A stretch of DNA of 51,504 nucleotides from a virus: IMG/VR virus record IMGVR_UViG_3300049811_000046, positions 1 through 51,504 of that record. One strand, 5' to 3'. This document shows, in pieces, positions 1 through 51,504 of the stretch. The stretch's first letter is position 1. Each line of letters begins with the position of its first letter. The notes under the pieces are model-generated. The model did not search any database and had not been told where the DNA came from. It was given only the letters and a program-made list of their open reading frames with translations. Both the position numbers and the translations under genes were made by a program.

Positions 1-1038
1 ATCTAGACTTTGGTAAACATAATCTGGGGTTGCGTTCTTTACGCACTGCTTGATCTGCTCGTCGGTCATGTCCGACACGTCCTTAGCCCCATCAGGGTAT
101 ACCATACCATAGTCGTAGGTACCCCAAAGGACTTCCTTGTTTGTTAACCGCTTTGCGATATAAAGCCCTAGGTCACGGCCAGCGTTGTGTCCTCGACAGG
201 TCTTCGGCATACATTGCGGGCACCGCTCTGGATTGATATGCCGCTTTTTAGCGTCGAAGTCTGTGAAGATCACGATTCTGGTGAAATACATGTTCAGCAG
301 ATGCAACTGTCGCTCTGAAATGTTGCCTCCAAGAATAGCCACTGCGCCAGGGAACCCGGCCTGCCACAGACGCATGGCATCGAAAGATGCCTCTGTGACA
401 TATGCGGTCTCATTGGAACGAGCCGAGTGGATGTTGAACAGGGTCTCGTTCTTGGGCAACTGCCAGGTATTTTTGAATTCCTTGGAGTCGATGCCTCTGC
501 CGATAAACCCAAGCCACTTACCGTCCGGGCTCCGCAAAGGAATTGTGACCGAGCGCTGCTTGTGCGAGTATCCGATCTTGAAATGCTTAAGCGTCTCGTC
601 CACGAACCTACGCCCGTGCATATATTCTAGACCCTCGGGTGTCGCTGGATTCCAGAGATTCTGCTCTAGTGTTTCAAGGTCATGCTTGTTGTATTCCTTG
701 AATTCCACCGGCTCTAGCAAAGACTCTAGTTCGGCATCAAACTCTTCCGCGCTCATCTGTCCATGCTTGTAGATCAGCCGACGAACCTCGAATTCGTTCT
801 TCCTCGTCATATCTGACACGAGCATAGTCAGAGTGCCCTTTCTCCCGCAGGACGGGGAGAAGCAGAGGAACGTACCCTTAGTCTTAGATACAGCCATAGC
901 AGGGGTGTCCCGGTTGGGGTGGTAAGGACATAGACACTGATAGTCGTTATGCGTCTCTCCCTCTATGATTACCCCGACCTCGCGCAGAACCGCCTTGACC
1001 TGTCTAGCGGTATAACTTCCTGCCTTCGTGGACAGCAT
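1..1038 (-). CDS. DnaG-type DNA primase (C-terminus cut by window edge)
   Basis: Synthesises RNA primers at the replication fork, presumably with the DnaB-type helicase encoded just upstream. The frame is open from an ATG at 1038 through position 1, giving 346 visible residues with no stop. A CHC2-type zinc site is visible (C37, H40, C59, C64), followed by a Toprim core with the acidic motif VTEASFDAMRL (Glu216) and TDFDAK (D260, D262). Directly after the D-x-D there is a second Cys/His cluster, CPQC-x4-CRGH, which is unusual for Toprim. A start at 1074 is also possible, but the ATG at 1038 has an AAAGAGG upstream and overlaps the preceding gene, as is typical here. The C-terminal helicase-interaction part lies outside the window. 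Confidence 0.88.
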   Translation of the reverse strand, partial: MLSTKAGSYTARQVKAVLREVGVIIEGETHNDYQCLCPYHPNRDTPAMAVSKTKGTFLCFSPSCGRKGTLTMLVSDMTRKNEFEVRRLIYKHGQMSAEEFDAELESLLEPVEFKEYNKHDLETLEQNLWNPATPEGLEYMHGRRFVDETLKHFKIGYSHKQRSVTIPLRSPDGKWLGFIGRGIDSKEFKNTWQLPKNETLFNIHSARSNETAYVTEASFDAMRLWQAGFPGAVAILGGNISERQLHLLNMYFTRIVIFTDFDAKKRHINPERCPQCMPKTCRGHNAGRDLGLYIAKRLTNKEVLWGTYDYGMVYPDGAKDVSDMTDEQIKQCVKNATPDYVYQSLD

Positions 1039-1279
1039 AGATCTTCTGAGCCTCTTTTCCGCAATAAACACCATAGACGGAGTAAACGAAATTGTAGTTT
1101 CCGTCTCGGTGGTTGTAGTCTAGCGAGAAGTTGTCACCCATGTCAAGTACGTGGGCGTACCCCTTTTCTCGCATCATATCCAAAAGCAGCCGGTAATACT
1201 CATCTTTCAGACGTGGAATATCCTTGTCGTCTGATATGACTCCATCTATTTTAAATAACCGGACTGGTTGGTGTTTCAC
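1004..1279 (-). CDS. Hypothetical protein between helicase and primase
   Basis: A 91-residue protein of unknown function. It starts with GTG in a GTGA overlap with the helicase stop codon and runs 35 bases into the primase gene, so it is translationally coupled within the replication operon. It is rich in charged and aromatic residues and has no signal peptide, membrane segment or motif that I recognise. Its position suggests a replication accessory role, but this is inferred from context only. Confidence 0.75.
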   Translation of the reverse strand: MKHQPVRLFKIDGVISDDKDIPRLKDEYYRLLLDMMREKGYAHVLDMGDNFSLDYNHRDGNYNFVYSVYGVYCGKEAQKIYAVHEGRKLYR

Positions 1280-2499
1280 TCAGAATGAAATGTTTCTTCT
1301 ATTACTCCTGAGTTGATATCCCAATTAAGGAACAACCCGAACTCGGAGCCGTGGCGGTTCTTCCTGCACACGATCTCCATTATATCACTCTCGGGTTCTT
1401 TATGCACAGCCATAGCCATGTCAGCGTCATATTCGATAGCCTTGGACCACGCTACGTGGTGAAGCATCGGCGGGTCTTTTCTATCCGACTGTTCTTCCGC
1501 CGTCGCAGCGGTAATGTCGATAACAGGAATATTGTTCCTGGTGGCGAGGCGCTTTAGTTCACGGGACACGTTCATGTTTCGTACCGTTGCGTTCTCGCTG
1601 TTCCTGTTGTCGTCCATCAGTTGGTGGTAGTCAACAATAACCAGATCAGGCTTATACTGCTCGATCTTACCCTGAATGAGATTCGGTGTAACCGATGCGT
1701 AACCCTGGTTGGACACGACGATGAAGTCTGGCTTATCGGCAAAGTGCTGTTCACCGTAACGCTTGAAGTCATCTATATCTATATGGCCTCTTACGAGGTC
1801 GGAGTTTTTGAATTCTCCCGCCCCGATCACAGTATAGATACGGTCGCGCATAGTCTCTGGCGACATTTCAAGGCTTACGATAAGCGGCTTGAATCCTAAG
1901 CGCCAAGCCTGGGCTGCCACCCAAGCGGTCCACCACGACTTTCCTCTACCCGGCCAACCAATTACTACGATCAGGTGGCCCGGTGCCATACCAGTTGGGT
2001 ACGAATAATCGATAGACTTGATTCCGAGAGGGATTCCTACTGAGCCACCCATCGCGTCAGCGTGCTCTTTTACCTGCTCATAGTGCCTCGCCGCTGCCTC
2101 ATAATCAGTAATGTTGAGGTCGCGGACGCTACTCGTGTACCGCTCCAACTCAGCAACGTCTCTCATCATTTCTTCAATGACTATCTGCGGGGCTTGGCCG
2201 CTCTTCAAAGTGGACCCGATACTGGCGAGAGACGTACGGATTCTGTTAGTCAGGAATTCGTTGCGTAACTTGTCTACTAGGTATTCTGTCTGCCCAGGGG
2301 CCTCGTCAGCAAGGAAGTCGGGATAGCGCTCTGCCACCAATTCTACATCAGGAACGGCCTTGTACTTTAGGTAGTAGGACTTGATACCGGCCCAAATGTC
2401 TGAGTGCGACTCAAATAAGAAATCGACGTTCTCTGAGAAAAGTACGCCGATATCTTTGTTCTTACAGACGGATGTTATTACTTGTGCTTCTAGGTTCAC
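1276..2499 (-). CDS. DnaB-type replicative DNA helicase
   Basis: A hexameric SF4 helicase that unwinds the fork ahead of the polymerase. The RecA-like ATPase core is clear: Walker A GWPGRGKS (residues 181-188), a SLEMSPE segment after the second strand, Walker B LVIVDYHQL (286-294), and an arginine-rich CRKNRHG near residue 380 matching the family's C-terminal RKNRxG motif. The first 130 residues form a helical N-terminal domain. The 407-residue length is slightly short for bacterial DnaB. The start is GTG in a GTGA overlap with the upstream gene, with GAGAGGG as ribosome binding site. It lies two genes before the primase, the usual helicase-primase pairing. Confidence 0.93.
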   Translation of the reverse strand: MNLEAQVITSVCKNKDIGVLFSENVDFLFESHSDIWAGIKSYYLKYKAVPDVELVAERYPDFLADEAPGQTEYLVDKLRNEFLTNRIRTSLASIGSTLKSGQAPQIVIEEMMRDVAELERYTSSVRDLNITDYEAAARHYEQVKEHADAMGGSVGIPLGIKSIDYSYPTGMAPGHLIVVIGWPGRGKSWWTAWVAAQAWRLGFKPLIVSLEMSPETMRDRIYTVIGAGEFKNSDLVRGHIDIDDFKRYGEQHFADKPDFIVVSNQGYASVTPNLIQGKIEQYKPDLVIVDYHQLMDDNRNSENATVRNMNVSRELKRLATRNNIPVIDITAATAEEQSDRKDPPMLHHVAWSKAIEYDADMAMAVHKEPESDIMEIVCRKNRHGSEFGLFLNWDINSGVIEETFHSE

Positions 2500-2825
2500 T
2501 CGTTTTCCCTCTCACGGACCAGGCGCTCTGTGCGCTCGCGGATTCTGCGGCGGCGCTCTCGGTCCTCACGAATTGATTCAACTTCTCTGTAAAGGTTGTC
2601 AAAATTATTGAACAGCCAGCCAGTCGTGTGGTTCGGGCGGGCTATTCCGAAGTAGTGCTTGATGACCTCTACAGACTCATCATACCCTATGGACTCTATC
2701 ATGTCCAAGAACCCCCACCTAAGTTGATACTTGTTCACGACAGGCTTTTTGCCGTACTTCTCGCTATATAGCAAGGCGTACAGGTCAATTAATTGATAGG
2801 GTCGTCTGTCCTGCTTCGCTGTCAT
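2496..2825 (-). CDS. Hypothetical protein upstream of helicase (possible loader)
   Basis: 109 residues, mostly predicted helix, ending in a strongly basic and acidic tail (residues about 83-109, almost all Arg and Glu) that could form a coiled coil or bind nucleic acid. The gene overlaps the helicase by four bases, so the two products are made together. Helicase loaders often sit in this position, but no diagnostic motif is visible and the idea is inference only. The ribosome binding site is weak (AGGATAGG about 11 bases upstream). The gene overlaps the preceding one by 41 bases, which leaves the exact start a little uncertain. Confidence 0.75.
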   Translation of the reverse strand: MTAKQDRRPYQLIDLYALLYSEKYGKKPVVNKYQLRWGFLDMIESIGYDESVEVIKHYFGIARPNHTTGWLFNNFDNLYREVESIREDRERRRRIRERTERLVRERENE

Positions 2826-3024
2826 CGTGGTAAAAACCTATCCTTTGCTTAGTCTCTGCTGATGTATCTGGGTCTAGGAGGGCCGCTATGATCAACCACC
2901 CGTTCGCCGCCTCCAATGCTACCTTACCATCGTTTGTGACCTTGGCTATCTTCAAAGCCTCGTCTAGCGTGGACGCTGCGCGTGCTAGTGCCTCTGCGGT
3001 ATCTAGCGTTTTCTTGGCTGTCAA
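2785..3024 (-). CDS. Small hypothetical protein
   Basis: 79 residues, alanine-rich and helical in the first two thirds (TAEALARAAS, EALKIAKV). It starts with TTG in a TTGA overlap with the stop of the MerR-like gene, and GGAGG lies eight bases upstream, which supports the non-ATG start. No known domain is recognised. The gene belongs to the replication operon by its overlaps on both sides. Confidence 0.7.
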   Translation of the reverse strand: MTAKKTLDTAEALARAASTLDEALKIAKVTNDGKVALEAANGWLIIAALLDPDTSAETKQRIGFYHDDSEAGQTTLSIN

Positions 3025-3539
3025 AACTTATTCCTCCAAATAGGGATCAGTTCTCCATCTATCTCTTCATAGAGGATGGTTTCCCTGTTGATCTTGGCTT
3101 CTAATTCTGCTGCGGTCGGCAGTGAACGTCTAGGTGTAATGATACCATCCTTCCTAGGTCTGCCACGGTGAACCTCTGACATAGCGTCCCTAATCTCTCG
3201 AACGTGGTCCTCTGAGAAAAGTCGCATCTGTCGCTCTGGTGCATAAGACCTGTCCGGACCCGCCCAACGCTGAGCGGGCCGGATCAAGCCTTCACTTTCA
3301 TACTTCATGATATTGGCGGGTCGCACGTTAAGCATCTTTGCTACCTGCCCGATCTTGAATGCTTGCTGAGAATGCTTTCTGATATCGCTGAAAAGAAACT
3401 GCTTACGATCACCAGTCTCAACGTCCATAGCCGAAACTAGGTTGGTCCTGGTGTTGACATACAGCGACTTGTACAAGCGTCCGTTCAGGTAAAAGAATCG
3501 GTACCGTTTAGACTTGTTTTTTCCTTCTTTTGTAGCCAT
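3021..3539 (-). CDS. MerR-like helix-turn-helix DNA-binding protein
   Basis: 172 residues. Residues 61-115 hold a MerR-type winged helix signature: FKIGQVAKMLNVRPANIMKY, then EGLIRP and a RLFSEDHVREIRD segment. This is the usual DNA-binding half of MerR proteins, but no effector-binding or dimerisation coiled-coil domain follows. The first 60 residues are basic and aromatic and may be a second nucleic-acid-binding part. Phage MerR-like proteins act as regulators or excisionase-like architectural factors. Here it sits at the head of the replication genes and may control early transcription. The start overlaps the upstream zinc-ribbon gene by 55 bases. Confidence 0.8.
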   Translation of the reverse strand: MATKEGKNKSKRYRFFYLNGRLYKSLYVNTRTNLVSAMDVETGDRKQFLFSDIRKHSQQAFKIGQVAKMLNVRPANIMKYESEGLIRPAQRWAGPDRSYAPERQMRLFSEDHVREIRDAMSEVHRGRPRKDGIITPRRSLPTAAELEAKINRETILYEEIDGELIPIWRNKF

Positions 3540-3679
3540 GTCGTAAAAGCATTACCCTTATTTGTTGGTAGGAACCATCGGGTTCCACATAGAAGACAGA
3601 AGGTTTCTATCCTCTTATCTTGTGGGTAGAGGCGGTCAACAAATACCGCCCCTCCACACTTCCTATGTGACATTATCAC
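3485..3679 (-). CDS. Small zinc-ribbon-like protein
   Basis: 64 residues with four cysteines (one near the N-terminus in RKCGG, two as CLLC, and a preceding His), which suggests a small zinc ribbon. The start is taken as GTG at 3679, which gives a GTGA overlap with the holin-like gene. An ATG two codons further on (3673) is an equally good choice. It overlaps the MerR-like gene by 55 bases in a different frame, so one of the two starts may lie further downstream. Function unknown. Confidence 0.6.
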   Translation of the reverse strand: MIMSHRKCGGAVFVDRLYPQDKRIETFCLLCGTRWFLPTNKGNAFTTWLQKKEKTSLNGTDSFT

Positions 3680-4002
3680 TCGTCTTCGTCCTCTGGTGCT
3701 GGTGGCTCTCTGCGGAGAGCGCTCTCTAGTGCGTTGTCTACAAAGTTCAGTGGCTTACCATCATCGAACACGAACTGGTAGATACCCTGCTGTAGACCAT
3801 AAACAACAACGACTGTTTCCAGAACAGATGTGGCACTGGTCAGATCTCCCGTCACAAGTGCTGTTACCACACCTCCAACGATAGAAACCACCAACGCAAT
3901 TACCTGCTTGACAGTCTTGCTCAACCAATCGAACTTCAAAAGTCCGGTTGCTAGTACCGCTAGTGCTGCGGCGACAATTACTGCAATTGTTCCTGCGTCC
4001 AT
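3676..4002 (-). CDS. Holin-like small membrane protein
   Basis: 108 residues with two clear transmembrane segments (about 5-21 and 33-51) and a third hydrophobic stretch near 60-78, followed by a very acidic tail ending EDEDE. This layout fits phage holins, which open the cytoplasmic membrane at the end of infection and let endolysin reach the cell wall. A strong GAGGTAAA ribosome binding site precedes the ATG. No endolysin lies beside it; the endolysin is about 38 kb away. A second two-helix membrane protein sits at 33917-34153, so the holin assignment could belong to either or both. Confidence 0.7.
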   Translation of the reverse strand: MDAGTIAVIVAAALAVLATGLLKFDWLSKTVKQVIALVVSIVGGVVTALVTGDLTSATSVLETVVVVYGLQQGIYQFVFDDGKPLNFVDNALESALRREPPAPEDEDE

Positions 4003-4013
4003 TTTACCTCCCC

Positions 4014-4547
4014 TCAGCCCTTGAGACTTTCTGGTTCGTAAAGAGCCAGTATTTCTTTTGCCCAGGCAACCTTATCAGACACTCTTTGTCCCGGTGGCTG
4101 CGAACTGGACCACAACTCTAGATTTTCTACTCTGTTATCTGAACGGTCGCCATTTTTATGGTGAACATTCTCCCCAGGTAAAAGTTTTCTACCAAGGTGC
4201 TTTTCCATTACTAGCCTGTGTTCGTAGCCACGTTCATTATATGGGTTATTGGGGTCTGAAGCACTCAAAAGAATATAACCCGAGTTGGTAACTTGCCTAG
4301 AACCCTTTTCTCTTCTTTTTAGTTTTGTGGAGCCAGCGCGGTATTTTCTTGTATAGTGTTTTCTGCACATTTCTTTAATCTCTGCTGCTCTTTCGCAGTC
4401 TTTGACTGTGCATACCTTATCTTCATATCTATAGACCCTTACATTGTTATCTAATGGTTTTCCAGTAGATCTCCACCTGTGATGGGTCCTGCATAAACCA
4501 TTAGAAAACATCTTACGCTGACAATTATTAACAGAACAAACGCTCAT
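4014..4547 (-). CDS. HNH homing endonuclease with N-terminal zinc knuckles
   Basis: A 177-residue free-standing homing-type endonuclease. The C-terminal half carries the HNH core: [14 protein letters not shown], then [19 protein letters not shown] with H129, H130, N132, N138 and N142. The N-terminal half has two CxxxxC...CxxH knuckles (C4, C9, C19, H22 and C46, C51, C61, H64), probably for DNA recognition. The gene looks richer in A+T than its neighbours and is not overlap-joined to the downstream gene, as expected of a mobile insertion. A TATACT box lies six bases before the ATG and there is no clear ribosome binding site, so the mRNA may be leaderless. Confidence 0.88.
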
Positions 4548-4571
4548 ACCATGAGTATACCATAGTAAAAT

Positions 4572-5369
4572 CTAGGCAGAGAATAGTTTCCCATCAACAA
4601 AACATGTATAAGTGGGGCTAATCTCTATCAACTGTACATGTGGCCTCTCTCCGTTTTCAATGTGCGCCACGGCGAAGCCCATCTGCCAGTTTTTCACGTT
4701 CGTATAACTGAGGCCTTGAGACTTTACATCACATAGATGTCCTATCTCGTAACCTCTGAGAACCTCATTCCTTAATTCATAAGTTCTGTATGCAGCGCCC
4801 ATACGATGTGAGTGCCCCCTAATCAGGGAAATACCCCAGTTTTCTACATCTTTCTTAACAGACTCACCGGAGTTCTGTGATATGGCAACTCCGTGGTGTA
4901 CGTAAATATCCCCGAAGCGGTGCTTGGGGAGTTGGTCATAGTAGGTGTAGGTAATGCCTAGGTTATCAAGCCCCCACAAAGACTCTGGGGTGATGTATTT
5001 GGCATACTCTGGAAGTTTCTTATCAAAGTAGTCGAAGACACGGATGTCGTGGTTACCTAGCGAAGAGTGTATGTCTGCGCTGGGTGCTGTCTTTCTGACC
5101 TGTTCGTAGAACTCTCTAGCGCCTGCCGCCTCGACCTGCGCGGCTGGCAGTATCAGGTGTCCGTCATCAGTTTTGTGATAGTTGATGAACTCGGCTGTCC
5201 GGCCCTCTGTGTATTTGGAGTAGCAGTCCTGATCATCGATGTCTCCAACCAAGTCTACCGCGTCGGGCTTGAACCATTTCATAACCTTGAAGAATAGTTC
5301 AACGGCGCGGGCGTCGTGGTAAGGAAACTGGGTGTCAGACCCTAGCATCCATTTCATGTCGTTACTCAT
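4572..5369 (-). CDS. Calcineurin-like metallophosphoesterase
   Basis: 265 residues with the metallophosphoesterase motifs in order: SDTQFPYHD (D12), LVGDIDDQD (D43), LGNHD (N106, H107, D108), YVHHG (H158, H159) and RGHSHR (H186, H188). These residues bind a two-metal centre that hydrolyses phosphate mono- or diesters. In motif I the usual DxH is DxQ (Gln14), which may change metal binding. Phage members act as nucleases, nucleotidases or 2',3'-cyclic phosphodiesterases; the substrate cannot be told here. It is flanked by two HNH genes, with a short untranslated gap on each side. Confidence 0.87.
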   Translation of the reverse strand: MSNDMKWMLGSDTQFPYHDARAVELFFKVMKWFKPDAVDLVGDIDDQDCYSKYTEGRTAEFINYHKTDDGHLILPAAQVEAAGAREFYEQVRKTAPSADIHSSLGNHDIRVFDYFDKKLPEYAKYITPESLWGLDNLGITYTYYDQLPKHRFGDIYVHHGVAISQNSGESVKKDVENWGISLIRGHSHRMGAAYRTYELRNEVLRGYEIGHLCDVKSQGLSYTNVKNWQMGFAVAHIENGERPHVQLIEISPTYTCFVDGKLFSA

Positions 5370-5383
5370 AGATCACCAGTGTA

Positions 5384-5641
5384 TCACAGATGAGCCTTCT
5401 TGTGCTCATCCTCGGAACAAACGAAAAGATTACAAAGGCGGTTGTCGGTTTTTATCTCATTGATGTGATGTACGGTTTCCCAGGTTTCTAGAACACGCTT
5501 GGAGTCTCTTTCCATCACAAGCCTGTGCTCGTAGTACCAGCCTTTAAAGTTTTTGGGATGTTCTGGTACCCACACAAGTACGTATCCATCGTAGTGCCTT
5601 TTCTTCCGACCGTCCCACTTTTGTAGAGGGAAGTATATCAT
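5384..5641 (-). CDS. Short HNH endonuclease
   Basis: 85 residues containing an HNH_3-type core: [16 protein letters not shown] then ETVHHINEIKTDNRLCNL (H58, H59, N61, N67, N71). It lacks the zinc-knuckle half of the HNH protein at 4014-4547, so it is either a minimal nuclease or a truncated relative. It starts in an ATGA overlap with the upstream gene, so it is translated from the same message. It is probably a mobile, selfish element on one side of the phosphoesterase gene. Confidence 0.85.
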   Translation of the reverse strand: MIYFPLQKWDGRKKRHYDGYVLVWVPEHPKNFKGWYYEHRLVMERDSKRVLETWETVHHINEIKTDNRLCNLFVCSEDEHKKAHL

Positions 5642-6084
5642 GCGTCCAGTGCAACGAACATCTGCCAGTAAAGAATGGCAGTAGTCTGCTTTGTTCTGTC
5701 GAACAAACTGATGCGAACCTTAGCGGCCTTGTATCCAGGGGTCCAACCAACTATATACGCTGCCGATGGATATCTAGTCTCTGGGGTTACAGTCAGGATC
5801 GGCCTAGTTCCTTTACCTGCACCAGTAATCGGAACCTTGATTTCAATAATACCACTAGTCCCCTTGAACTTTTTACTGACACGTACCATGCCAGAAACCA
5901 GTGCTATGTCCTGTCCAGCGCGAGACCTGATAACAGTTCCGTTAGGGTACCTAATGATGATCCTTGGAATGATGCTCTCTAGGTAGCTATCGTTCTTGAC
6001 GAGTTTGTTTAGTCCATCAGCGTCAGGGTATATAGAATTGCCGAAAGGCCGTGTATCAATCCCCAATTGGTTCTCCGTCCTCAT
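5638..6084 (-). CDS. Hypothetical protein, beta-rich
   Basis: 148 residues, mostly alternating hydrophobic and polar residues, suggesting beta strands. The middle has KVPITGAGKG and VTPETRYPSAAY segments and the end has KVRISLFDRT. Transcription comes from the promoter at 6518-6546 through the gene before it. It overlaps that gene by 29 bases, with GAGGT nine bases before the ATG. A virion or tail decoration role is possible from its position next to the fibre genes, but no family is recognised. Confidence 0.7.
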   Translation of the reverse strand: MRTENQLGIDTRPFGNSIYPDADGLNKLVKNDSYLESIIPRIIIRYPNGTVIRSRAGQDIALVSGMVRVSKKFKGTSGIIEIKVPITGAGKGTRPILTVTPETRYPSAAYIVGWTPGYKAAKVRISLFDRTKQTTAILYWQMFVALDA

Positions 6085-6475
6085 GAATGTTTACCTCGGA
6101 TTCAGAAACCAGCAAGATTTCTAAGCCCAGCGAATCGAGTAGGTCTGGGTTGGTGACCAGTCTCTTTCTGCTGTCCGAGATTAAGTATATTTTACCATCA
6201 ACTATGTTCTGAATCAAAGTTCCGTCTCTGAACCCGACCGGCCCGGCTATTGCCCATCCAGCAACCCACTTTTTCTCGATCTTTACTACTGGCAGAGACC
6301 ATGACTCGAAGGCTCTATCGGAAAAGAACTTCATGAGCAGAGACTTGGAGCGGTCAGCCCGCGACCGCTTCACCAGATAGCGTACACCATCGAACTCCAC
6401 AACAATTCCGTTGGGCGGTGTAAAAGGCACGACCCGCTTAATAGTATCTACAGTATCTTTTCTTTTAAAGAACAT
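6056..6475 (-). CDS. Hypothetical protein, first gene after an early-type promoter
   Basis: 139 residues with no recognised motif. The N-terminus is basic (MFFKRKD) and the C-terminus acidic (ESEVNIHEDGEPIGD). AAGGAT before the ATG is an acceptable ribosome binding site. It is the first gene behind the TTGACA-N17-TACCCT promoter at 6518-6546, and the leader between them is almost pure A and T. From here the message can run through the HNH, phosphoesterase, MerR-like, helicase and primase genes. Confidence 0.72.
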   Translation of the reverse strand: MFFKRKDTVDTIKRVVPFTPPNGIVVEFDGVRYLVKRSRADRSKSLLMKFFSDRAFESWSLPVVKIEKKWVAGWAIAGPVGFRDGTLIQNIVDGKIYLISDSRKRLVTNPDLLDSLGLEILLVSESEVNIHEDGEPIGD

Positions 6476-6481
6476 ATGTAT

Positions 6482-6517
6482 CCTTATAGTATATATATCT
6501 TATATATGTATATATAG
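6482..6517 (-). other. AT-only tract in leader
   Basis: About 35 bases made almost only of A and T with alternating TATATA runs, between the TTGACA promoter and the ATG at 6475. It could melt easily, act as an origin element or keep the leader unstructured. Confidence 0.45.
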
Positions 6518-6546
6518 AGGGTAGCAGCCGCTCGTTTTCTTGTCAA
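6518..6546 (-). promoter_or_regulatory. Early-type promoter for replication-side operon
   Basis: Minus strand TTGACA (perfect -35), 17 bases, TACCCT. It differs from the TTGCNT promoters of the structural genes. It lies right after the last fibre-operon gene and points into 6475 and onward to helicase and primase. Confidence 0.68.
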
Positions 6547-6549
6547 ACG

Positions 6550-6849
6550 TCATACTTGAATGCCCCAACCAATAAAACCTGACGAAGCAGCGAACGACTT
6601 GACCAGAATCTCAGCAGCGCTCGTGAACACGACACCGTTGGGGTTCGATCTGATCGCTACCTCTTTTGCTACGGTGCTGATGCGACCCTGAGGATTTGGA
6701 GAGTACAGGGCCTCAAGATCGATAGTTGCTAGCCTGGAAGCGGGATCTGCCGCATAAATAACCTCAAGATCAACAGTCGCTAAGCGGGAGGCCGGGTCTC
6801 CTGAATAAAGCGCCTCCAGTGCGGTATTTGTATTGCGTGCGTCTGTCAT
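6550..6849 (-). CDS. Repeat protein of four 17-residue units
   Basis: 99 residues. After a short N-terminus the sequence is four tandem 17-residue units: ALEALYSGDPASRLATV, DLEVIYAADPASRLATI, DLEALYSPNPQGRISTV, AKEVAIRSNPNGVVFTS. Units 1 and 2 are nearly the same and units 3-4 drift. A hydrophobic tail (SSGFIGWGIQV) ends the protein. Similar short VxxEVLYS...P repeats occur in phage tail-tip proteins, which fits its position at the end of the fibre operon. It begins in an ATGA overlap with the lectin-like gene. Confidence 0.78.
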   Translation of the reverse strand: MTDARNTNTALEALYSGDPASRLATVDLEVIYAADPASRLATIDLEALYSPNPQGRISTVAKEVAIRSNPNGVVFTSAAEILVKSFAASSGFIGWGIQV

Positions 6850-7835
6850 ACAACTTCCATACCAGCCTCGGCAGCATTAATATTTGTCTCTGTCCATGCT
6901 GCTGCTGTTGACGGATCAGTCTCCCAAATATCGCTGTATACTACGGCAGATGTGGAAAGAACCCTGGTCGCCCCAAAGTAATCTGTACCGGCCCGGCGCA
7001 GAACATGCTTTGCGCTCGCAGCACCAGCGTCAGACTTGAGCATGATAGATGCTATCTTGGCAGCGGCGATGCTCTGTGCAGTTGTTGGTAGATTCGCCAT
7101 TGTATAGGTGTCTCCCTGCCCAGCGGTTGCGCTACCAACATAGTCTGCTGTAGAATATGGCTGTTCATCAACAAGAAGGTAGTTATCAGTAGAGTTTCCG
7201 TCAGAACCAGTCAACTGGGATCTGTTTCCGTTGCCGTTCGGCATCATAGTTGCAATTCTAACGTCACCAAGGAAGTCATTATTTACGGATCCTGACGTAT
7301 TGAGAATATAGATATCATCAATATATACACCAACACCTCCACCATAGGTGCCAATGCCAACTTGATCTATATCAGTGGTGGTTCCGCCATTCTTGGTATC
7401 TCCTGAGAAGTTGATTAAGTTAGTAGTGCCGCCATCCATCCTGTATTGTGCAATTCCAGCACCATCAGAAATAGTTACCTTGAATTCAAAATAGTGCCAG
7501 CCAGGTGGAACGTCTGGTGATGTTGCTAGGAGCGTACCGTTCTGGTCACCACGGAACAACTTCCATGTTGTTCCTGTAAATATAAAGGAAATATGTCTGG
7601 TGCCAGAAGACAAGAAGTTGACTTGCAGCGCTGACTGCGAAGCAACCATAGCCGCAGCGAATCCGGCCACCACGGTTGTAGAGGCAGTTATTGAGTGGTT
7701 AAAGGTATTGCCGTTCTGGTTTCCCCATGAATAGCCTGAGTTGAATCTGGTGTTCGCTCCTGAGTAAAAATTACCTGAATAACCCTGTAGTCCGCCAGCA
7801 GCGGTATCGAACCCCTCCATAAGTAGTAATGTCAT
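6846..7835 (-). CDS. Lectin-like (LamG-type) tail protein, copy B
   Basis: 329 residues. The first 190 look like a concanavalin/LamG-type beta sandwich: an N-terminal LLMEGFD, then WKLFRGDQNG, WHYFEFKVTISDGAG, and YIDDIYILNTSG. The C-terminal part is a second conserved domain with SQLTGSDGNSTDNYLLVDE and an ETDPST segment. It is a clear paralogue of the next gene upstream (7832-8827), with very similar domain order and long identical stretches. The two probably arose by tandem duplication. The likely role is binding host surface sugars or decorating the tail tip. Confidence 0.8.
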   Translation of the reverse strand: MTLLLMEGFDTAAGGLQGYSGNFYSGANTRFNSGYSWGNQNGNTFNHSITASTTVVAGFAAAMVASQSALQVNFLSSGTRHISFIFTGTTWKLFRGDQNGTLLATSPDVPPGWHYFEFKVTISDGAGIAQYRMDGGTTNLINFSGDTKNGGTTTDIDQVGIGTYGGGVGVYIDDIYILNTSGSVNNDFLGDVRIATMMPNGNGNRSQLTGSDGNSTDNYLLVDEQPYSTADYVGSATAGQGDTYTMANLPTTAQSIAAAKIASIMLKSDAGAASAKHVLRRAGTDYFGATRVLSTSAVVYSDIWETDPSTAAAWTETNINAAEAGMEVV

Positions 7836-8827
7836 ATTATCTGTACCCCGCCCTCCATTGAATTTACGTCAGCGACCACCCATGCAACACTTGTTGACGG
7901 ATCTGTCTCTCTTAGGTTTAGATATACCGTCTCGCCAGAACTTAATGTTTTTTCTGTACTGGCGTAGTCAGTCCCGCCCCTCCGGATAACGTGCTTGAGT
8001 CCTCTATATCCAGCGTCATCCTTTCTGGCTACCGCTACTTCCTGAACCCCGAATACCTGATTGGCCCCGGCTGGGAGGTCTTGCAGCGTATATGTGTCCT
8101 TCTGGGTAGTTGTATTAGACTGAACGTAGTCTGCGCTAGAATAAGGATTCTCGTCTACGAGCAAGTAGTTATCTGTTGAGTTACCGTCAGAGCCGGTCAA
8201 CTGGCTACTATTTCCATTTCCGCTAGGCATCAGTGTAACTACTCTTACATCACCAAGAAAATTATTGTTTGTTGCACCGGCAGTATTAAGAATGTAAAAA
8301 TCATCGAACGTTCCTGAACTAGACCCGGAACAACCTATTCTTGCGCTATCTACAGACGTGTTAGTGCCGCCGTTTTTAGTATCAACACCACCCGTGTTTA
8401 TTACCTCTACTTCATTAACCTTGACTATTACAGATCCGGAGGTTCCATCACCAATTGTCAACTTAACCTCAAGATAGAACCAGTTATTTGGAGTGGCATA
8501 TGATCCACCTAAAATAGTTCCTCCGGTGTCACCCCTACGAACATTAATATTTCCACTCTTTACCATACTTATTGTTATGTGCTGAGTTGTACCATTATCT
8601 CCATAGAACGTAAAGTATGATGTGCCGGTAACAACCTTTACGGCGGCACCTACAACAATTGTCGAAGTTGCTGGGAAGTTTTTTCCTAAAGATCTAGATG
8701 AGTCTGGCGCAAACGCAAGCCCGTATCCAAATCTGGTAGATGAGGTCGTTGGGGCCAAACTACTTGTTTGGTTGTATCTGATCAAACCATCACCCAACTC
8801 AAAGCCATCTATATGTAAGAGTGTCAT
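7832..8827 (-). CDS. Lectin-like (LamG-type) tail protein, copy A
   Basis: 331 residues, paralogue of the gene at 6846-7835. It begins with LLHIDGFELGDG, has the same WFYLEVKLTIGDGTSG and TFDDFYILNTAG strands of a LamG-like sandwich, and shares SQLTGSDGNSTDNYLLVDE and a TDPST motif in the C-terminal domain. The first 100 residues differ most between the copies, as expected if that surface contacts a variable receptor. It is linked by ATGA overlaps on both sides, so both copies are translated from one message. Confidence 0.8.
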   Translation of the reverse strand: MTLLHIDGFELGDGLIRYNQTSSLAPTTSSTRFGYGLAFAPDSSRSLGKNFPATSTIVVGAAVKVVTGTSYFTFYGDNGTTQHITISMVKSGNINVRRGDTGGTILGGSYATPNNWFYLEVKLTIGDGTSGSVIVKVNEVEVINTGGVDTKNGGTNTSVDSARIGCSGSSSGTFDDFYILNTAGATNNNFLGDVRVVTLMPSGNGNSSQLTGSDGNSTDNYLLVDENPYSSADYVQSNTTTQKDTYTLQDLPAGANQVFGVQEVAVARKDDAGYRGLKHVIRRGGTDYASTEKTLSSGETVYLNLRETDPSTSVAWVVADVNSMEGGVQII

Positions 8828-9915
8828 ATCTCTAGTATCACCTGCACTGTTAAGTCTGATCCGGCCACAGTAGATCCAATTTGATCTATATCTACTGTTA
8901 TGTAGTCGCCTGCCGCTAATGAAGTTACGTTCATATTTGTTATCTTTCCTGATGTAAACCCGCTCGCCGCGATTGTTGGTCTGTTGCCCTGTGTTGTGAA
9001 TATAGTTGTGCCGTTCTTATTCACGTCAACAATTACAGAACTTCCAGTGGGAGCAACACCAACGGATGCTCTGACACCAACAATTGTACATGTTTCTTCT
9101 ATATAAAGCCTGTGTGTACCCCCGGTTACTATTAAAGCGCCAGTGTATGAAAAGACATGTGTCTCTGTTGTTGTAACAGCAATATCTACGGTCGTAGTGG
9201 TAGTGTTTGCCGTTACAAAGTTTACCGAGTAGTCACCAAAGATAGACTTAGCCCTTATCTTAAAGTATTTTGTGGATGGATCGCTGTCTCCAGATGACCA
9301 TGTGATTAAATCACCGGCAGTTGTCCCTAGTAGATTTGTGAACGTTGCTGTGTCGGGGGTGAAACCTGCCGTATCTCCGTAGTAGATTTCATAGAATTGA
9401 ATTGATACATTCTGTACCGGAGACCACCGGAGGTCGATTCCGGAAACCTTGGGAAGCGCGGTGAAATTGGTAACATCGTCTGGAACCGGGGCGGTGGCGC
9501 TGTCAGAACTTGGAGTAGTAGATTCATTACCAGATAGGTCTATTGCTACAACAGAACACGACACAGTAGCGCCGTTTCCTAGTTTTGTCAGGTAGTCTGT
9601 TTCAGAAACATAGATCTCTGTATCTGTTACAGTGGATACATATGTCTCAACTCCATCGCTGATAGTGGCCTGGTAGTTCTTGATATCGTATGCTGGTGTT
9701 GAGTCGCTGTTGGTTGTCACCGCCGCCCAGGAGAATTTGAACGACTTGTTGGTGTATGTTGCTGTGATTGCACCGACATCAGCCGGGATAGATGTGTCTG
9801 TAGGAAGAGTCACATAAAATGCTGGGGACCAGTCTGATGTTTCCTCATCGTTAAGGCTTCTGATCTGGAAGGCATATCTAGCACCTGGCCGCAGTTTGTC
9901 GATACGGTATTCCAT
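8824..9915 (-). CDS. Fibronectin type III domain tail protein
   Basis: 363 residues. It opens with what looks like the second half of a fibronectin III domain (LRPGARYAFQIRSLNDEE, SDWSPAFYVTLP), followed by two fuller ones: about 45-140 (FKFSWAAVT ... CSVVAIDLSGNES) and 145-235 (GIDLRWSPVQNV ... KYFKIRAKSIFG). The last 125 residues form another beta-rich domain rich in Thr and Val. FN3 modules are common on phage virions and bind weakly to cell-surface carbohydrate. The start lies in a TAATG overlap with the upstream gene. Confidence 0.8.
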   Translation of the reverse strand: MEYRIDKLRPGARYAFQIRSLNDEETSDWSPAFYVTLPTDTSIPADVGAITATYTNKSFKFSWAAVTTNSDSTPAYDIKNYQATISDGVETYVSTVTDTEIYVSETDYLTKLGNGATVSCSVVAIDLSGNESTTPSSDSATAPVPDDVTNFTALPKVSGIDLRWSPVQNVSIQFYEIYYGDTAGFTPDTATFTNLLGTTAGDLITWSSGDSDPSTKYFKIRAKSIFGDYSVNFVTANTTTTTVDIAVTTTETHVFSYTGALIVTGGTHRLYIEETCTIVGVRASVGVAPTGSSVIVDVNKNGTTIFTTQGNRPTIAASGFTSGKITNMNVTSLAAGDYITVDIDQIGSTVAGSDLTVQVILEI

Positions 9916-10844
9916 TAGATGTCCAAATAGTATTCGATATCCATCTCGGAACCAGCGGACTTAACCTTTGGAACACCGAGACTAGTTTTGCTTACCAGGA
10001 CTAGATCAGAATCGGAGTTGTCGGAGTCGTCAACTCTGATACCATCCAAAAATACTGCTGTGCTTCCGGCTGAACCAACATTTATACCTATGGATGATAT
10101 CTCGGCCCAAGACGGGGTGCCAGTTGCGGTGAATAAGGACTTAGCGTACTGAGAAATTGTGTATGTGTCTACCGCCCCGCCTACAAAATCAGCAACTACC
10201 GGAGAGTATGAGAAGTAATTAGAGTCGTCGGTATAGAAGCGGACCTGCACAGAGGTTATAGTGCCAGACATATAGTAAGCCGCGAAAGTGAATAGGTCGG
10301 ACGGAGTGTACATGCTCAGATCCAAGCCATCGGTATTAAGCCGGTAGTTTGTGGTTGCTGCGTTAGTCTCAAGGGCTACCGCGTTTTCTCCTATTCTTGA
10401 AATCGTATCATCTGGTGTTGTCGCAATATCTATCCAAGAACCGCCAGAATATACTTCCCAATCATCTTCGAACATACCTGTTAGTAGTTGGGCCCCCGCC
10501 CCACCGGAAACGTTACCCGACACTGAATATACGCCCATCTCGTAAATAGTTCCAGATGTCTGTGACGGAATAGTAGTTTTTGCAATGATGCGATGTGTGT
10601 CTGGGGCAGGGGTATCGAACAGAACGGCCATAGCACTGACCTCTTGCCTATCAAACTCCATGTCGAGGGCGGCTGTAGAACCGCTAGGCAGCGTCTCCCC
10701 TGCACCAATTGCTATAGATCCAGCCCAATTTGGTGCAATACCAGCAAGATACGAGGCGATTACCCTCTTTCCTTCATCGGTAATAAGGTTCTCTGATCGA
10801 CATACCTCGACCCCATCTACTTTGATTACATAAGTACCACGCAT
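9915..10844 (-). CDS. Tail protein with carbohydrate-binding-like domain
   Basis: 309 residues. The N-terminal part (VIKVDGVEVCRSENLITDEG, then GSIAIGAGETLPSG) matches the general pattern of phage tail-fibre collar domains. Residues 130-285 resemble a carbohydrate-binding beta sandwich (VQVRFYTDDSNYFSY, FLDGIRVDD). No enzyme motif is seen. AGGAT lies near the ATG. There is a 29-base gap from the gene before, where a weak promoter-like pair (TTGTGA-N17-TAGGAT) can be read, but I do not list it. Confidence 0.72.
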   Translation of the reverse strand: MRGTYVIKVDGVEVCRSENLITDEGKRVIASYLAGIAPNWAGSIAIGAGETLPSGSTAALDMEFDRQEVSAMAVLFDTPAPDTHRIIAKTTIPSQTSGTIYEMGVYSVSGNVSGGAGAQLLTGMFEDDWEVYSGGSWIDIATTPDDTISRIGENAVALETNAATTNYRLNTDGLDLSMYTPSDLFTFAAYYMSGTITSVQVRFYTDDSNYFSYSPVVADFVGGAVDTYTISQYAKSLFTATGTPSWAEISSIGINVGSAGSTAVFLDGIRVDDSDNSDSDLVLVSKTSLGVPKVKSAGSEMDIEYYLDI

Positions 10845-10873
10845 ATCAATATCCTATCATGTAAGGCCGTATT

Positions 10874-11821
10874 TCACAATCCGAATCTCATAGTGATGGT
10901 CTCACCAGTTCTGCTTCCAAAGCCACCATCAAAGCCATACTGAGTGTTTACAGTTGTGTTGTTGTTCCAGCACATTCCAACGCTAGCCGCAGCACCGTTG
11001 GCGTAGTTTCCTGTATTGTGGTTCTTGATATATGTTCCTGTAAAACCTGTATCTGTCCAGGTCCCATCAGGCCACCACTGGCCGCTGATGAGTCCACCGT
11101 TAGTCTTTACACCAGTTATGATCAACTGATTTCTTTGGGCTGTCAGTGATGCTGTAGTTACAGATGCAGCATTATTTTCTAGGTTTACATCGTAATCTAG
11201 TAGGGTCGCCCCTCCCCACTCTCTGACCACTAGTAACACTGCAAATCCGTGTTCTGTCAGTGGCCCAGCATTTGCATATAAAATATCTCCTGAGCCTGCA
11301 CCAGACCCCCTCCAAACACCTAGAAGACTACCATTATTTGGGTTGTGTATTGCTGTCCATGTGTCATAACCGCCGGTGGGCCCATCAGTTAAATCAGAAA
11401 CTGAGTGAATCATGTTACCTGGGCCCACAATTATTACCAGGTCATCGTCTCGTGGCTCAAAATCAACTACAAAGGATCTATCATATGCGTTACCCTCTGC
11501 TGTAGTAGCGTTACCAGGCTGGCTTATTGATCCCCTCTTGACAATTGTAGGCTCTTTTAGTTCTATCTGTCCGTCCGGATCTAGAAGGTTCATTCGTACT
11601 TCGTAACCGCTCGCCCCTACTATTTCATCAAATTCAATGATCAGATTAGCCCAGGTCTCCCCACTAGGATCCTTGTCAGCAGTTACAGACTTAATTGTGA
11701 TAGGCCAGGGGAAGTCCAGACCACCAAGGGCGTCGTCTATTTCTTCCGGGTCTATATCTACTCGTGCGCCGAGGAGCGCTTCAAGTTCCTGTAGAGCGTT
11801 TTCAGTCCATTGTATTCTCAT
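10874..11821 (-). CDS. Tail fibre-like protein with shared N-terminal docking domain (copy 2)
   Basis: 315 residues from the ATG at 11821, which overlaps the upstream stop as ATGA. The first 95 residues (WTENALQELEALLG ... LDFPWPITIKSVTA ... ANLIIEFDEIVGASGYEVRM) are closely similar to those of the gene at 11818-12660. The rest is unrelated and rich in Gly, Asn and Thr, with a lectin-like tail (WWPDGTWTDTGF, TYIKNHNTGNY). A common attachment domain carrying different tips fits two alternative or co-assembled receptor-binding proteins. A TTG at 11836 would add five residues and is less likely. Confidence 0.75.
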   Translation of the reverse strand: MRIQWTENALQELEALLGARVDIDPEEIDDALGGLDFPWPITIKSVTADKDPSGETWANLIIEFDEIVGASGYEVRMNLLDPDGQIELKEPTIVKRGSISQPGNATTAEGNAYDRSFVVDFEPRDDDLVIIVGPGNMIHSVSDLTDGPTGGYDTWTAIHNPNNGSLLGVWRGSGAGSGDILYANAGPLTEHGFAVLLVVREWGGATLLDYDVNLENNAASVTTASLTAQRNQLIITGVKTNGGLISGQWWPDGTWTDTGFTGTYIKNHNTGNYANGAAASVGMCWNNNTTVNTQYGFDGGFGSRTGETITMRFGL

Positions 11822-12660
11822 GTTGCCACGCCCCAATACCAGTCAACTGTTATCACTGCATACGGAAGCGCTACACCGAGCCAGAACTTTCCCTCGTGAA
11901 GTAGCGGAGCAAAATCAGCGATATCTAAGGTGTAGAAAAACACAGAGGTCTCATACACACCGTTTGAAACTTCTGTGTCTCCTATCTCTGGACCATAAGG
12001 CCATGCCGCCTGTTCAAATGCGTAAAAAGTGTCTTGAAGGAAGAAGACATCAGGAACAACCCAGTTTGAACTATCGTGTATATCGCCCGACCCGTCGTAC
12101 ATGAAGAATCTTAGCGGTATTCCTGTTTCGAGCCCAGTGTCAGCACCCAACTGGAACTTTAGTGTAATTCTTTCAGATGGTGGAGCATTGTCGAGTTCAT
12201 AAGCCATTCTATCTGGGTCCATTACGATCCAAACAGCGTTTGAAAAGTTATCGAATGCTGGCGCTGGACCCTGATTTGGCACAACGTATGTCGATACATC
12301 ATCGTCTTTCGCTAACGTTGTTATGTCGTATAGCGTAGAATTATCAGAGTCGTACATATATACGTAAGTAATAAGGTCGCCAGATGGCACTGTGTTTTCC
12401 TCTGGTATCAGGCTCATTCTAACTTCGTAAGCACCTGCCCCTACAACCTCATCAAATTCTAGAATCAGCGAACACCAAATAGTTCCTTCTTGATCCTGCT
12501 CTGCTGTTACGTTCTTTACTGTAATAGGCCACGGGAAATACAGTCCGCCTAGAGAGTCCTCGATATCGTCTATCTCTATTTCTATCTTTTCTCCGAACAG
12601 TCGCTCCAACTCTTGCAGGGCATTTTCTGTCCAGATTATCTTGTCTGCGTTCAGTCTCAT
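11818..12660 (-). CDS. Tail fibre-like protein with shared N-terminal docking domain (copy 1)
   Basis: 280 residues. Residues 8-100 (IIWTENALQELERLFG, GLYFPWPITVKNVTAEQD, SLILEFDEVVGAGAYEVRM) match the N-terminus of the next gene (10874-11821). Residues 105-280 differ and hold a beta-rich domain with IVMDPDRMAYELD and FRFF-type strands near HDSSNW. The gene is joined by ATGA overlaps to the large hub protein upstream and to its paralogue downstream. Attachment to the hub through the common domain is inference from gene order. Confidence 0.75.
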   Translation of the reverse strand: MRLNADKIIWTENALQELERLFGEKIEIEIDDIEDSLGGLYFPWPITVKNVTAEQDQEGTIWCSLILEFDEVVGAGAYEVRMSLIPEENTVPSGDLITYVYMYDSDNSTLYDITTLAKDDDVSTYVVPNQGPAPAFDNFSNAVWIVMDPDRMAYELDNAPPSERITLKFQLGADTGLETGIPLRFFMYDGSGDIHDSSNWVVPDVFFLQDTFYAFEQAAWPYGPEIGDTEVSNGVYETSVFFYTLDIADFAPLLHEGKFWLGVALPYAVITVDWYWGVAT

Positions 12661-15600
12661 CTTTCAACCAACTTAATATTAGCCTTAACAACATCATCAC
12701 CGCTCTTGTTGATTGCAAAGACGACGAACTCTTTATCTATACCCTTCTCTGGGATATATAGCCTTACTTCGTCACCAAGTTGTAGTACGTGGGGGCTCCA
12801 AGCATCTACTGTGACTTCTAATTTACCGCTCTCGCCCCTCATTAGCGTGTATTTTGCGAATGCCTGAGCATCAGTCTTATTGTTGATCCACCTAGAAGAG
12901 AATTCGTACTTCTTCTCTCCATTTCTGAATATAGAACTTTCGTTGCTAACTTCTACACGAGACTCCGCGAATTCCTCTACTACATTACCCCAAACAAATG
13001 GGTATAGAGACTCCTGTCCGCTATCATCTACATATGCCACTACGAGGGGCGTGCTTGACAGATTACCAACTGTAACGGTAGCGCCGAAAGGCGATGTTCC
13101 CCAGATGGACCCGCCGATCTCTGACGCTAGCGCAACATTCTTTTTGTTGGTCCTATCACGAACCTCTGTGGCTGTCAGTTTTCCTTCTATGCTGAGTGCA
13201 GGTCCACGGTCATTGAACCTGATATCCTCTACATATATCTCTCTAGCGTAATCATCGAACCTTTCAAAACCTATCGAAGCAAGGGTCGGTAGTCTAGAGT
13301 ATGACAACTGCGTCCTGTCTCTCTTAACCATTTCCGAAACATAATTTCTTAGTACGCCGTCGTGATTGGTCTGGGTGTTTGAGTCCTCTGGCTCACGGCC
13401 ACCGTAGATGTAATCAAAAAGTGCAGATGTGTCACCAGTTGCGGCCATTCCAACCTTTTTAGTTAGAGACATGTTTGTAGAGATGGTGCGACGCATGACC
13501 TTTTCCTCATTGATGAAAATAGCGATACGTCGCTTATCAACTCCGTCCGCCTTCTTGTAGAACACAGAAACGTTAAATGGCTTGTTCAGCGGGATATCGA
13601 AGTTGACCGGGGCTGTCAGGTGCGAGCGCTTGATCACAGAGTTATTCACACGGTACACAGACACTCTTCCTGACTTGTTGTTTACGCCAGCAGATATTTC
13701 TACGTATATTCCTGAAACACCAGAGCCAGATGTGTTAGCGGAAACCAGTAGCCCAGCGCTTTTTGTTTTTGTGTTAATGTTCTGAATGATCATTCTTGTA
13801 TTTACCCAGTATGAATCAGGGTCAATCACCTTCACAGCATAAGCGACAGACTTTGGTCCATTTCTTGTAGATCTGATTTGCAGGTACCCGTTCCCGCCGG
13901 TGCCGCTTGTCAGTTTAGCGGCTGGGCTCTTCTCCCAACCACTCAGAGCAAGCGAGTGCGCCGCAGGTGTTGTACCGAACATTCCTCTTTCTAGATTTTT
14001 TAGTTTTCCGTTGAATGTCACCGCCCCGCGTGCATAACTAACTACTTCGGCATATTCTTGGTTATTTCTGACAATCTGCGGGCTGGCCGGGGCACCAGCC
14101 TTCGGTGTGTATTCTAACTCTACCCCATCAAATTTAATGATCTCTGAGTCAACCAGGAAGTATCCAGATAGAGAGCCCCACGCTGTATTCCTTAGCGCAG
14201 TCCTGTCAATGGTCGCCTGCGTATCGGACGCTCCCAGCGGCTTGATTAGTTTAGCGACACCAAGTAGTATTGGCTGCGTTGGTCTCCACAACTCAAGAGT
14301 CCTTGCCCGGCTTACCGCCACCTGATTTTTAACTAGATTGTCTGGATCTGGAGCAGAAGAAGCAAGGAGCGGGCGGTATGTTATGTTGACTGAGTTGATT
14401 ATCTCCTTCTGCGAATCGCTATATGATGAAATATTAGGGAGATAGTCTATAGATGAATCAGTAATATTGTCTGTCGTTAGCACGTAATGCTGAGACTTAT
14501 TGGCAAATATATAGTTCTTAGTATAAATAACTACATTGTCATCCTCGTCTACTGATACAGCATATTGGTGGGCCCGGCAGAGTTCCTGTATAGCATCAAA
14601 CACTGATTCCTCTTTGCTGGAGTAGAAAAAGATTGGCTTAGGCTCAGCCTCTCCCGGTACGTGCTTGACTTTAATTGGCCCGATACCTGCCAGGTCAAGC
14701 AGTGTGTAGATAATGGCAGTTGTGGAGTGCTTTTCTAGCACCATGTCCTGAGCCTTTATCTCCTTCGAGAACATGAGTTTGTCGAATAGTTGTAGAGTTA
14801 TACTCTCGTATACCCCAGTTGATTCCGGCTTCTCGATGTATCCCGTGAACTGCTTGATCTCGGTAGACCCCAGCACGGCTGCCTTGTACGACACAAAGAC
14901 CTTTCCATACTTACGCATGAAGTATGAATATGACGGCGTTGTTGCCTCTAAATCCGGCTCTAGTAATCCGTCGTTGTTGCTGAGGGTAACGCTTCCACTA
15001 TTGGTGCTCATGCTACCTATTGGTAATATCGTGTCGTCTTCTGCCAGGTTACCGTCCCACTCCCAGTCCATAAGGCGGTCTGTAAAAGATAGAAGCGCCC
15101 TAGGCGACATTTCTATGATAGATAAATACGTAGAGGCTGACGGCAGGGTAGCATTAGACGCATTCCCCATAGAGGTAACTATAACTTTGATGCCACGGAC
15201 GTTGACTGTATTCTCCGGTATTAGTTCATCATCGTCCGGCACCGTTGTTGACCAAGTGACTCCATCGTAATAGACGTTTACAGACCCGTCCGCACCAACA
15301 GCGGACACGTTCGAGAACGTTGCTATCGTAGTCCAAATGTTGCTTGAGTTCTTTATCTGGATTGAGAAGTTCTTAGGCATTCCTGCGGCACGCTGGAATG
15401 TTACTGTGATCTTGTTGGCATATAAGTAATTAACATCGTACTCTATATATGGATCATCATATGATGCGTGCCCGATTGGGTATGGAGAATCATAGTATTT
15501 GAAGTTGGTGTCTTCTTTTACTGTGTATAACCGCGTCTTGAGAGTATAGGTATTATCAGTTGGTGGTGTGTTGGCGTAGAAGTTGATGTCGCTTCTATTA

Positions 15601-15866
15601 CCGGCCCCAGGCCACTGAAGGGAGTGAACCCTAGAGTCACCGATACGTAACTTGAAAGCGCCTGCTGGCGGACGCCAGCCACGAGCGACCTCATTAAGAG
15701 GAAAGAATCGCTTGAAGAACTCCCTCTCCGAACCTCCATACATCGAGTCCGGAATACTACTCAAGTTGAAGTAGTAGTTCATATTCCATTCGATGATACA
15801 TCGTTTTGTGTAGGACGTTACAGTATTCTCTGCTGAATAAGTCTTATCTATAGTATTGCCTAGCAT
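12657..15866 (-). CDS. Large minor tail (tail hub) protein
   Basis: 1069 residues. The order suggests a tail hub: an N-terminal domain, a discoidin-like beta domain (about 100-240, YANKITVTFQRAAGMPKNFS), a hub core (about 260-480) with YFMRKYGKVFVSYKA and AIQELCRAHQYAVSVDEDDN, a LamG-like insert (about 640-800) and a C-terminal barrel ending VLQLGDEVRLYIPEKG. The AIQELC...VDEDDNVVIY stretch resembles the tail-hub fold shared by siphophage Tal proteins. No peptidase site is seen. The gene follows the tape measure and Dit-like genes, the normal order. GAGGAGG precedes the ATG in a TGATG overlap. Confidence 0.8.
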   Translation of the reverse strand: MLGNTIDKTYSAENTVTSYTKRCIIEWNMNYYFNLSSIPDSMYGGSEREFFKRFFPLNEVARGWRPPAGAFKLRIGDSRVHSLQWPGAGNRSDINFYANTPPTDNTYTLKTRLYTVKEDTNFKYYDSPYPIGHASYDDPYIEYDVNYLYANKITVTFQRAAGMPKNFSIQIKNSSNIWTTIATFSNVSAVGADGSVNVYYDGVTWSTTVPDDDELIPENTVNVRGIKVIVTSMGNASNATLPSASTYLSIIEMSPRALLSFTDRLMDWEWDGNLAEDDTILPIGSMSTNSGSVTLSNNDGLLEPDLEATTPSYSYFMRKYGKVFVSYKAAVLGSTEIKQFTGYIEKPESTGVYESITLQLFDKLMFSKEIKAQDMVLEKHSTTAIIYTLLDLAGIGPIKVKHVPGEAEPKPIFFYSSKEESVFDAIQELCRAHQYAVSVDEDDNVVIYTKNYIFANKSQHYVLTTDNITDSSIDYLPNISSYSDSQKEIINSVNITYRPLLASSAPDPDNLVKNQVAVSRARTLELWRPTQPILLGVAKLIKPLGASDTQATIDRTALRNTAWGSLSGYFLVDSEIIKFDGVELEYTPKAGAPASPQIVRNNQEYAEVVSYARGAVTFNGKLKNLERGMFGTTPAAHSLALSGWEKSPAAKLTSGTGGNGYLQIRSTRNGPKSVAYAVKVIDPDSYWVNTRMIIQNINTKTKSAGLLVSANTSGSGVSGIYVEISAGVNNKSGRVSVYRVNNSVIKRSHLTAPVNFDIPLNKPFNVSVFYKKADGVDKRRIAIFINEEKVMRRTISTNMSLTKKVGMAATGDTSALFDYIYGGREPEDSNTQTNHDGVLRNYVSEMVKRDRTQLSYSRLPTLASIGFERFDDYAREIYVEDIRFNDRGPALSIEGKLTATEVRDRTNKKNVALASEIGGSIWGTSPFGATVTVGNLSSTPLVVAYVDDSGQESLYPFVWGNVVEEFAESRVEVSNESSIFRNGEKKYEFSSRWINNKTDAQAFAKYTLMRGESGKLEVTVDAWSPHVLQLGDEVRLYIPEKGIDKEFVVFAINKSGDDVVKANIKLVER

Positions 15867-16276
15867 CAGACCTCCTCTAGTGTGAGGCTAACGTCTACTA
15901 GGTCGAACCCGCCCTGGCTTCTTTTCTGAATGTTGTATGAGAAACTGGTCATCAATGCATCAAATGCTACGTGTGTTCCGTCATATAGGAGGTCTACCGC
16001 CACCGTGCCGGTTGTTTCTTCATAGAAGTCCTTTATCCACTTTGCTCCGTGGCCTGTGTCTGCGATCATATTGTCATCAGATGGAAGCATACTCCATGAA
16101 ATATCAAGCGTGTACTTATTTGCTACGAACCCGGCACGCATAGTTCCATTCAGCATACGCTCCTTGCTTCCGATTCGTTCTACTGACATAGAGATCGGTT
16201 CGCGGCCATGCTCAGATAGAGCACCATTTGTTGTGCCGTTATCAACCGTGATTATCGAGCCGCGTGGCAGTATCAC
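15866..16276 (-). CDS. Distal tail (Dit-like) minor tail protein
   Basis: 136 residues. It sits between the tape measure gene and the large hub protein, where siphophages encode the distal tail protein that connects the tube to the tip. Visible pieces are an N-terminal ILPRGSIITVDNGT strand, the segment KYTLDISWSMLPSDD, and a C-terminal FDLVDVSLTLEEV strand, matching a tail-tube-like beta fold. It is shorter than well-known Dit proteins (about 250 residues), so it may represent only the tube-like domain. The functional call rests mainly on gene order. Confidence 0.7.
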   Translation of the reverse strand: MILPRGSIITVDNGTTNGALSEHGREPISMSVERIGSKERMLNGTMRAGFVANKYTLDISWSMLPSDDNMIADTGHGAKWIKDFYEETTGTVAVDLLYDGTHVAFDALMTSFSYNIQKRSQGGFDLVDVSLTLEEV

Positions 16277-19200
16277 CTATTAGACCTCTTTCTCTTTTCT
16301 GTCTGCTCGATCAGTGCCACCACCTCGCGGGCTATGTCTCTGGCAGACTTTTCGTCTCCGTATACTGTGAAATTATACTGGTTTCCACCGCCAGAAGCAA
16401 GTCCGTGCTTAGGGCCGGAGGCGGTTACAAGCCCGCCCTTGTGGTATGTCTGCTGGTTGATAGCGTTTAGGAAGCCCTCGCCGTAGTACTGTGCCGCTTC
16501 CTTCTTGATCATGAACTCACCAGGCTCGATCATTCCTACGAGACCGCCCCGAGCATAATTCGGTATACCTGTAGCATAATTGACAGGACGACCAGCCGCT
16601 ACGTAATTTGACCAGTCAACACCAGAAATGATGGTTCCCTTAGTCTTGTTAGCCGCGTGTACCATTCTTCCGCCGCCCATGTATAGACCAACGTGGTTAA
16701 TTGGGTTCTGAAGGTTTACACCATTTGCGTACTTGAAGAATAGAAGGTCACCAGCGGTGATTTCGTTACGGTTCGGGCGGCTCTTAATAGCGTTGTACTG
16801 GCTGTTAGATACCCAACCACCTGGGAGGTTGAATCCCATTTGCTTGTAAACCCAGTGTACGAACGGAGCACAGCCCCATCCATCCTCAGGGCTTCCACCA
16901 GTGTATGAGTACGGAACACCAACATAGCGGGCACCGAGAGCGGCAATCTGCGCGCCAAGTCCTGTTCCAACTACACCTCCGACAGTAGCAGAAGCGCCTG
17001 GCATTCCAGCATCATTAGCGACTGGAATTCCAACACCGAAGCCGCGATTAGCAACGATATCTGTGCTGGCCTCAAGGCTCTTGAACATAAGGGCGCGGCT
17101 AAGACCCTCAACTAGACCACCAGCAGCGAATCTGCGCTTGTTGATTGCGTCCATGAAGCCCTTACCATAGTAGTTAACACTAGCGTTGGTCATAACGAAT
17201 TCACCATTAGACAACTTGGCATCGATGTCGTCTGAGGTTCCGTGACCCTGGCCTGCGACGTATCCACCAGTAGCCAACTGTGCTGCTGGTAGGCGACCCT
17301 GACCGTCCTTACCGACTCTGCCTGTCCGTCCTCCGTTAGCCTGCCAGTTATCAGTTATGTCTACTGTTTCGGCCCACGCCTGTAGTTTCTTTGTAAGCGC
17401 ACCGACCTTAGCAACATCGCCCAGTGTTTTTGCGGCGGCAAGTTGCCCGAGTAGGTCCCAAGGCGCTTTCTCTAGATTTCCACCAATTGTGTCGAATACT
17501 AGTTTGGCCGTACCCTCACTTGTCGATGACGCAAGCGCCTCCTTCATCATAGTTCCGATTTCTATTCCAGCAGTATCGAATACACCCTTCTTTGCTATCA
17601 GAGCGGCCTCTAACTTATCAAACTCGTTAGGGTAGTCACTAAGCGCCTGAGCAAAAGCGGCCTTGGCGTCGTCAACAGCCTTCTTCTCTGCTGCATAGCG
17701 GGCATTGGCACCAGTCTTCGTCGCCTCTGTCATCGCCTCCTGGTTTTCCCTCATGGCTTCAAGTTTCGCCTGCTCAGCCTCAATTGCAGCGTCGCGCTCC
17801 TTCTCTAGTGCCTCTATACGGTCGTCAGCAGCCTTGTCCGCGATGCGCTCTTTATCCTCACGGCCCCACTCAGCCTTAGTGTATGCCACCTCGTTCTTGA
17901 TAAGAGCCGCTGCGCCGAAGTTTCCTGACGCAATCGCCTCATTGTAAGAAACCTGTAGGTCACGAAGGGTCTTCTGACGATCTAGTCGGCGCTTTTCTGC
18001 CTCCTGTGCTTCGTCCAGGGCCTCCTGCTTTTCTTTCTCCGCCTCTATCTGGTCGTCGTACTTGTCGCGTAACTTATCGATGTAATCTTCCTGGGCCTTG
18101 ATAGCGGCGTCATTGCGCTTCTTCTGGGCATCACTACCACCGCCGCGAAGTTTATTCACCTCTTCCATTCTATCGGCAAATGCCCTGTTCGCCGCTGTTT
18201 CTAGACCCCCAGCGAGCGCGCGGCTCCCGATAACCTCATTAAACACAACCTCGATCTCTGTTGGGTTTTGCCCTAGGTATTCAAGATCTAGAGCCACACC
18301 TTGTGCTGCTAGACTGATTGCCTTTAGCACCTGCTCAGATGTTCCGCCGTTTCTCTCCATCGCCTCTGCAAAACTCTTCATTGACGGAGGCACACTTTCC
18401 ATCACAACATTCAATGCAGGAACTGAAAAGGCCATTCTATCTAGGAACCCATCGAACTCCTCCGGTGGTTTTGTAGCGGCGATATCTGTCATCACCTTGT
18501 ACATATCTTTGGCTGCTGGCAGGGCGTCACCATATCTAGTCGGATCTTCTAGTGCCAGCCCCTTGAGCCCCTGATTGATCAGATTACCCCTGATCTCGAA
18601 ATATCCCTCTACCTGCTTTTTGAGGTTTTCCTCAAGCCCGTTATCAGAGTAATCGTACAGATACGGTATCATTCCTGAGGCGTCACTAGTACGACCAGAT
18701 GCGTTAAGTGCTGCAAGAATGTAGTCTCTGATCTTAGCCGCCTCGACTCCTGCCGACTGCAACTGAACAATCTTGTCCTCTAGCAACCCGCGCATATTGC
18801 CCATATCGTCTTCGCCCTTCAACATCTCTATAAAGTTGAAGTCATCGGACCCCTCCGGAGCCTCTTTGAATGCGGCCATGAGTGCCTGTACGCTATCTTT
18901 AGACTGATCAAGATCCTTAACAAACGGGACTAGTGCTATATCGCTGGCCCTCTTGATTGATGCTCCGAGTCTGTCGAATGCAGTTTCTCCGACCTTACTC
19001 ATTGCTTCTAGTTGCTCAGTTGCCTTTTGAATGTTGCGGACAATTAGTGGGATTGCCGATCCTATCGCTCCGACGGCGGCACCAATTCCGGTACCCCAAG
19101 GGCCGAACATGCTACCCATCATTCCGCCAGTCATGGCACCACCAGCAATTGTAGCGCCAGCACCAAGCGCTCCATCGGCCCCGAACCCAGCCGTCATTAA

Positions 19201-22200
19201 GCCGACTCCGGCAGCGGTTCCTATTCCAGCGACCCACTTATTTCTGAATAGGCCGCTGAACCTTCCGCGCCTCTTAGGGTCTGCGGGATCTGCGGAACCA
19301 CCAGGAACTACCCCGGCAGCCTCAGCAGCGCCTTCGGCGGCAAGAACGCCACCAGCAACCATGATCTTGTTGCCGCCCTCCTTAACCGCTTGCCCACCGT
19401 CCTTGACATCCTCTGCGGCATCTGCCAACTTACCTATTGCTGCGGCAGCAGTAGTTCCAGATCCTCGCGTATCAGGAATAACCGCCTCTATTGCACTCAG
19501 TCTGGATCTTTCCAGAGCCAACTTGTTTGTAGCGGCTACAAGTTTCTGTTCTGCCGCTTTCTCTTCGGCGCTTCCGGCCTGCTGCTGAGCAAGTTCCTTT
19601 GTAAGTTGAGCGACTAACTTCTCCTGAGCGGCAACCACTTTCTGTTGCGCGCGGCGCTGCGACTTAACGACTGCTAGTTCCTGCTGCATTTCTGCAACAA
19701 TTTGCTGCCTAACATTAAGATCTTGTAGCGACGTTGTTAGGTATAGCGCAGAGGAACGTTTGCCGGTTGTGGATAAGCCCGGCATTGCACCGGAACCGAG
19801 AGACGCAACTGCGTCCGCCTGCGCCTGAGTTACGAGTTTTATCGCGGCCTCTAGTTTTTGTCTAACGGTCATATTACCATTGACAATTTTTCTAAATTCT
19901 GCCTGTAGGTGCTTTGTGTTGGCCTCAAGCAACTTTCCGTGCTGGTTCTGCACGTCTAGGTACGCTCTTGTCCATGCCTCCTGATATGTTCCGCCCGCTG
20001 TTATCGTTTCACGAACTGATGCTTTTGCCAGGGCTGCTGCATCTGCATTCTCTCCGACTGTTTTCCAGAATGCTGCCTCTTGAACCTGTACTCTCTCGAA
20101 AGACTCTTTCGTAGGCAAAAGCAGTGCCTTTTCTTGATCTGACATATTATCAAGAATTGTATTTAGTTCTGAATTATTTCCGGCCATGCCCCTCAGCATC
20201 TCTGTTCTTCTGTCCATAAGGTCTGCGTCAGAATCACTAAGAGAAACTATCGAGTCGGCGTACATCTCAGCCTGCATCTTAATTTGGAACTGAGAGGCGT
20301 TGCCGCCCTTTTCAATAATTGTACCTGCTACACCAATATTTTCTGGACTAATACCTCTAAGTACATCATCACCCCAGTCGGCCATCTTGGATGCTGGATA
20401 TAGGTGATTAAACTCGTTACCATAGAATGTATGATCTGGTCGATATTTTTGATTTCCGGCGGCGTCCTTTCCTGCCTTTCTTTGGCGGTTAGCCTCAGAA
20501 CTAGGATTATTAATAACATAACCTCTGGTCCCACCTAGGTCGCCAGCAGCCACGTCAACAACGGCGCGCTTCGCCTTCTCAGCAACTACGGCAGCGCCGG
20601 TAGATACCGTAGTTTCTATGGCTTTACCTGCCCCGGCTAGTGCGCTCAGCGCAGCGATCAGTTTAGTAATTTCTGCATCAAGTTTAGCAACGGCTGTGGC
20701 TTGGTCGTAGAATGACTTTTCTAGAGTCTCACCGGCCAACTTTGCGGCAATTGACTCTTTAGTAAGGTGGTCATAAGCAGTAACACCGGACTTACCAAAA
20801 TTCTTGAACCAGGCTACACCCTTAACAAGATATCCGAGCAGGTTTCCAAGCACACCAGTTGTCATGATGATAGGACCGATGATGGCTGTTACTGTCAGCA
20901 CCCCGCCGAAACCTGTCTTGATGAATTCAGGTAGGCTGTCAAATCTCTCAAATAGCCAATTAATCGCATTCAGACCCTTAGTTGCTAGTTCTAGGAAGCC
21001 GTCTCCAATACCGGCCAGTTCAACCTTAACCTGCTCCAGCGCCCTATTGAATTGACCACTGATGCTATTTTGTAGAGCGCCCAACTCTCGGTCAGCGATG
21101 GTTGCTAGTTCTCCCGCTTCCGCCCCCATGAGTTTCATGACCTCTACGGTCTGGCTACCATCACGACCTAGGTTAGCGAATAGCGCACCCATTCTTGCAA
21201 ACTGGTACTTTCCGAAGATCTGTTCAATGACCTGCTGCTTGCTGAACTCGTCTAGTTTGTCTAGTTCTGCCTGGAATCCAGTGATCATCGGCAATAGTTT
21301 TCCATCGGCGTTTTGAATAACAGTATCGATATCGATGCCGAAACTCTTCATCATTTCCTTGGCCTGCTTGGTTGGGTTGATCAGAGACGCAAGACCAGAC
21401 TTCAAGGCGTTGGCCGCTTCTGCTGCTGGGATACCTCCCTCGCGCATGGCTACGACTAGAAGGGAAAGTTCCTTAATGTCCCCGCCCAGACCTTTTACGA
21501 TAGGACCAGCCTTCGGAATTGCTTCTACGAGGTCATTAAGCGTGGTGTTGGTCTGGTTTTCTACGGCGTTCAGGAAGTTAATGGATTCGGCCAATTCCTC
21601 AGTATTCGACTTGAATGCTGTCTGAATAGCAAGGGTGGCCTTCATAGCCTCGGCACGGTCTACTTCACCAAGTGTTGCTAGGCGGGTTGTCTGGGTAACG
21701 GACTGCATCAGGTCCGCCCCCTCTTTACCTGCTGCGGCGAATTCCGCTGCTAGTCCTAGGGTGTCCTGTGCGGATTGACCGTAAACCTTGGCAAGATCGT
21801 TTGATAGACCCATAAGGTCTTTTCGCAACTGACCCACCTGGGCTGGGCCCATGATGGTGTTGATTGTGTTTCCGTAAACCTTGACGATACGAGTCATCTG
21901 CTGGTCTAGGTCATATGCCAGTTTAGCGGCTGCTCCACCTAGAAGCGTAAGCGGAACGGTAAGACCAACGGTCAACTGGCGACCGGCCCACTGTGTATTC
22001 TTACCCCAGTTGATCAGAGACGTAGCGCCGTCGTTAAGAACCTTGTTCATGATTTGAAGTTCTTTACGTGCTACCGCAGCCTTCGTAGCAAGGGAGTTGT
22101 CTAGTCCGGTCGGGGTAATTACGTCAGCGATGGCCTGGCCTTTGGCGTCACGGCCACGGGTTACTACCATAGAGCGCTCAAGCATGACCTGCTGGCGCGC

Positions 22201-22521
22201 TAGTTCAGAAATCATACTCCTGCGGCCACTCACGAAATTACGATATTCGCGGTGGTAGTCGCGTAGTTCTAGACGCTGCTTGTGTAGGGCCTCACCGAAC
22301 TTTTCCGCCTCGCTGCGGAGCCTTACTGTTTCTGTCGTATATTGACGAGAAGCGGCAAGACCGCTAGTAAAGTCTCTTACTAGATCATCGATCCCGCCGC
22401 TCTTGCCCATCATGGAGAATGATGTGTTGAGGTTCTTAACTGCGGCATTAGCGGCATTGACCTGAGCGATCAGGTCTGCGAAGTTCGCGTTTGCTCTAAA
22501 CTGTACATCTACTAATGCCAT
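16273..22521 (-). CDS. Tape measure protein with NlpC/P60 peptidase domain
   Basis: At 2082 residues this is the longest gene of the window. It sets tail length and is released during DNA injection. Residues about 150-560 match the phage tape-measure (TP901-type) core, for example LTVGLTVPLTLLGGAAAKLA and AMREGGIPAAEAANALKSGL. Hydrophobic segments occur near 560-600 and in the Gly/Ala-rich 1110-1170 region. A long charged coiled coil lies around 1480-1620. Near the C-terminus is an NlpC/P60 cysteine peptidase: WGCAPFVHWVY (Cys1884), INHVGLYMGGG (His1943), and His1955. It should cut peptidoglycan stem peptides at entry. At roughly 0.15 nm per residue the tail would be about 310 nm long. Confidence 0.95.
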   Translation of the reverse strand: MALVDVQFRANANFADLIAQVNAANAAVKNLNTSFSMMGKSGGIDDLVRDFTSGLAASRQYTTETVRLRSEAEKFGEALHKQRLELRDYHREYRNFVSGRRSMISELARQQVMLERSMVVTRGRDAKGQAIADVITPTGLDNSLATKAAVARKELQIMNKVLNDGATSLINWGKNTQWAGRQLTVGLTVPLTLLGGAAAKLAYDLDQQMTRIVKVYGNTINTIMGPAQVGQLRKDLMGLSNDLAKVYGQSAQDTLGLAAEFAAAGKEGADLMQSVTQTTRLATLGEVDRAEAMKATLAIQTAFKSNTEELAESINFLNAVENQTNTTLNDLVEAIPKAGPIVKGLGGDIKELSLLVVAMREGGIPAAEAANALKSGLASLINPTKQAKEMMKSFGIDIDTVIQNADGKLLPMITGFQAELDKLDEFSKQQVIEQIFGKYQFARMGALFANLGRDGSQTVEVMKLMGAEAGELATIADRELGALQNSISGQFNRALEQVKVELAGIGDGFLELATKGLNAINWLFERFDSLPEFIKTGFGGVLTVTAIIGPIIMTTGVLGNLLGYLVKGVAWFKNFGKSGVTAYDHLTKESIAAKLAGETLEKSFYDQATAVAKLDAEITKLIAALSALAGAGKAIETTVSTGAAVVAEKAKRAVVDVAAGDLGGTRGYVINNPSSEANRQRKAGKDAAGNQKYRPDHTFYGNEFNHLYPASKMADWGDDVLRGISPENIGVAGTIIEKGGNASQFQIKMQAEMYADSIVSLSDSDADLMDRRTEMLRGMAGNNSELNTILDNMSDQEKALLLPTKESFERVQVQEAAFWKTVGENADAAALAKASVRETITAGGTYQEAWTRAYLDVQNQHGKLLEANTKHLQAEFRKIVNGNMTVRQKLEAAIKLVTQAQADAVASLGSGAMPGLSTTGKRSSALYLTTSLQDLNVRQQIVAEMQQELAVVKSQRRAQQKVVAAQEKLVAQLTKELAQQQAGSAEEKAAEQKLVAATNKLALERSRLSAIEAVIPDTRGSGTTAAAAIGKLADAAEDVKDGGQAVKEGGNKIMVAGGVLAAEGAAEAAGVVPGGSADPADPKRRGRFSGLFRNKWVAGIGTAAGVGLMTAGFGADGALGAGATIAGGAMTGGMMGSMFGPWGTGIGAAVGAIGSAIPLIVRNIQKATEQLEAMSKVGETAFDRLGASIKRASDIALVPFVKDLDQSKDSVQALMAAFKEAPEGSDDFNFIEMLKGEDDMGNMRGLLEDKIVQLQSAGVEAAKIRDYILAALNASGRTSDASGMIPYLYDYSDNGLEENLKKQVEGYFEIRGNLINQGLKGLALEDPTRYGDALPAAKDMYKVMTDIAATKPPEEFDGFLDRMAFSVPALNVVMESVPPSMKSFAEAMERNGGTSEQVLKAISLAAQGVALDLEYLGQNPTEIEVVFNEVIGSRALAGGLETAANRAFADRMEEVNKLRGGGSDAQKKRNDAAIKAQEDYIDKLRDKYDDQIEAEKEKQEALDEAQEAEKRRLDRQKTLRDLQVSYNEAIASGNFGAAALIKNEVAYTKAEWGREDKERIADKAADDRIEALEKERDAAIEAEQAKLEAMRENQEAMTEATKTGANARYAAEKKAVDDAKAAFAQALSDYPNEFDKLEAALIAKKGVFDTAGIEIGTMMKEALASSTSEGTAKLVFDTIGGNLEKAPWDLLGQLAAAKTLGDVAKVGALTKKLQAWAETVDITDNWQANGGRTGRVGKDGQGRLPAAQLATGGYVAGQGHGTSDDIDAKLSNGEFVMTNASVNYYGKGFMDAINKRRFAAGGLVEGLSRALMFKSLEASTDIVANRGFGVGIPVANDAGMPGASATVGGVVGTGLGAQIAALGARYVGVPYSYTGGSPEDGWGCAPFVHWVYKQMGFNLPGGWVSNSQYNAIKSRPNRNEITAGDLLFFKYANGVNLQNPINHVGLYMGGGRMVHAANKTKGTIISGVDWSNYVAAGRPVNYATGIPNYARGGLVGMIEPGEFMIKKEAAQYYGEGFLNAINQQTYHKGGLVTASGPKHGLASGGGNQYNFTVYGDEKSARDIAREVVALIEQTEKRKRSNR

Positions 22522-22522
22522 A

Positions 22523-23142
22523 TTATTCTTCTACTTCGTAGCCAAGTCCATGACCGATTCCGAAAAGGTCTCCCGCTTCTCCGACAATTGTGGAATCTGT
22601 GATATCGTCTTCTGATTCCTGGTCACCATCTATGTTGATGCCGACACTTGCCATTATGATTTTGTGAAGTCTGTTTTCCTTTTCCCGCCCGGCATCTACG
22701 ATGCCGAGTAGTTCATCGACTGTTAAGTTATCCTCCAACTCTTCAAAGTTTTTCCATGCCCCCGTGAGCATGACTTCCGATTCGTACCTGATTAGGTCTA
22801 GTTCGAACTCTGACCACTTCTTGCCGCCATTGCTGTCACCATCGCCTGATCTGGATTTAAATCCAGGCCTGCACACACCTTGATGATGTAGTTGATGGAT
22901 TCGGAATCGAGCGCCTCTTCCAGCCACTCAATGTCGTCTACTTTTTCTCCTAGCGGCTTACGCAAGCAGATCTGAACAAGTGAGACCAGGAAGTCTAGTT
23001 CTGACTGATCTTCCCCATTCCCCTTGACGTATGAGTCCCAGGTTTCTTGAAAAGTCCTGTAGTTTTTAATGTTTAAGGGGCGAAGTTCTACCTTCGTTCC
23101 GTCCTGTAGTTCGATGCTTTCTTTTGTAGAGACCTTGCTCAT
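22523..23142 (-). CDS. Tail assembly chaperone, long form made by -1 frameshift
   Basis: A fusion product of about 206 residues. The first 96 codons (23142-22855) are shared with the short chaperone. A -1 slip on TTTAAAT (22855-22861) joins them to the second frame, which continues to the stop at 22523. The second part has SGDGDSNGGKKWSEFELDL and ends GHGLGYEVEE. The long and short forms coat the tape measure during tail assembly, as in lambda gpG/gpGT. The gene lies between the major tail and tape measure genes, exactly where this pair is expected. The downstream frame alone has no good start signal. Confidence 0.88.
22798..23142 (-). CDS. Tail assembly chaperone, short form
   Basis: 114 residues from the ATG at 23142, which has AGGAGG five to six bases upstream. 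An in-frame start at 23178 would lie upstream of the predicted transcription start of the promoter at 23169-23197 and is rejected. The protein is acidic and helical (KESIELQDGTKVELRPLNI, DFLVSLVQICLRKPLG, DIEWLEEALDSESINYI). It is the more abundant of the two chaperone forms and stops at 22798 when the ribosome does not slip. Confidence 0.88.
   Translation of the reverse strand: MSKVSTKESIELQDGTKVELRPLNIKNYRTFQETWDSYVKGNGEDQSELDFLVSLVQICLRKPLGEKVDDIEWLEEALDSESINYIIKVCAGLDLNPDQAMVTAMAARSGQSSN
22855..22861 (-). other. Slippery heptamer for -1 programmed frameshift
   Basis: The minus strand reads TTTAAAT in the zero frame as T-TTA-AAT, an X-XXY-YYZ heptamer. A slip of one base back gives TTT-AAA and joins exactly the frame of the second chaperone ORF, which is open here. 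I see no strong stem-loop just downstream. Confidence 0.85.
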
Positions 23143-23168
23143 GTATTCCTCCTGTTGATCATGCTGAA

Positions 23169-23197
23169 ATTGTATCAAATCGGATCATAAAACGCAA
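23169..23197 (-). promoter_or_regulatory. Late-type promoter for tail chaperone/tape measure operon
   Basis: On the minus strand TTGCGT, 17 bases, TACAAT. The -35 box overlaps the T-tract of the terminator that ends the major tail protein message. Transcription should start near 23162, about 20 bases before the chaperone ATG, leaving room for the AGGAGG site. Confidence 0.68.
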
Positions 23198-23220
23198 AAG
23201 CCAGCCGCGAAGGGCTGGCT
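23192..23220 (-). terminator. Rho-independent terminator after major tail protein gene
   Basis: The minus strand has a perfect 8-base-pair stem AGCCAGCC/GGCTGGCT (23213-23220 with 23199-23206), a six-base loop and then TTTTGCGTTTTAT. It lies 20 bases beyond the major tail protein stop codon. Confidence 0.88.
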
Positions 23221-23239
23221 CAGCGCTGATCTGGAGGGA

Positions 23240-23860
23240 TCAGAACGAACGGTCTACAATTTTACCGTAAGCGTTCGAAGTTGATGCTAGAGGAAGTAGA
23301 CGGAAGTTAACCGCGAACTTTGTTTCCTCGTTACGACGTAGCGAGTGAGTTGAAGACTCGACATTCATAACGCGGGCCGTGTAGTAAATACGCTCCACGC
23401 TCTTTGCTGGGTCTACAACTGCTCGTGGCGCTCCACCAACAGCGATCAACGAACGCTCAGGTGGGTACTCACCAAGAACTCCACCCTGAATTTCAAGAGT
23501 GGCGTTGTCAGCATCGGTGCGTGTTAGACCTGTATTCTGGTTGAATGCCAAGAATAGGTTCTCTAGTGTTGCCTCGCTCATAGTTGTACGAAGGGAAACC
23601 TTCATAGACTGCTTGAACAGAAGAACAGCGTCGAGTGCCTGGTCTACGACAACTTCACCGTACTGAGGCTCGTACATAACCTCAAGACCATCAGTTGTAT
23701 ATCCTACGTCTCGCCAATCGGCATCGCCCGCAAGTGTAGTCTTTGCAGATACACCTGCTGACCATGTAGGAAGAGCGGCTGCTGCCGTACCATCCTTGGT
23801 TGTGTCTACAGAAAGGAAAATCTGAGCGGCACCAACGATGACGTTTCTAGATGTTGCCAT
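23240..23860 (-). CDS. Major tail protein
   Basis: 206 residues, the building block of the tail tube. Evidence is position (right before the chaperone pair and tape measure), length, and typical features: N-terminal RNVIVGAAQIFLSVDTTKDG, then DWRDVGYTTDGLEVMYEPQ, and an EETKFAVNFRLLPL strand near the C-terminus. It has its own promoter (23924-23952) and terminator (23192-23220), as expected for a protein needed in very high copy. Its leader shares an exact 14-base element with that of the major capsid gene. Confidence 0.9.
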   Translation of the reverse strand: MATSRNVIVGAAQIFLSVDTTKDGTAAAALPTWSAGVSAKTTLAGDADWRDVGYTTDGLEVMYEPQYGEVVVDQALDAVLLFKQSMKVSLRTTMSEATLENLFLAFNQNTGLTRTDADNATLEIQGGVLGEYPPERSLIAVGGAPRAVVDPAKSVERIYYTARVMNVESSTHSLRRNEETKFAVNFRLLPLASTSNAYGKIVDRSF

Positions 23861-23866
23861 GTGATA

Positions 23867-23880
23867 TTTTCACCTACCTT
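23867..23880 (-). promoter_or_regulatory. Conserved translation element before major tail protein
   Basis: The minus strand reads AAGGTAGGTGAAAA, six bases before the ATG. The same 14 bases at the same spacing precede the major capsid gene (28099-28112). It contains a Shine-Dalgarno-like AGGTAGGTGA. Confidence 0.75.
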
Positions 23881-23923
23881 AAGAGTTTTCGTGTGCTGGC
23901 TAGGCGCTTTCGTCGTTGCCCAC

Positions 23924-23952
23924 AGCATATATCCGAAAACATTAAAATGCAA
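23924..23952 (-). promoter_or_regulatory. Late-type promoter for major tail protein gene
   Basis: Minus strand TTGCAT, 17 bases, TATGCT. The -35 lies inside a 17-base stretch, ATAATTTGCATTTTAAT (23941-23957), that recurs exactly at 29357-29373 before the capsid protease gene, in both cases covering the stop codon of the previous gene. The leader is about 57 bases. Confidence 0.65.
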
Positions 23953-23953
23953 A

Positions 23954-24475
23954 TTATATGTATAGTCCGTCAGAATCTTCTTTTCTGATGTAGTTATAGC
24001 AGATTTGGATCATTGCTGATAGCCGCCCCGCTTCACTCTTGGATGGTTCTGACAGGTCAACCCATTCTACGCTCACAGTCTGGAACCAATACTTACCAGA
24101 AATTCCTGAAGTTCGATTCACCTGTTTAGCGGACTCGTCCATTCTTCGGCAAGATTCCTTAATGACATTGACGATCTGATTGATCTTGTCAAGGTCCGGG
24201 CCGTAAATAGCGTATGTCAACTCATCACGCTCTACCCACCAGGCGTCTGATGAACTGGTGCTGTTCTGTGTTGTCATCACATCGAATACGAAATATGGGT
24301 TATCATCAAAGGTGTTAGCGATGAGTGGCTCTTCCTGGGCCGGGGTGAACGGTAGGATCACCCCGCCTGTCAGTCCGCTTATATAATCAGAAGAGGATAG
24401 CACTCCGCTGGCAATCAACTGATTCCAGATATACCTGTTCATATCTGTGGATGCTGCGTATGAGTAATCAGTCAT
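23954..24475 (-). CDS. Tail terminator / tail completion protein
   Basis: 173 residues. It lies immediately before the major tail protein gene in the head-to-tail connector block, the usual place of the tail terminator that caps the tube. Motifs that fit are MNRYIWNQLIASGVL at the N-terminus, PYFVFDVMTT and the helix LDKINQIVNVIKESCRRMDE. The last codons overlap the shared promoter element. The start ATG overlaps the previous gene by eight bases. Confidence 0.7.
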   Translation of the reverse strand: MTDYSYAASTDMNRYIWNQLIASGVLSSSDYISGLTGGVILPFTPAQEEPLIANTFDDNPYFVFDVMTTQNSTSSSDAWWVERDELTYAIYGPDLDKINQIVNVIKESCRRMDESAKQVNRTSGISGKYWFQTVSVEWVDLSEPSKSEAGRLSAMIQICYNYIRKEDSDGLYI

Positions 24476-25244
24476 CTTCTCTTGACCATTCCTTCTCTAC
24501 GTTGGTTCTGGCTAGGCCCTTGATAGCCGCCCGGCTCATGCTAGACCTAGCGGTAGCGCCTCTAATAGCGGACGGGATATTATCACCAGCACGCTTAGTA
24601 ATTCTAGCAGTTGTTTGTAACGCACCGCTATCTGAAAGTTGCTTCACCGCAAGGCCTGATGAGAAGTAGCCAGAGAATGTCCTGGCGAAAGAGTAGCGCA
24701 CATTCTGGCCTCCTGGGTTCCTCACTGTCACCGGGCCCTTGCTGAACTTGATATTTCCCTGTCCAGTAAACTCATACTTAACTGGAATGGCAAGCCAGTT
24801 GGCAGTCTTGCGGCGAATAGTGACCGGGATTCCTTCTTCCATCACATATGCCTTGCGGCGAAACACAGCGGACTTCGTGACCATCTTTCCGGATGGGCCG
24901 GGGGTGGCTAGGCTAGGGTGAATGTCAGCCACTCTGCGGCTATTGACGAAGTTGTATTTAATCCTCATGCTAGATGGGCCGTTCTGTATTTTAGACATTC
25001 TCCACAGCCTGTCATTTTTGTTACCTACCCCGCGCCATTCGTATACGTGGTGATACTTGGACTTCTCTAGACGAGCCTTGGCGTCGAGGTACTTTCCGAA
25101 ATTGCGCTCCAGATGCTTGAAGATCTTTTCGTTGTAACGGCGCATGGATTTCTCGTCCACGTTAGCATACCAGAAAACGTCAAGTTCGTAGTTGAGTGTT
25201 CCGGTTACTGTCTGTTCTAGGTTGGTGTCAATATCAATCCTCAT
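24468..25244 (-). CDS. Head-to-tail connector / minor tail protein
   Basis: 258 residues, strongly basic in the C-terminal half (RKTANWLAIPVKYEFTGQG, RSSMSRAAIKGLARTNVEKE). The position between the head-closure and tail-completion genes fits an HK97 gp10-like connector protein. At 258 residues it is longer than gp10 itself (about 150). GGAG is present seven bases before the ATG, and the gene overlaps its upstream neighbour by 11 bases. Confidence 0.65.
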   Translation of the reverse strand: MRIDIDTNLEQTVTGTLNYELDVFWYANVDEKSMRRYNEKIFKHLERNFGKYLDAKARLEKSKYHHVYEWRGVGNKNDRLWRMSKIQNGPSSMRIKYNFVNSRRVADIHPSLATPGPSGKMVTKSAVFRRKAYVMEEGIPVTIRRKTANWLAIPVKYEFTGQGNIKFSKGPVTVRNPGGQNVRYSFARTFSGYFSSGLAVKQLSDSGALQTTARITKRAGDNIPSAIRGATARSSMSRAAIKGLARTNVEKEWSREDD

Positions 25245-25656
25245 CTTGGATCTCCACCCGCTTCGCCATAACCTGATACTCTAGAATTCTGCCGAACGGA
25301 TCGAGGATCGGCTTACAACCCTGTACCTCGAAGACCATGCTTCTGTCCGGGCGCTCGCCCTGCGGCCAGATAATCTCTCCGTCTGCGCCACGGATATTGG
25401 TAATCCTCAGGCGCTTAGACAGGAACTTGCCAACCTTGATGTTGATTAGTTCGTACTCTGAGAATTCATCGGAAAACTTCTTTCCGGAAGCAACATCCGA
25501 GGCTGAGTCTGTAAGGATCGATTCAGCGTAGCATTTAATTGTTTCGCATACAGTGTACTCGCGCTTCAACTGGAAAGTCTTAGGGTCCTGGGTGACTGTG
25601 GCTTCGAGAATGTCTGCGGTCATTCTGTAGTTCGCAGATGTTAGGCAGCCGTACAT
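25234..25656 (-). CDS. Head closure / head-tail stopper protein
   Basis: 140 residues. Located after the adaptor gene and before the connector, the normal slot for the stopper that seals the filled capsid. The sequence is mainly beta (LKREYTVCETIKCYAES, EYELINIKVGKFLSKRLRI, MVFEVQGCKPILDPFGR). Three cysteines are spaced irregularly and do not look like a metal site. The ATG follows directly after the stop codon of the adaptor gene. Confidence 0.65.
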   Translation of the reverse strand: MYGCLTSANYRMTADILEATVTQDPKTFQLKREYTVCETIKCYAESILTDSASDVASGKKFSDEFSEYELINIKVGKFLSKRLRITNIRGADGEIIWPQGERPDRSMVFEVQGCKPILDPFGRILEYQVMAKRVEIQDED

Positions 25657-26583
25657 TTATACCACCCAGGCGTCAAAAACTTTGTATCTTTCAAGCAGCA
25701 TGTTGGCGGTAGCGTTTCCTGTTCCGGAATACGCCCTGTCATCAAAACTGAACTTCCAGTCCTTAACCTGTACGTGATTTATGTATCTATTCCTGTACAC
25801 CGAGTCCTGGCATAGAAGATCGAAGACAAGGTAGTACATAGCCTCTTTGACTCGCTCTGGCACGTATAGTTCTCCACACTCGCCGTATACGTCATAGCGA
25901 TATCCATAGCGGAAGTTGCCGTACGTGTAAACGAGCGATGGGCGCTCTTCCTCTGTGTAGTCGATGCCCGGCTCAGAGATCCTTACACCGAACCCTGAAT
26001 CTGAAACGCTGAATACCGTGCCCCACTCGTTTACGTCATCATCCACATCATAGATGAGTTTGTCATTCTCCCATATTTTCTTAATAGAGATCAATTTATC
26101 TGGAAGGGCAAGAACGTCTACCTGCTGGCCGACGCCGGTCACTGTCTTGTAAATGCGACCAAACCTTGTATTTGTGTAGGTTTCTATGTTTGCCCTCGCC
26201 ACCTTTTCAGCGGCAACGATTCTGTCGAGCGGCTGGTATCCTGGGTCGCTCTCTGATGTAAACTGATAACCTAGCCTGCTACATATCTCAGAAGGGGTTA
26301 GGTAAGGAGTCACGATATCGTGATACTGTGTGATTTCTACCGGGTCACCGCCGAAATCGAACGACCACACTACCTTTACGACTGACTGGCTGAGGGTTTC
26401 CTCAATTGGGATTTCTGCTAGCCAAGTCTCGCTTGAAACCGGCTGCGCCGGTGTTTTCTCGCTTACATCAAGGACGAGTTCTGTACCGTCCGCCCGGACC
26501 AACGTCGCAGTTGGAGTCGCAGTAGTGGACTGGCCGACACTAATTTCTACACTTGTTAGTGTATGGATATATATTTCGCTCAT
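25657..26583 (-). CDS. Head-tail adaptor with N-terminal Ig-like domain
   Basis: 308 residues in two parts. Residues 1-92 look like an immunoglobulin-like beta sandwich (SVEISVGQSTTATPTATLVR ... VVKVVWSFDFGG). Residues 93-308 have the helical head-tail connector pattern (YLTPSEICSRLGYQ, LDRIVAAEKVARANIETYTN, RVKEAMYYLVFDLLCQDSVY), like HK97 gp6 or SPP1 gp15. Such adaptors are usually 100-200 residues and lack the Ig-like part, so this is a fusion or an accreted decoration domain. AAGGTGG precedes the ATG. Confidence 0.72.
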   Translation of the reverse strand: MSEIYIHTLTSVEISVGQSTTATPTATLVRADGTELVLDVSEKTPAQPVSSETWLAEIPIEETLSQSVVKVVWSFDFGGDPVEITQYHDIVTPYLTPSEICSRLGYQFTSESDPGYQPLDRIVAAEKVARANIETYTNTRFGRIYKTVTGVGQQVDVLALPDKLISIKKIWENDKLIYDVDDDVNEWGTVFSVSDSGFGVRISEPGIDYTEEERPSLVYTYGNFRYGYRYDVYGECGELYVPERVKEAMYYLVFDLLCQDSVYRNRYINHVQVKDWKFSFDDRAYSGTGNATANMLLERYKVFDAWVV

Positions 26584-26599
26584 CGGCCAGCCACCTTAA

Positions 26600-27019
26600 T
26601 CATGCGTAGTAGTCTCTCAGTTCCTTCGGAGTAGCCAGCCTAAAGCCGGTCTCTTCAAGAATAAGGTCTGCATCATCGGCTGCAACGATCTGGTATGGGT
26701 GCTCGTATGTGAACGTGTAAACAGCACCGCTGTCGCCATATGCGTCCCAGCGTCGGTTATTGCGCGTCATCTTGATGACGTATGTCTCGCCACTCAAATT
26801 AGGCTCCTTAGACTGAACTGTACGCTGTGGGGCTGCGACCGGCTCTGGATCTGACTCCGGCTCTGGGAAAACGTGCTCCTTTACAAGAGCCAACGTAATT
26901 CCGTTAGCGTCCAACTCTTCCAAAATTTCTGCTTTCTTAGTAAGGCTTCCAAGATCTACGCCCATCTCATCAGCGATGATCTTAAGGTCGGCCACCTTGT
27001 AATTCTCTAGTTCAGACAT
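26600..27019 (-). CDS. Head protein with Rho-N/HeH-like N-terminal domain
   Basis: 139 residues. Residues 5-42 (NYKVADLKIIADEMGVDLGS ... KAEILEELDANG) match the small helix-extended-helix fold found at the N-terminus of Rho and in several phage head proteins. A Pro/Glu-rich linker (EPESDPEPVAAP) leads to a beta-rich C-terminal part. It is the first gene after the capsid terminator and has its own good promoter (TTGCTT-N17-TATAAT) and AGAGGA site. Confidence 0.72.
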   Translation of the reverse strand: MSELENYKVADLKIIADEMGVDLGSLTKKAEILEELDANGITLALVKEHVFPEPESDPEPVAAPQRTVQSKEPNLSGETYVIKMTRNNRRWDAYGDSGAVYTFTYEHPYQIVAADDADLILEETGFRLATPKELRDYYA

Positions 27020-27045
27020 GTGATTCCTCTCGTCTAGTCCTGACG

Positions 27046-27074
27046 ATTATAGCAAACGCCAGAATAAAAAGCAA
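27046..27074 (-). promoter_or_regulatory. Late-type promoter for head-tail connector operon
   Basis: Minus strand TTGCTT, 17 bases, TATAAT, the best match of the late promoter family. The -35 begins at the last base of the terminator hairpin that ends the major capsid message. Transcription should start near 27039, about 20 bases before the ATG at 27019. Confidence 0.75.
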
Positions 27075-27098
27075 GGGGGCCGGTAATCCCGGCCCCCT
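27064..27098 (-). terminator. Rho-independent terminator after major capsid gene
   Basis: On the minus strand a perfect 10-base-pair stem AGGGGGCCGG/CCGGCCCCCT (27089-27098 with 27074-27083) with a five-base loop is followed by TGCTTTTTATT. It starts 20 bases after the capsid stop codon. Confidence 0.92.
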
Positions 27099-27117
27099 AC
27101 ACTTATGGTGCGTTAGA

Positions 27118-28092
27118 TCAGACGCTTACCTTAACGTCCTTCACGATCACGAATGCGTCTGCATTCTCGATCTGTACACCTACGCGAACGTAGGCAACGA
27201 ATTCAGTTGTGTCCTTCTTCATTGCGAAGTCGGAGTAAACCTTGACCTCTCGCTTGATTCCCCAGATACGGTTATCAGGGAATGTCAGTTCTACGTGACC
27301 GTGGTCTCCCGTAGCGCCAGAGTATGTACCGTCAAGAGTCTCATCAAATAGTGGGACCTCCTTGACTGGAATACCGAAGGCGTATGGACGGATAGAACCA
27401 CCCGGTGCTGCTGGGTTACCGCTAAGGACAGCCTCAGCGATTGACTCAGGAGCGGTAGAAATGTCAGTCAACTTGTACAGCCAGTCTTGCTGTAGGTTGG
27501 ATCCGGTGTAGAAGCGCAACTGGTTGCGGCGCTGTAGGTACTTGCGAGGCATAGCCTTGATAGCCTTGTTGAAAATAGCCTTATCAAGAGCGGCACCTGC
27601 ACCTGCAACTACGTGTCCGTTTGTCAGAGCCAGTTTCTTGAAGCCATCGAATGCTCCAAGTAGCGGGTCAACGGATGTGTCATCACCGTTAATAGCCAGA
27701 TCCTCAATGTCGTTACCGAACTGAGTAGCCATTAGGCGGGCGATGTGATCCTGAATACCAGACTCTAGCGCGTCCTCAACAGACTCGGTGGAAACCTCCC
27801 AGTCCAAACGAAGTTTCTTTGTTGTGATAGAAATCTTCGTGAACGTTGGGATCGCGTTAACACCGTCGTCAACTGCCTCAGTAGCCTGGCGTGCTAGACG
27901 CTGGCCTACGGCAACCTTGTCGATGTCAACTGTGTCAGCCTTCATTCTCTTTACGAAACCTTCCTGTGCAAGAACGGTAGCATCCCAGATGTAGTCGATG
28001 AAGCGGTCAGACTGCTCTGCGTTTAGCAGACCACCACCACCAGCAGCAACTACGCCGGTTGTTGTTACCTTCTCAAGAAGTTCATTGCTCAT
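27118..28092 (-). CDS. Major capsid protein, HK97 fold
   Basis: 324 residues, the shell subunit. Position right after the protease/scaffold gene and length support the call. Family-typical pieces are AEQSDRFIDYIWDATVLAQEG near the N-terminus (N-arm and E-loop side), the spine-helix region SVEDALESGIQDHIARLMAT, a GAFDGFKKL segment, and the C-terminal P-domain strands RIWGIKREVKVYSDF and EFVAYVRVGVQIENADAFV. There is no long cleaved delta domain at its N-terminus, consistent with a separate scaffold domain on the protease gene. The leader shares a 14-base element with the major tail gene, and a strong terminator follows. Confidence 0.93.
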   Translation of the reverse strand: MSNELLEKVTTTGVVAAGGGGLLNAEQSDRFIDYIWDATVLAQEGFVKRMKADTVDIDKVAVGQRLARQATEAVDDGVNAIPTFTKISITTKKLRLDWEVSTESVEDALESGIQDHIARLMATQFGNDIEDLAINGDDTSVDPLLGAFDGFKKLALTNGHVVAGAGAALDKAIFNKAIKAMPRKYLQRRNQLRFYTGSNLQQDWLYKLTDISTAPESIAEAVLSGNPAAPGGSIRPYAFGIPVKEVPLFDETLDGTYSGATGDHGHVELTFPDNRIWGIKREVKVYSDFAMKKDTTEFVAYVRVGVQIENADAFVIVKDVKVSV

Positions 28093-28098
28093 TTGTTG

Positions 28099-28112
28099 TT
28101 TTCACCTACCTT
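28099..28112 (-). promoter_or_regulatory. Conserved translation element before major capsid protein
   Basis: The minus strand reads AAGGTAGGTGAAAA six bases before the ATG, identical in sequence and spacing to the element at 23867-23880. No good promoter is seen in the 38-base gap, so the gene is probably read from the promoter at 29340-29368. Confidence 0.75.
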
Positions 28113-28130
28113 TTTATTTGATTACATCTT

Positions 28131-28568
28131 TCAGCGAACGACGAAAGAACTGCCCCAGATGTTGTTGTTATTTTTTGGTTCTGCATCCCCGCCAAGGTCA
28201 GCAGACTTCTTTACAGCAGATGATTCGTCAATTTCCTTGAGAGACTTCTGTGTGCTCTCAACTTCATCTGCTACGGTCTTTAGGTTCTCGGCTACCGCCT
28301 CGAACTTCTCATTGACAGACTTGGCGAACTCTGCCAACTGGTCGGCGGTTGCCTGTGCTGTCTCTGCTAGTTTTTCGTTGAATGTCTTTAGTAGAGACTC
28401 GCTAATGTCGCTTAGCGCCTTCTCCAGATCAAACTCTGGCTCTACTGTTTCTTCGACTGTGGCTGCCTTCTCAGTTACTTCCTCGTCTACAGGCTCTTCA
28501 ACCGGCTCGACCTCAGCCACTACGGTTTCCTCAACCACGTCTTCTACAACTACTGTTTCTTCAGACAC
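28131..28568 (-). CDS. Nested scaffolding protein from internal in-frame GTG start
   Basis: An in-frame GTG at 28568 (codon 255 of the protease gene) is preceded by a perfect AAGGAGG with seven bases of spacing, far better than the start of the full-length gene. The product would be 145 residues: an acidic Val/Glu stretch, the coiled coil and the IWGSSF tail, i.e. scaffold without protease. The lambda C/Nu3 genes are nested the same way. The nearby ATG at 28573 is out of frame and stops after seven codons. Confidence 0.6.
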   Translation of the reverse strand: MSEETVVVEDVVEETVVAEVEPVEEPVDEEVTEKAATVEETVEPEFDLEKALSDISESLLKTFNEKLAETAQATADQLAEFAKSVNEKFEAVAENLKTVADEVESTQKSLKEIDESSAVKKSADLGGDAEPKNNNNIWGSSFVVR

Positions 28569-29330
28569 TTCATTACCTCCTTCGCTGTGGGCTTCCCCTG
28601 TAAGTTCACCCTTATGGTTCTTTATTAGTGCTCCAACAGTTTCCGCCTTTTCAGCGTCAGTACGCTCAACCCATCCGATGCTCTCCATAGAAGAGGAGCA
28701 TACTGGGCAGGAGGCGCTGTCAGAATCTTTAGTTACGGCAATTTCATCCTTGTCGCACCAAAAAACGCTCTCGGTCTCTATTTCAGAAACCATTCCCTTT
28801 ACTTCCATTCCGCCGTCTACCTTGACGATGGAGAGGATATTCGCCAGTTGATTCGCTGGATTGTCAACCACTGATAGTTCGATTAGCGAATACTTGGTGA
28901 TAACTCTGATGGTCCTGTCGGCTGACTTATCGAATACGTTATCGGCTTCGTGAATCTCTCCACCGATAGAAAACCCTGATAGTGTGCCATCTAGAACCTT
29001 TTCCCAAGTGTCCGCCGCCCCCTTGCTGATGTATGCTGTAACGAAAATTCCGCTATACATCTTCTCATCAACGGGATCATAAAGTTCCTCTACGGAGAAA
29101 GAGAGAACCCGACCAACAGCCTTTGCCTGGTGCATCTCACGAAGATTTCCGCGAAACTCCTGAAATGCTTCTAGGCTGGCCTGTGTGGAAACAACGTCGC
29201 CCTGCTTGTCGATATTGTCGAGTGTCGCAAATCCGGAAACAGTTCTTGATTCGCGGTCAACCTTAACAATAGGGACAGCAAAACGTAGGTTATTGCCGTC
29301 TAGGTCGAAGTGTGCTTTCTCAAATATCAT
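28131..29330 (-). CDS. Capsid maturation protease fused to scaffolding protein
   Basis: 399 residues. Residues 1-175 are an HK97-type (U35) prohead protease with His67 in REMHQAKAVGRV and Ser121 in SGFSIGGEI, the expected His/Ser pair, plus KYSLIELSVVDNPANQ. Residues 190-215 hold three cysteines (C192, C208, C211). From residue 255 on, the sequence is Glu/Val-rich and then a long coiled coil (about 300-380), ending NNNNIWGSSFVVR, like a scaffold tail that binds the capsid protein. The ATG has no ribosome binding site and lies nine bases after a -10 box, so the mRNA is probably leaderless. Confidence 0.9.
   Translation of the reverse strand: MIFEKAHFDLDGNNLRFAVPIVKVDRESRTVSGFATLDNIDKQGDVVSTQASLEAFQEFRGNLREMHQAKAVGRVLSFSVEELYDPVDEKMYSGIFVTAYISKGAADTWEKVLDGTLSGFSIGGEIHEADNVFDKSADRTIRVITKYSLIELSVVDNPANQLANILSIVKVDGGMEVKGMVSEIETESVFWCDKDEIAVTKDSDSASCPVCSSSMESIGWVERTDAEKAETVGALIKNHKGELTGEAHSEGGNEVSEETVVVEDVVEETVVAEVEPVEEPVDEEVTEKAATVEETVEPEFDLEKALSDISESLLKTFNEKLAETAQATADQLAEFAKSVNEKFEAVAENLKTVADEVESTQKSLKEIDESSAVKKSADLGGDAEPKNNNNIWGSSFVVR
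28576..28582 (-). promoter_or_regulatory. Internal Shine-Dalgarno for nested scaffold
   Basis: The minus strand reads AAGGAGG inside the protease coding sequence, seven bases before the in-frame GTG at 28568. It is one of the strongest ribosome binding sites of the region. Confidence 0.65.
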
Positions 29331-29339
29331 AGTGGTTTG

Positions 29340-29368
29340 ATACTAATTGCATTTCTATTAAAATGCAA
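29340..29368 (-). promoter_or_regulatory. Late-type promoter for protease-scaffold-capsid unit
   Basis: Minus strand TTGCAT, 17 bases, TAGTAT. The -10 ends ten bases before the first base of the protease ATG, so the transcript would have a leader of only a few bases. The spacer and -35 form a perfect inverted repeat TTGCATTT-N6-AAATGCAA (29347-29368), which could be an operator. Confidence 0.62.
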
Positions 29369-29369
29369 A

Positions 29370-30944
29370 TTATTCTGTAGTTCTTCCGTCACCCTGAGCG
29401 TTTCTTCCTTCTCCGGAAGAATCTGATGAGCCCGCTGAACGGTTAGCGTCACGAGTTCTGGACTGTCTAGCCTGTGCGTTTTGCTCCGCCGCAGCCTGGG
29501 CACCCATCTTAACCGGCTCGTCGCCTCCGTCAAGTGGCGGTAGACCATAGCGCTTACGGACTTCGTTCGGAACCATTGTCTGCATTCTCAGGTAACGCTC
29601 ATCGATCTTGCTCTGTGTATCCTCATCGGATAGCGTCATTTCTGTCAATTGGAACTTGAAATTGTCAGTTACAGTCTTGATGATCAGGTTAATACGCTTT
29701 TCCAGCATATCCTGGCGTGGTCGTGTAACCTGCTCCTTGAATCCCTTATCCGCGTCTCGCGCAGCAGCAAGGCCGACTCCATCCATGTAGCCAGACTTTG
29801 TTTTCGGTGTCCTGTGAGCCATGAAGATTTCGTCTATATTCATCTTGCGGTAGGTGTTGAAACTGCTATCCTGGGCCTTGGCCTCAATTGCCTCCATCTT
29901 GAACTCGACCTTATTACCGTCCGAGTCTGGTGGGAGCGGTAGGAAAACGCTACGGTGGTGCTTACCCTTTACCCCGGTCTGGAACAATTCAAGGATCTTC
30001 CGCTGGTTGGCCTCAGAGATAGAGGCTCCCTTTAGGTAGATCACATATCGTGGAACGGCCTTGTGCTCAAAGTAGTCAAGGTTGTAGCGGCTAGCGAATT
30101 CGTCACCGGCTAGTGCTTCTGTGGCCGGGATAATGTCAGGAATTCCGTAGAAACTGTTAGTTGGTGTGTAGTTCTTGACATGAATTACTTCGTTAGGGTT
30201 TCTGTCGTCAGTAAGGGGGTTCTCTGTTGTGGTATCCCCGAAGTTTCTGAAATAAATTACTCTAGTTCCAACTAGTTGTACGAATCCGTCCCTGTCTCGG
30301 CGGACTCTCATTGTGACTGATGGGATGTGGCCTACGTAATTGATCTTCCCGCTCTTCGTACGACCGATCTCGATATAGGCGTTTCCCGTCGATTCAAGAT
30401 CGACTGCTACGGCATGTAGGGTGTCAGAGAATGGCTGCAACCAGTTCAGGCTGTCTAGCCATTCGAGTACGGCGTTCTTCTCATCTTCAGCCTTCTGCTC
30501 TAGTCGCTTGCGGGTTTTATCGCTTGTGGCCCGCTCGATATCCGACTTCAACTTGTATGTTGGCTCTAGGTCATATCCAAGGTCAACAATATTTGCTACC
30601 TTTGATTGAACTGCGGCATAGTGGGGGGCAGACTTCTCATAAACCTTGGCAAGATATGTTGGGTTGTAGTCTGGAACGACCACTCCAAAGTTGTCGTAGG
30701 CAAAGGTGTAGCCGACCTCGACAGCCTTGCTCTTTACTGTATCCGCCTTATTTACCTTCCTTCTGCGGAACCCGCCAGACAGCCCCTTCAACGCTAGGAA
30801 CTCGTCAGCAGTCAACATAAATGGATCGCTTGATGGATTTGAGATCTCCATCTCTGATGCGATGGTTACCTCGACCTCTTGTACGCTGGCTGGCTCCACC
30901 TTGGTAACACGGCGACTAGCCGTACGCTTAATATCCGAGGCCAC
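29370..30944 (-). CDS. Portal protein
   Basis: 524 residues. It forms the dodecameric ring at the capsid vertex through which DNA is packaged and released. Features that fit the phage portal family are YAAVQSKVANIVDLGYDLEP, the segment DLESTGNAYIEIGRTKSG, YFRNFGDTTTENPL, IHVKNYTPTNSFYGIPDI, and the long helix DKGFKEQVTRPRQDMLEKRI. The C-terminus is Gln/Ser/Arg-rich and probably disordered. It comes immediately before the protease, capsid and connector genes. The start is GTG with GAGGCGAG upstream. Confidence 0.9.
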   Translation of the reverse strand: MASDIKRTASRRVTKVEPASVQEVEVTIASEMEISNPSSDPFMLTADEFLALKGLSGGFRRRKVNKADTVKSKAVEVGYTFAYDNFGVVVPDYNPTYLAKVYEKSAPHYAAVQSKVANIVDLGYDLEPTYKLKSDIERATSDKTRKRLEQKAEDEKNAVLEWLDSLNWLQPFSDTLHAVAVDLESTGNAYIEIGRTKSGKINYVGHIPSVTMRVRRDRDGFVQLVGTRVIYFRNFGDTTTENPLTDDRNPNEVIHVKNYTPTNSFYGIPDIIPATEALAGDEFASRYNLDYFEHKAVPRYVIYLKGASISEANQRKILELFQTGVKGKHHRSVFLPLPPDSDGNKVEFKMEAIEAKAQDSSFNTYRKMNIDEIFMAHRTPKTKSGYMDGVGLAAARDADKGFKEQVTRPRQDMLEKRINLIIKTVTDNFKFQLTEMTLSDEDTQSKIDERYLRMQTMVPNEVRKRYGLPPLDGGDEPVKMGAQAAAEQNAQARQSRTRDANRSAGSSDSSGEGRNAQGDGRTTE

Positions 30945-31353
30945 TTTGTCTCGCCTCGATTTCGCCCATCAGAGCAGGAACGTCGTAAGGGTCTGGAACA
31001 TACCCATCCATCATTCGCTCAACCTGATGCCAGAATTCGTTCTCACTAATCTTGCGGGAGCCTGGGTAGAATACAGCAATTCCGTCAGGATATCCGTGGT
31101 GTGCAGCGGCCTCTTTTAGTCTGCGGATACGCTCTGGATCGCCCTGCCTCGACGCAATTGAAAGGAAGTTAGCGTCGTCGTCGGTAAGGAAGTTTCCGTC
31201 AGGCAACTGCCAAACATATACTCCGATGTTTGTCTCCTGAACAATCTGGACTCTGGGCTTGGTGTTTTCCCAGGTCTTTTTAACCGGCTCATCCGGGTCT
31301 ACATCTGTGCTTAGCACCAATTCTGACTTTTCCTGCTCATTCATGTCACTCAT
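30928..31353 (-). CDS. Hypothetical protein upstream of portal
   Basis: 141 residues, not recognised. The first 35 are acidic and probably disordered (ELVLSTDVDPDEPVKK). The rest is mixed (NIGVYVWQLPDGNFLTDDDA, GYPDGIAVFYPGSRKI). It overlaps the portal gene by 17 bases. Under the promoter at 31352-31380 the ATG at 31353 would lie inside the -10 box. The second ATG at 31344 (MNEQEK) is seven bases after the -10 and is then the likelier, leaderless start. The longer form is given here as the conventional call. Confidence 0.7.
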   Translation of the reverse strand: MSDMNEQEKSELVLSTDVDPDEPVKKTWENTKPRVQIVQETNIGVYVWQLPDGNFLTDDDANFLSIASRQGDPERIRRLKEAAAHHGYPDGIAVFYPGSRKISENEFWHQVERMMDGYVPDPYDVPALMGEIEARQSGLGY

Positions 31354-31380
31354 AATACCATTTCTCTCTACTTAAAGCAA
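31352..31380 (-). promoter_or_regulatory. Late-type promoter for portal operon
   Basis: Minus strand TTGCTT, 17 bases, TATTAT. It is identical in both boxes and spacing to the promoter before the large fibre gene (36543-36571). The -10 overlaps the annotated ATG of the downstream gene. Confidence 0.65.
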
Positions 31381-31387
31381 AAACTTG

Positions 31388-33754
31388 TCATACCGGGATC
31401 ACATTTGTATGCCATGCAGGTGAATATAGGCTCGGAGCGGCTACTTGGCTAACGCTTAAAGCGTCTGAATCGTCTGGTCTGAATGTGTAGCGACCAAGAA
31501 ATGCTTGGTAGTGCTCAGTTATGTTGGCCGCGCCCAGCGGCTCATCATATAGTGCTAGATTCTGTAGGCCAACTCCGTTGACGAAGTTGGTTGAGTTGTA
31601 ACCGGCCCCAACATATACCTGCTGATCAGAAACAAGGCTGGTTAATTCGCAGTATACGTGTATCCACTGGTTGTACAGGTTAGTGATATTTTTACCGGAC
31701 ATATTAATATCGTTGACCCTAAGCGACGCCATATTGTGACTCAGAGCATTACCAGCCTTATTCACAGAAACATAACGCTCGGTCGATCCGTCATATATGC
31801 TGATAATACGACCACTGTTAACCGTATCGTAATCTATATACAGCAAGAACTCAAAGGCGCGGTACTCGTAATGAGTAGTAACCCCATCAATATTTACATC
31901 TTCTATCTCTCCAATAACGCTGCCACTGTCAAAGAATACTCCGTCGTACTTGTTCCTTGCGAACCTATTCGATGCCTCTGAATTGATCCAGAGGTGGCCG
32001 TTACCAGTGAAGTTAATCCTGGCCTCTGAGTTCTCCGCTTTCACGTATCTATCGATGAATGACCTGATCACCACTCCGCTTGTTGCAGGATATGATGTCT
32101 TGTCTGGGACGGCGCTAGCACTAATACCAGAATTTATCTCAACCTCTATGCTCTGATCTATATCAACGCCTGGGGTAGAATTGAATGGAATTGGTAGAAC
32201 AGGCTTGATGTATTTATCAATATAATCTGTGGAGTCGCTGGTTGTTATCTCTGGCCGCATTCCTTGCCCGCCGTCAGTTATGGCATAAGCACAGAGTATT
32301 TCTTCATCGCTAGGAAGTAGTATCTCTGTGTGGAGAGAGGTTCCGGTGAATCCAGCAATTTCGTAACCAGTGTTCATCGGCCAATATCCAGTCGCCCTTG
32401 TTGCGGCGAAGTAGTTTGCGTAATCGTTATCTATGTCGTCAAGGGATAGAACTGTGTCGTATGTGACTAGAGTAGAAATCAGCGGGATCGCCGCCCCACC
32501 GTATTCACCGTCAGTGCCCAGAACAATGAATGTAGAGTCATCGACAACAATATTCTGCTCCACCTCGGTCGCGGAAGAGACTGGGTTCAGGTCCAGCGGA
32601 GTCCCATCACTCTTCAGAGAGATGAAGCCGTTGTTATAGACTAGAATAAAGGCTCCTCCGGATGTTGATACTGTATCGTCAAATGTTATTGTGGTCGGTG
32701 TTTCTGTACCGTCGTCGGCCACATCCACTACATCTATCTTGAAGTCATTTGCTGACGTAACGTAAGCAGAGACTCTCTGGGTGCTCCCAATTAGAGAAAA
32801 TAGGTACTCATCTGATGCCCTGGTGTTATCGTCATCAGTCATAATACAGATTACGAACTGGCTTAATCCTAGCAGCGACTTTGCAGGTGCATACAGGTAC
32901 TCACCAGCGCCGATTTCTACTCCGGTTCCTGGGAAATTGGGTGCTGAATCATAAGCAAGGTCCGGGGCTGGCTTAGTGGCAAAGTATCCGTCAGGATCTA
33001 CAAAAAGGTTCTTGCTGGTGTCTGAATTGAATTCCTGGTCTAATTCTAGATCAAAGAAGCAGTTCCGCTCCGCCCTCATCTTGAATACCTGCCCCTCGTC
33101 GTTGGCACATGCGTCGGTATGACTGATTGATTGTGCGGATAGGAATTTTGCGGCTATCTCTTCTGGTTGCAGGGCGCGGTCGTAGACACATACATTAGAA
33201 GCAAATGTTGCGTCTAGAACTAAATCTGGATCCGTGTTTGAGAATGCAGCAGACGTAGGCGCTTCCTCGCTAAAGAACTGGAATCCATTAACATACACAG
33301 ACAAGGTGGATCCGGTCCATGTCATAGCAAAGTAGAATGCCTGGTCCATGTCTGGAACCTTGAAGTGGTGCGACATAATTCCAGGGAGGTATACGTATAG
33401 GCTCTCTGTGTCCGCCCCGACCACATTTGTTCCGATGGATAGGATATCCACAGTGCCGTGATCGTCGTTGTCGTTATTGGTGTGTAGTTCAAACCAGCCG
33501 TCAACGGTGAACGGCAGAGGCTCTTTTCCCTCTGTTGCGAAATTAAGACCAAGCGTGGATGTCGCACCGCTGCTTTTTGATGAGTGAAAACCTGGAACCA
33601 GCGGTTGATATAGTTTAGGGGCGGTGCCGGTGGCTACTGGAACGTCCGCCCCGGTCAGATCACCTGACCTACCCATAACATCAACATCGCCGTGTATTTC
33701 ATCCAGCGGCCAATAACTGTAAGGGTTAGTCGAGATTACGTATTCTCTATACAT
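31388..33754 (-). CDS. LamG-domain minor tail or decoration protein
   Basis: 788 residues with at least three concanavalin/LamG-like sandwiches. The first (about 10-200) opens with NPYSYWPLDE and has FTVDGWFELHTNND, FAMTWTGSTLSVYVNGFQFF and VCVYDRALQPEEIAAKF. The middle repeats the pattern (FVICIMTDDDN, FILVYNNGFISLKSDG), and the C-terminal part has EFLLYIDYDTVNSGRII and LALYDEPLGAANITEHYQAF. LamG modules bind carbohydrate, so surface binding is likely. The gene lies between the lysis/fibre block and the head genes. It has its own promoter eight bases before the ATG and no ribosome binding site. Confidence 0.78.
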   Translation of the reverse strand: MYREYVISTNPYSYWPLDEIHGDVDVMGRSGDLTGADVPVATGTAPKLYQPLVPGFHSSKSSGATSTLGLNFATEGKEPLPFTVDGWFELHTNNDNDDHGTVDILSIGTNVVGADTESLYVYLPGIMSHHFKVPDMDQAFYFAMTWTGSTLSVYVNGFQFFSEEAPTSAAFSNTDPDLVLDATFASNVCVYDRALQPEEIAAKFLSAQSISHTDACANDEGQVFKMRAERNCFFDLELDQEFNSDTSKNLFVDPDGYFATKPAPDLAYDSAPNFPGTGVEIGAGEYLYAPAKSLLGLSQFVICIMTDDDNTRASDEYLFSLIGSTQRVSAYVTSANDFKIDVVDVADDGTETPTTITFDDTVSTSGGAFILVYNNGFISLKSDGTPLDLNPVSSATEVEQNIVVDDSTFIVLGTDGEYGGAAIPLISTLVTYDTVLSLDDIDNDYANYFAATRATGYWPMNTGYEIAGFTGTSLHTEILLPSDEEILCAYAITDGGQGMRPEITTSDSTDYIDKYIKPVLPIPFNSTPGVDIDQSIEVEINSGISASAVPDKTSYPATSGVVIRSFIDRYVKAENSEARINFTGNGHLWINSEASNRFARNKYDGVFFDSGSVIGEIEDVNIDGVTTHYEYRAFEFLLYIDYDTVNSGRIISIYDGSTERYVSVNKAGNALSHNMASLRVNDINMSGKNITNLYNQWIHVYCELTSLVSDQQVYVGAGYNSTNFVNGVGLQNLALYDEPLGAANITEHYQAFLGRYTFRPDDSDALSVSQVAAPSLYSPAWHTNVIPV

Positions 33755-33762
33755 GATGATTC

Positions 33763-33790
33763 AGTATATCATTTTAGGCGGTAAACGCAA
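33763..33790 (-). promoter_or_regulatory. Late-type promoter for LamG protein, near-leaderless
   Basis: Minus strand TTGCGT, 16 bases, TATACT, ending eight bases before the ATG at 33754. Transcription should begin within about two bases of the start codon. The -35 box lies just after the hairpin at 33794-33813. Confidence 0.65.
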
Positions 33791-33813
33791 TCACCCCCGC
33801 CCGGAGGCGGGGG
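33791..33813 (-). terminator. Terminator-like hairpin before LamG gene
   Basis: The minus strand has a perfect 8-base-pair stem CCCCCGCC/GGCGGGGG (33806-33813 with 33794-33801) with a four-base loop, followed by TGATTGCGTTT. The T-tract is weak, but the position, upstream of a promoter and after a structured RNA, matches the two stronger terminators. Confidence 0.6.
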
Positions 33814-33905
33814 CTATGCGGTAACTTCCACCCTAAGGCACGGGACGCGAAATTGCTGCACTCCCCGTAACGACCAGGCACCCCAACTGGGACTACCAGA
33901 CGTTA
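33814..33905 (-). ncRNA. Candidate structured non-coding RNA
   Basis: The stretch between the second holin-like gene and the hairpin at 33794-33813 has no ORF and looks GC-richer than nearby gaps, with several possible stems on the minus strand: CCCAGTTGGG, and ACGGG (about 33862-33866) with CCCGT (about 33840-33845). It would sit in the 3' end of the fibre/holin message. It is not a tRNA (no T-arm or anticodon arm could be drawn) and I do not recognise a known riboswitch or ribozyme core. Confidence 0.35.
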
Positions 33906-33916
33906 GTATAAGTATA

Positions 33917-34153
33917 TCATAGACCGAATATGTGAAGGACAAACCAGGATATTAGACCGAAGGCGGTGGCTGCAAAGACCGCTGCTCCTGCCGCCCTCTT
34001 TTTACTATCCTGCGAGAGAAGACCAATCCACTTACGAGTGTTCTCAGAGAGTGTGTCGCCCTTTTGCTTGTTGATCAGTGTAGCGCCTTCGATGATACTG
34101 AATGACGATATTACTGTGATTAGCCAGATTATCCAGATTGGTTCGAAGTTCAT
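33917..34153 (-). CDS. Second holin-like membrane protein
   Basis: 78 residues from the ATG at 34153, in an ATGA overlap with the upstream stop. A longer reading from 34216 is not needed. Two transmembrane helices (about 4-24, EPIWIIWLITVISSF, and about 54-76, AAVFAATAFGLISWFVL) flank a basic, polar loop (NKQKGDTLSENTRKW). The size, helix number and place a few genes after the endolysin fit a class II holin. Confidence 0.68.
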   Translation of the reverse strand: MNFEPIWIIWLITVISSFSIIEGATLINKQKGDTLSENTRKWIGLLSQDSKKRAAGAAVFAATAFGLISWFVLHIFGL

Positions 34154-34455
34154 TGTAGTAGGCCAGCCTGGTGCAGCGCAGCAGCGGTAATTTGACCAGT
34201 CCTTGCGGTTATCCACTGAATGTGCTCTTCACATTCCTTATCGTTGATTCCAGCATCTCGATAGTCGAGGGCGGCTGTTTGTACAGCGGAATATGTTTCA
34301 GCAAATGGCAGACCGTCAGGGGTGCCATAGTCGAGGAGGAGGGAGCGAGCGTCTGAGAGGGCAGCGCGGTGGGCAAGGAGCGTGTCGGCGGCGGCAGCGG
34401 CGGCGGATATCTTCGCGATAATCTCCGCGTCTGACGGGATGGGACCGAGGTCCAT
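34150..34455 (-). CDS. Small alanine-rich protein downstream of tail fibre
   Basis: 101 residues, strongly helical (IIAKISAAAAAADTLLAH, then YSAVQTAALDYRDAGINDKE). Small proteins directly after a fibre gene are often fibre assembly chaperones, but I see no known chaperone motif, so this is context only. The base composition is visibly richer in G+C than the surrounding genes and matches the 3' part of the fibre gene. The start forms a TGATG overlap with the fibre stop; a GTG one codon earlier would also work. Confidence 0.65.
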   Translation of the reverse strand: MDLGPIPSDAEIIAKISAAAAAADTLLAHRAALSDARSLLLDYGTPDGLPFAETYSAVQTAALDYRDAGINDKECEEHIQWITARTGQITAAALHQAGLLQ

Positions 34456-36515
34456 CACAGAGCCACCTCGATTCCGTTACTGAAGTTGATCGCCCCAGCC
34501 GTAAGGGTTCCCGCCGCGCTGATATGGGCCATGAGGCCGTAATCGCTGTAGAAGGAAGGCCTATCGAAGAAGGCGGGGAACAGCGAGTAGTCGATCAGGC
34601 TGTTGCCCCGCATCCAACCGATGAAGGTCGCTCCAGGAATTGCAACGACCGCGAAGACATCGGAGACCTGGGCAGTCCCACTCAGCGTTACCGAGGGATC
34701 GCCAAATCCGTTGATGATCTGGACAACCCCGGAGGCGCTCACGGTGACGCTGGGCCATGACCAGCCGTAGGACATGCCGATCCCGAAGACCAGCGACCCG
34801 CCAACTGGCATGGTGTCAATCGTGAAGTACCCAGAGGCGGACGTGAATCGGCGCGGACCTTCGATTGACGCCTGAGCACTAGCGGCGGAGCCAGCGAAGT
34901 TCACCTGTGTCCCAGACTGTGCGGCGAGGCCGGACTTACTCCATGCGGCGCTCGTGATACTCGGCGCACTAAGCAGGTTTGGGTAGTTGCTGGACCACCC
35001 CTGAGAGATGTAGTAGGCGGCCTCTCGGTTCGCGAAGCCGACCTTCGCCCAGGTTCCAGAGGTCTTCAGGTAGATAGCGCCGCGCGTGTTCTCTGCCGCA
35101 TCCCATGCGAAGTCACCATCCGAGCCGGTTCCGCTAGACGGTATTCCGCTAGTGTCGCGGAATGCAGACCCGCCACTACCAGCAGGTGCAGCAAACGAGC
35201 CATCTCCGCGTAGGAAGTTAGACGTATTCCCATCAGGCGTAACAAGACCCTTAACACCACTAGATGCAGTTGGCAATATTGCTGCTACTTGAGTGCCTGT
35301 TAAGTCAGTTGGGTCTCCTGTTCCTGCACCGCTCGCCCGGCCCTTGATGGTTGCCTGAGCCATATCGTTAAGAATAGTGTTTGTTACTGCGTTAGCAGAG
35401 TTTGGAACAGCGCCTACGTCTGTAGCGTCAAGAACTACCGCCCCGGTTTCGCTATTAACCGATGTTACTGGTGAGGCCGGGTATGTAAGAGCAGTCCATG
35501 ACGCTAACTGCGTAGGATCATTACCTGTAATAACCCAGTTTGTTCCTAGGTCTGTACGAGTACACCAGTCTCCTTTTTGACCTACAAGGGCTAGCATGGC
35601 TGCTTGATTGGCTGCCGCCCCCAGGTATTCAGTAATAGCGATTGCTGGAATCTGTGCGGCTGGAACTTGTCCACCGCTGTCTAGGCTCGCGTAACCATCT
35701 GCTACACCCTTCTCTGATTCCTTCTGGTAGCCTGCGTGTGGGTCTGCCGCGCCTTCGTGCGCCGATACGGCTGACGCTGCCGCGCCAGCGGTTTCTTTTC
35801 CGGATAGCAGCGTATCAACTTCACCATCCGTGTAGTAAATGTCGTCATGGTTGTGTGCTGTTGGTGTGCGAGCATCGCTTAGGCGGGCGTCACCCTCTAG
35901 GATGATGTCTGATGTGTCAGCGATTCCGTGTACGTTTGTTGTATCCGCTGAGTGAGTTGCTACCGCCCCGGCGTCCTCTTTGCCAGTTAGGAGTGTGTCT
36001 ACTTCACTCTCTGTATAGTAAGCATCGTCGTGGTTGTGGACTGCTGGTGCGGCACCTACATCAGAATAATCAAGGCTCACCGCTCCCGTCTGACCATTAA
36101 CCGAAACAACTGCGTCTGCTGGATATGCTAGCGCTGTCCATCCACCAATTACTGATGGGTCTGCCCCGGTAATAACATAAACCTTATTTTCGTCTGAGCG
36201 AATTACCCAGTCGCCTTTTTGACCTACTGCCCCGAGCATGGCTGATTCGTCAGCGGCTACTCCGAGGAATTCGCTGATCGCTATGTCTGGAATCTGTGCA
36301 GATGGGACTTTCCCTGATCCGTCTAGGCTGGCGTATCCGCCCGCCGCTCCCTTTTCAGACTCTTTCTGGTATTGGGTGTGTGGGTCTGCTCCGAGGTGCG
36401 TATCCGCAAACTCTACGGCAGCATCGATACCAGCCTCCATACGGTTAAGTTCGGCGGCTGTAATCGGGGTATCTACGGAAGGTAGATCTTCCCAGTTAGT
36501 AGGCGTATACGGCAT
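34455..36515 (-). CDS. Modular tail fibre protein
   Basis: 686 residues. It starts with the frequent fibre N-terminus PTNWEDLPSVDTPITAAELN. Two copies of an approximately 130-residue module follow (first: YASLDGSGKVPSAQIPDIAI, GQKGDWVIRSD, TGAVSLDYSDVGAAP; second: YASLDSGGQVPAAQIPAIAI, GQKGDWCTRTD, TGAVVLDATDVGAVP), separated by HNHDDAYYTESEVDTLL repeats of the fibre-shaft type. About residue 450 on is a glycine-rich linker and a unique C-terminal tip of about 200 residues that probably binds the receptor. The tip is encoded by DNA of higher G+C. Confidence 0.85.
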   Translation of the reverse strand: MPYTPTNWEDLPSVDTPITAAELNRMEAGIDAAVEFADTHLGADPHTQYQKESEKGAAGGYASLDGSGKVPSAQIPDIAISEFLGVAADESAMLGAVGQKGDWVIRSDENKVYVITGADPSVIGGWTALAYPADAVVSVNGQTGAVSLDYSDVGAAPAVHNHDDAYYTESEVDTLLTGKEDAGAVATHSADTTNVHGIADTSDIILEGDARLSDARTPTAHNHDDIYYTDGEVDTLLSGKETAGAAASAVSAHEGAADPHAGYQKESEKGVADGYASLDSGGQVPAAQIPAIAITEYLGAAANQAAMLALVGQKGDWCTRTDLGTNWVITGNDPTQLASWTALTYPASPVTSVNSETGAVVLDATDVGAVPNSANAVTNTILNDMAQATIKGRASGAGTGDPTDLTGTQVAAILPTASSGVKGLVTPDGNTSNFLRGDGSFAAPAGSGGSAFRDTSGIPSSGTGSDGDFAWDAAENTRGAIYLKTSGTWAKVGFANREAAYYISQGWSSNYPNLLSAPSITSAAWSKSGLAAQSGTQVNFAGSAASAQASIEGPRRFTSASGYFTIDTMPVGGSLVFGIGMSYGWSWPSVTVSASGVVQIINGFGDPSVTLSGTAQVSDVFAVVAIPGATFIGWMRGNSLIDYSLFPAFFDRPSFYSDYGLMAHISAAGTLTAGAINFSNGIEVAL

Positions 36516-36542
36516 TTATATTCTCCATAAACATTTGTATAG

Positions 36543-36571
36543 ATAATAACATGATTATGGTCCTGAAGCAA
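36543..36571 (-). promoter_or_regulatory. Late-type promoter for tail fibre gene
   Basis: Minus strand TTGCTT, 17 bases, TATTAT, the -35 lying in the end of the upstream gene. The leader is about 21 bases and contains GGAG before the ATG at 36515. Confidence 0.62.
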
Positions 36572-36896
36572 TCGGGAATGTGCCGCTCGATGGGAAGGTG
36601 TTGATGCTTGGGTATCCGCCCGCTGGCGTCCATAGTTCGAATCCTTCGATGCTGTACCAGCCGCCCGGACTTCCACCGATAAAGCAGATCCAGAGCACGC
36701 CGTTTTCGGCAAAGCGCATATCTCCCGGCGCATATGTTTCTGCGTATGATGGCTGCCAGCCAGCATCTACTATTTCTAGGTTGGCGCTTCCTCCACCGCC
36801 CGATCCGGGCGGACCAGCCGGGCCGGGGCTACTGATCGTAACCTGATTAGGCTGAGGTCTAACTGTTACTAGATACTCTACTTCATCAACGGCCAT
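36555..36896 (-). CDS. Collagen-like small structural protein
   Basis: 113 residues. A short beta N-terminus (VEYLVTVRPQPNQVTI) is followed by a collagen-type GPAGPPGSGGGG linker and a domain of about 70 residues beginning NLEIVDAGWQPSYAETYAPG that holds GVLWICFIGGSPGGW. The last domain resembles small carbohydrate-binding modules. The same plan (strand, Gly-Pro linker, small domain) is seen in the gene at 40890-41267. It forms a TAATG overlap with the upstream stop codon. Confidence 0.75.
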   Translation of the reverse strand: MAVDEVEYLVTVRPQPNQVTISSPGPAGPPGSGGGGSANLEIVDAGWQPSYAETYAPGDMRFAENGVLWICFIGGSPGGWYSIEGFELWTPAGGYPSINTFPSSGTFPIASGP

Positions 36897-37408
36897 TACT
36901 TAATACCCCAACTTGTAGGTAGAATGTCGCGTAGACGCTTACCAAAGGTGTTCGGAGTGGTGTGGCCTGACATATTTCTATTCCACACCGCCTCAGCGAT
37001 TTCGTTATAGTCCACAGATCCGCTGCCGCCCGAGGCGCTAACGTAGGAAGCAGCACTACGCTGGAATGAGAACAGAACCGTATAATCGCCAGCGGTGGTG
37101 ACGATGTACTGTATATTAGCATCGGCGGGATAAAGGTCACCTGCAATGTTGATCTGGTAGTCAAATTCTGATGGTTTGATTCTCCATCCTAGATCGTTAC
37201 GCAAGAAGTAGTAGCCTGCTAGGGCCACCCCGCCTCCGAGGTCGTTTCCGCCCACGGACTCGGCAAATGCCTGGTCGAATTGCGCATTGCCTGCGGCAAC
37301 CCAGTCTTTCCATCGTGAATAAATGTCTGCTGCGCTCACATCTGTCAGCGGGCCGTCGTATCCGATGGTGATGGTTTTGGCTGGGCCATTAAAAGTAATA
37401 CTAGGCAT
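36896..37408 (-). CDS. Virion structural protein (putative)
   Basis: 170 residues beginning PSITFNGPAKTITIGYDGPL, then DIYSRWKDWVAAGNAQFDQAF, and ending in a helix and the tail YNEIAEAVWNRNMSGHTTPN. Proteins with this N-terminus are common in phage tail blocks of actinobacterial phages, but no biochemical role is known to me. The gene overlaps its upstream neighbour by eight bases and is followed at once by the collagen-like gene. Confidence 0.72.
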   Translation of the reverse strand: MPSITFNGPAKTITIGYDGPLTDVSAADIYSRWKDWVAAGNAQFDQAFAESVGGNDLGGGVALAGYYFLRNDLGWRIKPSEFDYQINIAGDLYPADANIQYIVTTAGDYTVLFSFQRSAASYVSASGGSGSVDYNEIAEAVWNRNMSGHTTPNTFGKRLRDILPTSWGIK

Positions 37409-38858
37409 TTCCGTACTGCCTGTCTATCTGCTGCTGTACCGGAATGGTAAGGTCGGCTAGGCTTAGTGCCTGATTCAGCAAACGGATGTTCTGGTAGTTT
37501 AGACTGATGATGCTGATATCTACGTTTGGGTATTCTTCTGGGTCGAATTGCCAAGTAAAGGTTCCAGAGGTTACGTTTTCCTGCCCGGCCACCTCTGTTG
37601 TAGTTCCGGCATCATAAATACGAATCTCTGTTGGGTTGACGAGTCCAGTGATAGAAAGTGTTGGCTCGTACTTTGGCTCTACGTCATATGTTATAGCGAT
37701 GTGCCAGGAAGACCATCCAGAGATGCTGGCTGCGGAAGCAGCAGCAGCGGTCTCGGCAGCGGACACAATCCCAGCAGACTCTCCTTCCCTTAGAACAATT
37801 CCTGAGCGACGTACGCCAATATCTGACATTTCGTGACTGATGGAGTATCCCAGACTGTCTGGCATTCTCAATGTTGAAACCGCTACATTCTCTGGGAAAT
37901 ACACTCGATATTGAGGTCCGATGAAGTCCTTTGCTTTTAGATAGTTAGACCCCTTTGGAATACCTGCTGCGGAAGCGTCAGACAGGGCCGATTCTGGAAG
38001 TCCATATGGCTGTACCGCTACGTCTTTATACGCGGCCACCCAGGTCGATGCAGCGGGACTTGCGCTGTCTACTTTGTCCTGAGTCACTTGTGCCGCCGAG
38101 TCATCTACAGAAACAGCATCAATTGATCCGAATGGGACAAACTGGATGTATGGGGAGTCGTATGTTCCTACTTCTATGATTGATAGGTCTAGAAGTTTTA
38201 TGGTCTCGCCGCTCCCGGCAGTGTTCTCGATAGACAGGATGGCATCGTTGTTAATATAGATTACTGTGAAGTAGTTTATGGAATATGTTCTATCCGGAGT
38301 TCCGCTTCTGACTAGTGTGGCCTGCACTCTTACAGGCAGAGGCATGTTGATTCCGGAAGCGGCATATACCGCAATTTCCTCACCGGCTCTAATGGTGTAC
38401 TGCTGAACTGGTGATGATGCTACTCGCTTTGGGCCTCTTCGAACACCGCCGAATCTGCCAGTAGTCCTACTGGCAGCAAGATATCCTATACCAGTTGTGT
38501 TGAACTGCTTAGATACCTCTACTCTACCAAGCAGTGATCCCGCTGCCGTAACACCACGATTAGTTGATACGACTACTGTTGAGGGCCAGTTACCTGCTGC
38601 TGAGTCTAGTTTCTCTATCGGAACTTCCGCCCCTCCCGAACCGAGGGTGCAGTCTCGCTCAATTCTAAGTTGAATTGGCAGCGCAGAGCCAGGGGTTCCG
38701 GCAGTGGGGTTATCACCAAAGGTAAGGTTAGTAAGTTCTACCGACCTAATGGTGATCTTTTTACCTGATCCTGGTTTATTGGCTAAGGCAATAATGGCAT
38801 TTCCTGAGTTGCTCATCCAGTCGAATCGGCCAGCAACTCTGTACTGATATTTAGCCAT
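37401..38858 (-). CDS. Large beta-rich structural protein
   Basis: 485 residues with no enzyme motif. The first 400 look like two or three related beta domains (YRVAGRFDWMSNSGNAIIAL, KKITIRSVELTNLTFGD, then RTYSINYFTVIYINNDAILS, KLLDLSIIEVGTYDSP). A shared feature with the gene upstream is a receptor-like phrase, VLREGESAGIV here and VLREGEGISVHHSG there, so both may have one fold repeated. It is part of the decoration block between endolysin and fibre genes. Confidence 0.72.
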   Translation of the reverse strand: MAKYQYRVAGRFDWMSNSGNAIIALANKPGSGKKITIRSVELTNLTFGDNPTAGTPGSALPIQLRIERDCTLGSGGAEVPIEKLDSAAGNWPSTVVVSTNRGVTAAGSLLGRVEVSKQFNTTGIGYLAASRTTGRFGGVRRGPKRVASSPVQQYTIRAGEEIAVYAASGINMPLPVRVQATLVRSGTPDRTYSINYFTVIYINNDAILSIENTAGSGETIKLLDLSIIEVGTYDSPYIQFVPFGSIDAVSVDDSAAQVTQDKVDSASPAASTWVAAYKDVAVQPYGLPESALSDASAAGIPKGSNYLKAKDFIGPQYRVYFPENVAVSTLRMPDSLGYSISHEMSDIGVRRSGIVLREGESAGIVSAAETAAAASAASISGWSSWHIAITYDVEPKYEPTLSITGLVNPTEIRIYDAGTTTEVAGQENVTSGTFTWQFDPEEYPNVDISIISLNYQNIRLLNQALSLADLTIPVQQQIDRQYGNA

Positions 38859-39379
38859 TACGAAGCCGCCAGTGTATACTCCACGAATACGTCACAGAGG
38901 CCAACGGTGGTTGATCCTGAGTGATGAACCGAGATTCCCTCGCCCTCGCGCAGAACAATTGGCTCGATGTTAGCGTCACCAGTTGAGTCCCATACACAGT
39001 TAAGAGGAACTAGTGTTTCAAACTCGTCGGAGGTCGCTGATGATGCGGCCGGTTCGTCGTTAGACCACATCCATCTACGCAATTCTGTAAGCGCCAGAGT
39101 AGCGGTAGCACCAGTAGCGAATAGAACCTGGGCCGGTGCTGTCTCAGAAGTAGTGTCATGCTTGACGGGAGTAATAGTTGTTCCACCGGACTGAGCGGTA
39201 GTTCTGCGAAGAGCCCATGTTGTAAGAACACCAGTAACACCAGCGGTCTGGTTGTTCAGAACCCAAATTCGGTAAACTCTTACTACTCGGCCCGAACCAG
39301 AACCATTGAAGATTCCTAGCATTGACTTGTTGTTACCGAACGTGGCACCAACGGCGGCTGCTGTGTATGTCTGTGCCAT
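38858..39379 (-). CDS. Beta-rich structural protein
   Basis: 173 residues, one domain. It begins TYTAAAVGATFGNNKSMLG, contains RVVRVYRIWVLNNQTAGV and ends EPIVLREGEGISVHHSG then a C-terminal strand VFVEYTLAA. The REGEGISV element recurs in the longer downstream protein, so the two may be related by duplication. A TAATG overlap couples it to that gene. AAGGAG lies upstream of the ATG. Confidence 0.72.
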   Translation of the reverse strand: MAQTYTAAAVGATFGNNKSMLGIFNGSGSGRVVRVYRIWVLNNQTAGVTGVLTTWALRRTTAQSGGTTITPVKHDTTSETAPAQVLFATGATATLALTELRRWMWSNDEPAASSATSDEFETLVPLNCVWDSTGDANIEPIVLREGEGISVHHSGSTTVGLCDVFVEYTLAAS

Positions 39380-39396
39380 TTATTAATTACTCCTTA

Positions 39397-40824
39397 TCAT
39401 GGGTTAGCGTAGTTTCTCTCTAGCGGAGCAACAAGTGCTACGCTGTTAGACTTTGATCTTTGAATTGTTCCGGTCGCCTTCACGTACTGTCCGGTTGTCA
39501 ATCCAATTGCGACTACTGTAATGGCTGCATCTGTTCCGGCTGTTCTACCGCCCTGAACATTTCCATCATAGTCGAATGTCTTTGTGATGCTGGATCCGCT
39601 GATCACACCTGACATGTCTGCGGCCGAGGCATCGTCTACAATTATAGCACCTGTCTCACCGAAGTCGTTGTTTGCGCCCGGTAGTGTGCTGAAGTAGACC
39701 CAATACTTGCTTGATGGGTCATTGACTAGGTTGTCGTTGAAGGTTAGTGTCAGAGACGCGGTGTAAGCGTACTGCCTTTGAGCACCAGTGTTATCAACGA
39801 AGAATACGGAGTTAACGTCGGCACTGGCAAAGTTGTCAATAAATACTCCGGTTCCGCCGCCCTGGGTGTTGTCTGATGCTAGTGTGTATAGCGTATCTCC
39901 GACGTAACGTAGAAGCGGGGCAGCGGTCTTTCCGGTTACTGAACCGGCATCAGCGTCAATGTCTGCGTTCTGACGCAGGGCGTACTGGACAAACTCGTAA
40001 ACTTTCTGTAGTGTCTGTCCATTACCATCAATGACTACTCCGAAGTTGTAGTTACCACCCTGTAGGGCCTTGGACTGTGGTGTTGCGTAATAAGTAATTG
40101 TCATACCAGAGTACGGAGAAACGTCTGCTGGATAGCCAGTTCCAGATGCCTTAATTCCTGTGTCTGCTGTAATGATCTTAAGGTCTGCACCAGTAGAGAT
40201 AGGGAAACGATAAGCAATCGAATCCATAGTGGTTACACCGATGTCTGTTAGAGAGGACTGACCAAATACCTGGCCCTGCTCACGGACATATAGTGTTAGG
40301 CTGCTTCTACGATCAAAGTCGGACCCTTCAGCATAGTTACCATCTCCGTCGTCATCCTTGAGGATTTGGATTGCCTGATTTACCTGGCCGGTTAGTTGGA
40401 AGTTTACCGGGCCAGTTCCCTGGTTGTAGTAAAGTTGGTCGTTTGACTCAATAGAGCCCAGACCGATGATACCGGCCCATTTCTGGGTAACGTTTCCTGA
40501 AGTATTACGAACCGTCCATCCACCTGTACGGATCAGGTAGCGAGCGGAATCGTTGAAAAAGTCCCATCCATCAACAAATTCAAAAGACTCGTCGGTAATA
40601 GGAACCATTGGGAACGGGAAGGCAGGAAGGTTTTTGGTTTGAGGGTCGTTCTTCCACTCTTCCTTCAAGAAGGAATACAGAGCCTTCAGAGTTACACCAT
40701 CAGTGGAAAGATTTCCAGTGGTGTTAAGTTTAATTGTCTTTGTAGATGTGTTGATATAGACTTCGGTGCTACCGTTGTCTACCGAGCCATCATTAAGTTG
40801 ATCCGGGTCCGTAATCAGGGCCAA
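39397..40824 (-). CDS. Large structural protein of unknown role
   Basis: 475 residues. An N-terminal strand set (NGSTEVYINTSTKTIKLNTT), helix LKALYSFLKEEWKND, FPFPMVPITDESFEFVDGWD, WTVRNTSGNVTQKWAGI, and later FNDNLVNDPSSKYWVYF are visible. The start is TTG at 40824, because an in-frame stop comes just before it, with GGGAAG/GAAG upstream. It is first behind the promoter at 40860-40887. Its length and large beta content fit a virion surface protein. Confidence 0.75.
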   Translation of the reverse strand: MALITDPDQLNDGSVDNGSTEVYINTSTKTIKLNTTGNLSTDGVTLKALYSFLKEEWKNDPQTKNLPAFPFPMVPITDESFEFVDGWDFFNDSARYLIRTGGWTVRNTSGNVTQKWAGIIGLGSIESNDQLYYNQGTGPVNFQLTGQVNQAIQILKDDDGDGNYAEGSDFDRRSSLTLYVREQGQVFGQSSLTDIGVTTMDSIAYRFPISTGADLKIITADTGIKASGTGYPADVSPYSGMTITYYATPQSKALQGGNYNFGVVIDGNGQTLQKVYEFVQYALRQNADIDADAGSVTGKTAAPLLRYVGDTLYTLASDNTQGGGTGVFIDNFASADVNSVFFVDNTGAQRQYAYTASLTLTFNDNLVNDPSSKYWVYFSTLPGANNDFGETGAIIVDDASAADMSGVISGSSITKTFDYDGNVQGGRTAGTDAAITVVAIGLTTGQYVKATGTIQRSKSNSVALVAPLERNYANP

Positions 40825-40859
40825 CTACTTCACTTCCCATTCCATAAGATTCTCATATG

Positions 40860-40887
40860 ATTATACCGCTTGATTCTTAAAAAGCAT
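40860..40887 (-). promoter_or_regulatory. Late-type promoter with perfect TATAAT
   Basis: Minus strand ATGCTT, 16 bases, TATAAT. The -35 differs from the family TTGCNT at its first base. The leader before the TTG start at 40824 is about 29 bases. Confidence 0.5.
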
Positions 40888-40889
40888 AA

Positions 40890-41267
40890 TCATGGACCGT
40901 AGGATAGAGAAGCCCTGTCATCCCATACGTTTACGAAATCTGCTGAGCCACCGGCCCAGTCTATACTTGTTTCTGAACCTGATTCTGTTATACGCTTGAT
41001 TCTCCAAGCAGCAGCAGACTTGGCTGTTCCTGGTTCAGCCTGCCCGACATATACTACTAGTGGGTTAGTCTGGTCAATTTCTGTATCTAACATTTCTTCT
41101 TCCACCCCCGCCCCAGGCTCTCCGGCTGGGCCGGGAGGACCAGGAGTACCAATAACTACGTCGTTACCGCTACTGCTCTCCTTCGTATAGAATACTGAGC
41201 CAGATGCCGGAACTCCTATATTTATGCTGTTTCCGCCACCGCTCACAATCAAACGGCCACGGCTCAC
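40890..41267 (-). CDS. Collagen-like structural protein
   Basis: 125 residues from a GTG at 41267 that overlaps the upstream stop as GTGA. A start at 41312 would add 15 residues inside the previous gene and is less likely. N-terminal strand RGRLIVSGGGNSINIGVPA, then a collagen-type IGTPGPPGPAGEPGAG and a C-terminal domain with QTNPLVVYVGQAEPG and AAWRIKRITES. It resembles the 36555-36896 protein in plan. Collagen linkers in phages make trimeric fibres. Confidence 0.72.
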   Translation of the reverse strand: MSRGRLIVSGGGNSINIGVPASGSVFYTKESSSGNDVVIGTPGPPGPAGEPGAGVEEEMLDTEIDQTNPLVVYVGQAEPGTAKSAAAWRIKRITESGSETSIDWAGGSADFVNVWDDRASLSYGP

Positions 41268-41632
41268 GAATCTGTTACTCCCGGCTTGACCTCGAACTTG
41301 CCCTCGGCCCAAACATCCTTATCGCCAATTGTGTCTGTCATTCTGATGTCGTACCAACCTGAGTTAAATGTCCATGTTGCTATTTCTGACGGTTGTACCT
41401 TGAAATCTACCCGCCCGTTCGGGCCATCAATAGTAAAGCCGTCACCGACTGAGAATGAAGCAAGTAGGTTGCCGCCTGGTGCGTCACGGAACTCCATATC
41501 AACATCCCAGCCAGTTATCGGAATTGCCGCACCAGTTGAGGGGTCGTTATAGTTGAACGTCATTTTGAACGTCGCGTTCTTGCGAATGATAAAATCTACT
41601 CGTTCGACTTTACCAATAACACCGTTAGCCAA
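41264..41632 (-). CDS. Small beta-sandwich structural protein
   Basis: 122 residues. The pattern KNATFKMTFNYNDPSTGAA, ITGWDVDMEFRDAPGG, and SEIATWTFNSGWYDIRMTD resembles the N-terminal domain of phage baseplate upper proteins (BppU-like), which attaches fibres to the tail tip. Starts with TTG directly after the endolysin stop codon, with AGGGTGG upstream. It is followed by the collagen-like protein, which might be its fibre partner; that pairing is inference. Confidence 0.68.
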   Translation of the reverse strand: MANGVIGKVERVDFIIRKNATFKMTFNYNDPSTGAAIPITGWDVDMEFRDAPGGNLLASFSVGDGFTIDGPNGRVDFKVQPSEIATWTFNSGWYDIRMTDTIGDKDVWAEGKFEVKPGVTDS

Positions 41633-42403
41633 TTATGGAACCACCCTAAACCCATACTTGTTTCCAAGTTGGATCAGACCATCATAGTCTGGTACTTTGT
41701 TCGGGTTTTTGCGACCGATTCTCTTCTCCCAGGCCAGCCACGCTGCCTGAGCACCGCTTCCGAATGCTCCAGTTTTCAGAGAAATAGGAATCTTTGGGAA
41801 TTCCTTGTTAAGAGCGGTCTTGACTATGATTCCCTGAGTATTTGACCTATTCTTAGCGATGTTGTTCGCGGACACAACCGGGCGCTTACCCCATAGTGAT
41901 CCGTCAGGCTTGATGCCTAGTTTGTTAATCTGGCGTAGAACCTGATACAACTTTGTACCGGGCGCTAGAGCCCAGTGCATAGGATCCCAATTCTGTGGCT
42001 TGCTGTAGTCTCCACCTAGTTGCTCCGGCCCGCCCCAAATAACTAGAGCATACTTGGATTTAAGGTTCTTGGCCTTTAGGTAGCGGCCCTGCTTTGACCA
42101 CCAACCATATGCCGATGGACCCTGCTTGCCCTCCTGTGTGGCGTTAAGGTCTTCTGCTGTTCCGGAGGCGTGGTCAGACCATAGAGACGCTGATCTAGCC
42201 TCTCTATAAGCGTATCCCCAGTCATCGAATGTTCCAACATCGATAGGCGCAATAGTCTTGTGGTAGTCAGCGGCAAGAGCGATCAGCAATGGGCCGATAT
42301 CGTCACGTAGTGTGATATACCTCTTGGTGCCGGGCACCTTAAATCTCTTAATCTTTGGATTTTCTGGTGGCAGCACCACCCATCCGTTAATACTAGTTGG
42401 CAT
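41633..42403 (-). CDS. Endolysin, M15-type D,D/L,D-peptidase with C-terminal binding domain
   Basis: 256 residues. Residues 1-150 are a zinc peptidase of the M15 (VanY/endolysin) type: S76-D-HASGTAED gives His78 and Asp85, and DPMHW gives Asp140 and His143, the metal and catalytic residues. It cuts peptide cross-bridges of peptidoglycan. Residues 185-256 (TQGIIVKTALNKEF ... SGAQAAWLAWEKRIG ... DGLIQLGNKYGFRV) look like a peptidoglycan-binding domain. No signal peptide is seen, so it needs a holin. It starts in a TAATG overlap after a 29-residue ORF and is read from the promoter at 42511-42538. Confidence 0.88.
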   Translation of the reverse strand: MPTSINGWVVLPPENPKIKRFKVPGTKRYITLRDDIGPLLIALAADYHKTIAPIDVGTFDDWGYAYREARSASLWSDHASGTAEDLNATQEGKQGPSAYGWWSKQGRYLKAKNLKSKYALVIWGGPEQLGGDYSKPQNWDPMHWALAPGTKLYQVLRQINKLGIKPDGSLWGKRPVVSANNIAKNRSNTQGIIVKTALNKEFPKIPISLKTGAFGSGAQAAWLAWEKRIGRKNPNKVPDYDGLIQLGNKYGFRVVP

Positions 42404-42492
42404 TACTCATCCTCCTGAATCTGTAGCGCTATAAATTCGTCAGAAACCTCCATATCGGTAAACTCACCTGTGATAAAGTTCCAAATCTGCAT
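42403..42492 (-). CDS. 29-residue protein upstream of endolysin
   Basis: A very short ORF with the strongest signals of the block: a late promoter, AGGAGG about six bases before the ATG, and a TAATG overlap with the endolysin start. The product is acidic (17 residues MQIWNFITGEFTDMEVS, then DEFIALQIQEDE) with no membrane helix. It may be a leader peptide for coupled translation or a small protein in its own right. Confidence 0.6.
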   Translation of the reverse strand: MQIWNFITGEFTDMEVSDEFIALQIQEDE

Positions 42493-42510
42493 AGCGACCT
42501 CCTGACATCA

Positions 42511-42538
42511 ATTATACATTTTTATGATGATGATGCAA
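42511..42538 (-). promoter_or_regulatory. Late-type promoter for endolysin operon
   Basis: Minus strand TTGCAT, 16 bases, TATAAT. It lies at the very end of the ribonucleotide reductase gene. The transcript would start near 42504, about 12 bases before the ATG of the 29-residue ORF. Confidence 0.7.
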
Positions 42539-44459
42539 CATCAACTAGTTCGCACTGACCGCTAACGCAGGCTAGTTCCTGAGCCCCGCTAGTCGTGTCT
42601 TCTGTTTCGTATACAGACAGCAGTGACCAGTCGATGTGCTCTGGCATCTTCGCTACGAGCGCTTCATACCTTTCCTTGTCGATGGCCTGGTATGGGGCCT
42701 GTGGATAAACGTGGTCGTCAAACGGTAGGAACGAGATTCCTGAGACAATATCCCAGTTCTTGTAAACCCAGTCAGCGACTTCGATCCATTCGTCATCACG
42801 AACATTTACCGTAATGCTTGGGTTGTGCTCTGTCCAGTGCTGCTTGTACACCTTCCAGATCTCTAGGTGCTGAATAGCGGTCAGGTGATCTCTTGTGATC
42901 GCGCCAGGAGGGGCGGCAATTGGAAACGAGAACACGGTAGTAGTATTAGGCTTGTTGATGTCTGGCTCGTGAGGAATGCCCATATCCTTCATGAATTGTG
43001 TCATTGGGTCCTTGTTATCCGCCCGAACCGTACGAATGTAGTATTCGCTCCACCACGGGTGCATTCCGCTAGAAACACCGGCAAGTTGGCTGACTGTTCC
43101 TGATGGCTTTACTGTGGTAATAGCAACAGATTGGTTAATTCCAAATTTACCGGCCCAACGCTGGTTGCTGGCTACCGCATACTCACGAAGATCGTCAAGC
43201 CATGCGGCAGTTGTGTCTAGACCATTAGCGCCAGAAAGGGTTGGGTGGCCGAATTGTCCGGTCAGGCTTACACCTAATAGGCGCTCTTCCTCGCAGTTAC
43301 GCTTCCAGACATTACGAAGGTACTTGAAATTGGTGAATGTTGACTGTAACGTTCCGAGAAATACCGTGGCCTCCACCTTTTTCTTGAGTCTATTAAGGTC
43401 ATCGCCGTAACGGACGACGATCTCTGTCAAGTTACAGAACTCATATGGACGAAGGTTGATTTCACCACAAGGGTTGGTTCCAGCGATCTGGCTGGCGTCG
43501 CGGCGACCGTGGCGCTTTGCCTCTTTGCGTACTGTTTCAAGATTGAAGATTCCGCGCTCGCCTGACTTAGACGCTACAAGTGACTGCCACTCTTTAAGGA
43601 AACGCTCAGCGCTAGGCTTGTCGTTGTATACGGCTGAATTATTTGCCAGAACACGCTGTGGCTCTACCGCCCAGAAGTTACCCATCTTGGCCGTCTGCAT
43701 ATCGTAGTCGTCAAGGTCGGATAGGGAAATGAGAGCGGAGCGGCGGACTCCACCGACAACTACTACGTCTCCGATCTTACACATTAGGTCATGGGCTTCT
43801 ATTGGGCGTAGTTGTCTACCTGCCGCCCCCTTGAATGTCTTGATAGCGAAATCAAATAGATCAACTAGTGGCTGCGGGCCGGATGCACGACCACCGAATG
43901 TCTTTAGTCGAGCCCCGGCCGGGCGTACGTTTGTGATGTCGATAGATGGAATCTGCCCCTGCCAAAGCAGCGCTAGTAGTTCCTTGAGGGCCTTGGCCCA
44001 TCCGTACTTGCTATCCTCTACAATAATTACCGTACTGGATTTGTGGAATGACTCAGCAACCTGAGGCAACTTGTCAACATATTTACCCTCTACAGAAAAC
44101 CCAACTCCTGTTCCACACATAAGAATGTACATGGCCTCGTCAAAGGAGCGGGGCGAGTCAACTGGAATGAACGAGCAGTTGTATCCTGCTACGTGATCAC
44201 GACTAAGTGCTGGTCCTGCGGTCATAGTTGCACGCATGGAGCCTAGTGCTTCTCTATCGAAGATAAGTTCTCTTAGTTCTGCCCGCATGTCGTCTTCGAC
44301 AACGACTCCATATTTATCTTTGGCGTACGCGAGCATATAGTCCAGGTAGCGATCTACCGTTTCACCCCACGTCTCTCTGCGACCTTCGTCTTCGATCCAA
44401 CGTGCGTATCTGCTTAGGGCAATAAAGTTCTCATAGTAATTGTCGATGCTTTGCTTCAT
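42522..44459 (-). CDS. nrdJ: Class II (adenosylcobalamin) ribonucleoside-triphosphate reductase
   Basis: 645 residues; reduces NTPs to dNTPs for phage DNA synthesis, using B12 to make the radical, so it works with or without oxygen. Key residues are all present with the spacing of the Lactobacillus leichmannii enzyme: Cys95 (NCSF), NPCGEI with N329, C331 and E333, Cys342 eleven residues later, and the C-terminal redox pair C631/C636. Also GGVRRSALISL and PSGTVSQLAGVSSG. It is single-subunit and does not need NrdB. GGAGGAG lies before the ATG. With ThyX (47073-47771) it gives a nucleotide-supply set across the divergent junction. Confidence 0.94.
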   Translation of the reverse strand: MKQSIDNYYENFIALSRYARWIEDEGRRETWGETVDRYLDYMLAYAKDKYGVVVEDDMRAELRELIFDREALGSMRATMTAGPALSRDHVAGYNCSFIPVDSPRSFDEAMYILMCGTGVGFSVEGKYVDKLPQVAESFHKSSTVIIVEDSKYGWAKALKELLALLWQGQIPSIDITNVRPAGARLKTFGGRASGPQPLVDLFDFAIKTFKGAAGRQLRPIEAHDLMCKIGDVVVVGGVRRSALISLSDLDDYDMQTAKMGNFWAVEPQRVLANNSAVYNDKPSAERFLKEWQSLVASKSGERGIFNLETVRKEAKRHGRRDASQIAGTNPCGEINLRPYEFCNLTEIVVRYGDDLNRLKKKVEATVFLGTLQSTFTNFKYLRNVWKRNCEEERLLGVSLTGQFGHPTLSGANGLDTTAAWLDDLREYAVASNQRWAGKFGINQSVAITTVKPSGTVSQLAGVSSGMHPWWSEYYIRTVRADNKDPMTQFMKDMGIPHEPDINKPNTTTVFSFPIAAPPGAITRDHLTAIQHLEIWKVYKQHWTEHNPSITVNVRDDEWIEVADWVYKNWDIVSGISFLPFDDHVYPQAPYQAIDKERYEALVAKMPEHIDWSLLSVYETEDTTSGAQELACVSGQCELVDVASSS

Positions 44460-44547
44460 TAAAAGGGTCTCCTCCGGCGGGGCACACCGGCCCCTATCTG
44501 ATGTGTAGAGTTCTACTCTACCACGTTACAGTTATGGGGCGACGACT
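44460..44547 (-). promoter_or_regulatory. Leader region of reductase gene with hairpins
   Basis: An 88-base gap. The minus strand has a 7-base-pair hairpin GTAGAGT-AGA-ACTCTAC and, nearer the start codon, GGGGC-N6-GCCCC, whose 3' side runs into the GGAGGAG binding site. No convincing -10/-35 pair is present. The gap is short for a cobalamin riboswitch and I see no B12 box, so I call it only a possible translation-control leader. Confidence 0.35.
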
Positions 44548-45531
44548 TCAGGAGAACTTTTCTACTATATGTGCGAAGGCTTTTTCTGTTCGATTCAACC
44601 AGTTGTATTCGGCCCTGAAAGTCTCCGCCTGGTCGTAGAATTCGTCAGACAAGCGTTCGAATTCGTTGTACGCTTTTAGCATCTGCTCACGCAAAGACCC
44701 CTCATCCGGCATTAGTACATTTCCTGGGTGCATCTTCTGCCACGGAGAATAGACAAGTTTTGCGTCTACCTTCAGATCTTTTATATAGTCCCTGTAAGGG
44801 GCCCACTCTGTTGTGGATATTGTCGGCATTCCTGTGGCGATGGCCTGGGCCGGGATGAATCCGAACCCCTCTCCCCATGAAGGGTAAACAAGCACGTCGC
44901 AGGTCTTGTATAGGCTAACCATTTCTTCGATTGTGTACTCGCGGCTAATCAGTTTTACGTTGGGCAACTTATCTGGGGTGCATATGATTGAACCGTACTT
45001 GTCGTATACGCGCGTAGTGTTGATGTTATGGGCCTTCATCACTAGTTCTACGTCTTTTGAGTTTCCAAATAAGTCTACAAAGGCGTCTAGAACCATTTGA
45101 CCGGACTTGCGCGGGGCTGGCTCTCCGATGTGGAGGAAGCGTAGTTTGTCTCTGCGGTTGCGCTTTTTGGGTGTCCAGATTTCGTCCACGCCGTGTTCGT
45201 AGACATAGAGAGGCTTAGTTACCCCGGCCTTTTTGTAAACGTCGGCAACCCAGTCACTAGTAGTCCAAATTTCGTCGCACTGCTCCATGTGCTCTAGCCA
45301 CATTTCTGGAAGTTCTGTAGATTCCCACGGAGTGTAGCCGATCTTGTACTGATGGTCATAAAACCCGTAATATTCAGGCTGGACAAAACTTATCTGGACC
45401 GGGGCGGAGTCATCGTCAAAGGGCACCTCGTGTCCGAGCGCCACCAGTGACTTACAGATGTTATACCCCGCGACTCCGTAACCGACAGTAGTGTTCAGGT
45501 TCCCTAGGTCCGTATGGTACGATATACGCAA
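44548..45531 (-). CDS. Group 1 (GT4-type) glycosyltransferase
   Basis: 327 residues with the two-domain GT-B layout. The N-terminus (HTDLGNLNTTVGYGVAGYNI) forms the acceptor side, and LRFLHIGEPAPRKSGQMVLD followed by CDVLVYPSWGEGFGFIPAQA forms the nucleotide-sugar side. In the GT4 E-x7-E motif the first Glu (221) is kept but the second position is Gln229. It transfers a sugar from an activated donor; the target may be phage DNA or virion proteins. The start is TTG with AAAGGG seven bases upstream. It has its own late-type promoter at 45610-45638. Confidence 0.86.
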   Translation of the reverse strand: MRISYHTDLGNLNTTVGYGVAGYNICKSLVALGHEVPFDDDSAPVQISFVQPEYYGFYDHQYKIGYTPWESTELPEMWLEHMEQCDEIWTTSDWVADVYKKAGVTKPLYVYEHGVDEIWTPKKRNRRDKLRFLHIGEPAPRKSGQMVLDAFVDLFGNSKDVELVMKAHNINTTRVYDKYGSIICTPDKLPNVKLISREYTIEEMVSLYKTCDVLVYPSWGEGFGFIPAQAIATGMPTISTTEWAPYRDYIKDLKVDAKLVYSPWQKMHPGNVLMPDEGSLREQMLKAYNEFERLSDEFYDQAETFRAEYNWLNRTEKAFAHIVEKFS

Positions 45532-45609
45532 TATATTGCCCTTTGTTGGATATTGTAGATATTTCTTATACTCTACATATCTCTCATATCTTTCTCTAGT
45601 ATAAAGAAC

Positions 45610-45638
45610 ATCGTACAGCAGGTTCGTCTCTGACGCAA
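45610..45638 (-). promoter_or_regulatory. Late-type promoter for glycosyltransferase gene
   Basis: Minus strand TTGCGT, 17 bases, TACGAT. It lies in the divergent gap of 198 bases. The leader would be about 70 bases long and A+T-rich. Confidence 0.6.
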
Positions 45639-45670
45639 CTGTGTCCGGAGTAAGTGTTTTTATACACCCC

Positions 45671-45699
45671 TAGACACCGAGACGATCATGTGCTAGACT
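45671..45699 (+). promoter_or_regulatory. Promoter for rightward gene cluster
   Basis: Plus strand TAGACA, 17 bases, TAGACT, about 30 bases before the ATG at 45730, with GGAGG between. It does not belong to the TTGCNT type of the leftward arm. Confidence 0.55.
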
Positions 45700-45729
45700 A
45701 GTCAGGTTGTTTCCGCCACGGAGGTCAAC

Positions 45730-46278
45730 ATGACGACAGAAACCAAAAGGTTCATGGTCGGCGGGATCGCTAGTGCTATGCTGGCAATCCTGATCGCTGG
45801 TTCTCTCAGCCCGGCCCCCGAACCCCAGGCTTATACTAAGTCTGAAACTCCGAAGGCGGCGCAGAGCGTCACTGAGCCTTCACTCAAAGTGGCATCACAA
45901 GTAAATAACGTGGTACTCAAAAAGAAGCCAGAAGTTAAGCCACTGCGGGCGGTCAAGAAAAAGGCCAACCGTTCGGTTTCCAGAGAGTACCGGGGTAAAT
46001 ACTATAACCCACGATGGGAGAGTGTGCGAAAGTGCATTGTCCAGAGGGAATCCGGCGGTAACTACCAGGCCAAGAACAAGTGGTCTACTGCTGCTGGGGC
46101 CTATCAGTTCCTTATTTCTACATCAAACGCTGTAGCGAGGATGATGGGCAGAGGCGATCTAGTAGGAACATCTGCTAGGTACTGGTCGAAGTATGATCAA
46201 GACCGGGCCTTTTGGACTCTCTTTAATCACGGCAAGGGTAGGAGCCACTGGAACTATCCACCTAGACAGTGTTGGTGA
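45730..46278 (+). CDS. Rpf/transglycosylase-like lytic protein with membrane anchor
   Basis: 182 residues. The N-terminus has a transmembrane or signal segment (about 8-26, MVGGIASAMLAILIAGSL), then a Lys/Pro-rich linker (residues 35-90) and a lysozyme-fold domain: WESVRKCIVQRESGGNYQAK with Glu107 as likely catalytic acid, then STAAGAYQFL and SKYDQDRAFWTL. Cys102 and Cys181 could form a disulfide. Such domains cleave the glycan chain of peptidoglycan in actinobacterial resuscitation factors and phage virions. It is the first gene of the rightward arm, with GGAGG before the ATG. Confidence 0.82.
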   Translation: MTTETKRFMVGGIASAMLAILIAGSLSPAPEPQAYTKSETPKAAQSVTEPSLKVASQVNNVVLKKKPEVKPLRAVKKKANRSVSREYRGKYYNPRWESVRKCIVQRESGGNYQAKNKWSTAAGAYQFLISTSNAVARMMGRGDLVGTSARYWSKYDQDRAFWTLFNHGKGRSHWNYPPRQCW

Positions 46279-46284
46279 TATAAT
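46279..46284 (+). promoter_or_regulatory. Extended -10 promoter box near a start codon
   Basis: The plus strand has TGATATAAT, a perfect -10 with the TGn extension. It ends six bases before the ATG at 46291, which has no ribosome binding site. No clear -35 is seen. Confidence 0.4.
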
Positions 46285-46290
46285 GGTTCT

Positions 46291-46527
46291 ATGCTGGCCC
46301 AAGTTGTTAATGCCTACCTAGAAAAGATGGACGAGGGGCGGGTTCCCTATATAAAATGCGGAAACGACGCTGATCATACCCGCCCCTTTGTCCGTCTTGA
46401 CACAGACGACGAGCCTATGCTATTCTGCTTGGCGTGCGACTGGACGATGACTATCGGCGCAGGCGCATACGATGAAATGAAAAAATGTCTGTCGGTTTTC
46501 GACATCGGTTGGCTAGATGTGGACTAA
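46291..46527 (+). CDS. Small zinc-ribbon-like protein
   Basis: 78 residues. Cys23, His29 and a CLAC pair (Cys46, Cys49) could make a small zinc site. The remainder is a helix (VVNAYLEKMDEGR) and an acidic end. The start ATG lacks a ribosome binding site but lies six bases after a TATAAT, suggesting leaderless translation. Function unknown. Confidence 0.7.
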   Translation: MLAQVVNAYLEKMDEGRVPYIKCGNDADHTRPFVRLDTDDEPMLFCLACDWTMTIGAGAYDEMKKCLSVFDIGWLDVD

Positions 46528-46636
46528 TCTGTTCCTTGATTACTTGAACCTAGCCCGTGTAGTCCTTGTTACTTTGTACAAGGATATCTTTATCGACATA
46601 GTTATTCAGAAACTTTTTAAGGGGATTCAACCTTGA
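46517..46636 (+). CDS. 39-residue hydrophobic small protein
   Basis: Reads MWTNLFLDYLNLARVV, then VLVTLYKDIFIDIVIQKLF, and a short polar end. It is largely hydrophobic with scattered charges, as in small amphipathic or membrane-bound peptides. It starts inside the end of the previous gene and its stop overlaps the TTG start of the macro-domain gene as TTGA. That supports translation through it, but its own ribosome binding site is weak. Confidence 0.42.
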   Translation: MWTNLFLDYLNLARVVLVTLYKDIFIDIVIQKLFKGIQP

Positions 46637-47073
46637 CAATTATCGAGCAGCACGGCGATCTGATGGATTTTTGGCGTGCCGGAAATCTCATCGGTGTTAC
46701 TACTAATGGCTTTGTAAAGAAAAACGGTCGTGCTGTGATGGGGGCGGGTATCGCTAAGACCATTCGTGACGCCTGCCTAGACCTAGACCTAGAACTAGGT
46801 GCTCGCCTGCGTGCCCACGGAAACATCCCTATGATCTTCCCTGATCATAACATTTTCACGTTTCCTGTGAAGCATAACTGGTGGGAGGATGCCGATATCG
46901 AACTTATCGCTGAGTCTGCTCAGTATATTCATGACCGTTTTGCTGAGAGTGGCAGGCATCGTATCGATATCCCCCGCCCCGGATGCGGGAACGGAAAACT
47001 GGACTGGAAGGACGTTAAGCCAGTCCTAGAAGAAATCTTTGTAACAAACCCGACCTATGTTTGGACGTTCTAG
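46633..47073 (+). CDS. Macro-domain (ADP-ribose-binding) protein
   Basis: 146 residues, a single macro domain. The N-terminal motif IGVTTNGFVKKNGRAVMGAG corresponds to the ADP-ribose loop, and PRPGCGNGKLDWKDVKPVLE matches the second loop of DarG/TARG1-like macro domains (GCG-x-GxLDW). Such proteins bind ADP-ribose and some remove it from DNA bases or proteins. The start is TTG with AAGGGG eight bases upstream, coupled by TTGA to the small ORF before it. It lies directly before thyX. Confidence 0.85.
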   Translation: MTIIEQHGDLMDFWRAGNLIGVTTNGFVKKNGRAVMGAGIAKTIRDACLDLDLELGARLRAHGNIPMIFPDHNIFTFPVKHNWWEDADIELIAESAQYIHDRFAESGRHRIDIPRPGCGNGKLDWKDVKPVLEEIFVTNPTYVWTF

Positions 47074-47771
47074 TGATAAATGTGCTCGATAAGGGCTATG
47101 TAAGATTTGTTGACAAGATGGGATCTGACCTATCTGTTACCAATGCTGCACGTACGTCCTACGATAAAGAATCTGCTGAGTTCTCCCAGGCAGACGAGCG
47201 GCTACTAAACTTCCTACTTCGTGAAGGGCACACCTCCCCACTCCGTCACGCTGCCATGACTTTTGAGATCTATGCTCCGCTTATGGTGGCTCGGCAGCAC
47301 TGGAAGTATGCCGTAGCATCGACCTTTGTTGATGACCAGAACGGTTGGAATGAGAGCAGCCGCAGATATATAACCGAGGATGAGCAGTTCTATATTCCGG
47401 TAGGAAGGGAGTGGCGCAGCAAACCAGCAAACTCAAAGCAGGGCTCCGGTGCGCCTCTACCACTAGATGACGGTATAGAGTGGACCCTAGAGTTACAGGA
47501 GCACGTTGACCGCAGCCTGGCCCTTTACGATAAGGCGCTTGAATTCGGGATCGCTCCTGAGCAGGCACGCCTCTTCCTCCCCGCCTATGGAATGTATGTT
47601 CGCTATCGCTGGACAACGAGCCTAGCGGGTGTGCTACACTTCCTATCACAGCGTCTAGAACACGACTCACAAAAAGAGATTCAGGAGTACGCGCGGGCGG
47701 TAAAAGAATACGTCCAACTACACTTCCCAAACACTTGGAGAGCATATGAGAGTAACACTAAGTCTGCCTGA
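47073..47771 (+). CDS. thyX: Flavin-dependent thymidylate synthase
   Basis: 232 residues; makes dTMP from dUMP with FAD and methylene-tetrahydrofolate. The family signature RHRxxSxNExSxRY appears here as ARQHWKYAVAS, a few more residues, then GWNESSRRY, a stretched form seen in phage ThyX proteins. It is followed by FYIP and a conserved EWRSKP...KQGSG segment, and TSPLRHAAMTFEI is a substrate-side helix. The GTG at 47073 overlaps the macro stop by one base. A TTG at 47061 is possible but less like relatives. Confidence 0.93.
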   Translation: MINVLDKGYVRFVDKMGSDLSVTNAARTSYDKESAEFSQADERLLNFLLREGHTSPLRHAAMTFEIYAPLMVARQHWKYAVASTFVDDQNGWNESSRRYITEDEQFYIPVGREWRSKPANSKQGSGAPLPLDDGIEWTLELQEHVDRSLALYDKALEFGIAPEQARLFLPAYGMYVRYRWTTSLAGVLHFLSQRLEHDSQKEIQEYARAVKEYVQLHFPNTWRAYESNTKSA

Positions 47772-48015
47772 GAGCGCGACGGCAGAGGAACTATTAGAAG
47801 AGATCGATTTCTTCTCTAATGTCGTAAATACAATTTTTGCTATGGATAAGGATGCGGTTGTTCATGTAGGAATAGACCCAGATACAGTTAGTGAGCAGGC
47901 GATCAAGCCCGTAGGCACCTATATCTACAATAACGCCGCCCCAGACCTAGCGAATATCCCAACACCGCTGAGGCTTGTCAAGACAACACAACCGCAGGGC
48001 TTCGAGTATGACTGA
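47746..48015 (+). CDS. Hypothetical protein
   Basis: 89 residues with no recognised family. It has an acidic helix (ATAEELLEEIDFFSNVVNTI) and beta segments DAVVHVGIDP and GTYIYNNAAP. GGAGAG stands before the ATG. It overlaps thyX by 26 bases and the next gene by eight, so it belongs to a translationally coupled chain. Confidence 0.7.
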   Translation: MRVTLSLPESATAEELLEEIDFFSNVVNTIFAMDKDAVVHVGIDPDTVSEQAIKPVGTYIYNNAAPDLANIPTPLRLVKTTQPQGFEYD

Positions 48016-48610
48016 TATCATCATACAGGAAGGACCTAACGAGGGTGGCAGAGTAAACATAGAAGGCCCAGTACGCCCATTTCCGGTCGGCCAAAGGTTC
48101 TTGAACTGGTATCAGGGTGATAAGCCTGAATGGATGATGGATAAGTATGCTGAATATGTAAATGTTGACGGAGACTTTGCCTATGTGCAAAAGGGTGCTC
48201 ATCGGAACAAGGTGGATTTGTTAACACGACAGACGAACGAGCACCGCTCGCACGACTGGAAGGGTTATGATGAGATATATCCAGTGACGGCTACCTATAT
48301 TTACATCAACGATATCGCAGTTGGTGAAGTATCTACTGGAGGCGACCTACTACATCACCTTGTAGCAGTAAACAGCAGGGTCAATAAGATACTTGGCTCC
48401 CTCCCAATTGGCTGGTTTACGCAAGAGAACATAGATTCGCTCGTTGGACGAGAGGTGGCATATAAAGGCCACAGGGGCACTATTAAATATTTCATTCTTG
48501 ATCAGTTCTGCGCCATCGTTCATATTCCTGGTTTCAGCAAGGATAACGAATACTGGGACGATGACGACATCAAGATTGAGATTGATTACATAGACTGGTA
48601 TCCTAGTTAA
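48008..48610 (+). CDS. Hypothetical protein
   Basis: 200 residues from the ATG at 48008 (AGGG upstream). An upstream start at 47975 would sit deep in the previous gene. The protein is acidic and tyrosine/tryptophan-rich (FLNWYQGDKPEWMMDKYAEY, then KDNEYWDDDDIKIEIDYID). The middle part (YIYINDIAVGEVSTGGDLLH) and VGREVAYKGHRGTIKYFILD suggest two small beta domains. Function unknown. Confidence 0.72.
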   Translation: MTDIIIQEGPNEGGRVNIEGPVRPFPVGQRFLNWYQGDKPEWMMDKYAEYVNVDGDFAYVQKGAHRNKVDLLTRQTNEHRSHDWKGYDEIYPVTATYIYINDIAVGEVSTGGDLLHHLVAVNSRVNKILGSLPIGWFTQENIDSLVGREVAYKGHRGTIKYFILDQFCAIVHIPGFSKDNEYWDDDDIKIEIDYIDWYPS

Positions 48611-48811
48611 ATGGAAGAACGCGAGATGGACGACCTAACTGACCTGCTGACTGCTATCTATATCCAGCAGTCACGCATGTACGATATACTTGTACGTATG
48701 CTTATGTTGCAGGATCAGGAAGTAGCGATTGCTATGGTAGAGGCTCATGAAAAGGGGGAACTCTATGGGCCTCCACCCGCACTGGTTGGCGAAAATGAAC
48801 AGTCTGCTTGA
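48611..48811 (+). CDS. Small acidic hypothetical protein
   Basis: 66 residues, almost all helix (DDLTDLLTAIYIQQSRMYDI, then RMLMLQDQEVAIAMVEAHEK). The ATG directly follows the preceding stop. A second ATG at 48626 has a better placed GGAAGAA and may be the real start. It overlaps the next gene by 47 bases in another frame. Confidence 0.62.
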   Translation: MEEREMDDLTDLLTAIYIQQSRMYDILVRMLMLQDQEVAIAMVEAHEKGELYGPPPALVGENEQSA

Positions 48812-49004
48812 CAGGTTCACGTTCGACGGTCACTGGCATCGCTACGAGACGCCTAATATCTCGATAAAACTATCCATCGGTGATATTTTCTATATTTTCT
48901 ATATAGAGGCTCGGCAGAACGGAAGGCAATTCGTCTACTGCGACGATAGTTACGAGAAAACGGTGAACGTTCTTGAAAATCTCATCACCTACGAGTCGAT
49001 CTGA
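48765..49004 (+). CDS. Hypothetical protein
   Basis: 79 residues from the ATG at 48765, chosen because AGGGGG lies six to seven bases before it. The ORF also reads from 48747. Contains FTFDGHWHRYETPNISIKL and FYIFYIEARQNGRQFVYCD, an aromatic beta-rich sequence without a known motif. It overlaps the genes before and after. Confidence 0.6.
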   Translation: MGLHPHWLAKMNSLLDRFTFDGHWHRYETPNISIKLSIGDIFYIFYIEARQNGRQFVYCDDSYEKTVNVLENLITYESI

Positions 49005-49254
49005 CACTGCACAATATCAGCGCGACCTCATAGATCTGTATAAGATCACTATGGGTTGCTCGCATTGTGGGTATAATGATCATCCTAGGGCGTTGCAGTT
49101 CGATCACCGCCCAGGTAGTGCAAAACGCGGCAACATAGCAGATATGCCCGGACGCTACCCAACACAGACTATACTGTTAGAGATAGTGAAGTGTGACGTG
49201 CTCTGTAGTAATTGTCATGCCATAGAAACATTCAGGAGACGTAATGATCAGTGA
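48973..49254 (+). CDS. HNH endonuclease-like protein
   Basis: 93 residues. The pattern CSHCGYNDHPRALQFDHRPG followed by CDVLCSNCHAIET is a zinc-stabilised HNH fold (two CxxC pairs and a DH/H core), as in many small phage HNH proteins. The start is TTG at 48973, since the next ATG (49051) would remove the helix that precedes the first CxxC in relatives. No good ribosome binding site is seen. It is probably a mobile element or a packaging-type HNH; there is no terminase nearby. Confidence 0.75.
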   Translation: MKISSPTSRSDTAQYQRDLIDLYKITMGCSHCGYNDHPRALQFDHRPGSAKRGNIADMPGRYPTQTILLEIVKCDVLCSNCHAIETFRRRNDQ

Positions 49255-49492
49255 GATAAACCTAGACATAGGCCGACCTAGCGAGTATATTGCTCAATTG
49301 AGACGCGCGGCTGACGAACTAGAAGCCCAACAGTCCTTGCTCGAAATGCTGGGGGCGGAAGAAACAAAAGTGACCGGCTTCATAGATATCGAGAACAAGG
49401 TAATCTATCTCCGCATCATAGAGGATGACGGCAAGATAGGAATTGATGTAAGGCCTATTGAAGAGGATTTGGAATGGTTCAGGCGTCTGTAA
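49244..49492 (+). CDS. Hypothetical protein
   Basis: 82 residues. The first 38 form a helix (SEYIAQLRRAADELEAQQSL), and the rest is beta (TKVTGFIDIENKVIYLRIIE, KIGIDVRPIEED). AGGAGA precedes the ATG. It overlaps the HNH gene by 11 bases and the next gene by 19. No family recognised. Confidence 0.68.
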   Translation: MISEINLDIGRPSEYIAQLRRAADELEAQQSLLEMLGAEETKVTGFIDIENKVIYLRIIEDDGKIGIDVRPIEEDLEWFRRL

Positions 49493-49710
49493 CCCTATAC
49501 GATTATCTAGGGCGTCCACAGCCCTGGGAGGATCCGCACGACGTGTGCAAGCGCCACTCGCTCACCTATATGATTAAGGATAGGGTCATGTGGGCTGATG
49601 GCTATTTCTGGTATATTCCAGATCACCCCGTCGAGGGCGGTATCTACTACGACTATGAGCGCGCTTATCAGGTGCGCCCCAAGACAACTATAACCTGGGA
49701 GCGGGTATGA
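49474..49710 (+). CDS. Hypothetical protein
   Basis: 78 residues, rich in Tyr and Trp (PQPWEDPHDVCKRHSLTYMI, WADGYFWYIPDHPVEGG, YYDYERAYQVRPK). It has GAGGAT before the ATG and forms an ATGA overlap with the following gene. No motif is recognised. Confidence 0.67.
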   Translation: MVQASVTLYDYLGRPQPWEDPHDVCKRHSLTYMIKDRVMWADGYFWYIPDHPVEGGIYYDYERAYQVRPKTTITWERV

Positions 49711-50003
49711 AAAAGGGCGACAGAGTAAAAGTAGAGTTCGAGGGCACAGTTGACGCTGTTTATGACGGACATCTCTATGTATGGAACAGCACAGTAGGAG
49801 AGGGGTATCGCAGTCTTGTTCATCCGTCACAATGCACGGTATTGCCCGACCCCGAGCCAGAAATAGCGCTTGCTGACGGCAAGGTTTGGCTACGACTAGA
49901 TACAGGATGGTACTGGGCTGCCGATTATAGCGAGACCTCATACACCTGGCAAGAACTCGTTGATCAGCGTGGGGCGGAACCAGCAAGGGCAGTACAAGCA
50001 TGA
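49707..50003 (+). CDS. Hypothetical protein with SH3-like start
   Basis: 98 residues. The opening KKGDRVKVEFEGTVDAVYDG has the look of a small SH3/KOW-type barrel. The second half (KVWLRLDTGWYWAADYSE) is aromatic. GGGAGCGGG lies before the ATG. ATGA overlaps on both sides tie it into the chain. Function unknown. Confidence 0.68.
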   Translation: MKKGDRVKVEFEGTVDAVYDGHLYVWNSTVGEGYRSLVHPSQCTVLPDPEPEIALADGKVWLRLDTGWYWAADYSETSYTWQELVDQRGAEPARAVQA

Positions 50004-50185
50004 CACCAAACATGAAAGCAACACTGTCTACGATAGGAGTATTTATAGGGGTGCTGCTGATCCTGTCGCTGCTTTTCTTTTCTCCGGAGTTATTTATTGC
50101 TGCTTTCGCAATAACAGTATTTTGTGTCTTTATGTGGATAACTTTTATGCTATTCAAGGTTCATTACGAAATGAGACAACGATGA
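50000..50185 (+). CDS. Small membrane protein with two helices
   Basis: 61 residues with two transmembrane helices (about 9-27, STIGVFIGVLLILSLLFF, and about 31-52, FIAAFAITVFCVFMWITFML) and short basic ends. Coupled to neighbours by ATGA overlaps. It could act on the host membrane or block superinfection, but nothing in the sequence tells. Confidence 0.65.
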   Translation: MTPNMKATLSTIGVFIGVLLILSLLFFSPELFIAAFAITVFCVFMWITFMLFKVHYEMRQR

Positions 50186-50307
50186 TATTGCACGCTACAG
50201 GTACAGTGCTCTATACTGACGAAGAAAAACGCCTAGCATTGTTCGAAGCGGGCGGGTGGAGAGGCTGGGTCCCACTAGAATACCTACAACCAGAGGAACT
50301 AGCATGA
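50182..50307 (+). CDS. 41-residue protein, tandem paralogue 1
   Basis: Starts at the ATGA overlap at 50182 and ends in an ATGA overlap with the next gene. The sequence MILHATGTVLYTDEEKRLAL, then WVPLEYLQPEELA, lines up with the following protein (MILFARLVDELEYDEKRHLS, WVPTEALYTPEQLA). The two are a tandem duplication of a very small protein of unknown role. Confidence 0.6.
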   Translation: MILHATGTVLYTDEEKRLALFEAGGWRGWVPLEYLQPEELA

Positions 50308-50468
50308 TACTGTTTGCAAGACTAGTAGACGAACTAGAATACGACGAAAAGCGGCATCTGTCGCTTGTCAGCATCAACAACTACGAAACATGGGTGCCCA
50401 CCGAGGCGCTGTATACCCCCGAACAACTGGCAAAAATTGAACTGTTCTGGGAGAAGTCTAAGATATAG
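50304..50468 (+). CDS. 54-residue protein, tandem paralogue 2
   Basis: Starts at 50304 in an ATGA overlap. It shares the MIL start, the DE(E)KR turn and the WVP-x3-L-x3-P-E-x-LA ending with its upstream neighbour and adds a C-terminal helix (KIELFWEKSKI). It is the last gene of the rightward chain before the repeat region. Confidence 0.6.
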   Translation: MILFARLVDELEYDEKRHLSLVSINNYETWVPTEALYTPEQLAKIELFWEKSKI

Positions 50469-50598
50469 GGCGGTTTTTGCGAAGTCCACAATATAGTGCG
50501 GTTTTTGCGAAATGCTGAATTTTAGTAATTTTTCAAATTTCAAAATATAGGGCGGTTTTTGCGAAACTTCAATTCTTAGTAATTTTCTGAGAAGAATG
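50463..50598. repeat. Three direct repeats (iteron-like) in AT-rich DNA
   Basis: Three copies of a 21-base element with core GCGGTTTTTGCGAA preceded by ATATAG lie at 50463-50483, 50491-50511 and 50545-50565; copy 2 has one change. Copies 2 and 3 are each followed by a similar TTAGTAATTTT stretch, making a 54-base unit (50491-50544 and 50545-50598). The repeats lie right after the last gene of the chain and are not palindromic. Repeated protein-binding sites, such as a replication origin or operator array, are likely. Confidence 0.8.
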
Positions 50599-50713
50599 AT
50601 TCAGGATCCTGGCCCGCCGAACACTCGTTCGATTAGTGCGCCCATATGTTGGTAACGTTTTGGTCACGGAATCGCGCAGGGTGCCCGTAGGGTCTTCCAC
50701 TGTCGGACCCCTC

Positions 50714-50722
50714 TGCTATGCT
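50714..50722 (+). promoter_or_regulatory. Possible extended -10 promoter for right-end cassette
   Basis: The plus strand has TGCTATGCT, an extended -10 type box, about 29 bases before the GTG at 50751. No good -35 is seen. The rest of 50599-50750 holds no ORF. Confidence 0.4.
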
Positions 50723-50750
50723 TAGGGTATCGAAAGAGAGAGGTAAGACA

Positions 50751-50954
50751 GTGAGTATCAAGATCGAAGCCCGTGAGGTCACCCCCGGTATGGTGATCGC
50801 CAACCCGTCCGCCTTTGCTGTGAAGGGCTGCTTTGGCCCCGTGTCGTTCGAGGTCAAGGCTGTATCTACCGTGGTGCGTACCCGCCGCGTAGTGATCGAG
50901 GGCGGCGGACACCGCCTCACCCTTGCGCCTAACCGTTCCATCATGGTAAGGTGA
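50751..50954 (+). CDS. Small hypothetical protein of GC-rich cassette
   Basis: 67 residues from the GTG at 50751, which has AGAGAGG seven bases before it. A start at 50718 lies inside the promoter box. The sequence (EAREVTPGMVIANPSAFAV, then SFEVKAVSTVVRTRRVVIEG) suggests a small beta barrel. Codons end mostly in G or C, unlike most of the window, so this gene may come from a different source. Confidence 0.65.
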   Translation: MSIKIEAREVTPGMVIANPSAFAVKGCFGPVSFEVKAVSTVVRTRRVVIEGGGHRLTLAPNRSIMVR

Positions 50955-50958
50955 ATCC

Positions 50959-51165
50959 ATGAACACGATCCGCACCGAGTGCCTTGTCTGCCTCACTGTC
51001 ACCATCAAGCCCGTTGGCGCTAACTACGCCACCAACATGACGCACCCTAACGGGCAACCTGTCTATATCTATGATGGCTCGTTCGGAAATCTGTGCTCGT
51101 CATGCCGTAGTGAGTATGACAGTATGGAAATCCACCACGGACACCGATACTGGGGTACCTACTGA
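50959..51165 (+). CDS. Small zinc-finger-like protein
   Basis: 68 residues with two Cys pairs (CLVC near residue 8 and CSSC near 46), which could make one zinc ribbon. It has AAGGTGA before the ATG. The segment between the pairs (TVTIKPVGANYATNMTHPNG) is polar. It is joined to the following ORF by a TGATG overlap. Confidence 0.68.
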   Translation: MNTIRTECLVCLTVTIKPVGANYATNMTHPNGQPVYIYDGSFGNLCSSCRSEYDSMEIHHGHRYWGTY

Positions 51166-51299
51166 TGCGCGTGCGTAAGGTGCGTGGGGATCACCCCTAC
51201 GTGGCACCGGGCCTCTGGGTCGTAGAGGTTGATGGGCTCATCGTGAACGTGTTTGCGACTAAGCGCCTAGCCGTTGACTGGATGCGCTACCACCGCTGA
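51165..51299 (+). CDS. 44-residue hypothetical protein
   Basis: Reads MRVRKVRGDHPYVAPGLWVV, EVDGLIVNVFATKRLAVDWM and RYHR. It starts in a TGATG overlap with the zinc-finger-like gene and has the same high G+C third positions. Small, basic at both ends; function unknown. Confidence 0.55.
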   Translation: MRVRKVRGDHPYVAPGLWVVEVDGLIVNVFATKRLAVDWMRYHR

Positions 51300-51504
51300 A
51301 ACCCCTTCTGCCACAACGCTTTTCGGCGCTGAGAAACCCAACCCTCCGAGGACTTGTGCCCCTCAGAGGCGCGGGGCAAGGTCTTACCCCGCCATTTCTA
51401 GTTTGTCAAGGCTTAAGAACGTGGCATACGTCACATGGAAATATGCTTCTAGGGGGTAGCGGTTGTCAGTGGTTCATGCTAGTCTAGGACTACCAACTAA
51501 GAGG
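51300..51504 (+). promoter_or_regulatory. Non-coding right edge with hairpin and possible promoter
   Basis: No ORF is credible here. A hairpin GCGGGG-N10-CCCCGC (51371-51376 with 51387-51392) followed by CATTTCTAGTTT may be a weak terminator for the cassette. Before it is an imperfect stem CTCCGAGG/CCTCAGAG. Near the edge TTGTCA (51463-51468) followed after 16 bases by TAGGAC could be a promoter for a gene beyond the window. Confidence 0.3.

Follow-up and report, generated by a model that had tools for sequence, protein, structure and literature searches.

At the middle promoters of bacteriophage T4, the -35 element is replaced by a box, centred at -30, to which MotA binds, while AsiA holds sigma region 4 away (PMC2988021; also PMC6755090). 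The MotA box reads wwwTGCTTtA and lies 12±1 bp from the -10 element, with a TGn motif in about half of the T4 sites (PMC2988021). Vegetative promoters of Streptomyces follow another layout, NTGACC and TANNNT, and leaderless messages, which this genus tolerates, arise from 21% of the primary start sites of S. coelicolor (PMC4895711).

The promoters considered here lie in IMGVR_UViG_3300049811_000046, an unplaced fragment from IMG/VR with 51,504 bases and 49% GC, whose whole length is hereafter called the window. Genes for portal, capsid, protease, tape measure, B12-type ribonucleotide reductase, DnaB and ThyX point to a siphophage; its portal shares 50-52% identity with the portals of three Streptomyces phages, Muntaha, Coruscant and LukeCage (Stanwilliamsviridae), and the late arm has the gene order of Stanwilliamsviridae phages. 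By its sequence, the window phage is a relative of this family, represented by a partial genome. Its placement came from protein searches, a Megablast of the window against phages giving no match and a capsid search of genome contigs no relative. Uncultured relatives, closer and more distant, were also retrieved for comparison; the portals of loci L008 and L012, for example, are 71% and 47% identical to that of the window. In the phage collection, 127 Streptomyces phages carry the portal. The open-access literature searched yielded no account of these promoters, which is not proof of absence, and no transcriptome for the phage group that includes LukeCage and Muntaha.

The element common to these promoters, drawn from 169 distinct sites of the clade in a table that was iteratively refined and leans towards its own model, is TTTGCnTTWTAA at about -36 to -25 (numbering that takes the -10 element as -12 to -7), followed by 12-13 unconstrained bases and by TGnTAtAAT, with T at 60% and G at 73% in the TGn motif and a -10 element of TAtAAT. 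As at T4 middle promoters, a phage-specific box with TTTGC-TT-A and a centre near -30 replaces the -35 element, a normal sigma-70 -10 element is retained, and TGn is frequent. The MotA box and TTTGCnTTWTAA overlap, but here position 5 is free, WTAA extends the box, and the whole is longer and 1-3 bp further upstream, with 14-15 bp from the matched register to the -10 element instead of the T4 distance. T4 boxes drive middle genes whereas these stand before virion genes; T4 encodes MotA and AsiA, of which no homologue was found in six genomes (PF09158 and PF09010, no match at E<=1); and, unlike T4, these phages have actinobacterial hosts and many apparently leaderless messages. Because the box is offset and longer, and because MotA and AsiA homologues were not found, the promoters of the clade would at most work like T4 middle promoters, and not as a member of that system. 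Host promoters of Streptomyces share the TANNNT -10 element and the frequency of leaderless mRNAs, but have a TTGAC -35 element in place of TTTGCnTTWTAA; since their consensus is NTGACC, TTGC is not that of the host.

A box ahead of virion and lysin genes

An initial annotation had read nine exact copies of TTGCNT-N16/17-TANNNT, and a weaker tenth, on the minus strand of the window. All nine are present on that strand (5' ends at 45638, 42538, 36571, 33790, 31380, 29368, 27074, 23952 and 23197), as is the weak copy at 40887, ATGCTT-N16-TATAAT. The strict pattern has 10 minus-strand matches and 1 plus-strand match in the window, against means of 1.2 (maximum 5) and 2.3 (maximum 6), respectively, in 200 dinucleotide shuffles, and among -35 words of this form it is TTGCNT that most often precedes TANNNT on the minus strand. 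Nine of the ten strict minus-strand matches lie in, or straddle, the gap ahead of a gene, so the refuting outcome named in the initial annotation, coding DNA matched as often as gene starts, did not occur. Circularity was avoided by training a matrix solely on the two relatives L008 and L012: eight of the ten listed sites are within its nine best matches in the window, and no plus-strand match of the window exceeds the listing threshold. A strict match at 16400, inside the tape-measure gene, and a match at 6217, which aligns to conserved coding sequence in genome G001, were discarded as chance matches in coding DNA.

The lowest-numbered site, at 23169-23197 (TTTGCGTTTTAT-TGATACAAT; all sites described here are on the minus strand), serves the gene in the tail-assembly-chaperone position, whose ATG (23142) lies 26 nt past the -10 element with an AGGAGG present; the box sits within the T-tract of a terminator hairpin at 23198-23221, and orthologous sites exist in L004, L005, L008 and L012. 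The major tail protein gene (23240-23860) is served from 23924-23952 (TTTGCATTTTAA-N-TATGCT), with orthologues at LukeCage 32087 and Muntaha 22719. The next site, 27046-27074 (CTTGCTTTTTAT-TGCTATAAT), precedes the gene that follows the capsid gene (ATG 27019) and adjoins a terminator hairpin at 27074-27098. The capsid maturation protease (ATG 29330) is served from 29340-29368 (TTTGCATTTTAA-N-TAGTAT), a site of leaderless type with the ATG 9 nt past the -10 element, which has orthologues in L004, L008, L012, LukeCage and Muntaha and none in the Rhodococcus phage Weasels2. Two further sites are of leaderless type: 31352-31380 (TTTGCTTTAAGT-TGGTATTAT), before the gene ahead of the portal gene (ATG 31344, 7 nt past the -10 element), and 33763-33790 (ATTGCGTTTACC-TGATATACT), before gene 31388-33754 (ATG 33754, 8 nt), which also adjoins a terminator hairpin at 33793-33814 and is orthologous in L004, L005 and L008 though below the threshold of the relatives' matrix.

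On the rest of the arm, a tail-fibre-like gene (34455-36515) is served from 36543-36571 (ATTGCTTCAGGA-TGTTATTAT), and gene 39397-40824 from 40860-40887 (TATGCTTTTTAA-GGTATAAT), the copy initially called weak, which is among the four best matrix matches. The endolysin operon (41633-42403) is served from 42511-42538 (GTTGCATCATCA-TGTATAAT), and G001 retains TTGCTTCTTC...TATAAT at the equivalent place. The weakest member, 45610-45638 (GTTGCGTCAGAG-TGTACGAT), precedes a glycosyltransferase gene (44548-45531) and is conserved in one close relative only; with site 33763 it scores lowest by the relatives' matrix, both being below the listing threshold. The inclusion of glycosyltransferase genes in the class thus holds for the window phage and that relative, but not for LukeCage and Muntaha, where the corresponding promoter is of another type. 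A contrasting promoter, TTGACA-N17-TACCCT (6518-6546, minus strand), stands before the post-tail operon leading to holin and helicase.

Three other features of the window were recorded along the way. The 5' leader of the major tail protein gene (23861-23923, minus strand) contains a conserved hairpin-like element, also seen in L034, L035, L049, L051, L073, L086, L087, L029 and L098, with an invariant loop (YTAGCCA) and an apparently covarying stem (GTGC/GCAC, GTGT/ACAC, GAGC/GCTT); the window copy has a mismatch, and the window had no match in Rfam. A small open frame (MQIWNFITGEFTDMEVSDEFIALQIQEDE; 42404-42490, minus strand) separates promoter 42511 from the endolysin gene, and the close relative L220 retains it. 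At the non-coding right end (50465-50565), TATAGnGCGGTTTTTGCGAA occurs three times, spaced in an iteron-like manner.

The sites that were annotated as carrying a -35 hexamer are real, but their conservation continues through 12 bp: the five bases after the hexamer are conserved in the aligned sites although they were outside the search pattern. In the 169-site table, information drops sharply at both edges of the box, and positions -12 to -2 upstream of it carry no more than 0.05 bit. Spacers of 16 and 17 dominate the family table. Position 4 is C in 73% of the relaxed family set, and in all strict sites by definition; the statement that the -35 element is always TTGC plus N and T is too strict, since in relatives the box also reads TTGGCNTTT, TTGCCATTAA and TTTGCATGATAA. 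Between orthologous promoters of the window and of L008 or L012, the box is 83% or 75% identical, the spacer 50% or 25%, and the flanks about 40%. Non-circular support for the element comes from this footprint, the shuffles, the relatives' matrix, the held-out LukeCage genome and the distance from the -10 element to the ATG.

Start codons, terminators and two promoter classes

This last measure played no part in site selection. Among 139 sites, the distance from the -10 element to the first frame-opening ATG peaks at 6, 7 and 9 nt, and falls between 5 and 11 nt at 54 of them, compared with 122 of 2780 random positions; being independent of selection, this peak supports both the assignment of the -10 element and a promoter function. 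Since the ATG lies where transcription should start, the messages look leaderless, and about 40% of the sites would seem to start such mRNAs. A GC-rich hairpin ends at the box in 47 of the 139 sites, against 4% of random positions, so that the T-tract of the terminator forms part of the promoter box. The other 92 sites are hairpin-free and have the same consensus; terminators therefore do not explain the motif.

The box is also distributed unevenly along genomes. In the held-out LukeCage genome, all 7 matches at a score of at least 15 are at gene starts on the plus strand of the late arm, a placement with a chance of one in seven per match. In the first 50 kb of Muntaha, the late-gene strand carries every one of the 13 best matches, and almost all of these stand ahead of late genes. 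Members of the class lie at LukeCage 21249, 24208, 26562, 29402, 32087 and 43554 and at Muntaha 8878, 10062, 12588, 14947 and 22719. LukeCage, Muntaha, G006 and G007 together have 24 box matches on the plus strand of the late arm and none on its minus strand, with 14 and 2, respectively, elsewhere. Across 77 relative loci (959 kb), chosen solely by capsid similarity and not all mutually independent, 110 matches at a score of at least 17 are on the late-gene strand versus 11 on the other. These loci span 35-53% GC, and the box is thus independent of base composition.

TTGAC-type promoters of the same genomes, found in early and tRNA regions, likewise have a spacing of about 17, but lack the box and are distributed over the remaining part of the genome: on the plus strand of six genomes, 251 are outside the late arm versus 24 within it, with 16 on the late minus strand as background. 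For box versus TTGAC-type promoters in the late arm versus the rest, on the plus strand, the odds ratio is 15 (p = 5e-11). These genome-wide distributions strongly support the proposal, made from the window, that virion and lysin genes have a promoter class separate from the TTGAC type used elsewhere. A few good boxes do lie outside the late arm, for example at Muntaha 81615 and G007 107159. In three genomes, a box-type promoter of this kind precedes a small gene whose close downstream neighbour is the phage WhiB gene (L128 31615-31700, which is Muntaha 81615; LukeCage 112198; G006 65732). Weasels2 (L130) has a related late arm with homologous virion genes but no box, its late promoters being TTGACA-like or made of an extended -10 element alone (TATGnTAnAAT). 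Compared with its box-using relatives, this phage would appear to reflect a turnover of promoter class among related phages.

Candidate readers and competing explanations

Which phage protein might read such a box? Putative DNA-binding or zinc proteins common to LukeCage, Muntaha, G001, G006 and G007 are a MerR-type winged-HTH protein, WhiB, a 49-aa HTH protein, two zinc-ribbon proteins and Lsr2. In LukeCage, the winged-HTH protein is gene 73 and WhiB gene 238. The winged-HTH protein (phrog_9440; 3021-3539 in the window, minus strand) is a candidate regulator with a GRPR motif like an AT-hook, and its gene keeps its position between the holin and helicase genes. The motif, GRPR or GKPR, is present in 40 of 40 aligned relatives and lost in G007 and Weasels2; the AlphaFold model (pLDDT 81), with Foldseek E values no better than 0.03, confirms a MerR-type HTH only. 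The protein is carried by 127 Streptomyces phages of the collection, the same number as the portal. As a reader of the box it is unsupported, given its variable recognition helix, its homologue in the box-less Weasels2 and the missing GRPR in the box-using G007. Weasels2 retains WhiB and the 49-aa HTH protein as well, and neither discriminates between phages with and without the box. Weasels2 lacks the zinc-ribbon proteins phrog_10853, a clade-specific double zinc-ribbon protein of 93 aa (LukeCage gene 91), and phrog_11425, whose carriers in the collection are exactly 127 Streptomyces phages and no others; they may be taken as a lead and not as an identification, a single loss in Weasels2 being weak evidence.

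In WhiB7-type activation, WhiB is bound to sigma-A region 4, and the DNA upstream of the -35 element is AT-rich. The phages resemble this system in that WhiB is encoded by every box-using genome examined that is complete or nearly so; they differ from it in that nothing is conserved upstream of the box, and in that WhiB is also present in Weasels2, which has no box.

Host sigma-A/HrdB might read these sites unaided, as ordinary promoters with an extended -10 element and a degenerate -35 element, with the box as a weak -35 adapted to late genes. They do retain the TTG of TTGACA, and the frequent TGn and the normal sigma-70 type of the -10 element suit this account; however, position 4 is mostly C rather than A, information runs 5 bp beyond the hexamer, phages ranging from 35 to 53% GC share the box, and TTGAC is used freely elsewhere in the same genomes, which together make it unlikely. 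The initial annotation had suggested a phage or alternative sigma factor, or else a late activator that changes the choice of -35 element. The former, understood as a divergent phage sigma factor or a small protein like sigma region 4, could draw on the 49-aa HTH protein (LukeCage gp94), which is in all five genomes and has weak matches to sigma-70 region 4. Searches of these genomes nevertheless gave no sigma-70 region 2 (PF04542) at E<=0.1 and no region 4 (PF04545) over the cut-off, and the 49-aa protein, whose recognition helix is variable and which Weasels2 shares, scores better to the generic HTH_23; we consider a phage sigma factor quite improbable. Least credible of all, and very nearly dismissed, is the proposal that TTTGCnTTTT is no more than the T-tract of an intrinsic terminator that happens to have a -10 element nearby: the excess of hairpins adjoining the box, three of them in the window, would agree with it, but the hairpin-free sites have an identical consensus, TTTGC is rare at terminators outside the late arm (2 of 26 and 2 of 33), and both the -10 spacing and the leaderless distance are fixed.

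The late activator was the better half of the suggestion, and is preferred because the 12-bp box exceeds the usual contact of sigma region 4 and recurs at 35-53% GC, although the activator itself is putative and, judging by gene content only, the genes would be late ones. The promoter class itself is well supported by the comparisons among these sequences. The sites are probably the virion and lysin gene promoters of a Stanwilliamsviridae-like phage, with a putative phage factor at the box and host polymerase at the -10 element, a division of labour that we infer. RNA polymerase with the main host sigma factor would still read the -10 element and TGn, while region 4 would not read the upstream element; a putative phage DNA-binding factor, expressed earlier from TTGAC-type promoters, would bind the box and recruit polymerase, taking the place of sigma region 4 and working as MotA does at the middle promoters of T4. 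Every late operon would have a promoter of its own, and about one third of the boxes are built into the T-tracts of terminator hairpins. Against such a factor, host RNA polymerase might weakly read TTGCNT unaided, with TGn helping.

WhiB proteins bind sigma-A region 4, and a phage WhiB would therefore be a natural holder of that region. On a bolder account, which is conceivable but which we would not expect to hold, these phages invented the appropriation of sigma independently: WhiB would hold sigma region 4, paired with a box reader (the winged-HTH protein or phrog_10853), and the polymerase would be switched from TTGAC to TTTGCnTTWTAA, with promoter and terminator fused and many leaderless late messages.

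A signature for late promoters in Streptomyces phages

Little seems to be known about gene timing in large Streptomyces phages. The box offers a late-promoter signature for a group with about 127 cultured phages and many uncultured relatives, having been read in two cultured phages and 77 further loci. It divides genomes into two promoter classes, predicts to within 1-2 nt where the messages of leaderless virion genes start, and leaves a handful of conserved genes among which to look for the switch protein. Should a box-binding co-factor truly be at work, a T4-like solution would have been reached separately in viruses of actinobacteria, and would provide a ready orthogonal promoter system for Streptomyces.
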